Shown piece by piece: positions 1 to 64,000 of a stretch of 64,000 nt of DNA. The position numbers were made by a program, and so were the translations under genes. The notes under the pieces are model-generated. The model did no database searches. It was not told the DNA's origin and saw only the letters and a program-made list of their open reading frames with translations. The DNA is from Gari tellinella (lineage: Eukaryota; Mollusca; Bivalvia; Cardiida; Psammobiidae): positions 25,324,001-25,388,000 of the forward strand of contig OV277863.1 of the NCBI GenBank assembly GCA_922989275.2, written 5' to 3'. The stretch's first letter is position 1; every line of letters starts with the position of its first letter.

Positions 1-193
1 TGGCCAAAAAGTTGAAAACTGTTATAATCTGTACTATAAAAAAATGTATTCTTTATCCTAGCAGACCATAGCTTGAAGCAGGCTGAAAGTAAAGCAGAAT
101 GCGCTCTTAGGCGCATTCTGCTTTTCTTTCAACCTGCTTTAAGTAGTCACCATATCTTTAAAATTAGAAACAGGTTATGGAGTAATGGGTTAA
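1..193 (+). mobile_element. TTAA-1 hairpin MITE, cut by window start
   Basis: The right part of a TTAA-1 element. Payload B hairpin at 72-143 has arms reading GCTTGAAGCAGGCTGAAAG and CTTTCAACCTGCTTTAAG around a GCGC...GCGC apex. It is followed by the usual right flank (AGAAACAGGTTATGGAGTAA) ending TGGG-TTAA at 190-193. The left end lies outside the window. Confidence 0.75.
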
Positions 194-267
194 TTAGAAT
201 CTCTCTACTCCCAGCCTGCTATTTAAATTAAATTACCTCATACATTTAATTTGATTTCATTTGTTTA

Positions 268-521
268 CAATTTTTGATTTTTTGTTGCTTTAACAGTATT
301 TTAGTCGGCTATGTCTAGCTAATTACAGGCAGAGGAAGACTTCAGATGCCTTTCATACACAAATCTGCAATTGGGTAGAACCATTAACCTTCTGAAAGCC
401 AGCTAGAACTCTACCCAACATGAAAAATTCTTAGTGCCAGAGCTGGGATTCGAAGCTACAGGGGTGAGGAGCTTAGTGATTGTCAGTCACCGTGACTATA
501 ACTACTTGGCCGTGGAGGTCC
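268..521 (-). mobile_element. tRNA-derived SINE
   Basis: Read on the minus strand, the element starts near 521 with a tRNA-like head: an A-box-like stretch (CGGCCAAGTAGTTA) and about 50 nt later a B-box-like stretch (GCTTCGAATCCC). A core domain follows, with GGTAGAGTTCTAGCTGGCTT, TGGTTCTACCCA and TCTGAAGTCTTCCTC, then a TTAAAGCAACAAAAAA tail. This is the layout I know from the widespread bivalve tRNA-SINEs with a shared core (MetaSINE type). The D-arm and anticodon arm are degenerate, so it is not a working tRNA gene. Confidence 0.75.
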
Positions 522-529
522 TAGGTATG

Positions 530-860
530 AGGTAAAGAGTTGAACTTGCTATACACAGCAATAAGAAAGAAAATATTTCCCATCATATAAAAGACAACAT
601 TTTTCAAACTAGTTTGAAATAGAGTAGATTAGATTTATTCCAAGTATGCTGTACATCACATGGTTATAACATCAATGCTTTCCCATAAACCATTTTAGCA
701 CATCATGAGTCTAGGATATATATCACAAAATTGAGGATTTCATTATTTCTATTGTGGTCAAGAAATATGATGGTCTGACATAAAGAGGCATTGAAAAAAT
801 GAAAATAAAATGAAAGCAGAAGAGATACAGGTACTAAAATCCTAGCTACTGGAAGAGAAG
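530..860. other. no gene seen
   Basis: AT-rich sequence with no exon-like frame, no inverted repeat and no similarity to the other repeats of the window that I could see. Confidence 0.4.
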
Positions 861-861
861 T

Positions 862-1017
862 GAGCTTTACTTTCAACCTGCTTTAAGCTATAATCTGCTA
901 GGATAAAGAAAGTATTTCTTGTGGTGCCTATTCAGGACTGTAAAAACTGGAACTATTTTTTCAGCCGAGGAATACATTAAGGGCATAAAAGGGCGCATTT
1001 ATGGAGTAACGGGTTAA
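862..1017 (-). mobile_element. TTAA-1 hairpin MITE, half copy
   Basis: Only the arm TTTACTTTCAACCTGCTTTAAG and the outer flank (GCTATAATCTGCTAGGATA, then GGAGTAACGGG-TTAA) are present, in reverse orientation. The other arm of the palindrome is gone. Confidence 0.6.
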
Positions 1018-1061
1018 CTGATATCACATAACTGTACTAAACAGCTTAGTTGAGACTTTAC

Positions 1062-1320
1062 TTAACCCACAACCCTCCAAACCTATTTCTACTTTGTAAG
1101 ACAGGTATCCACTTAAAGCAGGTTGAAATGTAAAGCAGAATGTGCCAAAATGCACATTCTACTTTTATTTACAACCTGCTTTAAGCTAACATGTGCTAGG
1201 ATATAGAAAAAAATTCTTAGGATACAAATTAATAACTCACTGTTTAACTGTATAAAGTGGAACCCCTTTCTTCAGAGTTCTGCTCTTACTTGTAAAATTT
1301 GAAATTTTATGCATTTTTTA
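1062..1320 (-). mobile_element. TTAA-1 hairpin MITE, degenerate
   Basis: Starts TTAA-CCCACAACC at 1062. Payload B hairpin at 1112-1188 has many arm mismatches (AATGTGCC and GCACATT near the apex). The distal end has decayed to ACTGTATAAAGTGGAACCCC with no clear TTAA. Probably an old copy. Confidence 0.6.
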
Positions 1321-1344
1321 CTTAGAAAACCTTGATAAGGGTGT

Positions 1345-1409
1345 CAAACAGTTTAGAACCAGATCAGACCCCGCACGATGCTGCGTCTGATCTGGATCAA
1401 AACTGTTTG
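1345..1409 (+). repeat. payload A hairpin, old copy
   Basis: CAAACAGTTTAGAACCAGAT and ATCTGGATCAAAACTGTTTG are the arms of a 65-bp imperfect palindrome with centre ACCCCGCACGATGCTGCGT. The chassis is not clear. The preceding GTGT resembles the GAGTGT that precedes payload A in TTAA-2 copies. Confidence 0.65.
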
Positions 1410-1490
1410 CATAAATATTTTAAAACCAGTAACAGGGCTCCAGATAAGGGGCGTTTTTCAAAAACTAAAATCTTTATTTCTGCTTTAAAC

Positions 1491-1557
1491 CCTATGGTGT
1501 CACTACTCGTTAGAATCGTCTTGAAGAGACGATTCTAATGAGTAGTAACACCATAGG
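1491..1557. repeat. payload C hairpin
   Basis: A 67-bp palindrome: arm CCTATGGTGTCACTACTCGT then TAGAATCGTCT, a short GAAG loop, and the mirrored arm with only two transition mismatches. Its inner stem GAATCGTCTT/AAGACGATTC recurs in the unrelated palindrome at 37800-37894. Confidence 0.75.
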
Positions 1558-1944
1558 ATTTGGTGCTGTACGAGTGAGAAAATGTTGTATTTGTTCAGAA
1601 TACTCCCTCTTATCTGGAGTCCTGCAGTAAGCGAATGAGTTAAGGTACAATCGCCCTTGAAAATTGGAACTTTTGGATTTTTTATGAGCGACTTATGGTA
1701 GCCCTGCCATTTCAAAGTGAATAAAATCTTAAAATTGTATGAGACAGATGTTGATGGAAAAACCATTTTTTCGAAAGCCATGATTAAGTAAATATTTATG
1801 TGATAATTAGGATTTTTCTTTTTAACCATACATTCAAATATCTAAAAACTTAAAATGTGATTTTTTTTTTCTTTTTTAAAAGACAACTTGCATTAGGTAT
1901 GAAGCTAGTTGGTTGTACATATTATAATTTCATTATATACTTAC

Positions 1945-2608
1945 TATCCTTGTCTTTCCATAGAATTGCTGCCATACCAAGGGAGAGAACACACCACTCT
2001 CTAAGATGAATCCTGTCAACCACAGACTTATCTCCCTTTTCCAACATTTCATCACCAACAAAACTACTCATTTGACCAAATCTCAAAAAGATACGTTTCA
2101 TACCAATAGAAGATAGTTTTTGTTCAAATATTCTTGCTAATTCCAATAGATATTTTTCTACAGACTGTTCATGTAAAGAAGTTTTCGTTCTAGTTTTCAA
2201 TAAATATGACATAGGTTGAACTATGTAATACAAGGTCATAAGCAATTTTCTTTTCACAAAATTCCCAATATCAGTACTAAATAATAAATTTAAAAGCAAT
2301 GAGATGTTTCTTAAGTTTGCATTGCACACAGATCTGGAGATTTCTTCGTTCTGATAAGTATTTAATAATTTTGCAATCTTATAGAATATGGAGACAAACT
2401 GGTACAGGAATTGGTCTGATACTTGTCTGTATTGGCCAGTGTTATACATGTGACCTACATGATTCACAGCTGACTGTAGTTTGGACAGAAAGTAGCAACA
2501 ATGCGGGTTAGTCTTTGACAGAAGGTCTCTGCACATTTCTAAATAGTAGGTGAGAGTTCCACTGCAGCTGCTGGTCATCAAAACTTCCTCGATCAAGGTA
2601 ACACCCTC
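1945..2608 (-). CDS. internal exon, possible MEI4-like meiotic protein
   Basis: A 664-nt open exon on the minus strand. The acceptor is a pyrimidine-rich TTGTATTTCTACAG ending at 2609. The donor is GTAAGTATA starting at 1944. The frame opens EGVTLIEEVLMTSS and ends in phase 1. No stop occurs over 221 codons, and composition is protein-like: leucine-rich predicted helices such as YYLEMCRDLLSK, FLYQFVSIFYKIAKLL and REWCVLSLGMAAILWK. No membrane segment or catalytic motif is visible. From memory, the order of hydrophobic helices and the closing LREWCVLSLGMAAIL block resemble the C-terminal half of vertebrate MEI4, which forms a complex with REC114 needed for meiotic DNA breaks. I cannot align them here, and another helical protein is possible. 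The exon is sure; the name is not. Confidence 0.7.
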
Positions 2609-3168
2609 CTGTAGAAATACAATATAGATAATACCTCTCTATTACAAACACTAACTTGAGTTCAATATCAGGTATCCAGGTAACACCCTCCTGTAGAAAT
2701 GTAATATAGATAATACCTCTCTAATACAAACACTAAATTGTGTTCAATATCAGGTATCAAGGTAACACCCTCCTGTAGAAATACAATATAGATAATACCT
2801 CTCTAATACAAACAATAAATTGTGTTCAATATCAGGTATCAAGGTAACACCCTCCTGTAGAAATACAATATAGATAATACCTCTCTAATACAAACAATAA
2901 ATTGTGTTCAATATCAGGTATCAAGGTAACACCCTCCTGTAGAAATACAATATAGATAATACCTCTCTATTACAAAAAATAAATTGTGTTCAATATCAGG
3001 TATCAAGGTAACACCCTCCTGTAGAAATATAATATAGATAATACCTCTCTATTACAAACAATAAATTGAGTTAAATATCAGGTATCAAGGTAACACCCTC
3101 CTGTAGAAATATAATATAGATAATACCTCTCTATTACAAACACTAACTTGTCTTAAATATCAGGTATT
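2598..3168 (-). repeat. 82-bp tandem array containing the splice acceptor
   Basis: Seven copies of the acceptor core (plus strand GTAACACCCTCCTGTAGAAA) occur at 2598, 2679, 2761, 2843, 2925, 3007 and 3089, one every 81-82 bp. Only the first is followed by the real exon. Each unit also carries ACCTCTCTATTAC, which matches the end of the TA-3 MITE. The array seems to have grown from an intron acceptor next to a TA-3 insertion. One extra unit (82 nt) would shift the frame. Confidence 0.85.
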
Positions 3169-3233
3169 TAAGGCAGGGGACTGCTTCAAGCAAAGCGTAA
3201 ATCAAATATTTCTGTTTTACTTTCACCTTGCTT
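3150..3233. mobile_element. TA-3 MITE remnant
   Basis: Follows the tandem array directly. CAGGTATTTAAGGCAGG and TTCTGTTTTACTTTCACCTTG are decayed arms of payload B as found in TA-3 copies. It supports a TA-3 origin of part of the repeat unit. Confidence 0.5.
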
Positions 3234-3529
3234 TAACCCATTACCACATAAATACGCTTTTTAACGCCGCTCAATTATTCAAATTTAAAAGAAAATGTGA
3301 TTCCTATATAGACCCCCACCACCGGTGGCGTGGGGGCATAAATAGTTCCTCTTTATGCAGTAATAAATATATACCATCAAAATATATTCTATATCCTAAA
3401 GATAGTAGCTTAAAGCAGGCTGAAAGTTAAGCAGAATGCGCCTTCAGGTGCCTTCTGCTTTACTTTCAACCTGCTTTAAGTGGTAATCGCTATCTTCAAA
3501 TCTAGAAACAGGCTATAGGGTTATGGGTT
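3233..3529 (+). mobile_element. TTAA-1 hairpin MITE
   Basis: Left end TTAA-CCCATTACCACATAAA. Payload B hairpin at 3409-3480 (GCAGGCTGAAAG / CTTTCAACCTGC). Right end GGGTTATGGGTTTAG, where the TTAA has mutated to TTTA. Confidence 0.75.
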
Positions 3530-3599
3530 TAGCTGTCACCTGTCATTGATACAATCAATCAGCCTTCTTTTTAGAGTTGTAATAGAGAGGGTTTACTGT
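3530..3599 (-). mobile_element. TA-3 MITE, right half
   Basis: Begins in the payload flank (AGCTGTCACCTGTCA) and ends GTAATAGAGAGGGTTTACTG-TA. It abuts the preceding TTAA-1 copy. Confidence 0.6.
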
Positions 3600-3709
3600 A
3601 TTTAGTATGCCAAAAAGCTAAGAAAGTCAAATTGGTTCCAGGTCGAACTCAAAACGTTTTATTTGGTACAAAAGGCCCACAACTGTCAAGCCAATAATAC
3701 AGTAAAACC

Positions 3710-3870
3710 TCTCTAATACGACCACCAAAACAAAGGCAAATTGATTGTATAACAGACAGGTGACATCCTAAAGAAGCTTTCTGCTTTACTCTCACCTTAC
3801 TTTAAGCAGTCACCTGTCAAAAACACCTAATATTTAACACAATTTAGTGGTTGTAATAGAGGTTTTACTG
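3710..3870. mobile_element. TA-3 hairpin MITE
   Basis: Ends CAGTAAAACCTCTCTAATAC and TAATAGAGGTTTTACTG, flanked by TA on both sides (3708-3709, 3871-3872). Payload B is reduced: one arm AAGCTTTCTGCTTTACTCTC is present and the other has been lost to deletion. Confidence 0.7.
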
Positions 3871-4011
3871 TACATAATAGTTCTATAATACAAGTTATAT
3901 ACAACAAATATTTTCTCCATACAGAGTAGCCTGTAAATGGTTACCTGTGGTTTGGATCCTTTTAGCCACATTTTTGCACATGTGCATACCTATTGTAACA
4001 TTTGTTAATAG

Positions 4012-4254
4012 TTAACCCTTTCAACCCTACAATCCTCTGTAGAAATTACTTATTACAAATGCAAACAGTGTAGACCCTGATCAGAGGCCTCCTATAGGAG
4101 CCCTCTGATCAGTGTCTGCACTGTTTGATATTTTCATTCGTTTTTGTTGTCATAACCAAAAATTCAATAGAAGACTGATTCAAAATGATTGTACTAGAAG
4201 AGTCCAAAAGGATAATGAATACCCACAAGAGATATTTAGGGTTGAAAGGGTTAA
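4012..4254. mobile_element. TTAA-3 hairpin MITE
   Basis: TTAA-CCCTTTCAACCCTACA at 4012 and TAGGGTTGAAAGGG-TTAA ending at 4254. The palindrome at 4073-4129 runs from CAAACAGTGTAGACCCTGAT to a CTCCTATAGGAG apex and back to CTGTTTG. It keeps the outer CAAACAG and the GATCAGA of payload A but has its own apex. Confidence 0.85.
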
Positions 4255-5097
4255 TAGATCTAATTCTTAACTGAATAGACATTAACAGAAATATCAACGA
4301 AAAGTGGTAAAACACATTCAAAGTGAAAATAAATGTACTTATTTTATAACCAGGTCGCTACTCTCGATCGCACGGAGGCTGTCATGTCAATTAGCACCCT
4401 CCAATTGTACAATTGATAAATGGGTAAAAATTGCATTGTCATTTTCTAAAACCAGTGCAGTTCTAATGCTATAGTCCGCTGTTACATGCAATCAAAACAT
4501 TTTGGTGATAATTGTAAATGGTTTTGTTTCAAAATAACTTTTATGCAACTTATCAGTAAACAATAACATTAGATAGTTAGAACCAAAACATACCTCCAAT
4601 ACATGAATTGGAAAAGTTATGTGTCTTTCGATTGTCTAATTTTTGTTGGGGGAAATGATTTGATGAACATACCTTGTGAGCTGTACCTAGCTAAGGGAAG
4701 CAAATCCAGCAAATTTATTACCTAAATGTCTACCAGACTATGAGCAGAAACCTTCTGCAAAAGGATCATCGAGAAGGGTCCGAATGAACAAGAATCAAGG
4801 ATATATTAATAAAACAAAAGAGACTAAATTTTTGTAAAACTTGGAAAGAGGGTGCATTAATTAAACATATATGTCCCTGGTGGAAAATTAGTCCAAATTA
4901 AATTTCAAATCAAGATTTGCTGATATGGATAGATTGGGAAAAGTCCAAGGGCATAACTATCCAAGCATTCTAGTTAGTGGTGTTAATGCTAGACAAAATT
5001 GTTTAGTACACATGCTAACATAAATTTCAAAAATCACTAAATGCCCCCTGCATCAGTAGATGCCAAGGGCATAAAAATTCGACATGATAATCATCTT
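4255..5097. other. no gene seen
   Basis: AT-rich intron-like sequence. A GAG/GTATGT donor-like site occurs on the minus strand near 4590, but no matching acceptor and open frame convinced me. Confidence 0.4.
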
Positions 5098-5346
5098 TAA
5101 CGTTTTACTCCATAGATACCGGTACTCATTTTCACTCCTTTCATTATTCCTCCACTGAAGAAAGTAGTCCCAACTCATACAGTCATAAAAATGTTATTAT
5201 AAGAAACATTTTCTTTATTCTAGCAAAAGATATGAGGGGTGTTTCATAATTAATGCAACTAGATCAATAACTTTATTAGTATGAGTGCAAAATGCATGTG
5301 TGATACGTCATTCAAAAGAGTCATTTGTCGCCTACACATAGAGGAT

Positions 5347-5455
5347 AATTGTTTTTTTCAGTATAAGATAGAAATTAATCCATTGAGTGAAAATATAACA
5401 GTCTGATGTTCACGAAATGGATTAAATTCGATCTTATACTGAAAAAATACAATTA
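5347..5455. repeat. palindromic repeat in the mariner-like element
   Basis: Arms begin AATTGTTTTTTTCAGTATAA and end TTATACTGAAAAAATACAAT, each about 38 bp with few mismatches, around a 30-bp spacer. Confidence 0.7.
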
Positions 5456-6367
5456 TTCTATTTATTTATGCTTTTAAGCCACTTTTTAAACGAAATTGTT
5501 CGACAATTGTGAAAGCGAAAGTACATGATTTACCCCGTGTTGAGCCCCAAGTTTACATCGAACACATTAACGAAACAGTTTCCCGTATGATGACGTCACT
5601 TATTTATTGATTTGACGTCATCCGAATTACGTCGTTGCTCCCGATTTTGGATTCGTGTTCTTCCGTTGAGTGGTTTGCGACAAATCGGACTGCCGGGATT
5701 TAACGATAAGACACGATTGACTACGATTTTTGGGGAGCCCTACGGGGAAAACGGCGATTGGTGATAATCCACTGCAGTGGATTACCAAGTGATAATCCAC
5801 TGCTATTTTCCGGTAATCCACCGAAAAGCATAAATAAAATGGTATAATGCACAGTTAGATCACATGACTAGACAAGTCACACTATGAGCCTAAATGACCC
5901 CAAGTGAAGGGCACTGGACTGTTTTTGTGTATTTTTGAGGTAATGTTTCGAACAAATTTTGATACTGTAATTACCATGACGGTTTTATTATTTAAAATAA
6001 TTTTATGAAACTTTCGGTCAGATTTATTTAGACAATTATACACACATTACGCAATTTAAAATAATATTATTTCACAAAATGACAAAAATATAGGTAATAT
6101 TTAACTCTTACTGCAAAAATCATAAAAATGACACTACTGTTATGTTCAAGAGGTTTTGTTGAAACCTAAAACACATTTTGTTATATCAAACTATGCTATA
6201 ATTGAAGTAATTGAAGCAGATGTTCATGTTTTAAAATCAAATTATAGATAAACGAATCTAGAAAAAATTCATAGCGTTAGAAAATTCATGTCAACTTTTT
6301 TCATAAGCAAAATGAGAAATTTTATTTTTTTAAAAATGAGATTTAAAACAGCTGAGCCTTTTAATTG

Positions 6368-9300
6368 CAGTGACCTGGAAAGAATTTTTTTCTATGTGAC
6401 TATGGCCCATCATCTATAATTTTTTATGTGACATTTCAAAAATCTATGTGACATTTTGAAATTTTATGGGCCAATTTTTAAAATGCTTAGATTTCAATAA
6501 AAATCAATGTTTTTTACATACCTTTATTCGTAAGTAAGAACTTAAACAGGTATACTATTTCTGAACTAAAGGTGTGTGGCATATCTGATTGAAAAATAGA
6601 TAATCATATGATACAAAGTGCACAACCCTATGCATTTGTATTCGTTCTAGTTTGTTAAATTAAGTCTAGAGGGCGTATCGCGGGTGTAGCCCATACTGTT
6701 GTAGCAGACGGAGTTGGGTCGATTGCTATTAATTATGACAAATACTTACATAACTTGTTGACTATTCATCCCCAAATGATCAAATTCTATAAAACATCCA
6801 ATCAATCACCTGAAATATCCGTCAGTCTGGTGTTTTCAGCTATTTTATTTAGTAACAGGTTCGACGAAGAAGTTCAAACTTTCCTTAAAATCCGTTGTAT
6901 CTGATAGACAAGTGTCCAATTTAGAATCGTTTTCTCAGTCTATTAACTGTATAATTCATATTTAGAATCGCGTCTTATGAAGAAAGAATTCGATCCCGGC
7001 GTGTGCTGGTTTTTTTTACTTTGTTGTATCTCTCAATCGTAAATCTTTCCAGAAATGTCCACGTTTAGTGTCCTCGATTTTGTCGAGGCGCCATTGTTGT
7101 TGTTGTTGTAATCGTTCCCACCTTTATAGGTGAACCTCTTCTTGAAGAGTTGAACAGTTTTGCACTATAATCCTCCACCCGAATCGTAGTTATAATATGT
7201 ATTATATATATACACTTATATACATTCACAGTCACTGTACACTGGTTTGTTTTGTTTTGGGGGTTGCCCACCGGCTTTTACAATTTACTATTTACGGGAA
7301 GTAGCACCAATGTTGAAGACCTTGCCGTTCCCATTATGCCTATCGGATCTATAATTACTTATCATCCTGTATCTTGCACAATGTAGAGAATACATGAGAC
7401 GTCGGCAATGGAATTCTAAGTCGTAGATTCTCCGGTCCTCTTTCTTCTGTATATTAACATGGGTATAGTCTAGTATAATGTCTAATTTTCTGTTCATGCT
7501 GAGATTTTCAAAGCTAATGTTGGCTATTGAATCTAGCTGTTTGGTAATTTCATTTAGTATAGGTTGTCTGACTTGTTCTAGTATGGTACAGTCTAGAATG
7601 AAGTGTCCTAAGTCTTCCGGGTTTTCACCACACAGTTGACATGTAGGATCTATGTTGTTCTGGTTGAACTTTGCTCTATTGGTTTGTAGGATATAGGTTC
7701 CCGTCAATATCTTTATTTTAACTGGTAATCTGTTTATCTCTCGTATGGAATTGTTGGTAGTCTCTATATTGGGATGAAGTTTCCAAGGTTTGTAGGTTAC
7801 ATTCATATGTTGAAGACTATGATATTTCTTTCCAAGACTTTCCAGTCGCTCCTCTACTGTTGCTGTTATGGCTGTAAATACATTATTCTTCCATTGTTTC
7901 TTCAGTGGAGGTGTATCAAGAAGTTGTTTGGGGTCACCTAGGTCATATTTCCAGAATATTTTCTTTAAATCGTTGAACCAGCTTGCACTGTTTGTTGGTT
8001 TGACTGTTAATTGTCGTCTTGCCAGTTTCTTTTCTGTACTGGTTTCCGGTTGATGACAAAGATTATTGTAGAATGTTAATATTTTGATATCAATTTGCTC
8101 TTGTATAGGTATAAAACCTGATAATATATAAACAGCAGGATCTGCAACGTTTTGTGGTAAGGATAAAACTTGTTTAATTAGCTTCTTTTGAAATGTTTCA
8201 AGTTGTCCGACAAACTTTTTTGTAGGTATTAGTATTTCCATGCCATATAGGAGGATAGGTTGAATGTATGTTCTTATTAAATGTAAAGATGTTGCTGGAT
8301 CTAATCCATTCTCGCCATGAAGTCCTGATGCCATTAGACTGTATGCGGTTCTTCTGGCTTTTTTAATGTTAGCTTCTACTGTTTTAATCATGGTTTCTGC
8401 TATTGTTCTCCCCCTCTGGATTCCGAGATGAGTGGAGTTCTGAACTTTCTTTAAATCTTTTCCATCAAGATCATAATTGGTGTGGTATTTATCTGAATTG
8501 AGTACAACTGTTTTATCAGGTTGGAGCTTGTATCTTTGTTTCGTACTGAAATCGTATGCAAGGTCCAGTAGTATTTGGGTTTCACTCGGATCTGAGCTAT
8601 TGATTGTAACATCATCAGCACATGCTGTGGCAGGACACTCAACATCTCCTATCTTTATTCCTCTTCCAGTAGCTTTAAACTGATGTAGGAGTGGGTCTAT
8701 GTATATTTTATATAGGTCAGCACTCATTATGCCTCCTTGTCTGATACCTTGTTCAATATTAAATGTGTCAGAATTGTTTCCGTTCCATTTTATTGCCGTA
8801 GTTGCATTAGAATGAAGACTGCTTACAAGTTCCCAGTGTGCGTCCTTTACGCCAATATGGAATAGTCGTCTCATCATGTTCTTATGATTTACAACATCAA
8901 AGGCCGATTTTGCATGTTTTTTGCATCGATTTTGTTTCGAGTCAATTTCAAAATATGACAGCGCTATTTTTAATGCCGTTTTATTTGTCAATATTTCCTA
9001 TTGAAAACAGTCTTACAAAGATGAAAAAGACATAATACTTTGTAAAACCGACAAAAAAAGACGCCTAAGAACCATCTTTTTTACTTGTAACACACGTAAC
9101 GGTAATACACATATGCCAAAACACGGGTGTTCGCAACATATAGGGCCTATTGAAATGTGCATAGAAATTCTGCTTCGCAATTTCGGCATATCTCTTTATT
9201 TTCTAATGGGTTTTTTCATAATGTATCGTTGGAAAATCAATTCAAGAAATTAACTGTCGATCTACATTCATATAAAATGTTCCCGAGTATCATTGCGTTA

Positions 9301-9650
9301 TACGCGTCCAAGCTGTTGTGTTTGGGAATGAAATCGGAATACTTTGCTATTTTCGCACAAAAAAATGTCGGAATTGGCAAGAAGTTTCGATTTGTTAAAG
9401 GTAAATTTCGATGTTTAATTCCACAACGTGCAGCTAATTTCTATTGAAAAAAGACGATTAAATCCTCCAGAAAAACGAATTAGTTGTTAAACGATAGAAT
9501 CAAGCCATCTAGCATACAGGACATTTTGCATTTGAAAATTATGGTAAGATAAAATCGGCGAGACGCTGGGCGCACCAGTTGGAAATTCTATGTGACATTT
9601 TTTATTTTTATGTGACTATGGCGCATGGCGCGTGGGTTTCCAGGTCACTG
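6368..9650. mobile_element. unclassified DNA transposon, 5-bp TSD
   Basis: Ends CAGTGACCTGGAAA and its complement TTTCCAGGTCACTG are flanked by perfect AATTG duplications (6363-6367, 9651-9655). TATGTGACTATGG and TATGTGACATTTT repeats lie inside both ends in the same orientation. The interior is mostly a LINE on the minus strand. No transposase frame is seen, so this is likely a non-autonomous copy. Confidence 0.65.
7080..8993 (-). pseudogene. LINE (non-LTR retrotransposon), 5'-truncated
   Basis: A 560-codon open frame on the minus strand (8991 down to 7288) has reverse-transcriptase features. It starts within motif A (AKSAFDVVNH) and continues with GIRQGGIMSADLYKIYIDPL (motif B region), the catalytic CADDV, a thumb with PILLYGMEIL, and a C-terminal CCHC finger CQLCGENPEDLGHFILDC. 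The endonuclease and fingers domains are missing, as in 5'-truncated insertions. The usual Y or F before ADD is C. Downstream of the stop lies a short 3' UTR with (ACA)n, but I could not fix the 3' end. Confidence 0.85.
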
Positions 9651-10187
9651 AATTGTAATGAAATCTTATTTATATTAAATTCCAGACATTAACTGATATA
9701 TTTCAAAAACAAAGTATAGAAATTTTACTTTCAAAAAAGTTGTTAGGTCAATAAGTAAAGTCTGAAAAGTGGTATGTTCTAGTGCCCTTGAGGAGGGGTC
9801 ATTTAGATAAGTATTGTGATTTAATTCGTAATGTGATCTAACAGTGCAGTATACCAGCGTGAAGGTGAGAAATTTCCCTTTCCAATGATATATCACACAT
9901 GCATATTGCACTTATTATATAGAAGTTATTAATGGGGTTGCATTAATTATGAAACACCCCTCGTAGCTTAAAGTAGGCTGAAAGTAAATCAGAATGTGCC
10001 TTAAGGCACATTCTGCTTTTCTTTTAACCTGCTTTAAGTGGTCACCCATCTTCAATACCAAAACACAGGCTATGGAGACCGAGTATTGGATCTGTAGTTC
10101 ATAGCTGCAGTAAGAACACAGTCTTTCTTCTTTTGGCAACTGAATGGGAACATAGTTTGGCATTTTATACAAGCAATGATAGGAATG

Positions 10188-10432
10188 TTAACCCATTACT
10201 CCATAAATACACTTTTTATTTTTCCTCCACTGAATTGAAAAGTTTAAAGTTATACAGTCAAGAATATATATCATAAGAAATATTTTCTATATCCTAACAG
10301 ATGGTAGCTTAAAGCAGGCTGAAAGTAAAGCAGAATGCGCCTTAAAGCACATTCTGCTTTACTTTCAACCTGTTTAACTTTAATGGTCACAAATTTTCAA
10401 AATTAGAAACAGGCTATGGGGTAATGGGTTAA
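10188..10432 (+). mobile_element. TTAA-1 hairpin MITE
   Basis: TTAA-CCCATTACTCCATAAA to GGGGTAATGGG-TTAA, both duplications intact. Hairpin at 10308-10380. The right arm has partly decayed (CAACCTGTTTAACTTTAA) and the apex is unpaired (GCGCC against GCACA). Confidence 0.85.
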
Positions 10433-10471
10433 ACGCTGTGATATGAAACTAAGCCTGTAACTAATACTTAC

Positions 10472-10561
10472 CTCAGTACTTTCAACTTTCATCATTGCTA
10501 TGAATGTCTTCTGACCTTGGTATACAACAAATGGATCCTCCGTAATGACAATGAGGTTCTT
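10472..10561 (-). CDS. 90-nt internal exon of an unidentified gene
   Basis: Minus-strand exon with acceptor TTGCTTAATTCTTTCAG and donor GAG/GTAAGTATTAG, both close to consensus. It is exactly 30 codons in phase 0 (KNLIVITEDPFVVYQGQK... ending KVESTE), with no stop. Extended beta-like residues suggest a strand-rich domain, but I do not recognise the protein. It could be another exon of the gene at 1945-2608 or of a gene in its intron. Confidence 0.6.
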
Positions 10562-10564
10562 CTG

Positions 10565-11617
10565 AAAGAATTAAGCAACAGATGTGACTTACATGTAATT
10601 TCAGATATATCCAGTCTAAGTTAAATGTCAAATTGCCACCAAGTAACAAAAGTCAATTTCAAAGCATACAGATTTCAAATCTGTATTATTTTCAGTGACT
10701 GCTTAACCCAATATCCATTTTACTCGGTTAATATGTTCCTGTACTGAAGAAAATAGTTCCATTTTATACAGTCATGAATATGCCCCATAAGAAAGGTTGT
10801 CTATATCCTGAAATTGTCTACTCTCATGGCTATTTTTCAGAACGTGAACTTGAAAGTGCATGCAAATCATGCATTATGCCATGCTGTTTCCTAACAACAG
10901 CAACAACCCCCCCCCCCCCCCCCCAGATATTTTAGTTATATTTGAAGTTAAATGGTTGCCACAGTACACGGTGGAATTTTTTAAAGAATTTCATGCACAT
11001 ATACAGCAAGCATATCAACGCATACAATATTTTAGTGTGAAATCTTGAGTATAAAACATTTTGGGATAATATATTTGCACTGCAACACAAAATTTGAAAA
11101 TATTCAAAATTTGTTGGATTTTTTAGTTTGTGAGTATTTCCATGCAGTTTTGTTGCCTTAGCAACAAGACGTAGTTAACTAGTTATGACTGAGCTATATA
11201 TCAGTCTACATCTGTAAACATTTACCTTAAAGCGAGCTACTTTTGGATCTGTCACAGACAGACCCGAGACGGGTGCTGGTGAATTCGCCTAGAGACGAAC
11301 TCGACTACAAATTACAATTACTGAATTAGATATATAGTAACCCAAATGGTGAATTCGCCTAGAAAGCAATTATATTTAGAGTTATATTGGAAAATGCGTT
11401 ATTCGAAATCATTTTTCAAAGGGACATTAAAAAAATAAGGTATGTGGTTAATTTTGGTACTCATTTTTCGAAAATATAATTTTCTTCAAAGTTTCACTAA
11501 AATTCCAAGTTTTTTTCAGCATTTTTCTCGGCTATTATATTGCACACATCTATTACCTAACCGGAACCGCTTTTGCGATGACGTAAGCAAACCGCACGCA
11601 CTTTATCAAGCGTTTTC
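10565..11617. other. no gene seen; 18-nt C tract
   Basis: Intron-like. A run of 18 C at 10907-10924 follows (CAA)n-like sequence. Two copies of GTGAATTCGCCTAGA (about 11278 and 11349) flank a 70-bp spacer. Confidence 0.4.
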
Positions 11618-13533
11618 AGCGACGTAGCCAGGCTTGAACGAATGATACGCACATCAGGGGGAGGGTGCGGGAAGGGGGTACCCCGTCCTGCTGGTGGGGG
11701 TCCGGGGGGCCTCCCCCGGGAGAAAATTGAAAATTAGAAGTAAAATGGTGAGCTCTGAAGTGTGTTTAGAGGGATTTGGAGCACTGAATACGAGCTATGT
11801 GAACTATACAATTGTGTCCAAAGCTCTGTTAAAACATAAAATTAAATTTTGTGATTAGCATTTTTTCTTAAATAATTTGACTTTTAGGCGCAGGAGTGGT
11901 ATATACAAGAAGCACTGTACATAGTATTTGATGATGCCGACTTAAATTTGTAGTTGTTGAGATCCTGAGTTTCCGAAACTCGAACTTGAAAAATGCAAGT
12001 AGGGGTTCGGGGGTCCTCCCCAGGGAGAAAAATGGAAATAAGAACTGAAATGGTGAGCTCTGAAGTGTGTTTAGAGGGATTTGGAGCACTGAATACGAGC
12101 TATGTGAACTATACAATTGTGTCCAAAGCTCTGTTAAAACATAAAATTAAATTTTGTGATTAGCATTTTTTCTTAAATAATTTGACTTTTAGGCGCAGGA
12201 GTGGTATATACAAGAAGCACTGTACATAGTATTTGATGATGCCGACTTAAATTTGTAGTTGTTGAGATCCTGAGTTTCCGAAACTCGAACTTGAAAAATG
12301 CAAGTAGGGGTTCGGGGGTCCTCCCCAGGGAGAAAAATGGAAATAAGAACTGAAATGGTGAGCCCTGAAGTGTGTTTAGAGGGATCTGGAGCACTGAATA
12401 CGATCTATGTGAACTGTACAATTGTGTTCAAAGCTCCGTTATAACATAACAATAAATTTTCGGATTAACTTTTTTTTCCGCTAAAATAATTTGACTTTTA
12501 GCCGCACGAGAGGTGCATGAAGCACTGTATTTGTTTTATGATGCTGATTTAAATTTGTAGTTGTCAAGATCCTGAGTTTCCAAAACTCGAACTTGAAAAA
12601 TGCAAGTGGGGGTAAGAAAAATGGAAATAAGAACTGAATGGTGAGCTCTGAAGTGTGTTTAGAGGGAATAGTGACACTGAATACGATCAACGTGAACCAT
12701 ACAATTGCTTTGAAGGCTCTGTTTTATTAGACATAACCTTTTTTTGTGACTAATTTTTTCCACTACTAGAACTATTTGACTTTTAAGACTCGCGAGAAGT
12801 ACACGAAACACTGTAGAAGTTGTTCAGGCTTCCCACTTTGTAGTAACTAAGTTCTTGATTTTCTGAAACTTGAACTTGACAGATGAAAGTGGGGGTCCGG
12901 GGGTCATCCCCCGGGAGAAAAAATCGAAATAAGGAACTGAAATGGTGAGTTCTGTGTGTTTGTAGGGATTTTGGACAACTGAATACGATCAATGTGTATA
13001 ACCTATATATTTCCAAGAACTTTCGACTTTAAGACGATTTAGGTATACATTATACGTACGATCCACAGTGTATATGAACTATGAAACATTGTTGGTGGGG
13101 GATTTTGGGCACTAAATACGAACTATGTGATCCATACAATTTTCAAAGGTTCGTTATATAAGACATAACATTATATTCTGTCTAACATCTTTTTCTGCTA
13201 ACTATTTGACTCAATGTTTAGACGCACGAGAGGTACATGTAGCAGATTATATGTAGCACCGTAGGCTTGAGGCTGCCACCGTTCTTGGTTTTCTAAAACT
13301 TGAAATTGATCAATGCTGAAGGGGGGTCCGGGGGTCCTCCCCCGGGGAGAAAAAATGGAAATTAGAACTGAAATGGTGAGCTCTGAAGTGTGTTTGAAAT
13401 CTTCATTTTAGACTTTAAGGTCTAACCCCCCTTAGCCTTCGGTTTTTATGCCATTTTTGGCCATGTTTGATTTTTCATTTTTCAAACTGATGTTACGCAA
13501 GTGCGTACGTGCGTATCGCTAGCTACGCCCCTG
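11618..13533. mobile_element. repeat element with 305-bp tandem core
   Basis: Outer ends are related inverted sequences: GTAGCCAGGC...GATACGCAC at the left and GTGCGTATCGCTAGCTACG at the right. Inside are six units marked by GGTCCGGGGGTCCTCCCC-like GC-rich boxes near 11698, 12005, 12310, 12608 (box deleted), 12893 and 13320. The first two full units look identical, so that duplication is recent; later units are diverged. Apparent 82-residue frames repeat with the units and are not genes. Confidence 0.7.
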
Positions 13534-13742
13534 GTTTTTGTGAGGCTTCCGGATTGGTAGGAAGGGTCCGGTTATGGAGAATGGAGGATATGTAACCATA
13601 AGATTTTTGATTTATTATAATTTATAGAACGTGCATCAAATTTTCTGTAATATATTTATCTGAATCTGAATATAGTACGTCGTAGAATCCTATAAAGGCT
13701 TTTACACGAAATAAGCAACTATGATAAAAGCAACACACTAGT

Positions 13743-13972
13743 ATTCTCATAAATCCCTTGGGAGCTTTCTTTCTCAGTGACTCTATTTGGCTTTCAAAGA
13801 CACGTCTCCATGCAGACAGCCATGACAGTTTCATATCCCTGGACTCAGCGACCACCTGAGAAAGCAATATTTCATTTGACAGAGATGTAACTATTTCATT
13901 CGATATTCCCAGGTCTTTCTGTGCGTGAATGACTTGATTTTGAGCAGATTTCAATTTCCCAATGTCCGACAT
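13743..13972 (-). CDS. possible first exon of a minus-strand gene
   Basis: ATG at 13972 opens MSDIGKLKSAQNQV..., then a run of hydrophilic helical residues with LSAWRRVFESQIESLRKK near codon 70. It looks like a short N-terminal coiled segment. Vertebrate MEI4 also begins with a helix carrying a tryptophan and an E-x-E-hydrophobic-xx-LRQK stretch, and this ATG lies upstream of the 1945-2608 exon on the same strand. No strong donor is visible: the frame runs on to a stop at 13622, and the region after APKG looks non-coding. Start and identity are both tentative. Confidence 0.4.
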
Positions 13973-14251
13973 GTTTGTGTTTATACATTTGTAGTGCTCT
14001 CCCTTGCAAAACTGGTTTCCAGCCTAACTTTGAGTATCGTATGCATAAAGCCAGACCGAACACCAGAATATTGGGAAGATAATCCCTGGGACCATTAACT
14101 ATTGCGGGCAAATCTACGGGAATTACGGACGATTCGTCAAAGTGTAAACTCGTCACAAAGGCAATATATAGTAATGGCAAAAGACGATTCGTCAAAAAGG
14201 ATTTTGTGTTGGGGTATATACTAACCTGTTATATATGGTTGAGATATATAG

Positions 14252-14405
14252 AGGATAATCAATTTCTTTGGATTGATATGAAAAATATATCACGAGAATG
14301 GGTTGTTATCTGGTTACAAAACGAGTCCGCAGGACGAGTTTTTAACCAGATAACAACCCATTCTCGTGATATATTTTCATATCTATTCAAAGAAATTGAT
14401 TATTC
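14252..14405. repeat. large palindrome, about 75-bp arms
   Basis: Arms run from AGGATAATCAATTTCTTTG through ATATATCACGAGAATGGG and GTTGTTATCTGGTTA to a GAGTCCGCAGGACGAG centre, then return with few mismatches. No chassis end was recognised. Confidence 0.8.
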
Positions 14406-14511
14406 TATTTATTATATATATTTTAATGACGTTGATCACATTACAGAAAAAACACACACAGAATTGATTATTTACGTCACAAAACTAATTATGACGTGAC
14501 ATCACAAAAAG

Positions 14512-14543
14512 TGATATCATCACTACATGTAGTGATGATATCA
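14512..14543. repeat. perfect 32-bp palindrome
   Basis: TGATATCATCACTACA followed directly by its reverse complement, with no loop. Confidence 0.85.
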
Positions 14544-14695
14544 ACAGTGACGATATGAAATTTATCTAACTGAGAAATCTCTATAAATCATTGATAGGTA
14601 TATAATAAAAGTTACTCTTACAGTGCTGCAATATTCTAACTAAATATAATATATATTCCCGAGCGTTTATATTTCTCTACCTCTAACCTGTAATA

Positions 14696-15020
14696 CACAG
14701 GTACTTGACACATACTTTATTATTACTATACTTCTATTATAGATACAAGGTATTTAAACAGCGCAATTCGACACCTAGTCTTTACTATCGACTTTAACTG
14801 ATGCTAAAATAGACTCGATCGCCGATATTCTCTTGTGGTACCCTCGGGAAATGATTAATTTATCAATATCTACTTTTTATTTCATCAAATTCCGTCAAAT
14901 AACGCCACAGTACGTGAATTATAACGAAAATGTGCATAAAAAAGTTTTATGTTTTTTTTTGTTTTTTTTTAAAGGGGGGAGGGGGTTCATAGATAATAAA
15001 GTATGTGTCAAGTACCTGTG
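14696..15020. mobile_element. non-autonomous hAT-type element
   Basis: TIRs CACAGGTACTTGACACATAC and GTATGTGTCAAGTACCTGTG are flanked by perfect 8-bp duplications CTGTAATA (14688-14695, 15021-15028). The 325-bp length, 8-bp target site and CA..TG ends fit hAT. Related sequence recurs at 26010 and 18567. Confidence 0.85.
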
Positions 15021-15031
15021 CTGTAATATGT

Positions 15032-15113
15032 ATAGGTTAGACCATGGTTGCAAGCGAATAAACGATATAGTTCGAGGGGGCGTTTATTCGCGCGCAACCA
15101 TGGTCTAACCTAT
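15032..15113. repeat. palindromic MITE-like repeat
   Basis: Arms ATAGGTTAGACCATGGTTGC...GCGAATAAACG and mirror, 82 bp in all. It begins 4 bp after the hAT target duplication. Confidence 0.75.
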
Positions 15114-15242
15114 TTAGCACTGGCTTGGGCTCGAGGAAAACAAGAAGACCCTTCGTTTCTGCTTTTTGTTTTAGACGAAAAAGTCATTTTATTTGTAATA
15201 TAATATGGAATAGGCAAAGCCTATATGCGAGCACTGCTAAAC

Positions 15243-16628
15243 CACAGGGGACCGTCACAATAGAAGTCTGAACCCCAAAAGAAAAAAAATGTATAAACAC
15301 TAGATATATAGACTTTGTATACACTTTTTAGCTCACCTGAGCCAAAGGCTCAAGGTGAGCTATTGGGATGGCCCTGTGTCCGGCGTCCGTCGTCGTGCGT
15401 CGTCCGTCGTGCGTCGTCGTTAACAATTGCTTCAAATGACATCTCCTCCTATACCCCTTGACAGAATTCAACCAAACTTTACAGAAATGTTCCTTGGGCC
15501 AAGCTCTTTCAAATTTGTTCAAAGAATTAAAAACAATGCAGAACTCTGGTTGCCATGGCAACCAAATTGAAAAAATAAGGAAATCTTTAAAAATCTTCTT
15601 GTCAAAAACTGCAAGGGCCAGAGCTTAGATATTTAGCACATAGCATCATCTACAGGTCCTCTATCAAGTTTGTTCAAATTATGCCCCAGGGGTCAAAATT
15701 GGCCCCGCCCCGGGGGGTCACAGTTTTACATAGAGTTATATAGTGAAATTTTCAAACGTCTTCTTCTCTGAAACCAATGTGGCCAGATATTTGATATTTG
15801 GCATGGAGACACTTCTAGATGTCCTTTACCAAATTTGTTCAAATGGTTGTGGTCGGTTGCATAACTAGGTCACAGTAGCTAAAAATAGATTTTTTCAATG
15901 AAAACTTAAAAAATCTTCTTGTCTGAAACTACAAGGGCCAAAGCTTAGATATTTGGCATATAGAATCGCCTACAGGTTCTCTATCAAGTTTGTTCAAATT
16001 ATGCCCCTGGGGTCAAAATTGGCCCTGACCCGGGGGTCACGGTTTTACAAAGAGTTATATAGTGAAATTTTCATACGTCTTCTTCTCTGAAACTAATATG
16101 GCCAGAGCTTTGATATTTGGCATAGTGACACTTCTAGATGTCCTATACTGAAATTGTACAAATGGTTCTGGTCCGTTGCATAACTAGGTCACAGGAGCTA
16201 AAAATAGATTTTTTCAGTGAAAACTTTAAAAATCTTCTTGTCTAAAACTAGAAGGGCCAGAGCTTAGATATATGGCTAATATCATCGCCTACAGGTCCTC
16301 TATTAAGTTTGTTCAAATTATGCCCCTAGGGTCAAAATTGGCCCCGCCCCGGGGGTCACTGTTTTACATAGAGTTATATAGTGAAATTTTCAAACATCTT
16401 CTTCTCTGAAACTAATATGGCCAGAGCTTTTATATTCTGTATGGTGACACTTTTAAATATACTTTACATATTTTGTTCAAATTGTTCTGGTCTGTTGCAT
16501 ATCTAGGTCAGTCCTGGACATAAATCAATATCTCCATTTTTCCAATTATTCTCAGGTGAGCGAATATGCCCCATGGGGCTCTTGTTTTTCTTTTGGGGTT
16601 CAGACTTCTATTGTGACGGACCCCAGTG
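15243..16628. mobile_element. non-autonomous hAT element with bivalve TTAGCTCACCTGAG repeat inside
   Basis: TIRs start CACAGGGGACCGTCACAATA (right CACTGGGGTCCGTCACAATA), extend about 44 bp, and are flanked by perfect 8-bp duplications TGCTAAAC (15235-15242, 16629-16636). The core from 15328 (TTAGCTCACCTGAG) to about 16587 (CTCAGGTGAGC...GGGGCTCTTGTTT) is a repeat I know to be abundant in bivalves. It contains three units of about 319 bp marked by AAATCTTCTTGTC at 15591, 15911 and 16230. Whether the core is a nested insertion or part of the element is unclear. Confidence 0.85.
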
Positions 16629-16639
16629 TGCTAAACCAT

Positions 16640-16920
16640 CTTCAGAAAGCAAAGAATGAAGATTGTAACAAAATAGTATACCAAATAAATACGATTATGG
16701 CTATGCGTAAATACATGTTTTATATATCTACTTAAGATAATAAAATTTAACAATAATTTAGCTACATGTATTATGAAATAAGCAAGTGCAGCTGTACATT
16801 TGGAGCAAATTAAGAATATGTTTGCACAAGAATCATTCCATTAATGGTTGCTCCATTAGACTAACCTTTGAACAGAATGACACTTACCCAAACCCTATTC
16901 CTACTGAATGAGGGTCAACT
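16640..16920. other. no gene seen
   Basis: AT-rich spacer; nothing recognised. Confidence 0.4.
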
Positions 16921-17300
16921 TCATTTAAGAAAGGCTACGGTGGAATTAGCCTTTTTGGTTATTTTATTAATGTTGAAACCCCATCTCAGGTCTTCTGATA
17001 TTGTCACGCGTAGGTAAGGGTTCTCCTGGACCTGCTTTAGGATTTGGTTGTCTAGGGTGTAGAAATGACTGGATCTGTTATTGACACTCATGAGGTAGCA
17101 CTTCTTGGCATTGAAACGCATACCCTATGTCGAGGCCCAGGCCTCCAGCCCACCCAAGTCCCTCTGCAGCACGTCATGATCCTCCTGACTCCGGATTGTT
17201 CTGTACAGAAGGCAGTCATCTGCAAACAGCCAGACTTGCAATTTAACGGAGTCAAGTAGGTCATTGATGTGACAGAGGCACAGGAGGAGAAATTTAAGGT
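16921..17300 (-). pseudogene. LINE reverse-transcriptase fragment
   Basis: On the minus strand, VWLFADDCLLYR (catalytic motif C) and LQRDLGGLEAWAS occur in one frame. A stop separates them from MRFNAKKCYLMSV and YLRVTISEDLRWGFNINKIT, the region after motif C of Jockey/RTE-type LINEs. Truncated on both sides. Confidence 0.75.
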
Positions 17301-17790
17301 GATTTGATTCTGGGATCTATCCATTGAAATAAACTGGCAGTTTGTCGTTATATTTTCTTTGGTGAGTCTGTGTTTGTTTTTGTTGTTTGTTTTTTTTAGA
17401 TGATCTAAGAATTAGATGTGTGTACATGTTCATACTTGTTTTTATCTTCATTCTTGTAAATTTTAAGAAATATTACTCTGAATTGAATTTATTTGAAAGC
17501 CAGAATTAATTTCAATCAGGTGTAACTAAGGATGTATGTACTTTATAGTCTACTAGCTAAGACCAAATGTGGTATTGGTCACATTTACATTGCGTTTTAG
17601 AATATGATAAAGGTGATTAAACAAGTGGGAACAGTCGCAAAAACTACCTTTAAGGTCAAATTTAACAGACTTATATATTCTGATCGGTCAGTAATTCTGT
17701 GATTGTATGAATATTTTGCTTTGATGGGAGATATAGAGAAAATTAGACACTTAAATTTGAGTTTAATGAGATACCATTTGATTTTTTTTT
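17301..17790. other. no gene confirmed; possible intron
   Basis: AT-rich. If the exon starting at 17797 is real this is its upstream intron. A second pyrimidine-rich AG lies near 17399. Confidence 0.35.
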
Positions 17791-17796
17791 CTTCAG

Positions 17797-18015
17797 ATTT
17801 AATGGCTCTAGAAATGTGGATATACATTATCAAGATAGACAGTGGTGTGCTTGATGGAAAAGAATCAATTTTGGCCATGCACCAGAGTGACCAAACATTT
17901 TACTGACTCTTAACTACCTTCACTACCAGTTTGCTGCACATATCTTATATACTTATATAGATATCTAATAGTTACTTCGTTTTTTGTAAACTGCATTTTG
18001 AATAAGCGAAATAAA
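17797..18015 (+). CDS. possible terminal exon with poly(A) signal
   Basis: A strong acceptor, GATTTTTTTTTCTTCAG, ends at 17796. Two frames are open. One reads FNGSRNVDIHYQDRQWCA with a stop at 17852-17854. The other reads LMALEMWIYIIKIDSG... to a stop at 17903. An AATAAA signal at 18010-18015 lies 110-160 bp downstream. No upstream exon was found and I do not recognise the peptide. It could also be chance. Confidence 0.35.
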
Positions 18016-18059
18016 AATATTTATTTGCAAATTCTATTGTTTTATTTTCTCCCAATGTC

Positions 18060-18440
18060 AATTGATATCTATTTAAAACTGGAACGTATTTTTGAGAAAA
18101 GCAGATGTCGCCCCTGTATTCCCCTATCCCGAATAATTTCAGTCAAAATCTATTTTAATAATTGATCATGTGACCTTTGACCTCAAATGCAACCCCATTT
18201 ATCCCCTCATCATAAGCTACCAGTGCACCAAAAATGGACATTAGAACAAAAGTTATTGTCCGTATACCAAAGGAAAATCAAAATTCTATTTTTAGTAACA
18301 GATCATGTGACCTTTGACCTCAAATGCAATCCACTGCATCCCCTTGTCATAAGCAACCAGAACACCAAAAATGGACATGATTTTTCTATAAGAAAACAAG
18401 TTATTATCCGGAAACCAAAGCGTGACAGACAGACGGACAG
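18060..18440 (+). repeat. tandem repeat with DR1 nuclear-receptor motifs
   Basis: Two units about 137 bp apart share GATCATGTGACCTTTGACCT and CACCAAAAATGGACAT, ending in GACAGACAGACGGACAGG. TGACCTTTGACCT at 18171-18183 and 18308-18320 is a perfect DR1 (AGGTCA-A-AGGTCA on the minus strand). I recall this as a dispersed mollusc repeat. Confidence 0.65.
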
Positions 18441-18566
18441 GCATAAGTTTGGGAGTCATTTATATAAAAGCATGTGTTAAAGATGTAAAGCAAATAAGTA
18501 GTTATCTGTATAAGTAACTAAAATAAAAGGTGGCCAAATATTGATCATAAAAAAGATGTCACTGGC

Positions 18567-18606
18567 CACAGGTACTTGACACATACTTTATTATCTATTA
18601 ACCCCC

Positions 18607-18641
<35 letters not shown>

Positions 18642-18670
18642 TATGTACCATATATAAATACTTTAGGTTT
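18567..18670 (+). mobile_element. hAT-type MITE fragment with (CA)n
   Basis: CACAGGTACTTGACACATAC matches the left TIR at 14696, followed by TTTATTATCTATTAACCCC and a CA microsatellite at 18608-18638. No right TIR. Confidence 0.65.
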
Positions 18671-19140
18671 TTGCCAATAATTTACTCTCACTTAGTGACT
18701 CTTGAATATTCTTTTTTGAGCCTGATTAGGGTTAACACTGTACAGAAGTCGATATCCATGTTAAAAAAAACGTTTAATTTTCTGATATGTAAATTGGCAT
18801 GATAAAGAAGAAAAAAAGTAAAACTGCGCCGAAACAACCGAGGTCGAACCTACACAGGACCGAAAAGATCCGGAATCTATAAATAGAACGTAAATATTTT
18901 ATGAGTATATTGGTTTTGAAACAATAGTGAAAGCACGAAATAATACATTCCGTTGTTATCGAGACAAAAAAAACGTACAGTTTTTATGACGGAAAGATAT
19001 CTCTCATAACTAACGAGTACTTATATCGGCCACGGAACCTTTCGTTCGACAGGAGAACGAAGGCGTTCCGATCGTCCGGTGATGGAGCGCAGGTTTTATA
19101 CCCCGCCACATCCGGTATTCGGAATACTCTCCAAATGGAG
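18671..19140. other. no gene seen
   Basis: AT-rich, no exon signals recognised. Confidence 0.35.
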
Positions 19141-19144
19141 GTAA

Positions 19145-21812
19145 AGCTTCCGGTTGTACAGTCGAGATTGAAATGCAACACTGAGTGTTATTCTAAAAGA
19201 TCAGAGTATTTTAAAGCTAAACAGAAATATAGACAATGCAATTCAGAAGAGAACTTCGATCTTTTAAAGGATAAAAGTAAAACTTATAAAAAAGAAATAA
19301 ATAAAAAATTCCATAGATTCTATATAAGGATTTAAATACAAAATTTAGAAACCTGAGAAGTTCAAACTCTAAAGATTACTGGTCACTTTTGAATAAGTAC
19401 TCGAATGATAAACATAAGATTATGTCGGATATAACAACCGAAGTATTCTTTGACCACTTTAGTAAGTTGAACGAGAAATCAAACCATGACGACCCAGAAT
19501 TTGATATGAATATTGTGTCTGAATACAACTTTGAGTTAAACGCACCTATTTCAGAAATGGAAGTTCTGACTGCAATTAGAAATCTACATAATAATAAAGT
19601 TTCCTCAAAGTTTGACAATATACTAAATGAATATTTGAAAAATTCTAAGGATGTTATGCTACCGGTACTGACAAAGTTGTTTAACATTATTTTAGATTCT
19701 AGTTGTATGCCAGATATATGGTGCAGAGGTATTATACTTCCTATTTGCAAAAGGAAAGGGGAAATCAGTGACCCTGATAATTACAGGGGCATTACAGTTT
19801 TAAGTTGTCTTGGTAAACTTTTCACAAGTATATTGAACGACAGACTGGATACATTTCTAGAAGATTCTGGAATCCTATGTGAAGAGCAAGCTGGCTTTAG
19901 AAAGAAGTATGGTACAACAGACCACATATTCACTCTTAAACTATTGATAGATCTATATAATTATTCAGGTAAAAAATTGTATTGTGCATTTGTTGACTAT
20001 AAAAAGGCATTTGATTCTATTAATAGAGTATTATTATGGAAAAAGCTTCTGCAAAATGATATAAATGGCAAAGTTTTTAAAATCATTTTTAATATCTATG
20101 ACAAAGCCAAACATTGTGTTCAAAGCAAAGATGGTATGTCAGATTTCTTCCCTAGCTCTTCAGGTGTTAGGCAAGGTGAGAATTTATCGCCTATATTATT
20201 TTCAATATTCTTAAATGATCTTGTGGCTCATATGTCACAATTTTACAGTGGGTTAGAAATCTTATCACAGTCCTTTAGTGCATTTTTAAGTGATGACACT
20301 GTAGAGGTTTACCTCAAACTTTTTCTACTGCTGTATGCAGATGATACCATTCTTTTTGCCGAATCTAGCAATGATCTACAATCTGCGTTAGATGCAATGA
20401 ATGAATACTGTGAAAGGTGGAAATTACAAGTTAATACAGCTAAAACTAAAAGTGTGGTGTTTTCCAATGCCAAAAGCAAGAGTAAAGAAGAATTTTACCT
20501 TAACAATAATAAGTTAGAGGTTGTTGATGATTTTAGCTACCTTGGAATTAAGTTCAACTTTAATGGCAAATTTGACAAAGCTAAGAAACATCTCTGTGAT
20601 CAAGCTCGAAAAGCTATGTTTTCCATTCTTAAAAAAGCGAGATCACTTTGTCTTGATATAGATATGCAACTGCATTTGTTCGAATCCATGGTTTCACCAA
20701 TATTATTGTATGGCTCAGAGGTGTGGGGTATAGAACAAAATGATGTTGTCCTCAAGTTTCAATCAGATTTTATTAAAAGGATACTTTCTCTTAAAAAGTC
20801 TACTACAAGTGTTATGGTGTTTGGGGAATTAGGATTACTCCCCTTGGACAGAACTATTCAGTATAGAGTGTTGAATTACTGGTGTAGGCTAATTAACAGT
20901 AAGCATGATAAAATTTCATACATGATATATAAACTAGTATATGAGTTACATAATCATGATGTATATCACTCACCATGGGTTACATATGTTAAGAAATCTT
21001 TAGAACAATTAGGGTTTGCAAATTACTGGCAGTCTCAGTCTGTTGAATCAACCTCATTATTTTGTACTGTAATTAAACAAAGAATTAAGGATCAGTATAT
21101 TCAATTCTGGAGTTAGAACTTGTTTTCCCTTAGCAAGTGCTCAACCTACAGAATTTTTAAATCTTCATTTAAATTCGAAAACTACTTCAAGTTGTTTCCT
21201 AAAAAATATGCTATAGCTCTCTGTCATTTTCGGTGTAGTAACCACAAGCTGCCAATTGAAAGGGGTCGTTTCTTTAACATTGATCGCCACATGAGAAAAT
21301 GTCACGTATGTAATTCTGATGCTTTGGGCGACGAATTTCATTACATTTTTGAATGTAGCAAATTCAGAAATGAAAGAAGACGTTACTTACCAAGGATATT
21401 CTTGAGACCGAACACTTTTAATTTAGAGAAGATTTTTCAAAATGATTGCAGAGGCGACCTTTTAAAACTGGCAATTTTTGTAAGTAAGATTATGGATGAA
21501 GTTAAATAATTTAGTTGCCTTTCTCTACTTCTTATTAACCCTTTGAGCAAAGAATTATATTTACACTCAGTGTATACCCGGAGGTGGGATATTTTTTAAT
21601 AGGATCTTTCAAGTCGGGGTTTGCATTATTTACCAAATACGCATAATAACTAACTTTGCTTTTAGGGTTGATGTTTAATATTATGTTTGTCTAGTAATTC
21701 ATTTATGCTCATTCCATTCTAGTCAATCGTGTTTGATGTATGCTGTTTTCTTGTTATTGATGTTAATGCTGATGCCCATATTGGGCTTAGTTGTAAATAA
21801 AAACTGAAACTG
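19145..21812 (+). pseudogene. CR1-like LINE, 5'-truncated and mutated
   Basis: The linker (SEYFKAKQKYRQCNSEENF) is in one frame to about 19320. A frameshift joins it to KDYWSLLNKYS and the main frame (to 21116). Reverse-transcriptase motifs are present: PDNYRGITVLSCLGKLF (motif 1), EEQAGFRKKYGTTDHIF, FVDYKKAFDSINR (A), SSGVRQGENLSPILFSIFLN (B), LLYADDTILFAES (C), LGIKFN and SPILLYGSEVWG. One stop (TAG near 21115) separates the C-terminal part: HFRCSNHKLPIERGRF, then a CHVC...H....C finger. The 3' end is ATAAAAACTGAAACTGAA, a short repeat tail. The endonuclease is missing. With a frameshift and one stop it is dead but fairly young. Confidence 0.9.
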
Positions 21813-22330
21813 AACGGTCAACTCTATTTCAAGTAAAAACAGTAACTTGTTAGAGTAAACGTGTAAAAATCTTTAAATTAGATACAGAACCAGTCCTTGA
21901 AAATATTTTGGCAAGTAGATCCACCGGAAGAACGGAATGTGACGACTGAAAATCAATTCAATGTACATACAGGTAAAAAAACAAGTGAAATTAGCTTGAA
22001 AATGAACCCCCTTACCATAAATGCTTCGCTTTTCGCGAAACTGGCCCTCCGGGCCAGTTTCGCGAGCGTGCTCGCTATTACTTAAATTGAAAGGTTATTT
22101 CAATGTGTAGTTAGAGACAATAAGCATGATTTAACACCAACATAAAGAACGCTTATTGAAGCTCTATATGTAAGCACAATTAATTATTAGTTGCTTTTAA
22201 AGTTTAGGTCTCACTGTACATAATATGACGTCATCAAGCGAGTGGTCGTGTTGGAAAGGTTTTACTGACTTTCAATGTGTTGAAAGAAACCAAGGCTCTT
22301 GGAAATGTTTTAGGTCTGTATCAGGAGCAT
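21813..22330. other. no gene; GC-rich hairpin at 22034-22064
   Basis: The only structure is CGCGAAACTGGCCC-TCC-GGGCCAGTTTCGCG, a perfect 14-bp-arm hairpin that stands out by GC content. Confidence 0.6.
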
Positions 22331-23346
22331 AGGGTCACTGTGTATACCCGTACACAGGATATTGGTACCAGCGAGTCGAGAGAGTTAGCCGGTCGCTCTG
22401 CAGTACGTGTATGTTTTTCATGGTTTTATAGCATAAAGTGTCTATGATCAACATGTATATAATACCGTATCAAAGCGTGATGTTTCTGTGATATGCTGAT
22501 CTCAAAACCTTTCTGTTTTATTCAGAGAAACTCTCGTTAAATATATAAATATGCTGCCTAGTACCGGTAAATAACAACGATTGCTGACGAAAAATTATGA
22601 TATCAACTGTTTCAAACGCTCCTGACTAAAATATTTACATGAAACACTAAGTCTATTTCATAATAATTCATATAACTCACTAATAACACACTGTTGGGTC
22701 ATGGTTTTAAGAATAGAATTAAAACAAATGTGTGTCAAGTGTACGGCATCTTGATTTTGAATGAAATATTACTGTACGGCATATTGATGTGTCACTGTAC
22801 GGGGATTTGATACCAGATATTTGGCCCTAAAAACGCTTTGCTCTGTCACAGGTCGTCCTCAGGGTGTTACGTTCAACCAAAGGAAGCTGTGTACCGAGAA
22901 CAGTCTTCCTATTTATAAATTATATACTTTTCTTTGTTAATTTACTTAAAATAGATAAACTAGATCTAGAGCGGGAACACCTAATAAGTTGAAATTGAAA
23001 CGATGAATATACGTTAAAATATTCTAATAGCTGTTCACGTAACAGAATATTTTTGAAGCGAACGAGTAACTGTATCGGACTACATGTATATCTAATTCGA
23101 AGATTTCTATTTAAAATCTAACACAGAGTCAAAAATAAAGGCGGTCAATTTATGATATCAAACTTATCCACCCACTTCTAAAATATTGAAATACACGTAC
23201 ACAACTATAGTTTCAATCTGTGTTTTTCCATTTTGCACGAACATATCGTGCAGTATGTTTACTGGGTTATACGGTATCATTTACCACAGGGCGGTCAGAA
23301 TAAGTAGCCCACGTTAAAGAATGCGGTATTCAATTCAAAGACATTT

Positions 23347-23690
23347 CCTGATCTTTTGTTTTGGTGGTAACCCAAATCAGGTATAAAATCATGCAGCCAT
23401 GTGCGAGTTTTGTCCTTACTGCTGTCTCATCTAGGGATATACTCATCCAAGTGTTTCACGTGAGGTCCGTACCTTAAATTTGTTAGTTTGGTTAGTAAAA
23501 CCCATTGAAAAAAAACCTTAAGTGTGAGTATGTGAGGGCCTCTCTAGACAACTTGAGATTAGTGACATTGGTTTTGCACGCTTTACTACTGCGTTACCTG
23601 TATTTTCTCACATAGTGAGAACATTAGTGTGTGTGTGGGGGGGGGGGGGGTCCATCAATGGACTGAGAATATGTCTTTAACCTAGAGTCC
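23347..23690 (+). repeat. TATA-box structured repeat, copy 1
   Basis: GGTATAAAATCATGCAGCC, then about 45 bp of variable sequence, then the conserved AGGGATATACTCATCCAAG, hairpin GTTTC-ACGT-GAGGT, Sm-like AAATTTGTTAG, and TTTGGTTAGTAAAACCC. It ends TTCTCACATAGTGAGAA, followed by a 14-G tract. Same layout at 23865 and 60281. Identity unknown: snRNA-like gene, SINE and LTR were considered. Confidence 0.6.
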
Positions 23691-23864
23691 TTAACCTTTT
23701 CTATAGAAAAAACCGCGCTCGTGATACACATACTTGTTATTCCTTATCTTGCCGAATTGTCGTCTGATTCAATAATATCGTGTGCGAAGAGGTACTAAAT
23801 CATTTTTTCAATGTGAGTGCTAACAAGTTTGAATATAGATCAGAAGTCGCGTGAAAGATATTTA

Positions 23865-24155
23865 CTGACCTACTTTCGGTGGTAACACCAAACCAGGTAT
23901 AAAAGCATGCAGCCCTGTGGAAGTGCAGTTATTGTTAACTTTTCTAGGGATATACTCATTGAAGCGTCTCATGTGAGGCCTGTACCATAAGTTTGTTAGT
24001 TTGGTTAAAAAACCCATTGAAAAAAACCTTAGTGTGAGTATGTCAGGACCTCTCTAGACAACTTGAGATTAGTGACATCTGCTAGGCACATTGTTCTCCT
24101 GCTTAACCTGTATTTTCACGCCTATTGCGAACAATGGGTGTGTCCATCAAAGGAA
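23865..24155 (+). repeat. TATA-box structured repeat, copy 2
   Basis: Upstream box CTACTTTCGGTGGTAACACC, GGTATAAAAGCATGCAGCC, conserved AGGGATATACTCATTGAAG, hairpin GTCTC-ATGT-GAGGC, AAGTTTGTTAG, then GGTTAAAAAACCC. It lies in tandem with copy 1, about 520 bp on. Confidence 0.6.
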
Positions 24156-24419
24156 TTTAAGCAGCGTCTTGTCTTGATCCAAACAGTTTGCAAATGTTAT
24201 CCAATGAACGCTTAGGGTTACGTTTATTCGAATGAATTAGTTAAAATTGATATTTAGCACACATGTTGCTCAGCACGGACAGCACACCAGTAATAATGAA
24301 CAATAACAGTAAGTGTACAATAACAAACGTTAGAGGACAGTTTTTGCATAGCTTTGCGGGGTTGGTATAACCTTTCAACCGCTTTATTCCATAGCAAGTT
24401 TTAGTTTTGCAGACGGATG

Positions 24420-24510
24420 AGTACTTAAGGCAGGTTTAAAGTAAATCAGAATGTGCCAATGTAGGGCTCATTTTGAGCTACTTTCAGTCTGCTTTCAGCT
24501 ACCATGGAAT
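24420..24510 (-). mobile_element. TTAA-1 hairpin fragment
   Basis: ACTTAAGGCAGGTTTAAAG and CTTTCAGTCTGCTTTCAGC are decayed payload B arms in reverse orientation. Confidence 0.55.
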
Positions 24511-24572
24511 AACCTACGAACTGTTCGCCAAAACAGTTTAACTTCACCAGAGTATCTCATAAAGGATGTCGA

Positions 24573-24782
24573 CTATTCTAAGTCGAACCAGCGAACAACA
24601 TCTGTGAAAAGCAAAAAGGGGAAATTTGCCTTCAGAGACCAGCCATTGAATGCTACATAATCCTTAAGTGTGTCAGTCTGTTTCATTTCGTCGATGGCGC
24701 TTCGGATCTGGGATAGTAACCCTTTATACTCCCGAGATTCCTCTACAATAGGCAATTCGGTGTCTTGCAAACCCAACAAACA
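24573..24782 (-). pseudogene. possible host gene fragment inside the transposon
   Basis: A minus-strand frame reads LLGLQDTELPIVEESREYKG...IRSAIDEMKQTDTLKDYVAF..., with normal soluble-protein composition, ending at a stop at 24573. No clear splice sites. It may be a captured exon or remnant of an element protein. I do not recognise it. Confidence 0.3.
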
Positions 24783-24895
24783 TTCTCATGTTCTTCATTA
24801 TATGCGAACTGGCACATTTTTTCAAAGGAGAGTCTGTTGGTGCAACGTATCGCTTAGATAGATTATCTTTTGCGTTTATGCTATTATAGACATAG

Positions 24896-24917
24896 CCCCC
24901 CCCCCCCCCCCCCCCCT
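24896..24917 (+). repeat. 22-nt poly-C tract
   Basis: Uninterrupted C run, one of six G/C homopolymers of 14 or more in the window. Confidence 0.9.
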
Positions 24918-25601
24918 CTACATGATTCAGGTATAGTTTTAAAGTTGCACACTTTTCGAAAAGAAACAACGCTGGCGAAGGTATTTTAATTTCTGATAGC
25001 CATGCATCTCTATCAAGTGGGATATTACCTCCCGGAATGTGGGTAGTTGTTTCTTACAGTACTAACAGTACTAACATTTGTACAGGTCCATAATCTGTAA
25101 AAAATAAATGACAATGTACAGAATATATACTTGTACAAATCAAACTGCCGTCGATTTCGATGTCGATTTTAGCAAGGTGCCGTACACAGGATTGAAAGGC
25201 TTTAGCAATATGCCGTTCACTAGCGTAGCAAGATTTCATTTTTAAAGCACATACGTCAAAAACAATAGTTAAAGTTTCATAAATGTCAATCAAGATAGCA
25301 TAAATTACTCGTTTCACATGAATATTTCTCTTATGCGATTATTAAAAACAAAATACAATGACATTTTGTCAGCAACCGTTGTTATTTGCCGGTACCAGGC
25401 AGCTTGTTTATACGTCTTACGAGAGTTTCTCTCGGTAAAACTGAAATGCTATAACATCAGCATGTTCCAAAAACATCACGCTTTAATGTAGTATTATTTT
25501 ACATATTGATCCTAGACATAAACTTCTAGAAAATCACGAAAACATAAGTGCACTGCATAGCGAATTGCTAACAACTCCACAAATCTCTCGACTCGCTGGT
25601 A

Positions 25602-25847
25602 CAGTGGAGAATCTGTTATTCTTTCCCGTTTAAACGCAAACGTACGCAAACGCAAAACACTAAAACGTAGAAAAGAACAACTTTTGGACAATTCTGATAA
25701 TTTTTGTTTATCTTGGTGGCAAACAGTTTGGAGCCTGATCAGACGCCGGGTTACCCGGCGTCTGATCTGGCTCCAAACTGTTTGCACTGCAAATAATAGT
25801 TTTAGCGTAAACGCGTTTATTGGGAAAGAATAACACATTCTCCACTG
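25602..25847. mobile_element. TA-1 hairpin MITE inside the right TIR
   Basis: CAGTGGAGAATCTGTTATTC to AACACATTCTCCACTG with TA on both sides. Payload A at 25727-25791 has stem GGAGCC and apex CCGGGTTACCCGG. The opposite TIR of the host element (22365-22371) reads TTGGTACCAG without the insert, giving the exact empty site. Confidence 0.95.
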
Positions 25848-26009
25848 TACCAATATCCTGTGTACGGGTATACACAGTGAGGGTGGGAAGGTCAAAATTA
25901 AAAAAAAATGACTTGCAAAATTAAACAAGCATGCATAAAGTTCTCGGTGGAATATACTGCAATACGTCGATGAGTTCAATACCAAAATTATACCATTACA
26001 CAATAAAAC

Positions 26010-26306
26010 CACAGGTACTTGACACATACATCTAGATCTATTAACCCCCCCCCCCCCCTTTTTTTTCTTTTTTTTTACTATACTTCTATTATAGATACAA
26101 GGTAAACAGCGAAATTCGACACCTAGTCTTTACTATCGACTTAAACTGATGCTAAAATAGACTCGATCGCCGATATTCTCTTGTGGTACCCTAGGGAAAG
26201 GATTAATTTATCAATATCTACTTTTTATTTCATCAAATTCCGTCAAATAACGCCACAGTACGTGAATTATAACGAAAATATACATCAAAAAGTTTTATGT
26301 CGTTTT
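26010..26306 (+). mobile_element. hAT-type MITE, right end lost
   Basis: Left TIR CACAGGTACTTGACACATAC, a 14-C tract at 26045-26058 followed by a T-rich run, then about 210 bp nearly identical to 14730-14945 (ACTATACTTCTATTATAGAT onward). Confidence 0.75.
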
Positions 26307-26329
26307 CACTAGTTCGCTAGGGTTAACTC

Positions 26330-26479
26330 ATCACCAAAATCAGAACACTACAGACATTTTAAAACACTTCTGAATACGGAACGTTACCTTTCATTGGAAC
26401 TACCGTACATTATATGGTTAAAAGAAGGTTTTCCAACTTCAGGTGCTCTGGTCATAATTTAATGATTGAGAAGGGCCGG
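26330..26479 (+). pseudogene. CR1-like LINE, left part of a split frame
   Basis: The frame EYGTLPFIGTTVHYMVKRRF-SNFRCSGHNLMIEKG corresponds to HFRCSNHKLPIERGRF of the LINE at 19145. It breaks exactly at the 7.4-kb element and resumes at 33865 as QLNIDRDFRYCQYC. Confidence 0.75.
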
Positions 26480-26580
26480 TGTAATGAAATATTGTGACCC
26501 CCCGTAATAGAGTGACCCCCTATACAAACGTGTGTCTGTTTAGTATCATTTTAAGAAATAATAACATGAACTAGTGTATC

Positions 26581-26670
26581 ATCGTGCAAAAGAACTCGGG
26601 TAGGAGTTGAGATGCGTAAATATTAAATCACGAAGCCGTAGGCCGAGTGATTTAATTACCGCATCTTTTT
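26581..26670. repeat. hairpin repeat with one outer arm lost
   Basis: ATCGTGCAAAAGAACTCGGG, GTTGAGATGCG, then the inner hairpin AAATCACGAAGCCG/CGAGTGATTT. Same family as the intact palindrome at 45141-45244. Confidence 0.7.
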
Positions 26671-26684
26671 ACAGCATTATCGCC

Positions 26685-26800
26685 GTTGTATTGTAGCGTT
26701 ATCACCCGTCTTACTGTCGAATTATAACTGTCGTACTGTCGCGTTATCACCGTCGTAGTTAAACGGTCGTACTGTCGTATTATTACCGTTGTATTGTCAC
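26685..26800. repeat. degenerate minisatellite
   Basis: Repeats of CTGTCG, GTTATCACCGTC and GTATTGT in a 20-40 bp pattern. Confidence 0.6.
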
Positions 26801-27209
26801 CTCTCGGTCCATATGCGCATAGAGGAACACCCTCCCTCCGTGTGAGCTTCAAACAGTTTTAATATTGAAACAACATCGAGTTTATCGGCCTCAAATCTGG
26901 ATCCAGACTAGATCTATTTGTAAGCACCAGTATTGTCGCACTTGACAGAGTAGCATAAAAGGTGACAACATTGTTGTTTTTTTCTTCAAGCATCTACCCT
27001 TTCAATTCCTACAGGACATTTATCTTAAAAGCTTGAACCATTTCGTCTCCAATACATCTTCAGTCTAAAACGGGGTTAATCGGGTCTTTTTTTCTCTCCC
27101 GAAAATAAGAAATCTGGTTGTTGGATGGAATATCGTCGCCGGATAAGCGTACAATTTAATCGTTTCCATGGCAACCCTCATGATTTTGAGGTAGGACATA
27201 CATATTGCA

Positions 27210-28640
27210 AATTGTGTTATATCTTTGCTAAACGGCAATATAAATCGTTTTAAATGGTGCCTAAACAAAGATAATTGATGTGCGATTTATTTGATGTGCT
27301 GTTTAGGTAACTAGCTAATTTGCATAATTATGCATATTAATGAGTAATTGAAAAAATGTATGAATTTTGACAAAAATACTCCTATTTTAACCTAAATATC
27401 ATCAATATCTCTCCCAGATTGTAACATAGAGACTCAAAATGATTGCAACACAGTATATTAACACATTTAGAACAAAACAGTCGCAGTCGATAGTTTGAAA
27501 GTGATAAAATATTGGCAAAACGGATGGTAGGGTTGGTGGGGTAAAAACCCAATACGCACTAATATGGGTTGCAATATTGTGTTATATCTTTGCTTAATCA
27601 TAATATAACTCGTTCTAAATGGTGCCTTAACAAAGCAAATTGTTGTGCAATTTATTTGATGTGTTATTTAGGTAATTAGGTAATTTGCATAATTATGCAT
27701 ATTAATGAGCAATTAGAAATAACCATGAATTTTCACAGTGAATATACCTATTTCAACGTAAATATTATCAATATCTCCCAAATATAGCAACATGAAGGCT
27801 GTAAATGTTTTGTATAAAATACAATTACACATTTACTACAAAAATGTCGCAATCGATAGTTTTAGTGCTAATTAATCGCCAAAAGTGATGTTGGGATGGG
27901 TTGGGGAAAACCCAAATACGCACTAATATATGATGCAATTTTGTGTTATATCTTTGCTGTATCGTGATATAAATCGTTTCCAACGGTGTCTAAACAAAGA
28001 AAATCGTTATGCAAATTGTTTGAGGTGCGATTTGATTAACTAGCTAATTTGCATAGATATACATATTAATGAGCAATTGGAAACAAGCATGAATTTTCCC
28101 CAAATATAACATACATTTTAAACTTAATATCATCAATATCTCTCAATTTGTTAAATGAAGGCTGTAAATGTTTGGTAAACAATATTTTTCAAATTTACAA
28201 CAATAAATTCGCAATCGGTTGTTTTACATGATAAAATATCGTCCAAAGCGAGGGGGAAGCCCAAATACACACTAATATACTAGGTTGCATTATAAGGTTA
28301 TGTATTGGCTACATCGTAATTTAACTCGTTTTTTATGGTGCCTAAACAAAGCAAATTGTTTTACAATTTATATCATGTGGTGTTTTGCTAATAAGTGAAT
28401 TTTCATGATTGTGCATCTTAATGCGCAATTGGAAATATTATTATATCAGATATATAGCGCTCTTTTCACACAGGAGTTGTGCGTTCAAAAGCACTTCACA
28501 TGAAATCATATAAATATAAAATACATTGAAAATAGTTCAAAATACACTTTGTTAGCCAAAATATCATCAATATCTCTCTCACTTTGCAACAAAAAGGTTT
28601 AAATGTTTGATACACGAAATGTTTACGAAATTACTAAAAA
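27210..28640. repeat. about 365-bp degenerate tandem array with octamer motifs
   Basis: Four units share GTTATATCTTTGC, GGTGCCTAAACAAAG, AATTTGCATAATTATGCATA-like, TTAATGAG.AATT and ATCATCAATATCTCTC. Units start near 27215, 27580, 27945 and 28300; similarity falls in the last. The three best units keep ATTTGCAT, the POU octamer core. Confidence 0.75.
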
Positions 28641-29615
28641 TAAGTCGAAAATCGACGGCTTTATCAAAAAATGGAGCAGAGCCGGGTCAAATGTAATTCA
28701 TTATATGTTAAAGCAGTGCCATAAAATGTTCATATAGCGCCTATGTGTATACATGTATATAAATATAATAGTGTTACTTTTTTGTGGAGTCTTACCACTC
28801 TCCCAATTCGGGCAGTTGCTGTATCATATCCTCCCTCGTCCAACTGAGGGTATGCATCTGAATAAGGGGAGATCCTTTGAAAGCACAGAAAACAAAACAA
28901 ATACTGAAAATTGCAGACTCGGTTTAATTGAGTCTGTTCATGAGCAATACTGAAATATGCAACAGTGCTCACGCCCCCTAGCACCAGCTTAAGCGGAATT
29001 CAAATTTCAACTGTAAATGCGCTGAAATCAATGATTCCAAAGGACCAGAAAGTATAACAACACTGAGAATGAAGTACGGGGCGACCAGTGATTAGCCGTG
29101 CGGGCGAGGTCAGGAAAAACATAGCACCACAATTTAACTTTGGTGTAATTAACCAATATATCCACAGCACATTATACATACAATCATAACTACCATTGTC
29201 TTCATTAAAGGCCGTGTTGATGTAGTTGTTGTAGTCGACACCTTCAACAATGTCGCCGTTATGTGTGGCTGAAGCTTTTGTTTTCTATTAGCTCGGAATG
29301 CAGATTGTTGCCTTACTTCCGTTGGTACGTGATCTGTCCGCAATCATTTCTCGTATAGTATAAACATATGGGCTTGGAATATCTGCTAAATGGTCCAGTA
29401 CCAATTCCTAGAATAGGGACAGATACTTCGCACGCAAAATGTGCATCCTGAATGATACACGACAAGGGGGAAACAAGCTTAGATCAATGGCATCGCTGTT
29501 TGACAGAAAATGCAAATGGTCTTGGTCGGATGGTTTTGTTGTTGAAAACAGTCGACTTGGCACGCAGCTTGTTTATCTCATTAAATGTTGGCTTATTTAG
29601 ATGGTATATACGACA
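28641..29615. other. no gene seen
   Basis: Interior of the 7.4-kb element; no long frame on either strand and no repeat recognised. Confidence 0.4.
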
Positions 29616-30257
29616 GGAACACTCTTCAAGAATAGACATGTGTTTACTTCAACGTGTTTGCATTTTCTAGCAATCACAAGCACGGGTTCCGAAATCTATT
29701 TCAACCGTTTCATTGCTTTGTCATAGCCTGTAAAGGCATGAATGCATAAAAGAGATTTTACAAACGTATTGGCATGCCTCAAAATCACACCATGCATGCT
29801 TAACATGCTTCCAACACAAGCATGTTATGGTATCAGTGATGCATACGGCCTTTCTTAGTTAGGAAGGTGGATAGGTAAACCTTTCATTGGTAAGGAAATA
29901 CCCATTGGCACTGCATGACGAATTGGTTGCAAATAATAATAAAGTAACTGTAACGTGTTGGAAGTCTCAAAGTTTCAGACAAAAATTCTTGTAATCACGC
30001 CATTTTAACTGTTGATACTTTAACAGTAAATACTTTCTTTTGGAAACAAATTCGTTTGTTTAGAAAGTTTATTTCATGCTACATTTAAATGTCTATGACC
30101 TTCTCCGCGACATTAGGGGTTGTATTGACTTATCGAAGTCCAGCAGTTTACCATTATCTGCCATTTAAAGATCTTGGAAGACATCTACCCACGCCATAAC
30201 ATCCCAGTCAATAAATTATAATCATCTTGGAATTCAGGGCGATATCCTTGGTACATA

Positions 30258-30504
30258 CAGTGGAGAATCTGTTATTCTTTCCCGTTTAAACGCAAACGAA
30301 ACGCAAACGCAAAGTACTAAAACGCAGAAAAGTACAACTTTTGGACACTTCTGATAAGTCATGTTTATAGTGGTGGCAAACCGTTTGGAGCCAGATCAGA
30401 CGCCGGGTTACCCGGCGTCTGATCTGGCTCCAAACTGTTTGTAAAAGAAAAACTAGTTTTAGCGTTAACGCGTTTATCGGGAAAGAATAATAGATTCTCC
30501 ACTG
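30258..30504. mobile_element. TA-1 hairpin MITE
   Basis: CAGTGGAGAATCTGTTATTC to AATAGATTCTCCACTG with TA at 30256-30257 and 30505-30506. Payload A at 30376-30440. Copy 2 of the duplicate reads CGTACATACCAGTCC at this point: the unoccupied site with a single TA. Confidence 0.95.
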
Positions 30505-31849
30505 TACCAGTGCATACAACACTATTTTGTTTAAAAAGCTTGAATCCTTATACATTATTATATATTTGGATTCTTATGTAGGATTTTTTTTCACACTCGT
30601 TGATGGATTTCTTTTAAATATTTACATACTTATATCTGCACCATATAACATTTCTCGGTGCCGTTAATCTCTCTTTCTCTCTAAATCAATCAATCAATCA
30701 ATCATATAGCGAGCACATGTGACATTAGAAAATGCCCTAATTGATTTCTAAGCCCATGTAATTACCCTTTTTAAACTCATTATGCACAACAAAATGTCTC
30801 TTTTATAGTCTATATCGCGGATGTGGTTTGGCAGGTTTATAACATACTGAAAATAGTCCAATATGAATGAAGACTCATAACATCAGAAATTCAAACGGTT
30901 CAATATGAAATCTAAATTCTGCACTGATGACAAAATTTCAGTAGCATTTGTGGCGCAATATCAATCTTCAGTGTCTTTCTAAAAATTGTACAGTGCATAT
31001 ACTGAGGCCTGTAGTACGCATTTTGGTTTCAAAATGTGATGGATGCCATTGAACGTATGAGCTCTGCCACTAGTCAAGCACATTTAGTGCGTGTTGTTGT
31101 CCTCCCAATACAGTTTAAACAGACTCAAATCACTCATCGCAGCATAATGACCAATGTGCATTGCTCCAAGTGCAACAAGGATTGCTGACTCACCGTGTTA
31201 TGTCTGCGGATATTGCCACTGAAGTTTCTTTTCAAACATGAAGACAGGCTGGTCGTCTACCATTACTGGTGACTGACATGCATTGGTGATGTTTCTGGCC
31301 TTATGGAGGACTTTCATTCCTTGTGAAACTATTGAAGGACGGTAAGAAAATTCAATGAACTGAACAAACATGTATGACCTAGATGGTGGGGTAGCTTGAA
31401 TCTATGTTGATACTAGCAAAGTATGCTGCCTATAAAATCCTGTCATCCGCTTCAAGGAATAGTTTCTCCAACAGGCTTTATACGTGTTTCAACAATATAT
31501 GACCTTCTTGTATATCATCTGGGTGATTGAAAGATAGAGGAGTATACTGATTGTTGATCATCAAGACATGAACGTGAATAGCAGTATTATGATGATTTAA
31601 TGACTTACTAATTGGAAAAACACGTTATTAAAACACGATACTATGTGATGGCATTATAATGTCGAAACCTTTGTTATTTTGTCAATGCAATGTCGTCACA
31701 TTTTGCTATAATTTGCTCATTTGACCTTACCAGCACAGTCTAAAGTCATTTTTAACGCCAGAAATGAACTTATCGACCACAAATTAGCTTGAAATCATGT
31801 ATCACACATAGTTGCAAGACCAAATTATTTCCGGGTATTGTTTATCTTT

Positions 31850-31898
31850 TCAAAATGGCCGACAAAATGGCCCGACGGCAGCCATCTTGGATTTTTTA
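31850..31898 (+). promoter_or_regulatory. YY1-like motif cluster
   Basis: CAAAATGGCCGACAAAATGG and GCAGCCATCTTGG place two ATGGC cores facing one inverted CCAT core within 50 bp. The cluster is kept at 37177-37214 in copy 2. Motif match only. Confidence 0.35.
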
Positions 31899-32195
31899 AA
31901 GTTTTTGTTGTTTTCCTATGATTTTATGTCATTTCTATACAATCGGAAACATTTGCAGTATGATTTATAAAGAAACTCGCTTAGCATCCCTACAAATAAG
32001 TGCATATACTGGAGAAAAGAAGCAGTAATTTCATCATTCAGGGGCAGATAATCAATACTAATTTCTCGACTTATCCGGCGGCCGTTTAACATCCAACAAG
32101 TGCCATTTGGTAGGGAATACTTCCACCTTTACCATGATATAGGTCTCATAAAGTCCGCCAAGGGGGGGACCTAGGGTCCAGGTAGCCCTGAATCT

Positions 32196-32613
32196 AGGCT
32201 ATATAGTTCTATCTAGATCTAGTATTAAGAGTAACTCCGAATAAAATCGATAAACCGCTAGCAGATCTAACGTCTTCTTTTGTTTTGTTTGTGTGTAAAA
32301 TTATGACGTTACAAAAATAAATGACGTCATATCATAATGACGTAATTTGGAAAACCAAACAAAGTGTCAATCAATTTCAGTCAATAAGAAACAATAATAC
32401 TTTCAATCGTAGATCTAATTGAAAAATGAATATAGATCTAATAGAGAAATCTTTTTACAAAACAGTGATGTTCACATTCAGTTGTTGTATTGAATTTAAT
32501 AAAGATTAAATATAAAATCATCTGTAGAATCTAAACACGTTTTGTTCAAACCTTGTAGATATAGATCTAGCCATTCATTCAGCCTTGCTTAAATAGAGAG
32601 CCAGGTAATAAAT
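32196..32613. other. no gene seen
   Basis: AT-rich interior of the 7.4-kb element, with several AGATCTA repeats and TGACGT motifs. Confidence 0.4.
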
Positions 32614-32789
32614 CATTTGTTTGATAGTTACTTCGGGAACAGTCAAACCATTGTCCCTCGATCGGTAGCAGGGAAGACCTTGAGAACTGTTGCCCTCGGC
32701 CGTTTGCATCGGGCAACAGTTCTCAAGGTCTTCCCCGCTACCTCGGGTCAATGATTTGACTGTTCCCTCAGTACCTATGAAACAAATGT
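32614..32789. repeat. 176-bp imperfect palindrome
   Basis: Arms CATTTGTTTGATAG...GGGAACAGTCAAA...GAAGACCTTGAGAACTGTTG and the mirror, centre CCCTCGGCCGTTTGCATCGGG. A few mismatches only. Confidence 0.85.
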
Positions 32790-33720
32790 ATACCGTATAC
32801 TGAACAGACGACAGACTACTAAGCGAACGATCTAGCTCCACACCTTTTGCAAAAACGACTGTACATGCTTATGGTGGTAAAATGTTAAATACGTTTCGGC
32901 AAAAAGGTCAAAACTAACCCTCTAAGTGCAATGTTCTACATAAGTGCATATTTCTTTTAATATGCCGCATCAGATGCACCGCACCCATGCACCTGCAATG
33001 CCGAAAACTGAAATCGCGCCAATTTTTTTATCAGTACAGATATCGCACGTGCATTGACACTCAACTGCTATAGGAAACGTACATGTGTATTACGTATGCA
33101 TGGATGATGGGTCCCGCCGGAATATTCTTTATAAGGGAAAGGAGAGAAGAAGAGAAAATAATAAAGAAGAAAAGAAAGGAAATAAATTGTGTCATAGTAA
33201 TAGATCTGTCGGATCCAACTTGAGAACAATTGCTGGATGCATGTCTGTCATAGTAATGGCTCGGTGCGACCCGGACACCACTCCACATCCCCAACCCTTC
33301 AGTAAAAATGGGTTCGGAAATATGATGCGGACGTCTTTAACCGCCATAGCCCTGAAACCATAGTTTAACTTGCCAACTTTAATTTCTGTCTGTGCAGAGT
33401 AGCAATTATTACAGTTAATCTAGTTCGCCCTTGAAAGTACAAAAAGCTTTGATCAGGACCTCGATGCTTGTCAAATTTCGATATTAAGTGTATTTTGCGT
33501 TGAAAACATTGATATGGGTGTCGCGAGTCTGATCGGTTGTTTCCGCCAAAAACGTCGAGAGCAGCTAATAGCGCACTGCCAACTGGTGGTGTGTTTATTA
33601 TATGCCTTGAATACACATCAGAAACAACCAAATAGTTGTTTAAATCATATTATATCCAGAAACATTAATTATTTAAGGCAGAACAAAAAGTTATATTACG
33701 ACAAGGGATTCACATTTTCC
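32790..33720. other. no gene seen
   Basis: A purine-rich stretch at 33137-33190 (AAGGAGAGAAGAAGAGAAAA type). A frame at 33514-33720 looks LINE-like at its end (SRNINYLRQNKKLYYDKG) but has no motif I can name. Confidence 0.35.
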
Positions 33721-33864
33721 TAATATTTCGAAGGGGGCCATGATATTATGGGGGGGTCACTTTATTTCATGTCATACTCTATTTCGGCCAAAAGTCACTT
33801 TTTCTGAAATATTTCGACCGGGGGGTCACTCTATTACGGGGGTCACAATATTTCATTACATCGG

Positions 33865-34148
33865 CAACTAAATATCGACAGGGATTTCAGATATTGTCAA
33901 TATTGCCGACATAGTAACATTTATGTCGCCGAGGATGAATTCCACATGTTCCTAGTTTGTCCGTTATATAACGATATAAGAATCGAATGTTTTAAAACAT
34001 GCTGGTTGCAACGACTAGTTTGCATAAGAACATTTCATTTGATAATGTCAGACTCTAGTGATAGCAGTATACATGCTGCTGCAAAAATTATATTCCGAGC
34101 ATTCGAGGTCAGAGAGGAATATTTGAAAGCTAACTGTAAGACATAGAT
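33865..34148 (+). pseudogene. CR1-like LINE, right part of a split frame
   Basis: QLNIDRDFRYCQYCRHSNIY then AEDEFHMFLVCPLYNDIRIE forms the C-terminal C..C/H....C finger, parallel to CHVC...DEFHYIFECSKF in the LINE at 19145. It runs to a stop at 34144-34146 after EEYLKANCKT. Confidence 0.8.
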
Positions 34149-34486
34149 ACAATGTATATGTTTAGATACATGCATTCAATATATTTATGGTTTATTCCAT
34201 AACCGGATAAGTTTGTTGGTATTCAAGTATTTATTCGTAAATGACACTTGCAAATAGCTATTATAGAGATCGGTATAAACTACATAATAAGGTTTATGTA
34301 ATGTTTTAAAATATTTAGATATTTAGAATATGTAATATGAAAAGCACAACTGCACGTGTCACGTACGATTAAACTCGTAGCTATAGGCTATGAATCATTC
34401 GTAGCATATGTTTAACATGTGCTGAAACAAGTAGGAAAAGAATACCATTTGTACATGCTATTATAATATTTAACATGATAGAATAT
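34149..34486. other. AT-rich, perhaps LINE 3' UTR
   Basis: Follows the LINE stop; no tail or gene recognised. Confidence 0.35.
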
Positions 34487-37400
34487 ATATCTTCAAGAAG
34501 AGACATGTGTTCTCGTTGTACTTCAACGTGTTTGCATTTTCTATCAATCACAATCACGGATTCCGAAATCTATTTCAACCGTTTCGTTGCTTTGTCATAG
34601 CCTGTAAAGGCATGAATGCATAAAAGAGATTTTACAAACGTATTGGCATGCCTCAAAATCACACCACGCACGCTTAACATGCTTCCAACACAAGCATGGT
34701 ATGGTATCTACCATTATGAGTTCTTCCAAACTGATGTTTAATAGCATGCACTTGAATGTATTTGAACTGGTGCAACATCCTAAATGTAGCCTTAGGTTTG
34801 TCAGTGTGCAGTTCTAACGCTTAAATTACCAGAATGCATGGTACGAAAATATCACTGTTACTTGGTGTGTTTTTTTAAACACTTTGGTGATGACCAGCAA
34901 AAGAAGCTGCAATCACATGCAAAACAAAAACAACATACGATAAATTTCCGTGTTTGTACAATGCGTCACTATACTCACATCAGCATCAGCAGGTGAGCTA
35001 CAAACTTTGAGAAGGATGCGAAAATGAACTATTTTCTTTTTTGAAAAGACCAATGCATCAATTGTTTGCAAATTCATTGAACATTTTCTTCTGGTTCAAG
35101 TCTACACAATGAAAAACAGTCACAGTGTTAGGAAGTTAAGTTGACTACTGCACTCACCTCATGTTTCTATTTGCTCTTTTTTCGGGGTTCCAATTGATCG
35201 TCATACGTATCTTCGAGAAAGCATACCATCAATGTCAACCTTGTAATTTTCTCAAATAAGAACAAATGTATGGCACAACCCCGTCCCTGAAATAGTCTCC
35301 TATGGTCACAGAGCTTATTGGAAGAACTATTTAGACAAGCACAGCACCATCGATAACACCAGTGGTCTGCGAGTGTCCAGATCGGACAGTCAAAACTTTT
35401 ACTCTTGCCTCAGTGATGCATACGGCCTTTCTTAGTTATTAAGGTGGATAGGTAAACCTTTCATTGGTAAGGAAATATCCATTGGCACTGCATGACGAAT
35501 TGGTTGCAAGTAACTGTAACGTGTTGGAAGTCTCAAAGTTTCAGACAAAAATTCTTGTAATAACGCCATGTTAACTGTTGATACTTTAACAGTGAATACT
35601 TTCTTTTGGGAACAAATTCGTTTGTTTAGAAAGTGTATTTCATGTTACATTTAAATGTCTATGACCTTCTCCGCGACATTAGGGGTTGTATTGACTTATC
35701 GAAGTCCAGCAGTTTACCATTATCTGCCATTAAAGGGATTTCAAAGATCTTCAAAGGCATCTACCAACGCCATCACATCCCAGTCAATAAATTATAATCA
35801 TCTTGGAATTCAGGGCGATGTTCTTCGTACATACCAGTCCATAAAACAATATGTTGTTTAAAAAGCTTGAATCCTTATACATTATTATATATTTGGATTC
35901 TTTTGTAGGATTTTTTTCACATTCGTTGATGGATTTCTTTTAAATATTTACATACTTATATCTGCACCATATAACAATTTTATGTTTCTCGGTGCCGTTA
36001 ATCTCTCTCAATCAATCAATCAATCATATAGCGAGCATGTGTGCCATTAGAAAATGCCCTTATTGATTTCTAAGCCCATGTAATTACCCTTTTTAAACAT
36101 ATTATGCACAACAAAATGTCTCTTTTATAGTCTATATCGCGGATGTGGTTTGGCAGGTTTATAACATACTGAAAATAGTCCAAAATGTTTCAAGACTCAT
36201 AACATTAGAAATTCAAACGGTTCAATATGAAATCTAAATTCTGCAGTGATGACAAAATTTCAGTAGCATTTGTTGCGCAATATCAATCTTTAGTGTCTTT
36301 CTAAAAATTGTACAGTGCATATACTGAGGCCTGTCGTACGCATTTTGGTTTCTTAATGTGATGGATGCCATTGAACGTATGAACTCTGCCACTAGTCAAG
36401 CACATTTAGTGCGTGTTGTTGTCCTCCCAATACAGTTTAAACAGACTCAATTCACTCATCGCAGCATAATGACCAATGTGCATTGCTCCAAGTGCAACAA
36501 GGGTTGCTGACTCACCGTGTTATGTCTGCGGGTATTGCCACTGAAGTTTCTTTTCAAACATGAAGACAGGCTGATCGGCTTCCATTACTGGTGACTGACG
36601 TGCATTGGTGATGTTTCTGGCCTTATGGAGGACTTTCATTCCTTGTGAAACTATTGAAGGACGGTAAGAAAATTCAATGAACTGAACAAACATGTATGAC
36701 CTAGATGGTGGGGTAGCTTGAATCTATGTGATACTAGCAAAGTATGCTGCCTATAAAATCCTGTCATCCGCTTCAAGGAATAGTTTCTACAACAGGCTTT
36801 ATACGTGTTTCAACAATATATGACCTTCTTGTATATTATTTGGGTGATTGAAAGATAGAGGAGTATACTGATTGTTGATCCTCAAGACATGAACGTGAAT
36901 AGCAGTATTATGATGATTTAATGACTTACTAATTGGAACAACACGTTATTAAAAACACGATACTATGTGATGGCATTATAATGTCGAAACCTTTGATATT
37001 TTGTCAATGCAATGTCGTCACATTTTGCTATAATTTGCTCATTTGACCTTACCAGCACAATCAAAAGTCATTTTTAACGCCAGAAATGAACTTATCGACC
37101 ACAAATTAGCTTGAAATCATGTATCACACATAGTTGCAAGGCCAAATTATTTCCGGGTATTGTTTATCTTTTCAAAATGGCCGACAAAATGGCCGACGGC
37201 AGCCATCTTGGATTTTTTAAAGTTGTTTTTGTTATTTTCCTATGATTTTATGTCACCTCCATACAATCGGAAACATTTTCAGTATGATTTATAGAGAAAC
37301 TCACTAAGCACCCCTACAAATAAGTGCATATACTGGTGAAAAGAAGCAGTAATTTAATCTTTCAGGGGCAGATAATCAATACTAATTTCTCGACTTATCC

Positions 37401-37530
37401 GGCGGCCGTTTAACATCCAACAAGTGCCAATTGGTAGGGAATACTTCCACCTTTAACATGATATAGGTCTCATAAAGTCCGGCAAGGGGGGGGGGGGGGG
37501 GGGGGGGCTAGGGTCCAGGTAGCCCTGAAT
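34487..37530 (+). repeat. segmental duplicate, copy 2
   Basis: Direct repeat of 29616-32195. It includes 34709-35411, missing from copy 1: the junction TATGGTATC/AGTGATGCAT in copy 1 is interrupted here. It lacks the TA-1 MITE. The right boundary is after CCAGGTAGCCCTGAATCTA. Nothing in it looks like an intact gene. Confidence 0.9.
37486..37507 (+). repeat. 22-nt poly-G tract
   Basis: The same position in copy 1 (32162-32168) has only 7 G, so the run grew, or was shortened, since the duplication. Confidence 0.9.
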
Positions 37531-37654
37531 CTATTATGGCAGCCCTGCAAAATGTTTGCCACATATAATCACAATAGCCCACAGGATGCAGTAGGTTTAA
37601 GCGTTTTAGAAGTGAAGGTTGCAGCGGGCACGACGTTTATGTGCAACACCCTTT

Positions 37655-37995
37655 TCATTGCTAACAGTTTGAAGCTTGATCAGATGCCGGGTTACCTGAT
37701 CAGATTCCAAACTGTTTACAACCCAGGGACCCGTTTCATAAAATTTCGTAGGACAAAAACGATCGTAAGTCTAAACTTTAAAATACATTTAATTTCTAAT
37801 TTCTCCATCTAATCCTGTCTTATTACATCTGTTTGGAATCGTCTTTTCAAGACGATTCCAAAAAGATGTTACAAGACAGGATTAGATGGAGAGATGAATA
37901 ATTATTGAGACTTTTATAATCTGACTTACGACAACATTTGTCGTGCGACGTTTTATGAAACGGGCACCGGATTCCAAACTGTTTACTACTCAGAT
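37655..37995. mobile_element. payload A remnant split by a payload C element
   Basis: Payload A (AACAGTTTGAAGCTTGATCA...CAAACTGTTTAC) at 37660-37719 is followed at 37726-37967 by an element with inverted ends GGGACCCGTTTCATAAAA and TTTTATGAAACGGGCACC. The 16-bp sequence ATTCCAAACTGTTTAC occurs on both sides, so it may be a long target duplication. Confidence 0.65.
37800..37894. repeat. payload C hairpin
   Basis: Arms TCTCCATCTAATCCTGTCTT...TTTGGAATCGTCTT, loop TTC, mirrored arm with a few mismatches. Inner stem shared with 1491-1557; outer arms unrelated. Confidence 0.8.
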
Positions 37996-38081
37996 GATGA
38001 GAAGTTCAGGAATTTCAAAGTAGTCATTTTCTGCACTTTAATATTGCTTTGTGTTTTCACAAATGTCTACATGTGATTGTA

Positions 38082-38330
38082 CAGGGAAGAAGACGCTATT
38101 CTTTCCCATTCAACCCCAAACGAAGCGCAAAAACGCATTCCAAATAAAATGTAGAAAATGACAAGTTTTTGACAATTCTGAGTGTTCCTTTCAATTTGAA
38201 TGGCAAACAGTTTGGAGCCTGATCAGACGCCGGGTTACCCGGCGTCTGATCTGGCTCCAAACTGTCTGCAATGGAAATAATAGTATTAGCATAAATGCGT
38301 TAATTGGGAAAAACAACGTCTTCTCCACTG
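38082..38330. mobile_element. TA-1 hairpin MITE
   Basis: Left end decayed (CAGGGAAGAAGACGCTATTC), right end ACGTCTTCTCCACTG-TA. Payload A at 38203-38267 has only one extra change near the end. Confidence 0.85.
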
Positions 38331-38390
38331 TATTTGTGTTTAATTCCGTTTGAACGGGAACTACTCATGCCCTGTTAATTGTAGCAGGCA

Positions 38391-38717
38391 CGGTAGAGAA
38401 AACGTCATTCCATCCCCATTAACGCGTTTATGTCAAAACAAATACAGTCAAACCTCTCTAGATTGTATGGCTTATTGGGTGTTTAAGTCAGGTGACTATC
38501 ACCTGACTTGTATACAACCAATTAGAATTCTTTTAGTGGTCGTAATAGAGAGGTTTTACTGTTTGTCCAATGCAAACGGTTTGGAGCTAGATCAGACGCC
38601 GGATAACCCGGCGTCTGCTCAGGCTCCAAACTGTTTAGCCATTCAGATTAGAATGAATTGATAGAAATTTCTAACATTTGATATTTTCTACATTTTATTG
38701 CAATGCATTTCCGCCGC
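38391..38717. mobile_element. TA-1 hairpin MITE interrupted by TA-3
   Basis: Reverse-oriented copy: AAAACGTCATTCCATCCCC, AACGCGTTTATG, then a TA-3 insertion at 38445-38561, then payload A (CAAACGGTTTGGAGCTAGAT...CCAAACTGTTTAG). Confidence 0.7.
38445..38561. mobile_element. TA-3 hairpin MITE, nested
   Basis: CAGTCAAACCTCTCTAGATT to TAATAGAGAGGTTTTACTG. The payload has shrunk to GTCAGGTGA/TCACCTGAC, a 20-bp hairpin. Confidence 0.8.
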
Positions 38718-38932
38718 AGGAATAACATGCTTTGCGCTTGTCGGGATACAATAAGCAACAGTAGGTACACCATGATGGGGGATGTCCAAATATAACAAGG
38801 TTAAACCAGGTTCGTATTCCGACAGAGTTTAAGTATTTTGGGTTAGCATTTTCTAACCCTAACTTTTCCGCTTAGAAAAAGTTTTGTCTAACTTTTCCTC
38901 TAAAGAAAACTGTTTAGTACGTAATCCTGTTA
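38718..38932. other. no gene seen
   Basis: Short spacer before the palindrome; contains CTAACCCTAACTTTTC-like repeats. Confidence 0.3.
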
Positions 38933-39071
38933 GGACCGCTACTTTTTCTAATTTTCATTTTTTGTAAAACGCCGAAAAAAGATGCGAGAATGCCCCGTTG
39001 CATTCTCGCATCTTTTTTCGGCGTTTTAGAAAAAAATGAAAATTAGAAAAAGTAGCGGTCCTAACAGGATT
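38933..39071. repeat. 139-bp near-perfect palindrome
   Basis: Arms of about 66 bp from AATCCTGTTAGGACCGCTAC through AAAACGCCGAAAAAAGATGC to GCATTCTCGC, with loop CCCGTT. Only about two differences between arms. No end sequence matching the other chassis. Confidence 0.9.
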
Positions 39072-39244
39072 CCGTAGTTTAGACTAAACTAACGCTGTTC
39101 CGAAGGTCATTCCAAACTAAAATGAAGTCACATCTCTCGCACACGAACACGAGCGATGTTATTTGCGTTGTTTTGCTCTGTTCTACCCGTTCGAGAAAAA
39201 AAATATAATTAACCTGAATGTACGAATGGAAAGACATAATTATC

Positions 39245-39487
39245 CAGTGGAGAGGACTTTATTCGTTCCCAAGAAACGAGTTTATCCTAAAACAATTATT
39301 TCCATTGCAAACAGTTTTGTGCCGGATCAGGCGCCGGGTAATCCGGCGTCTAATCAGGGACCAAACTGTTTGCAATTTTAAGATTAAATTGAACTTCAGA
39401 ATTGTTTAAGGCGTGTCATCTTCTACTTTTTTGCAATGCGTTTTCGTTTTGTTTACGTTTAAACGAGAAAGAATAACTTCTTCTCTG
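39245..39487. mobile_element. TA-1 hairpin MITE, reverse and decayed
   Basis: CCAGTGGAGAGGACTTTATTC at left, AGAATAACTTCTTCTCTG-TA at right. Payload A arms have several unpaired changes. Confidence 0.75.
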
Positions 39488-39777
39488 TACCTTTAAATCT
39501 AGGCTAATCACTGCTAAATCATGAATGGTCAAACTAGATCATATACAATGCACCAGTTTTAAGTTGCTCGTTATCCACAAATATTTACTTTTCACATAAT
39601 TATGCCTACAAACGGCATTTCATTACTTCTGAAGTGACTGTATTCAAAACATTGGAAAATAAAGTTAGACTAATATTGCCATAAATAACTCGGTAACGAG
39701 GCTTAGTGGAGCGAAACTCAGCAAAATATTGACATGATAACCGTACTAAAGATTAACTAAATGTTTGACTTTTGTTA
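39488..39777. other. no gene seen
   Basis: AT-rich spacer. Confidence 0.3.
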
Positions 39778-40132
39778 CAGTGCTCCCTCCCTACAACGGC
39801 CCTCTGAACTACGATTCCCTCTTTACAACAACGCTTGCCGCTGTTCCCCAAACAAGACAAGTATGTCCAACAGTTTCTCTTCTGCAATATCGTCTGCTTA
39901 AAATTGTCGTCTGACGTTTTTCTTAAAGTCACATATTGGACATTTTGACAAAAAAAACCATACTGATGAGTGACAAACAGCTTGAACCCAGATCAGACGC
40001 CGCGTGACGCGGCGTCTGATCTGGATTTAAGCTATTTGCAATTGTAAGCCAATTTCCCTCCCTATAACAACTCCCTCCGAACAACACACACAATCGTTGT
40101 CTCCCATTTGGTGTAGTAGAGAGGGAGCATTG
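39778..40132. mobile_element. TA-2 hairpin MITE
   Basis: CAGTGCTCCCTCCCTACAAC to GAGAGGGAGCATTG. Internal repeats TCGTCTGC; payload A at 39975-40039 (ACAAACAGCTTGAACCCAGA; apex CGCGTGACGCG). Confidence 0.85.
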
Positions 40133-40339
40133 TTTATGTTCTAGAGATTTGATAAATTTGATAGATATAATGCACATATACAGTAACACTTGTAATCAAC
40201 GATCAATCAATTAAAATATAATGAGCATTTCTAACCGCGTAGAAGCTTATTGTTGAACTCAACAGGGTCTGCACGTCGCCTTATTGATCATGTAATGGCT
40301 CAGTATTGTAACCCCTATATTGCCGTGACGTCATCAGTT

Positions 40340-40530
40340 TTAAACAATTGTCGTCTGCTTTTATTTCTGAAATTTAAATTTTAGAAATTTGACTCAAGAA
40401 ATATTGAAATGAGTGTCAAACAGATTGGATCCTGATCAGACGCCGTGTTACGCGGCGTCTGATCAGGATCCAAACTGTTTGCAAATAATAATTGTACTCT
40501 GGGGTTAGGCAATGAAGGGATAAACTAAAG
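40340..40530. mobile_element. TTAA-2 hairpin MITE
   Basis: CAATTGTCGTCTGC flank, payload A at 40417-40481 with GATCCTGATCAGACGCC on both arms, then GGCAATGAAGGGATAAAC. TTAA ends decayed. Confidence 0.7.
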
Positions 40531-40678
40531 CAATTATCGAGGGATAAAACCATATAATGGATAATGAATAGTTCCAAAAAGCAGTATGGATAGGTCAGCT
40601 GAATGTGTCTCTGTTTAGATAAGTTCCATGGTTCGATATACTCAGTATGGACATTTTGCAAATCACTGCACTGGGGTA

Positions 40679-40926
40679 CAGTGGAGAAAACATTATTCTT
40701 TCCCGTTTAAACGCAAAATGAAACGCAAACGCAAATCGCTAAAATGTAGGAAATAACCATTTATTTACATTTCTAATTATGTTTATTAATCTGAGCGGCA
40801 AACAGTTTGGAGCCTGATCAGACGCCGGGTTACCCGGCGTCTGATCTGGCTCCAAACTGTTTGTAATGGAAAAATTAGTTTTAGCGTGAACGCGTTTATT
40901 GGGAAAGAATAACGTTTTTCCCACTG
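40679..40926. mobile_element. TA-1 hairpin MITE
   Basis: CAGTGGAGAAAACATTATTC to AACGTTTTTCCCACTG, TA both sides. Payload A at 40798-40862 is nearly perfect. Inner TIR includes GTTTAAACGCAAA and its counterpart AACGCGTTTATT. Confidence 0.95.
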
Positions 40927-40942
40927 TAAGTGTAATGACATT

Positions 40943-41008
40943 TGCAAACAGTTTGGCTCCTGATTAGACACCGAATTACACTGCGCCTTATCACAACTCA
41001 GACTGTTT
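40943..41008. repeat. payload A hairpin, decayed
   Basis: GCAAACAGTTTGGCTCCTGA...CAGACTGTTTGG, apex ACCGAATTACACTGCG. Chassis unclear. Confidence 0.6.
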
Positions 41009-41009
41009 G

Positions 41010-41869
41010 GTTTCATATCGATGTTCTTTGAAGTCAAAATACCTAAACTATAGAATTAGAAATTTAAAGCAGACTACAAATTTAAAGCATCGATTAGATT
41101 TAACATCTATCAAATAATCTGTCCGCCTTTCAAGTTTCTCAAAGTCGTTAGATAAAGTCATTGCTCTTTGTCACGTGAACCCTATTACTGCCAAAATATA
41201 ATCTGCCTAAAAAATGATATTCTACAATATCATTTGCCACATCATAATTAAGGCCACTTGAGAAACTTCGATACAAGTGTCCACAAATAGATTCAGATTA
41301 AAGGCCGCGTTTTTAGATGTCAGATCTGGATACAAACATTTAGCGGTACCATTGTACTCGAGTACGGCAATGCAGAGGTTACTAATAAGCTGCGAAACAC
41401 ATGAGAACTCTTAGCTTCACGATGCCATAATGCTGCGATCAACTTCGTATACAAAGCAGTCATTGATACGAATCATTTGTTGACAACTATTGATAACTAT
41501 AAACACAAATTATTACATCATCCCAACTGACAGACCGTGTAATATAGAGAAATATTAATCAACAACGGCAAAACGAGGTTAGACATACACATATAGCAAC
41601 ATTTATAGGGTATTAGTTAAATTTCAATTTAAACCAATGAATCCGGGGTGATAGTGTTCGCTTAATGGTATCAACATTCTCATACTACTTATGGCCATTA
41701 GGGGTATGATTTCCTTGTGTAAACTAGCTTGTTCAGTGTGATACCGTTACGCAAGTATTTAGATAGATAGCTTCTAATTTATGCACACTAAAATGGTGTT
41801 GTTTCCAATGAATATTTATTTATTTATTTATACATGTATATACTAGGAAGGTTGAGGTAGGTGAAAGCT
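41010..41869. other. no gene; possible LINE remnant
   Basis: Around 41355-41470 a plus-strand reading LEYGNA...NKLRN...CHNAAINFVY recalls the LDYGNALL...KLQ..QNAAARL block of CR1-type LINEs. Too short to be sure. Confidence 0.3.
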
Positions 41870-42084
41870 TTAACCCTTTCACCCTCAATGACGTCATAAA
41901 TCGCATTTGCAAACAGTTTTTATCCTGATCAGACGCCGCGTAACGCGGCGTCTGATCAGAATCAAAACTGTTTGCCACTTATTTTGAAAATTACGTCAGT
42001 TATACTACATTCAATCTTAAGTTTGAAACGATATTGCAGACAACACTATTGAAACAGACGACAATATGGCGATGAAGGGGTAAA
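41870..42084. mobile_element. TTAA-2 hairpin MITE
   Basis: TTAA-CCCTTTCACCCTCAATG to GCGATGAAGGGGTAAA. Payload A at 41907-41972: TTTTTATCCTGATCAGACGC and the mirrored AATCAAAACTGTTTG. Confidence 0.85.
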
Positions 42085-42111
42085 AACTGCATGCTAAACT
42101 TGAAGGGATAA

Positions 42112-42178
42112 ACAAGATGAAAGTAAAACAGAACGCCCCTATAGGATCGTTGTATTTTGCTTTCATCTTGCTTTATAT
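42112..42178. repeat. payload B-like hairpin
   Basis: CAAGATGAAAGTAAAACAGA...TTTTGCTTTCATCTTG, apex CCCCTATAGGATCG. Confidence 0.65.
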
Positions 42179-42256
42179 CACCACCTTTCTTTAACAGCGT
42201 TGACGAGACTTCATTCGATTAATCGTACTAGCGAGGCGTTACTGTTTCTAGACTTA

Positions 42257-42454
42257 CAGTGAAACCTCTGTTTAACAACACTCAACTTTAGCCTTATTGT
42301 AACTGTGCAGCACAGGTGATAGCTTAATGCAGGACAAAATTAATGCAGAAAGCTCCTTCAGGAGCTTTCTGCATTACTTTTGTCCTGCATTTAGCAGCAA
42401 AATGCTTTTAAAGTTTTCGTTCTTATTCAATATCGCCTTAGAGAGGGGTCACTG
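42257..42454. mobile_element. TA-3-like hairpin MITE, variant payload
   Basis: CAGTGAAACCTCTGTTTAAC to TTAGAGAGGGGTCACTG, TA both sides. Hairpin GCTTAATGCAGGACAAAA...AGCTCCTTCAGGAGCT...CTTTTGTCCTGCATT. Its stem is reshuffled relative to payload B but keeps GCAGAAAGCTCC. Confidence 0.75.
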
Positions 42455-43309
42455 TATTTAATCAAAGACACTACATTGCAGGACATCTATGTGGTACAGT
42501 ATACAAACACTGATACTCGCAGTGAAAATGTCTAAAATATATGCACGTATGTGTTTGTGATCTCAAAACGTAACTTTCAGTAAAACGAATGTAAACTAAA
42601 GAGACAATCGTGCATGCGAGACAACGAAAGGGTTGTGAATATTACGACAGATTATAACGGGTGGACAATTTAACAGCTAGTTATCTAACTGGGATTTGCC
42701 AGGACAGATTTTTGATACTCGCTTGGACCTTCGAACGGTAAGATATGCTTTATATGACACACTAAATCCTTGTTTGTGAGAAAGTCTTTCAAACATATGT
42801 GTTCACATACTTTTAGTAGTGATTTAATATTTTTGTTATAACAGTAAACAGAACAGTTTGTCTGACATGTAATTTATTTTAATAATACCTACTTGTATTA
42901 TATTTTATTATATTGATTGCACCATGTTCATGTATTTGAACTCATGCTTTTGTTTAAGTTTAATCTTTGACTGTCTTATTTCTAAATTAGAAGACGTTAA
43001 GTAAATAGTACAGCTAAAAATGTCAACATCGTATCGACTACAATAAAAATGCTTTAACGTAAAATCTATCTTAAACGACAATAAATAAAGAGTTCAATTT
43101 GTCTTTAAAACACGTGGCAACTTAAGATAACATGGCAGCGATACATAAAGCTTATAAAGGAGTTTTGGGCTTTTTTTTTCGCCTTGCATTTGGCAGCCAG
43201 TTGTCTTTCAATAAAGACCATCGTTTTCAATGTAATTTGCTCATTAGAGATATATTGTACTGTAACTTATATTTCTGTTTTAGAATCACTTCACGGCAAA
43301 AGATGTCAT
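42455..43309. other. no gene seen
   Basis: AT-rich, no repeat recognised. Confidence 0.35.
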
Positions 43310-43495
43310 TAATTTTAAACAATTATCGTCTGCTTTTACTTCTCAAATTTAATTTTTAGGTATTTGGACACTTATGAAATATTGAAATGAGTGTCAAACA
43401 GTTTGGATTCTGATCAGACGCCGTGACTGATCAGGATCCAAACTGTTAGAAAATTACGATTTTATTCGGGGTAAGGAAGTCGAGGGGTTACTATA
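43310..43495. mobile_element. TTAA-2 hairpin MITE with apex deleted
   Basis: AATTATCGTCTGC flank; payload A CAAACAGTTTGGATTCTGAT then CAGACGCCGTGA joined directly to CTGATCAGGATCCAAACTG, so the GGCGT part of the right arm is lost. Confidence 0.7.
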
Positions 43496-43599
43496 GAAAA
43501 GATTTATTCGAGTGCTGATACAACTATATTTGAAATTAATTATGCATTTGTATGTTACCCCCTTCTCTGCATAAGTCAAGTCCATGTGCACTAACAACT

Positions 43600-43765
43600 A
43601 GAGGCAGCCTGGATCCAGATCAGACACCGAGTATTCTCACATATATCTGTGACTGATCGAGATCCAAACTATTTGGAACAAATATCGATATTTCTCCAAT
43701 CGAAATGACTCAGATAATTTGCACAAGCAATAACAGCAGACGACAATGATGTTTGATGCCGGCTA
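43600..43765. mobile_element. TTAA-2-like remnant
   Basis: CTGGATCCAGATCAGACACC...GACTGATCGAGATCCAAACT, apex replaced; then CAGCAGACGACAATGATG. Confidence 0.5.
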
Positions 43766-44331
43766 CAGTAAAACCTCTCTATTACGACCACAGACTTGTG
43801 TAAATTATTAGGTGTGTACGACAGGTGGCTGCTTAAAGCAATGTGGCAGTAAAACAGAAAACTCCTATAAGAGCTTTCTGTTTTACTGTCACATTGCTTT
43901 AAGCAATTGGAGCTTTCTGGTTTTTTACTGTCATCTTGCTTTAAGCTGTCACCTGTCTTTTATACAGCGCTTCCTCTCTACAACGACACTCAATGGGCGA
44001 CAACAATTGTGTGCGTTGTTCGAAGGGAGTCGTTATAGGGAGGGAAATCGGCTTATATTTGCAAACAGCTTGAATCAAAGCTGTTTGTCACTCGTCAGGA
44101 AGTTGTTTCTGTCAAAATGTCCATTATGTAACTTTGAGAAAATAGCAGACGACACTTTTAAGCAGACGATATTGCAGCAGTAAAAGCGTTAGACATAATT
44201 TTCCCGTTTAGGCAATTGCGACAAGAGTCGTTGTAAGGAGGGAGTCGTTGTTGGGAGGGTCGTTGTAGAAAGGGAACACTGTACAACCAATTTGCTTTTG
44301 TTTTAGTGGTTGTAATATAGAGGTTTAACTG
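43766..44331. mobile_element. TA-3 hairpin MITE interrupted by TA-2
   Basis: CAGTAAAACCTCTCTATTAC to TAATATAGAGGTTTAACTG. Payload B at 43833-43907 (GCTTAAAGCAATGTGGCAGT...). After TTTTA the TA-2 copy at 43965-44281 intervenes; the TA-3 resumes at TACAACCAATTTGC. Confidence 0.85.
43965..44281. mobile_element. TA-2 hairpin MITE, nested, hairpin collapsed
   Basis: CAGCGCTTCCTCTCTACAAC to GAAAGGGAACACTG with TA each side. The payload is only CAAACAGCTTGAATCAAAGC followed by TGTTTG: most of the stem is deleted. Confidence 0.85.
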
Positions 44332-44379
44332 TGATATCATGGTAGTGAGGGGGTTAACTGTTTTGTGTTAAATAGTATG

Positions 44380-44600
44380 CAGAGGTTATCATACCCAGCT
44401 GTTTAACTCCTAACGCTTTGTAATATTCTCGTCTGCAACAATTGCCGTCTGCCAGTATTCTCATTTTTAAATTTTCTAAACTTTCTTTTTCAAAATATGA
44501 CCAGAGTGTCTACCAGTGTGGAATCTGATGAGACGCCGAGTTACGTGGCGTCTTGTCTTAATCTAAACTGTTTGCACTTATTGTCACGGTTTCGTTGCGA
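44380..44600. mobile_element. TTAA-2 remnant
   Basis: CAACAATTGCCGTCTGCC flank and decayed payload A (GTGTGGAATCTGATGAGACG...GGCGTCTTGTC...CTAAACTGTTTGC). Confidence 0.55.
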
Positions 44601-44781
44601 GCGTGCAAAAGAGCTAATCTTACTTGAAAATGATGATAAGGCGGTACTATCCAAATAAAGTTAAATGCATATCGGGGCGTAAAATACCTCGCTTTTATTG
44701 CACAAGACAGGTTCTTTCATTCACATGTACCTTAAAACAACCATTGATTCATGTGCAATAATTTACTCATGGCAAATCGAG

Positions 44782-45033
44782 TTAACCCATTACCCCATAA
44801 ATACGCCTTTTAACGCCTTGAATTTATTCTTCCATGGGAGAATATAGTTCTAATTTATACAGTCACATTTATATCTGATGATATATTTGCTATATTCTAG
44901 CAGATGGTAGCTTAAAGCAGGCTGAAAGTAAAGCAGAATGCGCCTTAAGGCGCACTCTGCTTTACTTTCAACCTGCTTTAAGTGGTCATCTATCTTCAAA
45001 ACTAGAAACAGGCTATACGGGGTAATGGTTTAA
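44782..45033 (+). mobile_element. TTAA-1 hairpin MITE
   Basis: TTAA-CCCATTACCCCATAAATA to ACGGGGTAATGG-TTTAA. Hairpin at 44910-44983 with GCGCCTTAAGGCGC apex. Confidence 0.9.
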
Positions 45034-45140
45034 ACGGTAAGACATCCAATCTAAACTGACTAACTACATTTGTATATTTAAGAACAGCAATTTGTAATTA
45101 TCTTTAAGAAATATTAAATTCATACAAGTGTTTTATCGTG

Positions 45141-45244
45141 CAATAAAACACGGGTAGGTGTTGAGATGTGTAGTATATAAATCACGAGGCCGATGGCCGA
45201 GTGATTTAATTACCAGCACCTCAACGACTACCCGTGTTTTATTG
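45141..45244. repeat. 104-bp palindromic repeat
   Basis: Outer arms CAATAAAACACGGGTAGGTG and CTACCCGTGTTTTATTG; inner hairpin AAATCACGAGGCCG-ATGG-CCGAGTGATTT. Related to 26581-26670. Confidence 0.85.
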
Positions 45245-45572
45245 TAGGTTTGTTAGAATAATAGTTTGATTCAGATTAGAAATACGGTGAACGCTACTTT
45301 TACAGTAACACCTACTTTTACTACCAATATTGCTTCTACTACTACTTCTATTACTATAACAACACCTATTATTACTACTCGTACTGCTACTGTTACCGTT
45401 ATTTTATTCTACTACTACTACTACTGCTGCTACAACTGCTACTGCTGCACAATAATATCATAGTTTTCATTTATCGTGATTTTCTTTCTAAAGTTTGCCA
45501 TCTTGTTATTAGTCTTACTCCTTGTGTCAAAATGAATATTCGGGAACGGGTGAGGCTGGGAATGTATAAATA
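45245..45572. repeat. degenerate ACT/CTG trinucleotide region
   Basis: 45290-45455 is (ACT)n, (CTA)n and (CTG)n mixed with AACACC; no gene. Confidence 0.6.
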
Positions 45573-45914
45573 CAGTGTTCCCTCCCTACAACGACTCCCT
45601 CCTTAACCCTTACCCCTGTTTCCCCAAACAAGACAGTCATATCTAACGATTTCGTCTGTTTAAACTTGTCGGCTGCTGTTTTTCTCAAAATTGCATATAA
45701 GTGGACATTTTGATAGAATAAATATAATGACGAGTGACAAACAGCTTAAATCCAGATCAGACGCCGCGTTACGCGGCGTCTGATCTGGATTCAAGCTGTT
45801 TCCAAATGTAGCCAATTTCCCTCCCTATAACGACTCTCTCCGAACAACGCACATATTTTTTGTCCCCCATTTGCTGTCGTTGAAGGGGGGGGGGGGGGGG
45901 GGGGGGGAAAGCTG
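45573..45914. mobile_element. TA-2 hairpin MITE with expanded G tract
   Basis: CAGTGTTCCCTCCCTACAAC to a right end in which GAGAGGGAGC has become a 23-G run (45885-45907) before AAAGCTG-TA. Payload A at 45738-45802 is almost perfect. Confidence 0.9.
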
Positions 45915-46132
45915 TATAACTTTCAAAGCTAAGCCACAGACAGTTGTAAAGAGAGTCCAACACCAAAATGACTAAAACATTTGTAATTTTGATTTTTTTC
46001 TCGTCTTCTGTACGAGATGTCTGCATTGCATTATCTTTTTTCTGTCTTTGAATGATACTATGAGTTTTCAGAGGATTGTCGCTTAGCACCAAATTAAAAT
46101 GTATCCCTACCCCTATATTGGGTAGTCCCATA

Positions 46133-46381
46133 CAGTGGAGAATATGTTATTCTTTCCAGTTTGAATGCAAACGAAACGCACACGCATTGCAAAATGAAAT
46201 GTACAAATTGTCAACTCTTTGACAATTCTGAATGCTCATTTTATTCTGAGTGGCAAACTGTTTGGAGCCTGATCAGAGGCCGGGTTACCCGGCGTCTGAT
46301 CTGGCTCCAAACTGTTTTCAATGAAGATACTAGATTTTGCGTAAACGCGTTTAATGGGAAAGAATAACGTTTTCTCCGCTG
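46133..46381. mobile_element. TA-1 hairpin MITE
   Basis: CAGTGGAGAATATGTTATTC to AACGTTTTCTCCGCTG. Payload A at 46253-46317 has single unpaired changes (CAAACTG, AGAGGCC). Confidence 0.9.
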
Positions 46382-46678
46382 TAATATAGATTCGACAGTA
46401 TGACAATACGAGATTGAAACAGAATGCTATTTCACAGCAGGGCTATAATCGCTTATCAAATCTATCTATTTAACCCTTTATAACCGCACACATTAACTGG
46501 ATTTACCTGGATTCAGTTATGCTGGGCCTTACTAGGAGACAGATTATCAATAGTTATTGATAGTTTTGATAAATCACCGTATAATTAGATGGTATGGCAT
46601 CCCACTATAATTCGTTATGGTGTAGTACAATGGAACGTATGGAAGAAAATTTGCCCACTTTTACAGTTGGAATATAAG
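46382..46678. other. no gene seen
   Basis: AT-rich spacer. Confidence 0.3.
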
Positions 46679-46831
46679 AATCCACCATGAGTGTTGAAGT
46701 AGGATAGGAATTTTCTCCCCCGAGGGTCAGAAGTTTCACGCAGGGACGAGGCTTGCCGAGTTCCTGCGTGAAATTTCTGACCCGAGGGGGAGAAAATTCT
46801 ATCCTACATCAACTAAACGAAAGGTGGATTT
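46679..46831. repeat. 153-bp imperfect palindrome
   Basis: AATCCACC outer, then TAGGATAGGAATTTTCTCCC...GGTCAGAAGTTTCACGCAGG and mirror. Centre GACGAGGCTTGCCGAGTT. Confidence 0.85.
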
Positions 46832-47070
46832 ATTTTCTCCCATTTAAATCGTTTAACCATGATAAAAATAACGAAATAATTGCAGTCTGAGTGAACTTTT
46901 TTCCGCCAAAACACAACGTTACGTTGTTTATAGTAACGTCATAAAAAGGACGTCATTTAGTTACCCGTGTCATGCAGCGCTTGTTGTAAGCTGGGCAAAC
47001 AATAAAGGACGTCACGTGGTAATGGAGGATAGAGTCACCACATGGGGAAAATCCCTATCCCACATGGGCG

Positions 47071-47121
47071 AAAATGGGAGAAAAACGCTATTCTTTACCG
47101 TTTAAACGAAACGCAAACGCA
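47071..47121. mobile_element. TA-1 left end, fragment
   Basis: GGGAGAAAAACGCTATTC, then CGTTTAAACGAAACGCAAAC; nothing of the hairpin follows. Confidence 0.55.
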
Positions 47122-47133
47122 ATGATACATGTA

Positions 47134-47430
47134 TAAGCAGGACTACCGGTACCATAAGTTGCTCGTAAAAATCCTAAGATTTCCAAATTTTTAAGCCAGA
47201 TTTAAGGAATCATACCTTTAGCCATTTCTCTGCCAGGCTCTATGACACTAACATAATTGTACAAACAGTTTAGATCAAGATCAGACGCCGCGTTACGCGG
47301 CGTCTGGTCATGATCTAAACTGTTTTTCACCAATATTAATGTTTCCTACATAAAAAGCATAAAATTCCAATTTTTAAAAGTCAGAACAGATATCCGAAGA
47401 TTTCGGAAACATCCGGAGAAATGATAGTCC
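47134..47430. mobile_element. CAGG-chassis hairpin MITE
   Basis: CAGGACTACCGGTACCATAA and ATCCGGAGAAATGATAGTCCTG ends, with AAGATTTCCAAATTTT and AATTCCAATTTTT inside. Payload A at 47261-47326: CAAACAGTTTAGATCAAGAT and mirror, apex CCGCGTTACGCGG. Confidence 0.65.
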
Positions 47431-47491
47431 TGTATAAGACGAAGAAAATTACCCTTTTTTAAAGAGAACGATCTGACGCCGGGTTATAGAC

Positions 47492-47743
47492 TTAACCCTT
47501 TAACCCATAGCCTGTTTCTAGTATTTAAGATATGTGACCTATTAAAGCAGGCTGAAAGTAAAGCAGAATGTGCCCTAGGGCACATTCTGCTTTACTTTCA
47601 GCCTGCTTTAAGTTAATATCTGCTAGTAGATAGAAAATATTTCTTATAGTACATATTCATGACAGTATAAAATGGAACTATTTTCTTTGGCGGATGAATA
47701 AAATGAATGCGCTAAAAGTCGCTCCTATAAGGGAAAGGGTTAA
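47492..47743 (-). mobile_element. TTAA-1 hairpin MITE with a perfect palindrome
   Basis: TTAA-CCCTTTAACCCATAGCC to GGGAAAGGG-TTAA. The hairpin at about 47543-47612 is perfect: both arms GCAGGCTGAAAGTAAAGCAG and apex TGTGCCCTAGGGCACA. The usual one-base asymmetry is absent here. Confidence 0.9.
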
Positions 47744-47853
47744 AGGTTTTAACATATGTATGCATGTACCTGGGAAATGATTGCCCCCTCCCTACTGTAC
47801 ACACAATCTTCCTTTAACCCTTTCATGGTCAACTATATCATGAGGTTTTTGGA

Positions 47854-48083
47854 TTAACCAATTTCCCTAAAATTACGCCTTTTTACACCGCTGATTCATT
47901 CTTACACTGAAAAAATAGTCCCACTTTATATAGTCCGAAATATGTTCCATAAGAAAACTTTTCTTTTTCCTAGAACATTAATGCTTAAAGTAGGCTGAAA
48001 GACGCATTCTGCTTTACTTTCAACCTGCTTTAAGTATTCATCTGTCTTCAAAACTAGAATTAGGCTATGGGGTAATGGGTTAA
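47854..48083 (+). mobile_element. TTAA-1 hairpin MITE, left arm shortened
   Basis: TTAA-CCAATTTCCCTAAAATTA to GGGGTAATGGG-TTAA. GCTTAAAGTAGGCTGAAAG joins directly to ACGCATTCTGC, deleting the left inner arm. Confidence 0.85.
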
Positions 48084-48214
48084 ACATATTTATTTGCATA
48101 TATTGTATATACAAGTCGAAGAAAATTAAACTACAAGTTATAACAATATAAAGCCCTCTCCCCAGATAATTGCATACATAAAGTGTTATGGCATATACAA
48201 AAACAAATCATCTA

Positions 48215-48539
48215 CAGTGCTCCCTCCCTACAACGGCCCTCCCAACATCGATTCCCTACTCACACGGACGCATGTCGCTGTTCCCAAAACAAGAAATTAT
48301 GTCCAGCATTTTTCGTCTGCAATATCTTCTATTTAACATTGCCGTCTGCTGTTTTTCTCAAATTCACATATTCGACATTTTGACAGAAAAAAAACATAAT
48401 GAAGAGTTACTTGACGTCTGATCTGGATTCAAGATGTTTGCACACATAATCCAATTTCCCTCTCCATAACGACTCCCTCCAAACAACGCATATACGGTTT
48501 TTGTTTCCCATTGGGTGTCGTTGTAGAAAGGGAGCGCTG
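48215..48539. mobile_element. TA-2 hairpin MITE, left hairpin arm deleted
   Basis: CAGTGCTCCCTCCCTACAAC to AAAGGGAGCGCTG, TA both sides. GAAGAGTTACTTGACGTCTG shows the right arm only. Confidence 0.9.
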
Positions 48540-48924
48540 TATATAAATTCCTTTCTATATAACAGGAATGCTTGAATATACTCAAATAATGCTACTCATA
48601 GAGTTGAAAGCACTATGACTGTTTAATTCGTTTTCTTAATACCATTTAAAATATGTTGGCCCGGATGAATTGGTATACTGATATAACAAGATGTATATTG
48701 GCCTCAGGAGACATTGTTGCTAGGAGGTTTTTACCCCTTACCATTATTGTCTGCAATATCGTTTCAAAGTTAGATTTAAGGCAGTATGACTGAGGAAATT
48801 TCGAAACGCGTGTAAAACAGTTTTAATCCTGAACAGACGCCGCGCCGACACATCACAAAGAAAATCTACTGAAATGTTGTGCAAATCCGTAACATTATTG
48901 TTGGATAAAACTTTGTTAATTTCA
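48540..48924. mobile_element. spacer with TTAA-2 remnant
   Basis: TTATTGTCTGCAATATCG at 48743 and CAGTTTTAATCCTGAACAGA at 48820, then the apex ends at GCCGCGCC with no right arm. Confidence 0.5.
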
Positions 48925-49990
48925 TTTACAAATACAAATACAAAGCATTTATATAGCGCAAAAGTGTATAAGAAATAATGCGCTGTACACTATCAGAACA
49001 AAACATCCCATAAAACATTCACAAACTTCTAAATACAGTAAAACCTCGCTATTACGACCACTAAAACGAAGGCTAATTGAGTGTATAATAGACAGGTGAC
49101 AGCTTAAAGCAAGGTGACAGTGAAACAGAAAGCTCCTATAGGAGCTTTCTGTTTCACTGTCACCTTGCTTTAAGCGGTTACCTATCGTAAACACCCTAAT
49201 AATTAACATAATTTAGTGGTCGTAATAGAGAGGTTTTACTGTAATTCAGCAATAATGTTAAAGATATATACTACGTCAAATACATTCATTATATACAATA
49301 TGCTTTTAAAGAAATTGGTATAGTTACTATTGAGTTTAGTCTGTTTAACACATTTATTTACAAAACAATCTAAGTGTTAAACTGTTGAAACAAGTACGTC
49401 TTTAGTTTTGACTTAAACTGCTTTTCATTTGTAATATTCTTCAAATAATTTGGTAATGAGTTCCACCACTGAGGTCCAACCACTGCTAGAGATCTATCAG
49501 CAAGTTTAGTGTTTGTTGTTGGAAAGTCAAATATATGACTTGACGAGGATGATCTCAGTCTTTGTCTACACGTATTGTTTTTTTGGTTGAAACAAACATG
49601 TCACAAAGGTATGAAGGTGCTGTGCCATTCACGACACGAAACATGGTCACAATCACTTTGAACATAATTCTGGCACAAATCGGAAGCCAGTGTAGAGATC
49701 TTAGAGTCTCCATACTAGGTTGTTCGTATGTGGCACCAGTGACAATGCGAGCAGCATGATTCTATACCCATTGTAATTTGCCAAGTTGGTAAATTGGAAT
49801 ATAGTGAATAGTCCATTGCAGATGTCCAGATGTGAATGTATTAGACAATGAACGAGTATTTCTGTGGACGTCTGAGTAAGATGTTTTCTGATTGTCTTTA
49901 GGTTTCTTAATTGCATATTGGCTATTTGACACTTTCTGGAAATGTACTTATCAAAACTCAAGGTACTGGTCATCTGTACCCCCAAATCTC
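48925..49990 (-). pseudogene. CR1/Crack-like LINE 3' part
   Basis: Minus-strand frames read STLSFDKYISRKCQIANMQL, LRNLKTIRKHLT, then LRSLHWLPICARIMFKVIVT, APSYLCDM, ADRSLAVVGPQWWNSLPNYL and FKSKLKTYLFQQF. This is the typical C-terminal tail of CR1-type reverse transcriptases, with frameshifts. The 3' UTR carries TTGCGCTATATAAATGC and (CAAATA)n. A TA-3 MITE sits in the 3' UTR. Confidence 0.85.
49036..49241. mobile_element. TA-3 hairpin MITE, intact
   Basis: CAGTAAAACCTCGCTATTAC to TAATAGAGAGGTTTTACTG with TA at 49034-49035 and 49242-49243. Payload B at 49101-49173: GCTTAAAGCAAGGTGACAGT...AGCTCCTATAGGAGCT... with perfect arms. Confidence 0.95.
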
Positions 49991-50122
49991 AAACAGTATC
50001 GACAGTGAGACATATTGCGATTTTCATTGCATAGAATATAATTTTGGAGAGCAGTCTAATCCTATTATACCGAATTAAACCAGAAAAAAGGCAACACGAA
50101 ACAGTCTAATTGGTGGACCTTA

Positions 50123-50361
50123 TTAACCCTTTCACTCTCAATGACACTTAACGCGTTTGCAAACAGTTTGGATCCTGAGCAGACGCCGCGTAACGCGGCG
50201 TCTGGTCAGGATCCAAACTGTTTGACACTCGTATTGAAATTTCTTCAGTCAGACTTTTTTTAACTTTGAAACGACATTGCAGAAAACAAAATTGAAGCAG
50301 ACGACAATGAAACGGTGAAGGGGTAAAAATGTCACGAAATATTTTGCAGTGAAAGGGTTAA
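50123..50361. mobile_element. TTAA-2 hairpin MITE, best copy
   Basis: TTAA-CCCTTTCACTCTCAATG to CAGTGAAAGGG-TTAA. Payload A at 50159-50223 with GGATCCTGAGCAGACGCC and apex CGCGTAACGCG. ACGACATTGCAGA and GCAGACGACAATG internal repeats. Confidence 0.9.
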
Positions 50362-50449
50362 AATCCTACAAAACTAATCAAGACTTACACGGTAATGAAC
50401 ATGTATTCTTATTTTTAAAGACTATATCATAAAACCTTTTGTATAATAC

Positions 50450-51620
50450 TTAGATCTGTCCGATAGATTATTTTATCCAAAATTAAACTTTGGGCGCGTA
50501 AAGTATTTGAACTGTGCATGTGTCCGTCTGTGTCCCTATTATCCGAAGCATATTTCCTATACCATGTCAGCTAGAACCAAAGCGGAGGCTTCGGGAACCT
50601 TGTCCTTTGTTGCGAGAGTACATCTTGGGAATGCGCAGTGTCGCATAACAGTTTCTGGTAACAGTGTCATTGACCTTTAATCTCATTTGTAGAAAAAAGC
50701 TAGGCCGGGGCTTATTTTATACACTACATCAGTTAGAGATTCCAAATTTGGTATGTGAGTGCACCTTTAAGGCCACAATGACATTGGCATTTGACCTCAA
50801 TTATATCAAAATGTTGTTTGGAGCATATTTCCTATACCATATCAATCTATGAATACCAAAATTAGCGTGTGGGTACATCTTGGGACAAGGGTGTGTTGCA
50901 TACTACTTATAGGTGACCGTGCGCTTGGTCTCAGTTATAGAAAACAACTTATCTGGACTATATCTACCATTACACATCAGCTAGATTAATACATGGTTGT
51001 ATGTGAGTACATCTTGGGAAGGTTGAATATCACGTACCATTCCCAATTCTTTAGAATAAACTACCACATCACACACCTAAACCACACCAACTAGGGATAC
51101 CAATTTTGAGTGTAAATACATCTTGGGGTTGTGGCGTGTCGAGTACCATTTTCAGGTCACTGTGACCTTGACGTGGATCTCAGTTATTGATAATAATTGT
51201 TCAGAGTATATTTCCTATACCTCATCATCTAGGGACACCAATTCTGGTGTGAGAGTATATCTCAGGATGGAAAAATGCCACATACAATTTTCAGGTACCC
51301 TGTAAATTTGACGTTGACCTTTGGCTTCAGTTATAGAAAAGAGTTTATACTGATCATGCTTTCTATACCATATTGGCTAGGGGTTTCGCATATTGTATTT
51401 GAGTTCATCATGGGATGGCGGACTTTTATATACCAGTTTCAGGTCTTGAATTTTCACCTCTTTTATAAAATGATGTCCGAAGCATGTTTACTATACCACA
51501 TCATCTAGAGATATAATCCTTAGTGTGCGAATATACCCTGGGGTGACAGGGTGGCGCGTACCATTTTTTTCAAATGTTGTGTGTGAGTATATTTGCGTGT
51601 CTGCATACAACAACAAAATG
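50450..51620 (+). repeat. degenerate tandem repeat, about 115-160 bp
   Basis: Recurring CATATTTCCTATACCATATC, GAGTACATCTTGGGA and GTGACCTTGACGTGGATCTC-like blocks, about eight units. A common type of mollusc intergenic repeat by my recollection. Confidence 0.65.
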
Positions 51621-51775
51621 TATTTCAGTGTTACTAAACGCTTTGGGGCATCTGTCGCTTCTTGTTTTACAACTGAAACTATGTATCTTTAGTAATAACT
51701 GGCATTCCCCAGCATTTTGCAGCCATAGTTCCATAACCCGTCTCTAAATATCCCCTGAAACCGGTCTGGTACGCT

Positions 51776-51825
51776 CGTTGTAAATTATATTATTAATATT
51801 ATATAATTTACAACGAGCGTACCAG
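51776..51825. repeat. 50-bp palindrome
   Basis: CTGGTACGCTCGTTGTAAAT, AT-rich centre, and mirrored arm; flanked by CCGGT/ACCGG. Confidence 0.85.
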
Positions 51826-52242
51826 AATATTATACCGGTACTACAAAGTAAATCCATTACTTCTGATTGGGTACGGAGCCATAGACGTGATCCCAAGTAC
51901 CCTGTGAGCTGACAGGGTACGTAAAATGAGACTGCTCGACCAGATTGAGTGCAATCAATCGTGCATCCTCCGTTTTAAGTTTATTTCGGCTAAGAACCCA
52001 TCGGGGGTTGGATCTTTCATCAGTCGCATTATTTCTGGGAAAGTTTGACGCCGACGTCTACGAGTGTGTCATTCTTTTTATGATTAACAACGGTCAGAAA
52101 CATTACGTCATTTACGCTCAACGTCATCATTTTTGGCGCGATTTTGTTACTGTTTACTATGAGCACTGTACACGGCAAATTTCGAAATATTTCGTTTGAA
52201 CAGTGAAAACTTTGCAGTATAATAAATTCGTTATACAATTTC
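51826..52242. other. no gene; small hairpin
   Basis: GTACCCTGT/ACAGGGTAC at 51898-51920 only. Confidence 0.4.
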
Positions 52243-52358
52243 TTCACAGTGTACATGAGGATTTATTCCCGGTTGAGGTAAATCATGTAACCCTCGCCTA
52301 ACGGCTCGGGCAACATGATTTACCTCAGCCGGGAATAAATCCTCATGTACACTGTGAA
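52243..52358. repeat. 116-bp palindrome
   Basis: Arms TTCACAGTGTACATGAGGAT, TTATTCCCGG.TGAGGTAAAT and CATGT, centre CCCTCGCCTAACGGCTCGGG. About two mismatches. Confidence 0.9.
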
Positions 52359-52845
52359 AACACTGTATAACTAATAATGTATACGCATTGATGGTTTTAA
52401 TGTCAGATGGAAGCGTAAGCAATATGATGATTGCCAATTAAAGAGCTTTATAATATTTGCTTTTTACTTTACTCAGTCATCCGTCCTAAACTCGGACAAC
52501 GAACCTTTTAGTGAGTGGTTTTACTGTTATTTGTTAACGTACATTTGTCACTGTTTAAAAAATAACACTTGTGCACTTAAAACATTCGAACTGCAATATT
52601 TATGAACATGTTACATGCGTTTAATACTAAATATTTAATGGTAGAAGAAAATACTATCTAAATAAAATATATGCCTCTGGGATTACAGATGAAAGTATAG
52701 GATTGTGTGTAAATAGGGATTATGGTATTTTCCGGGCTTTGGTTTTCTGCCTACTACTCGTACAATCATAGGAAACCAAGAACAATGTGCAAGATTTACG
52801 ACATCTGCTGCCGCTGAGTACTGCTTTATGGTATCTCTATGGGTT
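52359..52845. other. no gene seen
   Basis: AT-rich. Confidence 0.3.
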
Positions 52846-53042
52846 TTTAACCTTTGCCTGCCAATCGCGACTTCACTGTTATTTGCAAACAGTTTAAATC
52901 CAGATCAGACGCCCCCTTACGAGGCGTCTGATAACTCGTTGACACTCATCTCTAGATGTCGTTAATTCAGAGATGAAACACTTTAACAAAATTTGCAGAC
53001 GACCATTTCAAAGCAAACGATATTAAAGCAGCATAAGGGTTA
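52846..53042. mobile_element. TTAA-2 remnant
   Basis: TTTTTAACCTTTGCCTGCC, payload A left arm CAAACAGTTTAAATCCAGAT and GAGGCGTCTGATAAC, right outer arm lost; ends GCAGCATAAGGGTTAC. Confidence 0.6.
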
Positions 53043-53688
53043 CTCCTTAATATGCTGGTGGTAACTTAGTGGTAACTTTGATACGATCAACTCGGCGACT
53101 CCTCTAGATCCAAACAGTTTGAAATCTTGATCAAATTAATTGAAGAAACATCAGCTCATCTTTATTATAATTGACACAGACAACACCTTATGGCAGGCGA
53201 GAACAACAGAACGTGCTTAAGGCTAATCTGAATGTCGTGTGCTTCAAAATACATGTAGTATTTTCCTTTAGATTATTCTTTTGATAAAACATGTTCTTCT
53301 GAATAAAAACAGAGTAAGCAAAATATCTACCTGTACTAAATTCTCAATAAAGTCAATTTATGTTCCATCAAGAGGTAAAATTCAAGACACAAACGATAAG
53401 TTATTTTTTGGTTTTACTAAAATATTAACTGAAATAAATCTTTGTAACATTTCCTCATCAAATTGTTACAAAGTATATGCAATAAAACAGTATTGTACCT
53501 TGATGTCATAATGTGCACGTGTATTACTGGTCAGCATGGATAAGAATTAATATATAAAGTATTGTGTAACTTGTTTTCTTAGCCATGCTTATAACTTATT
53601 AATTTATTATGCTATAATATGTGTATATATATTATGATTGTATGTGAAAAAAATGGAATAAGTATAGTTTAAATTATTATGCACCAGG
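53043..53688. other. no gene seen
   Basis: AT-rich; nothing recognised. Confidence 0.35.
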
Positions 53689-53880
53689 GGCCCGTTTTAC
53701 TAAACTACTTACGCAAAATTTTTGCGTAAGTCAACATTTTAAATTTTAATTTACATTTTTTATTATCACTTGCTACAAACAGCTAATAGCCAGATCTCTG
53801 GCTATTAGCTGTTTGCGAACGTTAATGATCGAAAAATAAGAGTAAAACGATTTTGACTTACGCAAACATTCTATATTTTC
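53689..53880. mobile_element. hairpin element of a separate chassis
   Basis: GGCCCGTTTTACTAAAC start; TTGCGTAAGTCAA and TTGACTTACGCAA face each other. The centre at 53776-53815 is a perfect 40-bp palindrome, CAAACAGCTAATAGCCAGAT and its complement. It keeps the CAAACAG/CTGTTTG base of payload A. Confidence 0.7.
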
Positions 53881-54013
53881 AGGCTCCAAACTCTTTGCCA
53901 TTCAGGTGAAAACGCGCATTCAGTATTGGTCAAAGTTGCCATTTTCTACATTTTATTGTAATGCGTTTGTGTTTCGTTTGCGTTTAAACGGGACAGAATA
54001 TCATCTTTTCCAC
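53881..54013. mobile_element. TA-1 MITE, right half
   Basis: AGGCTCCAAACTCTTTGCC, GCGTTTGCGTTTAAACGGG, TCTTTTCCACTATA; the left half is replaced by the previous element. Confidence 0.7.
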
Positions 54014-54380
54014 TATATTACAATGCCGTTGATAGCGTTCTAAAGGATCTTTTATTGCCAACATATAAACCACACTGGTTAAGACTCGATAATCTTAGAT
54101 GCTTCAAATCAGAATTTTCAAATGCATATTGCCGCAATATTTTATGAACGATGACAGATTTATGTTACAATGGTTTCCTTCGCTGGGTCTAATACCGGGT
54201 AATTCGACATAATATCAAGATTAAATATTGGAAATGGGTTTCGTTTTTTTGTAAGTATCTGGCCCATAGCTTGCGGTGAATTGGTACTTTTTAAATCTCT
54301 TCTTCTCTTTGATACTGATAGAAAAATGTATGTTATATTGGTTTTAATTGTAACTAAAACAATTACAACCACTGTATATA
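54014..54380. other. no gene seen
   Basis: AT-rich spacer. Confidence 0.3.
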
Positions 54381-54734
54381 CAGTGTTCCCTCTCTACAAC
54401 GGTCCTCCCAACAACGACTCCCTCCTTACAATGACCCTTGTCGCAATTGCCTAAGCGGGAAAATTATGTCTAACGCTTTTACTGCTGCAATATCGTCTGC
54501 TTAAAATTGTCGTCTGCTATTTTTCTCAAAGTTGCATAATGGATATTTTGATAGAAACAACTTCCTGAAGAGTGACAAACAGCTTGAATCCAAACAGCTT
54601 GGATTACGCGGCGTCTAATCTGGATTCAAGCTGTTTGCAAATGTAAGCCGATTTCCCTCCCTATAACGAATCCCTCCGAACAACGCACACACTTGTTGTC
54701 GCCCATTGAGTGTCGTTGTAGAGAGGGAGCGCTG
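54381..54734. mobile_element. TA-2 hairpin MITE
   Basis: CAGTGTTCCCTCTCTACAAC to AGAGGGAGCGCTG, TA both sides. Left arm rearranged (CAAACAGCTTGAATCCAAAC, then AGCTTGGATTACGCGG), right arm normal. Confidence 0.9.
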
Positions 54735-54825
54735 TAGTGTTTCCCTAAATTACTGTCACACCGGACAGATTCGCACACTTCAAAACTGTATGACGTGCTT
54801 AACCCTCTCATCGCCAAAGTTTGCC

Positions 54826-55357
54826 GTTTACATACAGGTCTGCCATAAGTTTCTCATAAAGTGCTAAGATTTCCAAATTTTCAAGCGCGAATTTAGGTAC
54901 AGTGGAGAATCTGTTATTCTTTCCCAATAAACGCGTTTACGCTAAAACTATTATTTGCAGTGCAAACAGTTTGGAGCCAGATCAGACGCCGGGTAACCCG
55001 GCGTCTGACCAGGCTCCAAACTGTTTGCCACATAGATAAACAAGAATTATCAGAATTGTCTAAAAGGTGTTCTTTTCTACGTTTTAGTGATTTGCGTTTG
55101 CGTACGTTTGCGTTTAAACGGGAAAGAATAATAGATTCTCCACTGTATCCTATACCGTTAACCCTTCCGCTGCGTAACGTGGCGTCTGATCTGGATCTAA
55201 ACTGTTTGACAAATTGACACCCATATCGACGTTTCCTAAGTAAAAAACGCATAAATTTCCAAAAGAAATACGAACATTTCGGAAATATCCCGAAGTCCGG
55301 AGAAATTTAGAAATATCCGAAGATATTCGGGAATCCCGGGGAAATGGCAGCCGTGCG
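54826..55357. mobile_element. CAGG-chassis MITE interrupted by TA-1
   Basis: CAGGTCTGCCATAAGTTTCT, AAGATTTCCAAATTTTCAAG left; TATCCGAAGATATTCGGGAA and GGGGAAATGGCAGCC right. The payload A right half remains at 55165-55208. TA-1 inserted at 54900-55145. Confidence 0.6.
54900..55145. mobile_element. TA-1 hairpin MITE, reverse
   Basis: CAGTGGAGAATCTGTTATTC to AATAGATTCTCCACTG, TA both sides. Payload A at 54963-55027, apex CCGGGTAACCCGG. Confidence 0.95.
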
Positions 55358-55365
55358 TTTGTTTC

Positions 55366-55545
55366 AACCCTTTCAACACCACGATATATTCTTCTTTAAC
55401 ACCGTGATCTGCACGTTTGTTGGAAAGCTAGGTTTACTTCAAACTGAATGAAAACAACTCGAGATGAGTGTCGAACAGTTTGGATCCGGTCCAGACGTCA
55501 CGTAACGCAGAGTCTGATCATGATCCAAACTGTTTGCAAAGTGGA
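55366..55545. mobile_element. TTAA-2 remnant
   Basis: TTCAACCCTTTCAACACC, GAGTGTCGAACAGTTTGGATCC and ATGATCCAAACTGTTTG; apex decayed (GTCACGTAACGCAGA). Confidence 0.6.
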
Positions 55546-55894
55546 CTGTAGTTTGCCTGACCTTGGAAATGAGTATATATATGTTGGTTTATGATAAATG
55601 ATCTGAACATGAGCTCTTTGTTTCAAAGAAATGACTTTCCACGCCTAAAGAACATATTCCTCATAGAAAGGCCTGTTTCAGCCATTTCTCATATTCCTCA
55701 TAGAAATATTTGCTTTCAGCGATACATCATAGAAATGCTTGTTTTCAGTCATTTCTCATATAAATGTCTGTATTTAGCAATTCCTCTGTTCAGATTTGAG
55801 CTTTTGCTAAAGATCTGACCAATCAAATGCTTGAGAACGATCTCAGACTGAACTCAAACGTTTTATAACATTGGCCACTTGTCACGTATTTCAG
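55546..55894. other. probable intron with short repeats
   Basis: Three loose copies of CATTTCTCATATTCCTCATAG-like sequence at 55660-55780, then the acceptor of the next exon. Confidence 0.35.
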
Positions 55895-56149
55895 ATGGCG
55901 TGGGTGGTATACAGGAGCCCCTTGTGGCACAAGGACACGGTTCAAGCCGATATCAAGTCGCTGCCCAGCCCAAAGGCCGTGATCTCTTTGGAAAATGACT
56001 TTGTGAATGATGCAGTCCGCACACAAATTTACCACTACCCTCGGAAGAAGCCCATAATCCCACACTATAGCGCCCAGCGAGATAAATATGCACAGGCTTA
56101 TTTCCAGTCGCCCCTTGTCAAGTCACTGACGGGTCCGAATAGAGTGGAG
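55895..56149 (+). CDS. 85-codon exon of an unidentified gene
   Basis: Acceptor GTCACGTATTTCAG and donor GTGGAG/GTTAGTGCA bound 255 nt in phase 0. The frame reads MAWVVYRSPLWHKDTVQADI..., then YHYPRKKPIIPHYSAQRDKY...LVKSLTGPNRVE. GC content and codon use stand out from the AT-rich surroundings. The Y/P/H-rich IPHYSAQRDKYAQAYF block resembles the short motifs of ciliary microtubule inner proteins (FAM166/CIMIP type have a similar IPHYT), a guess from memory. The ATG at the exon start may be internal. Other exons lie outside or were not recognised; a TA-2 MITE starts 40 bp past the donor. Confidence 0.65.
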
Positions 56150-56189
56150 GTTAGTGCACATGTATTGTTTCATTTAGTGTTCTCTCTTA

Positions 56190-56563
56190 TACTCTACGCT
56201 CCCTATAACAGCCCTCCTAACAACGATTCCCTCCTTACAACAGCGCTTGTCGCTTTTCCCAAACCAAGACAGTTATGTCTAACGGTTTCACTCACCGTTT
56301 CATGCAATATAGTCTGCTTGAAATTGTCGTCTGTGTTTTTATCTTAAAGTTACATATTAGTGAACATTTTGATAGAAGAAATATAATGACGAGTGACAAA
56401 CAGATTGAATTCAGATGAGACTCCGCGTTACGCAGCGTCTGATCTGGATTCAAGATTTTTGCAAATATAAGCCAAGTAATTATTTTCCCTCTCTAAAACA
56501 ACTCCACGAACAATACACGCAACCTTTGTCTCCTAGTGGGTGTTATTGTGGACAGGAGCACTG
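56190..56563. mobile_element. TA-2 hairpin MITE
   Basis: ACGCTCCCTATAACAGCCCT left (decayed), GACAGGAGCACTG-TA right. Payload A ACAAACAGATTGAATTCAGA, apex CGCGTTACGCAGCG. Confidence 0.8.
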
Positions 56564-56629
56564 TATGTTATATATAGTAGTTTACCTACAGACAGCAAAA
56601 CATTTGTTAACTCATTAACCCCTGAAACT

Positions 56630-56800
56630 TCCAATGGTATTTCCATTTTACAATAAAGGCTGGTCCATTTTAGACAATTTAGGTGGTTTATTTATTTTAT
56701 ATTGCCATATTATAAACAATTAAGACTCTGACCTGGGGGCCCCTGTACGAGCCCTCAGATCAGAGACTTCACTGTTTGCAAAAGACAAGTGTACACTAGG
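56630..56800. mobile_element. TTAA-3-like remnant
   Basis: GACTCTGACCTGGGGGCCCC and GAGCCCTCAGATCAGAGACT...CACTGTTTGC keep the TTAA-3 apex and right arm. Confidence 0.5.
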
Positions 56801-56879
56801 GCTCAATAATTTAAGCGGCTAGTCTTAGTTGAAGCACGAGGCTTATAGTAGAGATAAGAAGTCATCATTCATTTATTAA

Positions 56880-57075
56880 AGTGTTTATGCTAAAGCGTAA
56901 AGTACATTACAAACAGTTTTACGTTAATCAGAAGCCGATTAACTCTGCGTCCGATCAGGCTCCAAACTATTTCCTATTCAGATTTAAACTAATTATAACA
57001 ATTTCAAAAACTTGTCATTTTCTCCAATTTAGTGCATTGCGTTTAATTTTGTTTAATTTTTTCCCTGCCAAGTTT
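56880..57075. mobile_element. TA-1 remnant, reverse
   Basis: GTTTATGCTAAAGCGTAAAG, ACAAACAGTTTTACGTTAAT, GATCAGGCTCCAAACTATTT and TTCTCCAATTTAGTGC; ends lost. Confidence 0.55.
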
Positions 57076-57086
57076 AATCGTTCACT

Positions 57087-57299
57087 TTAACTCTCTTACC
57101 GCCAAAATATCGTCTGAATTGGTGGTGTCGTCTGCAATATTTTTCAAAGTCAGATTTAGTGCTGTTTTGACTGAAGCAATGTCCTTACGAATGACAAATT
57201 GTTTGGATCCTGATCAGACGCCGCGTTACGCGGCGTCTGATCAGGATCCAAACTGTTTGTAAAGTCGTATCTTGGCGCCGTTGGCAGTGAAAAAGTTAA
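57087..57299. mobile_element. TTAA-2 hairpin MITE
   Basis: TTAA-CTCTCTTACCGCCAAAAT to GGCAGTGAAAAAG-TTAA. Payload A at 57196-57260 nearly perfect, apex CCGCGTTACGCGG. Confidence 0.9.
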
Positions 57300-57328
57300 A
57301 TGTAGAGAAAAACGTCTTCTTCACTGTA

Positions 57329-57576
57329 AAGTGGAGACAACGTTATTCTTTCCCAATAAACGCGTTTACTCTAAAACTATTATTTCCATTACAAACAGTT
57401 TGGAGCCAGATCAGATGCCGAGTAACCCGGTGTCTGATCAGACTCCAAAATGCTTGCCACTCAGATTAAAAAAAACTAATTAGAAATGTCAATAAATGGT
57501 AATTTCCTACATTTTAGCGATTTGTGTTTGCGTTTCGTTTGCGTTTAAACAGGAAAGAATAACGTTTTCTCCACTG
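57329..57576. mobile_element. TA-1 hairpin MITE, reverse
   Basis: AAGTGGAGACAACGTTATTC to AACGTTTTCTCCACTG-TA. Payload A arms have several unpaired transitions (GATGCCGAG, GGTGTC). Confidence 0.85.
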
Positions 57577-57619
57577 TACAAGAAGGGCAAAAGTAAAGCA
57601 GAAAGTGCCTGTTAATTTT

Positions 57620-57846
57620 GTTTCATGTATCAACCCTTTCTCCATAGAAGCTCCTTACATCACATTCAATTAATTCTTCTACTGAAGAAATTAGTTCCAA
57701 TTTATACAATCATGAACATGTACCATAAATGATAAGACATACTTTCTATATCCTAGCAGAGTACCGTAAAGCATGCTGAAAGTAAAACAGAATGCGCCGT
57801 AAGGCCTGCTTTACTCTTCAAACCTAGAAACATGCTATGGGCTAAA
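57620..57846 (+). mobile_element. TTAA-1 remnant
   Basis: CAACCCTTTCTCCATAGAAG, TATACAATCATGAACATGTA, hairpin AAAGCATGCTGAAAGTAAAA with shortened right arm, then ACATGCTATGGGCTAAATTAA. Confidence 0.6.
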
Positions 57847-58113
57847 TTAAGCTGCTACCTGTATAACAACATATACGTAATCGAATACATATAGCATTCA
57901 TATATTTTGAAATCAGGACGTTGTCTTTAATAAGAATAATTTTGAATTTTGCATATAACCGCATACGAACTCTTTTAGTTGACTTTATACAATGTGTTTT
58001 GTCTGCGAAAGGGTGAAACCCGACTATCAAATTTGGGGGTGAAAGGTTAAAATTGTAGACACTTCATAACATGTTTGGTAACACTGGTAAAATCTGCTAT
58101 GTCGCCGAGTATA

Positions 58114-58356
58114 CTGTGGCGAAGATGTTATTCTTTCCCGTTTAAATGCAAACGAAACGCAAACGCAATGCACTCAAATGTTAAAAACTGTTGACAATTC
58201 TGACTATTCATGTTAATCTGAGTGGCGAATAGCTTGACGCCTGTTCAGACGCCGCCGGGTTACCTGGCGTCTGATCTGGCTTCAAACTGTTTGCAATGGA
58301 AATAATAGTTTTAGCGTTAACGCGCTTATTTGGAAAGAATAACGTCTTCTCCACTG
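58114..58356. mobile_element. TA-1 hairpin MITE
   Basis: CTGTGGCGAAGATGTTATTC to AACGTCTTCTCCACTG-TA. Payload A left arm has changed (GCGAATAGCTTGACGCC) and gained GCC near the apex. Confidence 0.85.
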
Positions 58357-58369
58357 TAGAACTTCTTAA

Positions 58370-58560
58370 GTAACTCCTTCACTGCCCGACCCGACTACTT
58401 TGGTATTTCCAAAAGGTATTGATCCAGATCAGACACCAAGTAACCCGGCATCTGATCAGGTGCCAAACTGTCTGAGACTAATATCGATGATTATTTAGCC
58501 AAATTGTATATACATAATAATTAGATACGTTAAGGCAAAAGACGATACATGTATTAAGCT
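58370..58560. mobile_element. TTAA-2 remnant
   Basis: CCTTCACTGCCCGACCC, GATCCAGATCAGACACC/GGCATCTGATCAGGTGCC, then GTTAAGGCAAAAGACGATAC. Confidence 0.5.
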
Positions 58561-58599
58561 GACGGCGTTACGGCGTTACGGCGGTGACGTGGTTAAGTA

Positions 58600-58817
58600 T
58601 ACTTAAACCATAATCATGCTATAAATTATTGTCGTTTGCTGCAAATACAACGTCTGCTGAAAAACACAATTGTCAATTTTTGTGTTTTTTAACTTTAGAA
58701 AAGGTGAATATTAGTGGCAAACAGTTTGGAGCCAGATCAGACGCCGCGTAACGCGGCGTCTGATCTGGATCCACACTGTTTGTAAATGTTAGCCAAGTCG
58801 CGTTAAGCTAGGGTTAA
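58600..58817. mobile_element. TTAA-2-like hairpin MITE
   Basis: ATTATTGTCGTTTGCTGC flank; payload A at 58717-58782 mixes stem GGAGCC on the left with GGATCC on the right around CGCGTAACGCG. GTTAAGCTAGGGTTAAAT at the right. Confidence 0.65.
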
Positions 58818-59595
58818 ATCACTTCACCGGAGTCCCCCTCTGTCTTAATTGTTGTGATTATTGATAGAAACAGGAAAACTTTCATTCAAAACAGATTCAT
58901 TAATCAAGACTTATTAAAGATAATACGGGCATTCTTGGCCAGATTAGGTTCTAAATCGTTCGATACATACAGGGCAAATATATGTGAAGAAAGCATGCCT
59001 TTTGTATACCAGTATAAAAGGATGTGAAGACTTAACCTAGGGTATCTTAACTACTGGGACAACGGGAAACTATTTGCAATAATAACTATATATACCAGCA
59101 CATATCGGCTGTGTTAAATGGATAGACTTTGGATGATCTATCGAAATAAACGCCCTTACATCGTAACACAAAGCATTTAACAATAGCAAACAGTATACGC
59201 TCATGAGACAAGTTGCGGGCGTCTCATCAGAATCTACACAGTTTGCTATTTTGTTTAATATGTATGGACAAATTCCTTGTATATCTATAATGAAATCTTC
59301 AAGCAAACACATAGGGAGACTTCATTGCAATATCCAGGTATAAATAGGTAAATCAAAATAGACCAAAATTCGTTTCGGAAGTGTTTTTGATTAAATACTC
59401 AAATTACCTTCTTCTTTTTCTTGAAAAGAAAAAGAAAATACACAAAAACTTTCATTTCAAACGTCGACTACAATGGCACTATTAGACAGTTTCGATACAG
59501 ATCAAATGTCGTGATGCTCGGCGTCTCATTAAGATCCTAACTAGAACCTCATATCAATATTTCTTCAGTCACAACAATACGCAAATTTCTAAGTA
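58818..59595. other. no gene; two decayed hairpins
   Basis: 59185-59243 (AGCAAACAGTATACGCTCAT...CAGTTTGCT) and 59485-59545 (GACAGTTTCGATACAGATCA...) keep traces of payload A with GGGCGTCTCATC or GGCGTCTCATT. Confidence 0.45.
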
Positions 59596-59956
59596 CAGCG
59601 CTCCCTCTCTGCAATGGCCCTCCCAAAAACGATTCCCTCCTAACAACGACCCGTACCACTGTTTCCCCAAACAAGACTTCGTTACATCTAACGATTTTAC
59701 TGCTGAAATATCGTCTGCTTAAACTTGTCGTCTGCTTTTTTTTCAAAGTTACATATAAGTGGACATTTTGATAGAATAAATATAATGACGAGTGACAAAC
59801 AGCTTACATCCAGATCAGACGCCGCGTTACCCGGCGTCTGATCTGGATTTAAGCTGTTTGCAAATGTAACCAATTTCACTCCCTATAACGACTCTTTCCG
59901 AACAACGCGCACAATTTTTGTCTCCACTTGGGTGTCGTTGTAAAGAGGGAGCACTG
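59596..59956. mobile_element. TA-2 hairpin MITE
   Basis: CAGCGCTCCCTCTCTGCAAT to AGAGGGAGCACTG, TA both sides. Payload A at 59797-59861, apex CGCGTTACCCGG, so one arm reads CCGCG and the other CCGGG. Confidence 0.9.
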
Positions 59957-60024
59957 TACATGTATGAGCAATAACGCAGTCGCCAAATTTAGGGCGATGA
60001 TAGTGTGTCGGTTAGCAAGTGTGC

Positions 60025-60216
60025 TTAACCCATTACCTAATAAAGACGCATTTTACGCCTTTAATCTATTCCTGCACTGAATAAAATAATTCCAATTTAT
60101 GCAGTCTTGAATATGTAGCTTAAAGCAGGCTGAAAGTAAAGCAGTTACTTTCAACTTGCTTTAAATGGCCACCTAATCTTCAAATAGAAAAAACAGGTTA
60201 TGCGGTAATGGGTTTA
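60025..60216 (+). mobile_element. TTAA-1 hairpin MITE, apex deleted
   Basis: TTAA-CCCATTACCTAATAAAGA to GGTAATGGGTTTA. GCAGGCTGAAAGTAAAGCAG joins TTACTTTCAACTTGC: the GCGC apex is lost. Confidence 0.85.
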
Positions 60217-60280
60217 TAGGAATATTTAACTTTCTTAAACCTTATACCTATTCACTCACTGACAGTATATCTGCTTAAAG

Positions 60281-60590
60281 ACATTTCCTGACCTACTTTC
60301 GATGGTAACACCAAACCATGTATATAAGCATGCAGCCCTGTGCGAATTGTGCTGTAACTGATATCTTGTCTAGGGATATACTCATCCAAGCGTCTCATGC
60401 GAGGCCCGTGCCTTGAATTTGTTAGTTTGGTTAGTAAAACCCATTGCAAAAAAACCTTGAGTGTGAGTATGTAAGGGCCTGTCTATACAACTTGAGATAA
60501 GTGACATTGACTAAGCACATTTTACTCCTGTCTTACCTGTATTTTCACACCTAGTGAGAACAATGGGGGACTCCATCAATGGACTGAGGA
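60281..60590 (+). repeat. TATA-box structured repeat, copy 3
   Basis: CTACTTTCGATGGTAACACC, GTATATAAGCATGCAGCC, AGGGATATACTCATCCAAGC, hairpin GTCTC-ATGC-GAGGC, GAATTTGTTAGTTTGGTTAG, then CACCTAGTGAGAACAATGG. It stands alone, 36 kb from the other two. Confidence 0.6.
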
Positions 60591-60676
60591 AATGTCATTA
60601 AAAAGACATCAGTGGGCTCCTACAGGTTCTGTACTGCTCGTCATTTTACAATACTGTATACTGTTAAGGACGACCC

Positions 60677-60929
60677 TTAACCCTTTACCTTATAGAAGCG
60701 ACTTTTAGCACATTCATTTTATTCATCCGCTGAAGAAAATAGTTCCATATTATACCGTAATGAATATGTGTCATATTAAATATTTTCCTTATTCTAGCAG
60801 TTGATAGCTTAAAGCAGGCTGAAAGTAAAGCAGAATGCGCCTTAGGGCGCATTCTGCTTTACTTTCAACCTGCTTTAAGTAGTCACATATCATCAATACT
60901 AGAAACAATGCTATCAGGTAAAGGGTTAA
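60677..60929 (+). mobile_element. TTAA-1 hairpin MITE, CCCTTTACC subfamily
   Basis: TTAA-CCCTTTACCTTATAGAAG to CAGGTAAAGGG-TTAA. Hairpin at 60808-60879 perfect except for the usual C/A pair; apex GCGCCTTAGGGCGC. Confidence 0.95.
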
Positions 60930-61203
60930 TACTGTGAAATTCTAAACTGGTATTGTCCATGGATGTGAAATTTCAGGGGTGAGTGAGTTACATGCTTAGG
61001 ACGCCATTACTCACACATGTTATACTTACTGTAAGAAACAATCAATGTTCTATCGTTTTTAATCGGCTAATTAACATTAACATTTTTACAACGGGTATCT
61101 AAATGTAGAAGGAACGTCCTTCTATTGCTGTTCCATTCTACCCATTCCAAAAACGTCATACCTAATAAAAGTAGCATATTTCTAGCTTTTTTATGAACAA
61201 AGA
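60930..61203. other. no gene seen
   Basis: Spacer; GAAGGAACGTCCTTC at 61109-61123 is a small palindrome. Confidence 0.35.
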
Positions 61204-61300
61204 TGGACACTAAAAGCAGGTTGAAAGTAAAGCATAATGTGCCTTAAGGTGCATTCTGCTCTAATCCGTTGCTTTAAGCTACCATCTGCTAGGAAATATT
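61204..61300 (-). mobile_element. TTAA-1 hairpin fragment, reverse
   Basis: CTAAAAGCAGGTTGAAAGTA...GTGCCTTAAGGTGCATTCTG, right outer arm decayed; GCTACCATCTGCTAGG flank. Confidence 0.65.
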
Positions 61301-61533
61301 ACGCCACATTCCTTTCACTAACATAGGGCGGGCACAGGATGAGCCTGCATAACGGACTATTTTCACAACGTGATATATTGTACTAGATATACCAAGGTGA
61401 ATTTGTTCTTTGTTTATAGAGATGAATTCACGTGTCATGTTAGAATAGACAGATCGCAACTAAAAGCAGGATGAAAGTAAAACAGTAATAGATCTATACC
61501 ATGCGTGCTATGTTGCACCATATTTCTCCTGGT

Positions 61534-61778
61534 TTAACCCATTACCCTAAATCCTGATTCTAGCTTTGAAGACAGATGACCACTTTAAGCAGGCTGAAAG
61601 TAAAGCAGAATGTGCCTTAAATTGTTCTTTATTTTTAGCCTGCTTAAAGCTACCACCTATAAGGATATAGAATATGCTTCTTGTGGTGCATATTTTGTAC
61701 TGTAAATTGGAACAATTTTCTTCAGTGGAAGAATAAATTAGAGATGTAAAACGGCGTATTTATGGGGTAATGGGTTAA
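61534..61778 (-). mobile_element. TTAA-1 hairpin MITE, reverse
   Basis: TTAA-CCCATTACCCTAAATCC to TATGGGGTAATGGG-TTAA. Inner right arm replaced by AAATTGTTCTTTATTTTTAG. Confidence 0.85.
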
Positions 61779-62058
61779 AGGAGTAGTATCTATAAACGTA
61801 AATTGAACATCACAACAACTTTTTCGTTTATGCAATCGTGATTTTAAATGGTTGCTATGGCAAAAAGGGTTGACATAATAACATGATTGTGTAATGCCAG
61901 GTCATAAACTATAGTATGCATTATGGCTTAATAAACCTGCCAAAGGTATTATTTGCAGTTTGCTATTTATGACATATATAAAATTATGTTACAGTAAAAT
62001 CGGTGTTAAATGGTCATTCAGTTAAGATCCGTATCAGTCGCTAAATGCATGCCATTGC

Positions 62059-62311
62059 TTAACCCTTTCCCTTATAGAAGCGCCTTTTAGCGAATATGAT
62101 TTATTCATCCGCTGAAGAAAATAGTTCCAGTTTATACCCTCATGAACAATTACCATTACAAATATTGTATATAGCCTGACAGATTTTAGCTTAAAGCAGG
62201 CTGAAAGTAAAGCAGAATGCGCCTTAGGGCGCATTCTGCTTTATTTTCAACCTGCTTTAAGTAGTCACATATCTTCAATACTAGAAACAATGCTATCAGG
62301 TAAAGGGTTAA
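62059..62311 (+). mobile_element. TTAA-1 hairpin MITE, CCCTTTCCC subfamily
   Basis: TTAA-CCCTTTCCCTTATAGAAG to CAGGTAAAGGG-TTAA. Close sister of 60677-60929, including ACTAGAAACAATGCTATCAG. Confidence 0.95.
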
Positions 62312-62439
62312 TGCAGGACAAAAGTAACAAAAATAAAGGTCCTGAAAGTAATAAAGAAAAAAATCTGCATAACGTCTGTCTTTCATTGAACCGCGTCCGT
62401 TTTGTAAGTTTGTTTTATAAGTGGCCTCTTAGCACATTC

Positions 62440-62626
62440 GACGAGTAAAATTCGAAAAAGTTTGGATCCTGATCAGACGCTGCATAATGCGGCGTCTGAT
62501 CAGGAGCCAAGCTGTTTGACACTCGTATCGACATTTCTTCAGTCAAAACAGCCATAAACCTGACTTAAACAATATTACAGACGACGCTACCAATGCAAAC
62601 AATATTTTGGCCGTAAAAGGGTTAAA
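62440..62626. mobile_element. TTAA-2 hairpin MITE
   Basis: Payload A AAAGTTTGGATCCTGATCAG...GATCAGGAGCCAAGCTGTTT, apex GCTGCATAATGCGG (both arms changed), then TGGCCGTAAAAGGG-TTAA. Confidence 0.75.
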
Positions 62627-62997
62627 GCAGACGATGAAACTTGAAAGAGAAAGAGGTGGTGAATGAGCTATACTGTATCAAGCATCCAAAAGATAATAAT
62701 TTGCATTGAAGAGATTAGCTTGGTGAAAGTAAAAGCTTATCATAAGTCAACATGCCCTAAACGCTTTTCAATATTCTGAACAGGCAAAATCTATAAATCA
62801 TAATTTAGTGGATTGAAGTCAAATTATCCTGTGATTTTCTCTCCCAACACTTCGATATCCACTTCAGAGATAAACAATGTCTTGTTTAAATAAATCATAA
62901 CATTGATGTGTTCAAATACATATGACATTTGCAATAAAACAGTTACACGGGATTGAATAAGTTCACGTCCAAACATCAAAAGAAACACTAGAGTGTC
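62627..62997. other. no gene seen
   Basis: AT-rich spacer. Confidence 0.3.
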
Positions 62998-63217
62998 AAA
63001 ATGCCAAACCTATCACCTCATTTCCTGTTTATAGTATTAAAGATAGGTGACCATTTAAACCAGGTTGAAGGTAAAGCAGAATGCACGTTAAGGCTCACTC
63101 TGGTTTACTTTCAGCCTGCTTTAAGCTACAATCTATAAGGGTATAGAGAAAATATTTCTTATAGTACATATTCATGAACGAATAAATTAAAGGCCTATAA
63201 AGGCGTATCTATGAAGT
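62998..63217 (-). mobile_element. TTAA-1 hairpin MITE, reverse
   Basis: ATAGGTGACCATTTAAACCA, GGTTGAAGGTAAAGCAGAAT...TTTACTTTCAGCCTGCTTTA, then GGCGTATCTATGAAGTAATGGATTAA. Confidence 0.8.
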
Positions 63218-63540
63218 AATGGATTAATAAATATTCCTGCTTTATCTTTATATTGTTTTAAGCAACCACATTCCATAAAGGTGGTTTGCATTTTATCCCA
63301 TATCGGTTGGCATCCAAGTTTGAAATATAGCATCTATAGGTACATGTATGTGTCGTAAAAGATTGTGCACGCCGATACCTCTGCATTCAGCATCAAGCTC
63401 ATTCAGGACTTGTCTGATGTAGGTCCAGTTCATTTCTTAAATATACCGTTTGAAAATGGTAAAAGTCAGTGTTGTTGGTCTTGGCAGTGAAAGGGTTAAC
63501 TAAAATATTCAGATATTTGAATAGTTTCTGCACCTGTTAT

Positions 63541-63776
63541 TTTAGCCCTCTGTAGAGATAACTGATTACAAATGCAAACAGTGTAGAACCTAATCAGAGG
63601 GCTCCTGTATGAGCCCTCTGATCAGGGTCTGCACTGTTTGGTAGTTTCATTGGTTTTTGTTGTCATACCAAAAATGTAACAGTAGACTGGTTCAAAATAC
63701 TTGTACCAGAAGAGTCCATAAGGATTATAACTATAGGTCTATACCCACAAGAGAAATTTAGGGCTGAAAGGGTTAA
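63541..63776. mobile_element. TTAA-3 hairpin MITE
   Basis: TTTTAGCCCTCTGTAGAGAT to TAGGGCTGAAAGGG-TTAA. Palindrome CAAACAGTGTAGAACCTAAT...GAGGGCTCCTGTATGAGCCC...GTCTGCACTGTTTG. Sister of 4012-4254. Confidence 0.85.
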
Positions 63777-64000
63777 CCGACATAATCTAATCTAAACTGG
63801 CCTGGTCAGTATATGGCGATGGACATGCGGGGTACGGTCACAGGGGGAGGTTCGTGCGTGTTACTCACTATATTAGCTAATGGCTAAAAGCTGGACATAC
63901 GTCAAGTGCGAAGAAACACAAGTTTCTCGTTAGAAAGTGACACTAAAATCCCAGGGAGATAGACTTAGTACAATACTTCGCCCATGTCAGTCATAATCCC

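Follow-up and report, generated by a model that had tools for sequence, protein, structure and literature searches.

A hairpin core shared by MITEs with different ends in the bivalve Gari tellinella

MITEs are usually classified by their ends. TA and TTAA targets, together with the ends that accompany them, indicate different transposase types, and the TTAA target is used by Kolobok as well as by piggyBac. In SINEs, which are retrotransposons, central domains are conserved as sequence. Several described MITEs have distinctive interiors: MER6/MER6A, a MITE of the Tc1/mariner type, includes the V domain that is conserved in SINEs (PMC6887750); the pearl family (CvA, DTC84) comprises modular MITEs of bivalves, of which DTC84 is reported to carry a conserved palindrome close to the repeat junction (PMC5139131); and in mPing/mPong internal sequence influences the frequency of transposition (PMC9921582).

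In the window analysed here, a stretch of 64,000 nucleotides of Gari tellinella contig OV277863.1, a palindrome of 65 bp (hairpin A) is present where the preliminary description had placed it: an HMM built from 8 copies in the window detects 39 copies at E<0.01, 33 of them with at least 25 bits and at least 51 of the 65 positions covered, and the TA-1, TA-2, TTAA-2, TTAA-3 and CAGG carriers are all found, so that TA, TTAA and CAGG chassis are represented (Table 1). The copies are unevenly distributed, with 4 in the first 37 kb and 35 in the last 27 kb. In total, the HMM finds 208 copies in the 288,088 bases searched and none in the reversed sequence of the same bases. The exact arm GATCAGACGCC occurs 582,391 times (291,405 + 290,986) in the 1.6-Gb genome, against 51 occurrences (32 + 19) of the reversed word, and two 31-mer apical hairpins have 98,579 and 26,078 exact genome copies (controls 0). 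Extrapolation from twenty 10-kb stretches gives 0.5-1.4 million copies of hairpin A; six chassis occupy 15.8% of this 200-kb sample, and, judged by it, elements with the hairpin A core account for roughly one sixth of the genome. A scan for long hairpins of any class counts 45 in the window and none in a single mononucleotide-shuffled version, which places them beyond chance.

Table 1. Elements and hairpins in the window (positions are those of the window).
Feature	Position	Strand	Hairpin or remark
TA-1 element, complete, TACAGTGGAGAA ends	25600..25849	+	A 25720-25784
TA-1 element	30256..30506	+	A 30377-30441
TA-1 element	38080..38332	+	A 38204-38268
TA-1 element	39243..39492	-	A 39308-39372
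TA-1 element	40677..40928	+	A 40799-40863
TA-1 element	46131..46383	+	A 46254-46318
TA-1 element	54898..55147	-	A 54963-55027
TA-1 element	57327..57578	-	A 57392-57456
TA-1 element	58112..58358	+	A 58226-58293
TA-2 element, TACAGTG-TCCCTC ends	39776..40134	+	A 39974-40038
TA-2 element	43963..44283	-	most of hairpin deleted
TA-2 element	45571..45900	+	A 45738-45802
TA-2 element	48213..48541	+	half-decayed, 48376-48440
TA-2 element	54379..54736	+	A 54576-54637
TA-2 element	56188..56565	+	A 56397-56461
TA-2 element	59594..59958	+	A 59796-59860
TTAA-2 element, TTAACCCTTTCACT ends	50123..50361	-	A 50160-50224
Hairpin A of TTAA-2 element	41910..41974	-	short side at left
Hairpin A of TTAA-2 element	57195..57259	+	
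Hairpin A of TTAA-2 element	62454..62518	-	
Hairpin A of TTAA-5 element	44510..44574	+	
TTAA-3 element of the preliminary description, TTAACCCTTTCAACCCT ends	4012..4254	.	variant 4062-4127
Variant hairpin	63575..63640	.	flanks resemble the 4012-4254 element (by eye)
CAGG chassis CAGGGGCCCGTTTTACTAAAC	53685..53815	+	A cut to 40 bp, 53776-53815
CAGG chassis (payload swap partner)	37724..37971	.	B in place of A
Hairpin B, subtype B2, consensus ends CAGGGCTCCAGATAAG	1487..1561	.	1 of 7 copies
Hairpin C, subtype C1, chassis ends TACAGTAAAACCTC	49031..49246	.	C 49094-49183
Hairpin C, subtype C2, consensus ends TTAACCCTTTACC	47542..47611	.	1 of 9 copies

The carriers have the characters of MITEs. Inverted ends are visible in individual copies, copy number is high, and the chassis consensus lengths of 226-362 bp probably leave no space for a transposase gene. 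TA stands at both predicted ends of 32 of 41 TA-1 and 8 of 16 TA-2 copies, and TTAA at both ends of 4/6 TTAA3, 1/4 TTAA4, 1/1 TTAA-5 and 0/6 TTAA-2 copies (1/6 when the motif is sought within 6 bp either side of the predicted TTAA-2 ends). When flanks are joined and compared, an unoccupied site is clear for a small number of copies, such as the TA-1 element at 30256, whose target has an unoccupied copy at 35772-35893 (93% over 122 bp, ungapped). For the TTAA chassis, joined-flank matches, some gapped, were obtained for 2/5 TTAA3 and 2/2 TTAA4 copies. Target duplication and precise insertion are thus found overall, with TTAA-2 excepted by motif count. Judged from target and ends, the TA chassis, with TA targets and CAGT-like ends, are probably of the Tc1/mariner or pogo type; the TTAA chassis are candidates for the piggyBac type.

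Hairpin A is 89-94% identical across TA-1, TA-2 and TTAA-2 (92% between TA-1 and TTAA-2); in the TTAA-3 elements of the preliminary description (4012-4254 and 63575), from which the TTAA3 consensus of this analysis is named apart, the hairpin is near-perfect and its stem letters differ. Outside the hairpin, the adjoining 102/105 bp on one side can be aligned between TA-2 and TTAA-2 (z=11.6), and about 72-105 bp of the long side are common to TA-2, TTAA-2 and TTAA-5 (z 5.1-12.8). The TTAA chassis have ends in common (short-side z 2.8-7.7), and TA-2 and TTAA3 are alike at z 3.1. Because the long-side sequence is common to TA-2, TTAA-2 and TTAA-5 and the TTAA ends are related, independent capture of the hairpin is unnecessary among them. 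The whole long side of TA-1 gives z<1 against the other chassis, save for z=3.8 out of register with the TTAA3 consensus. Directly beside the hairpin, TA-1 is similar to TA-2 on both sides (0/1000 shuffles over 40 nt of the long side and 5/1000 over 24 nt of the short side) and, weakly, to TTAA-2 (40/1000 and 19/1000 shuffles at 24 nt), in tests of 15 chassis pairs at several lengths with uncorrected p values. The likeness of TA-1 and TA-2 is also compatible with plain divergence. CAGG has no clear alignment with the other chassis outside the hairpin. The preliminary description had stated that the carriers differ in their ends, internal sequence and target sites, that a cassette would end in a sharp drop-off at its edges, and that alignment outside the hairpin would make exchange unnecessary. 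The mismatch largely holds for TA-1 and CAGG, where the hairpins match and the flanks match weakly or not at all; it does not hold for TA-2, TTAA-2 and TTAA-5, which align outside the hairpin, or for the TTAA ends, and on the long side similarity continues past the expected edge.

TA-2 has the appearance of a TTAA element lying within a TA element, with one end gone. The alignment between TA-2 and TTAA-5 begins at the terminal TAAC of TTAA-5 and stops about 12 bp beyond the hairpin, and the best TTAA-end-like site inside TA-2 coincides with the start of this homology, the inner end taken alone being not significant by shuffling (p=0.09). Inside the TA-2 chassis, a TTAA-type element can be traced from its terminus across the hairpin, and its other end is missing. 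Nesting is also seen at present, in a TTAA3 element that sits within a C1 element. Unoccupied chassis are absent from the sample for both TA types: all 41 paired-end TA-1 elements have the hairpin, as do 13 of 15 for TA-2, the remaining 2 having a remnant. One TA-2 copy overlaps a short tandem array (44223-44274, period 15-17).

Comparison of flanks and cores supports exchange in both directions, in that one chassis appears with A or B and hairpin C appears on two non-matching chassis. In the CAGG chassis with hairpin A (CAGG_A, a comparison based on two copies) and B1, the flanks match (z 12.9, 9.0, 16.2) and hairpins A and B are unrelated (z -1.0). Conversely, the hairpins of C1 and C2 match (z 17.9), whereas their flanks do not (z <=1.0), and the chassis ends are TA-like and TTAA-like. 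The earlier proposal that hairpins move between families thus gains support from these two cases and is not needed among TA-2, TTAA-2 and TTAA-5; a system for assembling MITEs around a cassette, also proposed, is without direct support, the best-resolved case, TA-2, being explained by nesting and end loss. Since the same core lies within elements with different ends, it seems to persist longer than the ends by which it is mobilised.

Hairpin A is probably the durable core of an old MITE group, in which the ends were replaced several times via nesting and end loss, and was presumably kept in source elements for the structure that it forms in DNA. An element with the hairpin would insert into another MITE and then lose one end, and the composite element would afterwards be mobilised by the outer ends. 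Source elements may be selected for the DNA-formed hairpin, for example if it aids mobilisation or replication of the element; this is the least certain step.

Descent of every A carrier from one element, with flanks diverged past recognition, ends drifted and no exchange of cassettes, would account for the common long side, the common TTAA ends, the likeness of TA-2 and TTAA3 and that of TA-1 and TA-2 on both sides of the hairpin. We regard it as unlikely, because the differences in target and ends indicate transposases of different types, the internal TTAA-type terminus of TA-2 lies where homology begins, and flank-matched CAGG elements hold A or B. That the hairpin is itself mobile and inserts into MITEs is suggested by the presence of an inverted repeat in several chassis and by the differing hairpins of the CAGG chassis; it is, however, very improbable, because no common target duplication surrounds the hairpin in six consensus elements (by eye), similarity extends beyond it on the long side of several chassis, and the sample holds no unoccupied chassis.

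The pairing of hairpin A bears on why it was kept. Between chassis, it differs mainly through paired substitutions that preserve Watson-Crick pairing: 15 of 30 stem pairs are changed on both sides, 97.3% of cells are paired with G.U in 1 of 300, and 38 cells are changed on both sides, compared with 10.6 after shuffling. Variation shared between TA-1 subfamilies is 4.6-fold lower in the hairpin (0.024) than in the flanks (0.111), whereas private mutations (singletons) are equal (0.0232 and 0.0227); copies decay neutrally after insertion. Constraint in TA-2 is weak (ratio 0.68, p=0.013, 16 copies), with 0.0762 in the hairpin and 0.0746 in the best 65-bp window elsewhere. The stem need not be fully paired, since 60 of 121 full-length copies have a mismatch at pair 17. 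The 41 TA-1 copies contain 85 one-sided and 5 compensatory two-sided changes (2.3 two-sided expected), and 3 further two-sided changes that do not pair, which indicates that correction between arms is rare in resident copies. Pairing might nevertheless stem from mutation, if template switching between arms in replication or repair keeps perfecting imperfect palindromes, so that paired changes would arise without any function. This origin is possible, if somewhat doubtful: copying of one arm would give two-sided changes with almost no G.U, and the slippage product expected from hairpins is found in three copies that have lost the apex (53776 in the window, L025 2517 and L012 9821), in two of them precisely between two GATC words by our reading, but the predominance of one-sided changes in TA-1 argues against it, and it leaves the conservation of hairpin letters between TA-1 subfamilies unexplained. 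Selection on RNA, in which element transcripts would fold into a hairpin of about 65 nt that serves as a small-RNA precursor or in element protection, agrees with a length and shape like those of microRNA precursors and with the maintenance of structure across chassis. It is nonetheless quite unlikely, since G.U is nearly absent between chassis, copies have no bias of G.U over A.C (28:21 in TA-1, 18:20 in TA-2, 3:3 in TTAA3 and 3:3 in TTAA4), and the whole window gives no Rfam match at gathering thresholds; despite its paired changes, hairpin A does not qualify as a structural RNA.

If, as the durable-core account holds, cores outlive ends and switch chassis, classification by ends splits single lineages and hides selection within elements. 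Hundreds of thousands of copies, few chassis and alternative cores on one chassis make the role of MITE interiors in amplification testable. As a tentative and rather doubtful extension, a few DNA hairpins might be portable amplification modules. Any MITE chassis that picked one up would then become more mobile or more numerous, transposase systems of unrelated kinds would converge on a shared handful of cores, and the unit of selection that has filled about a sixth of the genome would be the core instead of the ends.

Among known systems, mPing/mPong differ in that the account cited claims neither a core common to unrelated chassis nor a role for a hairpin (PMC9921582). The pearl elements are likewise modular MITEs of molluscs, with modules described as repeats like satellite monomers (PMC5139131), whereas the common module here is a hairpin. 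SINE families (V, CORE, Deu and others) resemble the present elements in having, as commonly described, a conserved middle and unrelated ends (in part, PMC6887750); here, by contrast, the carriers are DNA elements, and pairing is part of what is conserved. In MER6/MER6A, too, a conserved internal domain entered a DNA-transposon chassis by composite origin and was amplified by new ends, although the domain there is that of a SINE, its carriers are a single MITE and a variant of it, and the description cited mentions no hairpin (PMC6887750). The elements of G. tellinella, in comparison, combine a hairpin core with ends of three types; their hairpins fall into several classes, and one chassis carries alternative cores.

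As described in the preliminary account, hairpin A is the palindrome CAAACAGTTTGGAGCC(T)GATCAGACGCCGGGTTACCCGGCGTCTGATC(T)GGCTCCAAACTGTTTG, and a profile HMM built from eight window copies finds 39 copies of it in the window, spread unevenly, with 35 in the last 27 kb (37000-64000) and the other 4 in the preceding 37 kb. The total is 208 copies in 288,088 bases, comprising these 39, 137 in 20 evenly spaced 10-kb stretches and 32 in eight loci that were picked through a hairpin word; the reversed-sequence control of the same bases yields none. The 20 stretches, a non-random pick from 80 contigs (the 5-Mb position and the 30- or 40-Mb position of assembly contigs C1-C10), have a density of 0.685 copies per kb (bootstrap 0.53-0.86), which would correspond to approximately 0.85-1.37 million copies in the genome if the stretches are representative, or to 0.53-0.91 million if only near full-length copies of at least 25 bits are counted. 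Counts of exact words agree with this HMM-based estimate: the arm GATCAGACGCC occurs 291,405 + 290,986 times genome-wide, compared with 32 + 19 times for its backward reading. For two 31-mer apical hairpins, exact matches number 98,579 and 26,078, with none for the controls.

Clustering of the flanking sequences yields six chassis, that is, the MITE sequence and ends around the hairpin, which share the layout long side, hairpin, short side and cover 31,531 of 200,000 bases (15.8%) of the 20 stretches, with no coverage in the reversed control. The consensuses of TTAA3, TTAA4 and TTAA5 were built from 6, 6 and 4 copies, and TTAA3 is a different type from the TTAA-3 of the preliminary description. 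Among the 208 copies of hairpin A, 67 have no flank label on either side and 82 fall in no chassis; the 27 copies labeled TA2 rest on a long side that is also found in TTAA2, and some of them are not TA2. Hairpin A lies between paired ends in 41/41 TA1, 13/15 TA2, 6/6 TTAA2, 6/6 TTAA3, 4/4 TTAA4 and 1/1 TTAA5 elements, and both TA2 exceptions retain a remnant of the hairpin. The target motif flanks both predicted ends in 32/41 TA1, 8/16 TA2, 0/6 TTAA2, 4/6 TTAA3, 1/4 TTAA4 and 1/1 TTAA5 elements. By membership tests, the elements are MITEs. Genome-wide, the intact hairpin arm of the CAGG chassis is found 3,454 + 3,507 times, and its control 0 times.

Unoccupied sites were sought for 61 of 74 copies, picked by a target motif at most 6 bp from the predicted end, a requirement that chance alone readily satisfies in the case of TA. 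The joined flanks gave a junction-spanning match for 14 of the 61, including three, all TA1 (L016 3813, L019 5401 and window 57327), that match their own neighborhood only and are not countable, and several further matches that are weak or gapped. The unoccupied site of one TA-1 element is clear (93%, ungapped), and a TTAA3 element is inserted within a C1 element, the joined flanks matching at 88% over 119 bp, again ungapped. Direct nesting of hairpin elements inside hairpin elements is seen in two sampled pieces (see table).

Chassis types and located features (positions are those of the window unless a sampled genome piece, L, is named)
Feature	Position	Size	Remark
TA1 chassis		251 bp	ends TACAGTGGAGAA
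TA2 chassis		362 bp	ends TACAGTGTTCCCTC
TTAA2, TTAA3, TTAA4, TTAA5 chassis		226-251 bp	ends TTAACCC/TTAACTC
CAGG chassis with hairpin A	L028:2169-2414
CAGG chassis with hairpin A	from 53685		hairpin shortened
TTAA-3 of the preliminary description	4012-4254		a further type
TA-1 element	30256-30506
Unoccupied site of this TA-1 element	35772-35893
Nested hairpin element	L010 4589-4838
Nested hairpin element	L017 6751-7000
Class C hairpin	47542-47611
Class C hairpin	49094-49183
Class C hairpin	60808-60879
Class C hairpin	62190-62261
Apex-less hairpin A	53776-53815
Apex-less hairpin A	L025 2517-2554
Apex-less hairpin A	L012 9821-9858
Reverse transcriptase (PF00078) open frame	7288-8991		strand (-)
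Reverse transcriptase (PF00078) open frame	19389-21116		strand (+)
Tandem array	2592-3167		period 82 bp
Tandem array	11697-12707		period 305 bp
Tandem array	15580-16510		period 319 bp
Tandem array	27206-28247		period 364 bp

The preliminary description held that the chassis are unrelated outside the hairpin. For TA-2 and the TTAA group this is contradicted by alignment of their flanks; for TA-1 no more than a residual similarity is visible next to it. The idea that the hairpin is sharply bounded at either edge is likewise rejected, because the long side is alignable among TA2, TTAA2 and TTAA5. The long sides of TA2 and TTAA2 align over 102/105 bp with a score against 300 shuffled sequences of z 11.6, reaching to one base from the hairpin; the other long-side alignments are TA2-TTAA5 (z 12.8), TTAA2-TTAA5 (5.1), TTAA3-TTAA4 (4.4) and, weakly, TA2-TTAA3 (3.1; 300 shuffles each). 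The short sides of the TTAA chassis align with z 2.8-7.7, the scores involving TTAA3 being computed on 41 of its 78 short-side bases. The long side of TA1 scores z < 1 against the other chassis (300 shuffles), apart from an out-of-register z of 3.8 with TTAA3. When anchored on the hairpin, TA1 and TA2 agree over the adjoining 40 nt of long side (0/1000 shuffles) and 24 nt of short side (5/1000), and the resemblance of TA1 to TTAA2 is marginal (40/1000 and 19/1000 at 24 nt). All these values are uncorrected for the number of tests.

Sequence comparison supports the view that cores and chassis combine in more than one way, most strongly through the CAGG and class C elements. The sample contains 169 long hairpins, 86 of which are not at a listed copy of hairpin A (one of these, window 53776, is a shortened A), and by manual reading 63 of the 86 belong to class C (50) or class B (13); class C is also frequent (window examples in the table). 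In consensuses of 6-9 copies, CAGG_A being represented by one L028 copy (a second lies in the window), CAGG elements carrying A and those carrying B have matching flanks (z 12.9, 9.0 and 16.2) and unrelated hairpins (z -1.0). Conversely, the hairpins of C1 (ends TACAGTAAAACC) and C2 (ends TTAACCCTTTACC) match (z 17.9), and their flanks are unrelated (z at most 1.0). The hairpins of B1 and B2 match (z 14.2), with weak similarity of the flanks (2.5, 1.8 and 3.0). The match of the CAGG_A left side to TTAA4 (z = 5.5) is doubtful as proof of a larger cassette, because the sequence is AT-rich and partly chassis, and a CAGG_B flank also scores 29. C1 and C2 form one class (28/37 in register, 0/5000 shuffles). 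A distant kinship between hairpins A and C is possible, because the similarity of C2 to the A profile exceeds chance (5/5000 shuffles), though that of C1 does not clearly do so (208/5000); the values are 361/5000 for C1b and 227-358/5000 for B.

End-like sites inside two chassis suggest how the ends may have changed. The TA2-TTAA5 alignment runs from the second base of TTAA5 (TAAC..., its terminus) across the hairpin to approximately 12 bp past it, and the best TTAA-end-like site inside TA2 coincides with its start (position 91, although with a shuffling p of 0.09). Besides its present end, TTAA2 contains another, degenerate one of TTAA-like type 34 bp further in (p = 0.0098), near the start of the homology between TTAA2 and TA2 (position 37). 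These inner ends can be read as onion-like layering, in which a hairpin element would nest in another element or gain a new outer end, after which the inner end would decay.

Across ten hairpins (six consensuses and four single copies), 97.3% of cells are paired, and 15 of 30 pairs have changed on both sides; such two-sided changes number 38 cells, compared with 10.6 in shuffled and at most 5 in slid structures. The basal letters CAAACAG and the central letters GATCAGA are almost invariant, and the stretches between them show paired variation. Among 121 full-length copies, counted as copies and not as independent changes, pair 14 is T-A in 43, G-C in 39, C-G in 6 and unpaired in 33, and pair 30 is C-G in 45, G-C in 42, A-T in 9 and unpaired in 25. 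At pair 17, by contrast, 60 of the 121 lack pairing, about half of full-length copies having a T.T or A.A mismatch there; T.T is common to the TA1, TTAA3 and TTAA5 consensuses.

Pairing of this kind could be maintained by in-place gene conversion, but within copies one-sided changes far outnumber compensatory ones, which indicates that the arms are rarely corrected in place and rules out conversion as the main cause: TA1 copies have 85 one-sided, 5 two-sided compensatory and 3 two-sided unpaired cells (2.3 two-sided expected), and TA2 copies have 77, 9 and 9 (8.9 expected). Template switching between the arms could also yield paired changes without any function; however, it leaves unexplained the conserved letters in TA1. 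In the 41 TA1 copies located via their flanks, private mutations are alike in hairpin and flanks (0.0232 and 0.0227), so resident copies decay freely, and variants common to at least two copies are rarer in the hairpin (0.024 vs 0.111; ratio 0.22, half-samples 0.05-0.28, 0/20,000 block permutations as low). In TA2 (16 copies found from both flanks), the ratio is 0.68 (p = 0.013, half-samples 0.19-1.01), and another 65-bp stretch is as low in variation as the hairpin; TTAA3 (6 copies) and TTAA4 (4 copies) are too few for this test. The hairpin is thus held constant in source elements rather than in resident copies, clearly in TA1 and weakly in TA2.

Selection at the RNA level was rejected by a strand-bias test, in which copies have no bias of G.U over A.C. 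Together with the near-absence of G.U from the ten hairpins (one cell only) and the deletions of the apex, this points to action of the hairpin as DNA rather than RNA. Three copies of hairpin A, each in a different chassis, lack the apex and remain as palindromes of 38-40 bp, and two of the three deletions appear by eye to run between the two GATC words. Four hairpins folded as single-stranded DNA have predicted energies of -37 to -43 kcal/mol, with z-scores between -14 and -19. The hairpin might aid excision, copying or repair of the element; a benefit of this kind, useful to any chassis, would explain its reuse by different end types.

Pattern scans for the hairpin in viral and prokaryotic contig collections, a scope outside which other animals lie, gave 0 matches. 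In searches of open-licence literature, no description was found of a hairpin core common to TA, TTAA and CAGG chassis, nor, judging by titles, any related report for the hairpin sequence strings. The pearl family is a modular molluscan MITE (PMC5139131, in excerpt), and the nearest precedent found for these hairpin-core elements is MER6, a mariner-type MITE that contains a SINE V domain (PMC6887750, in excerpt).
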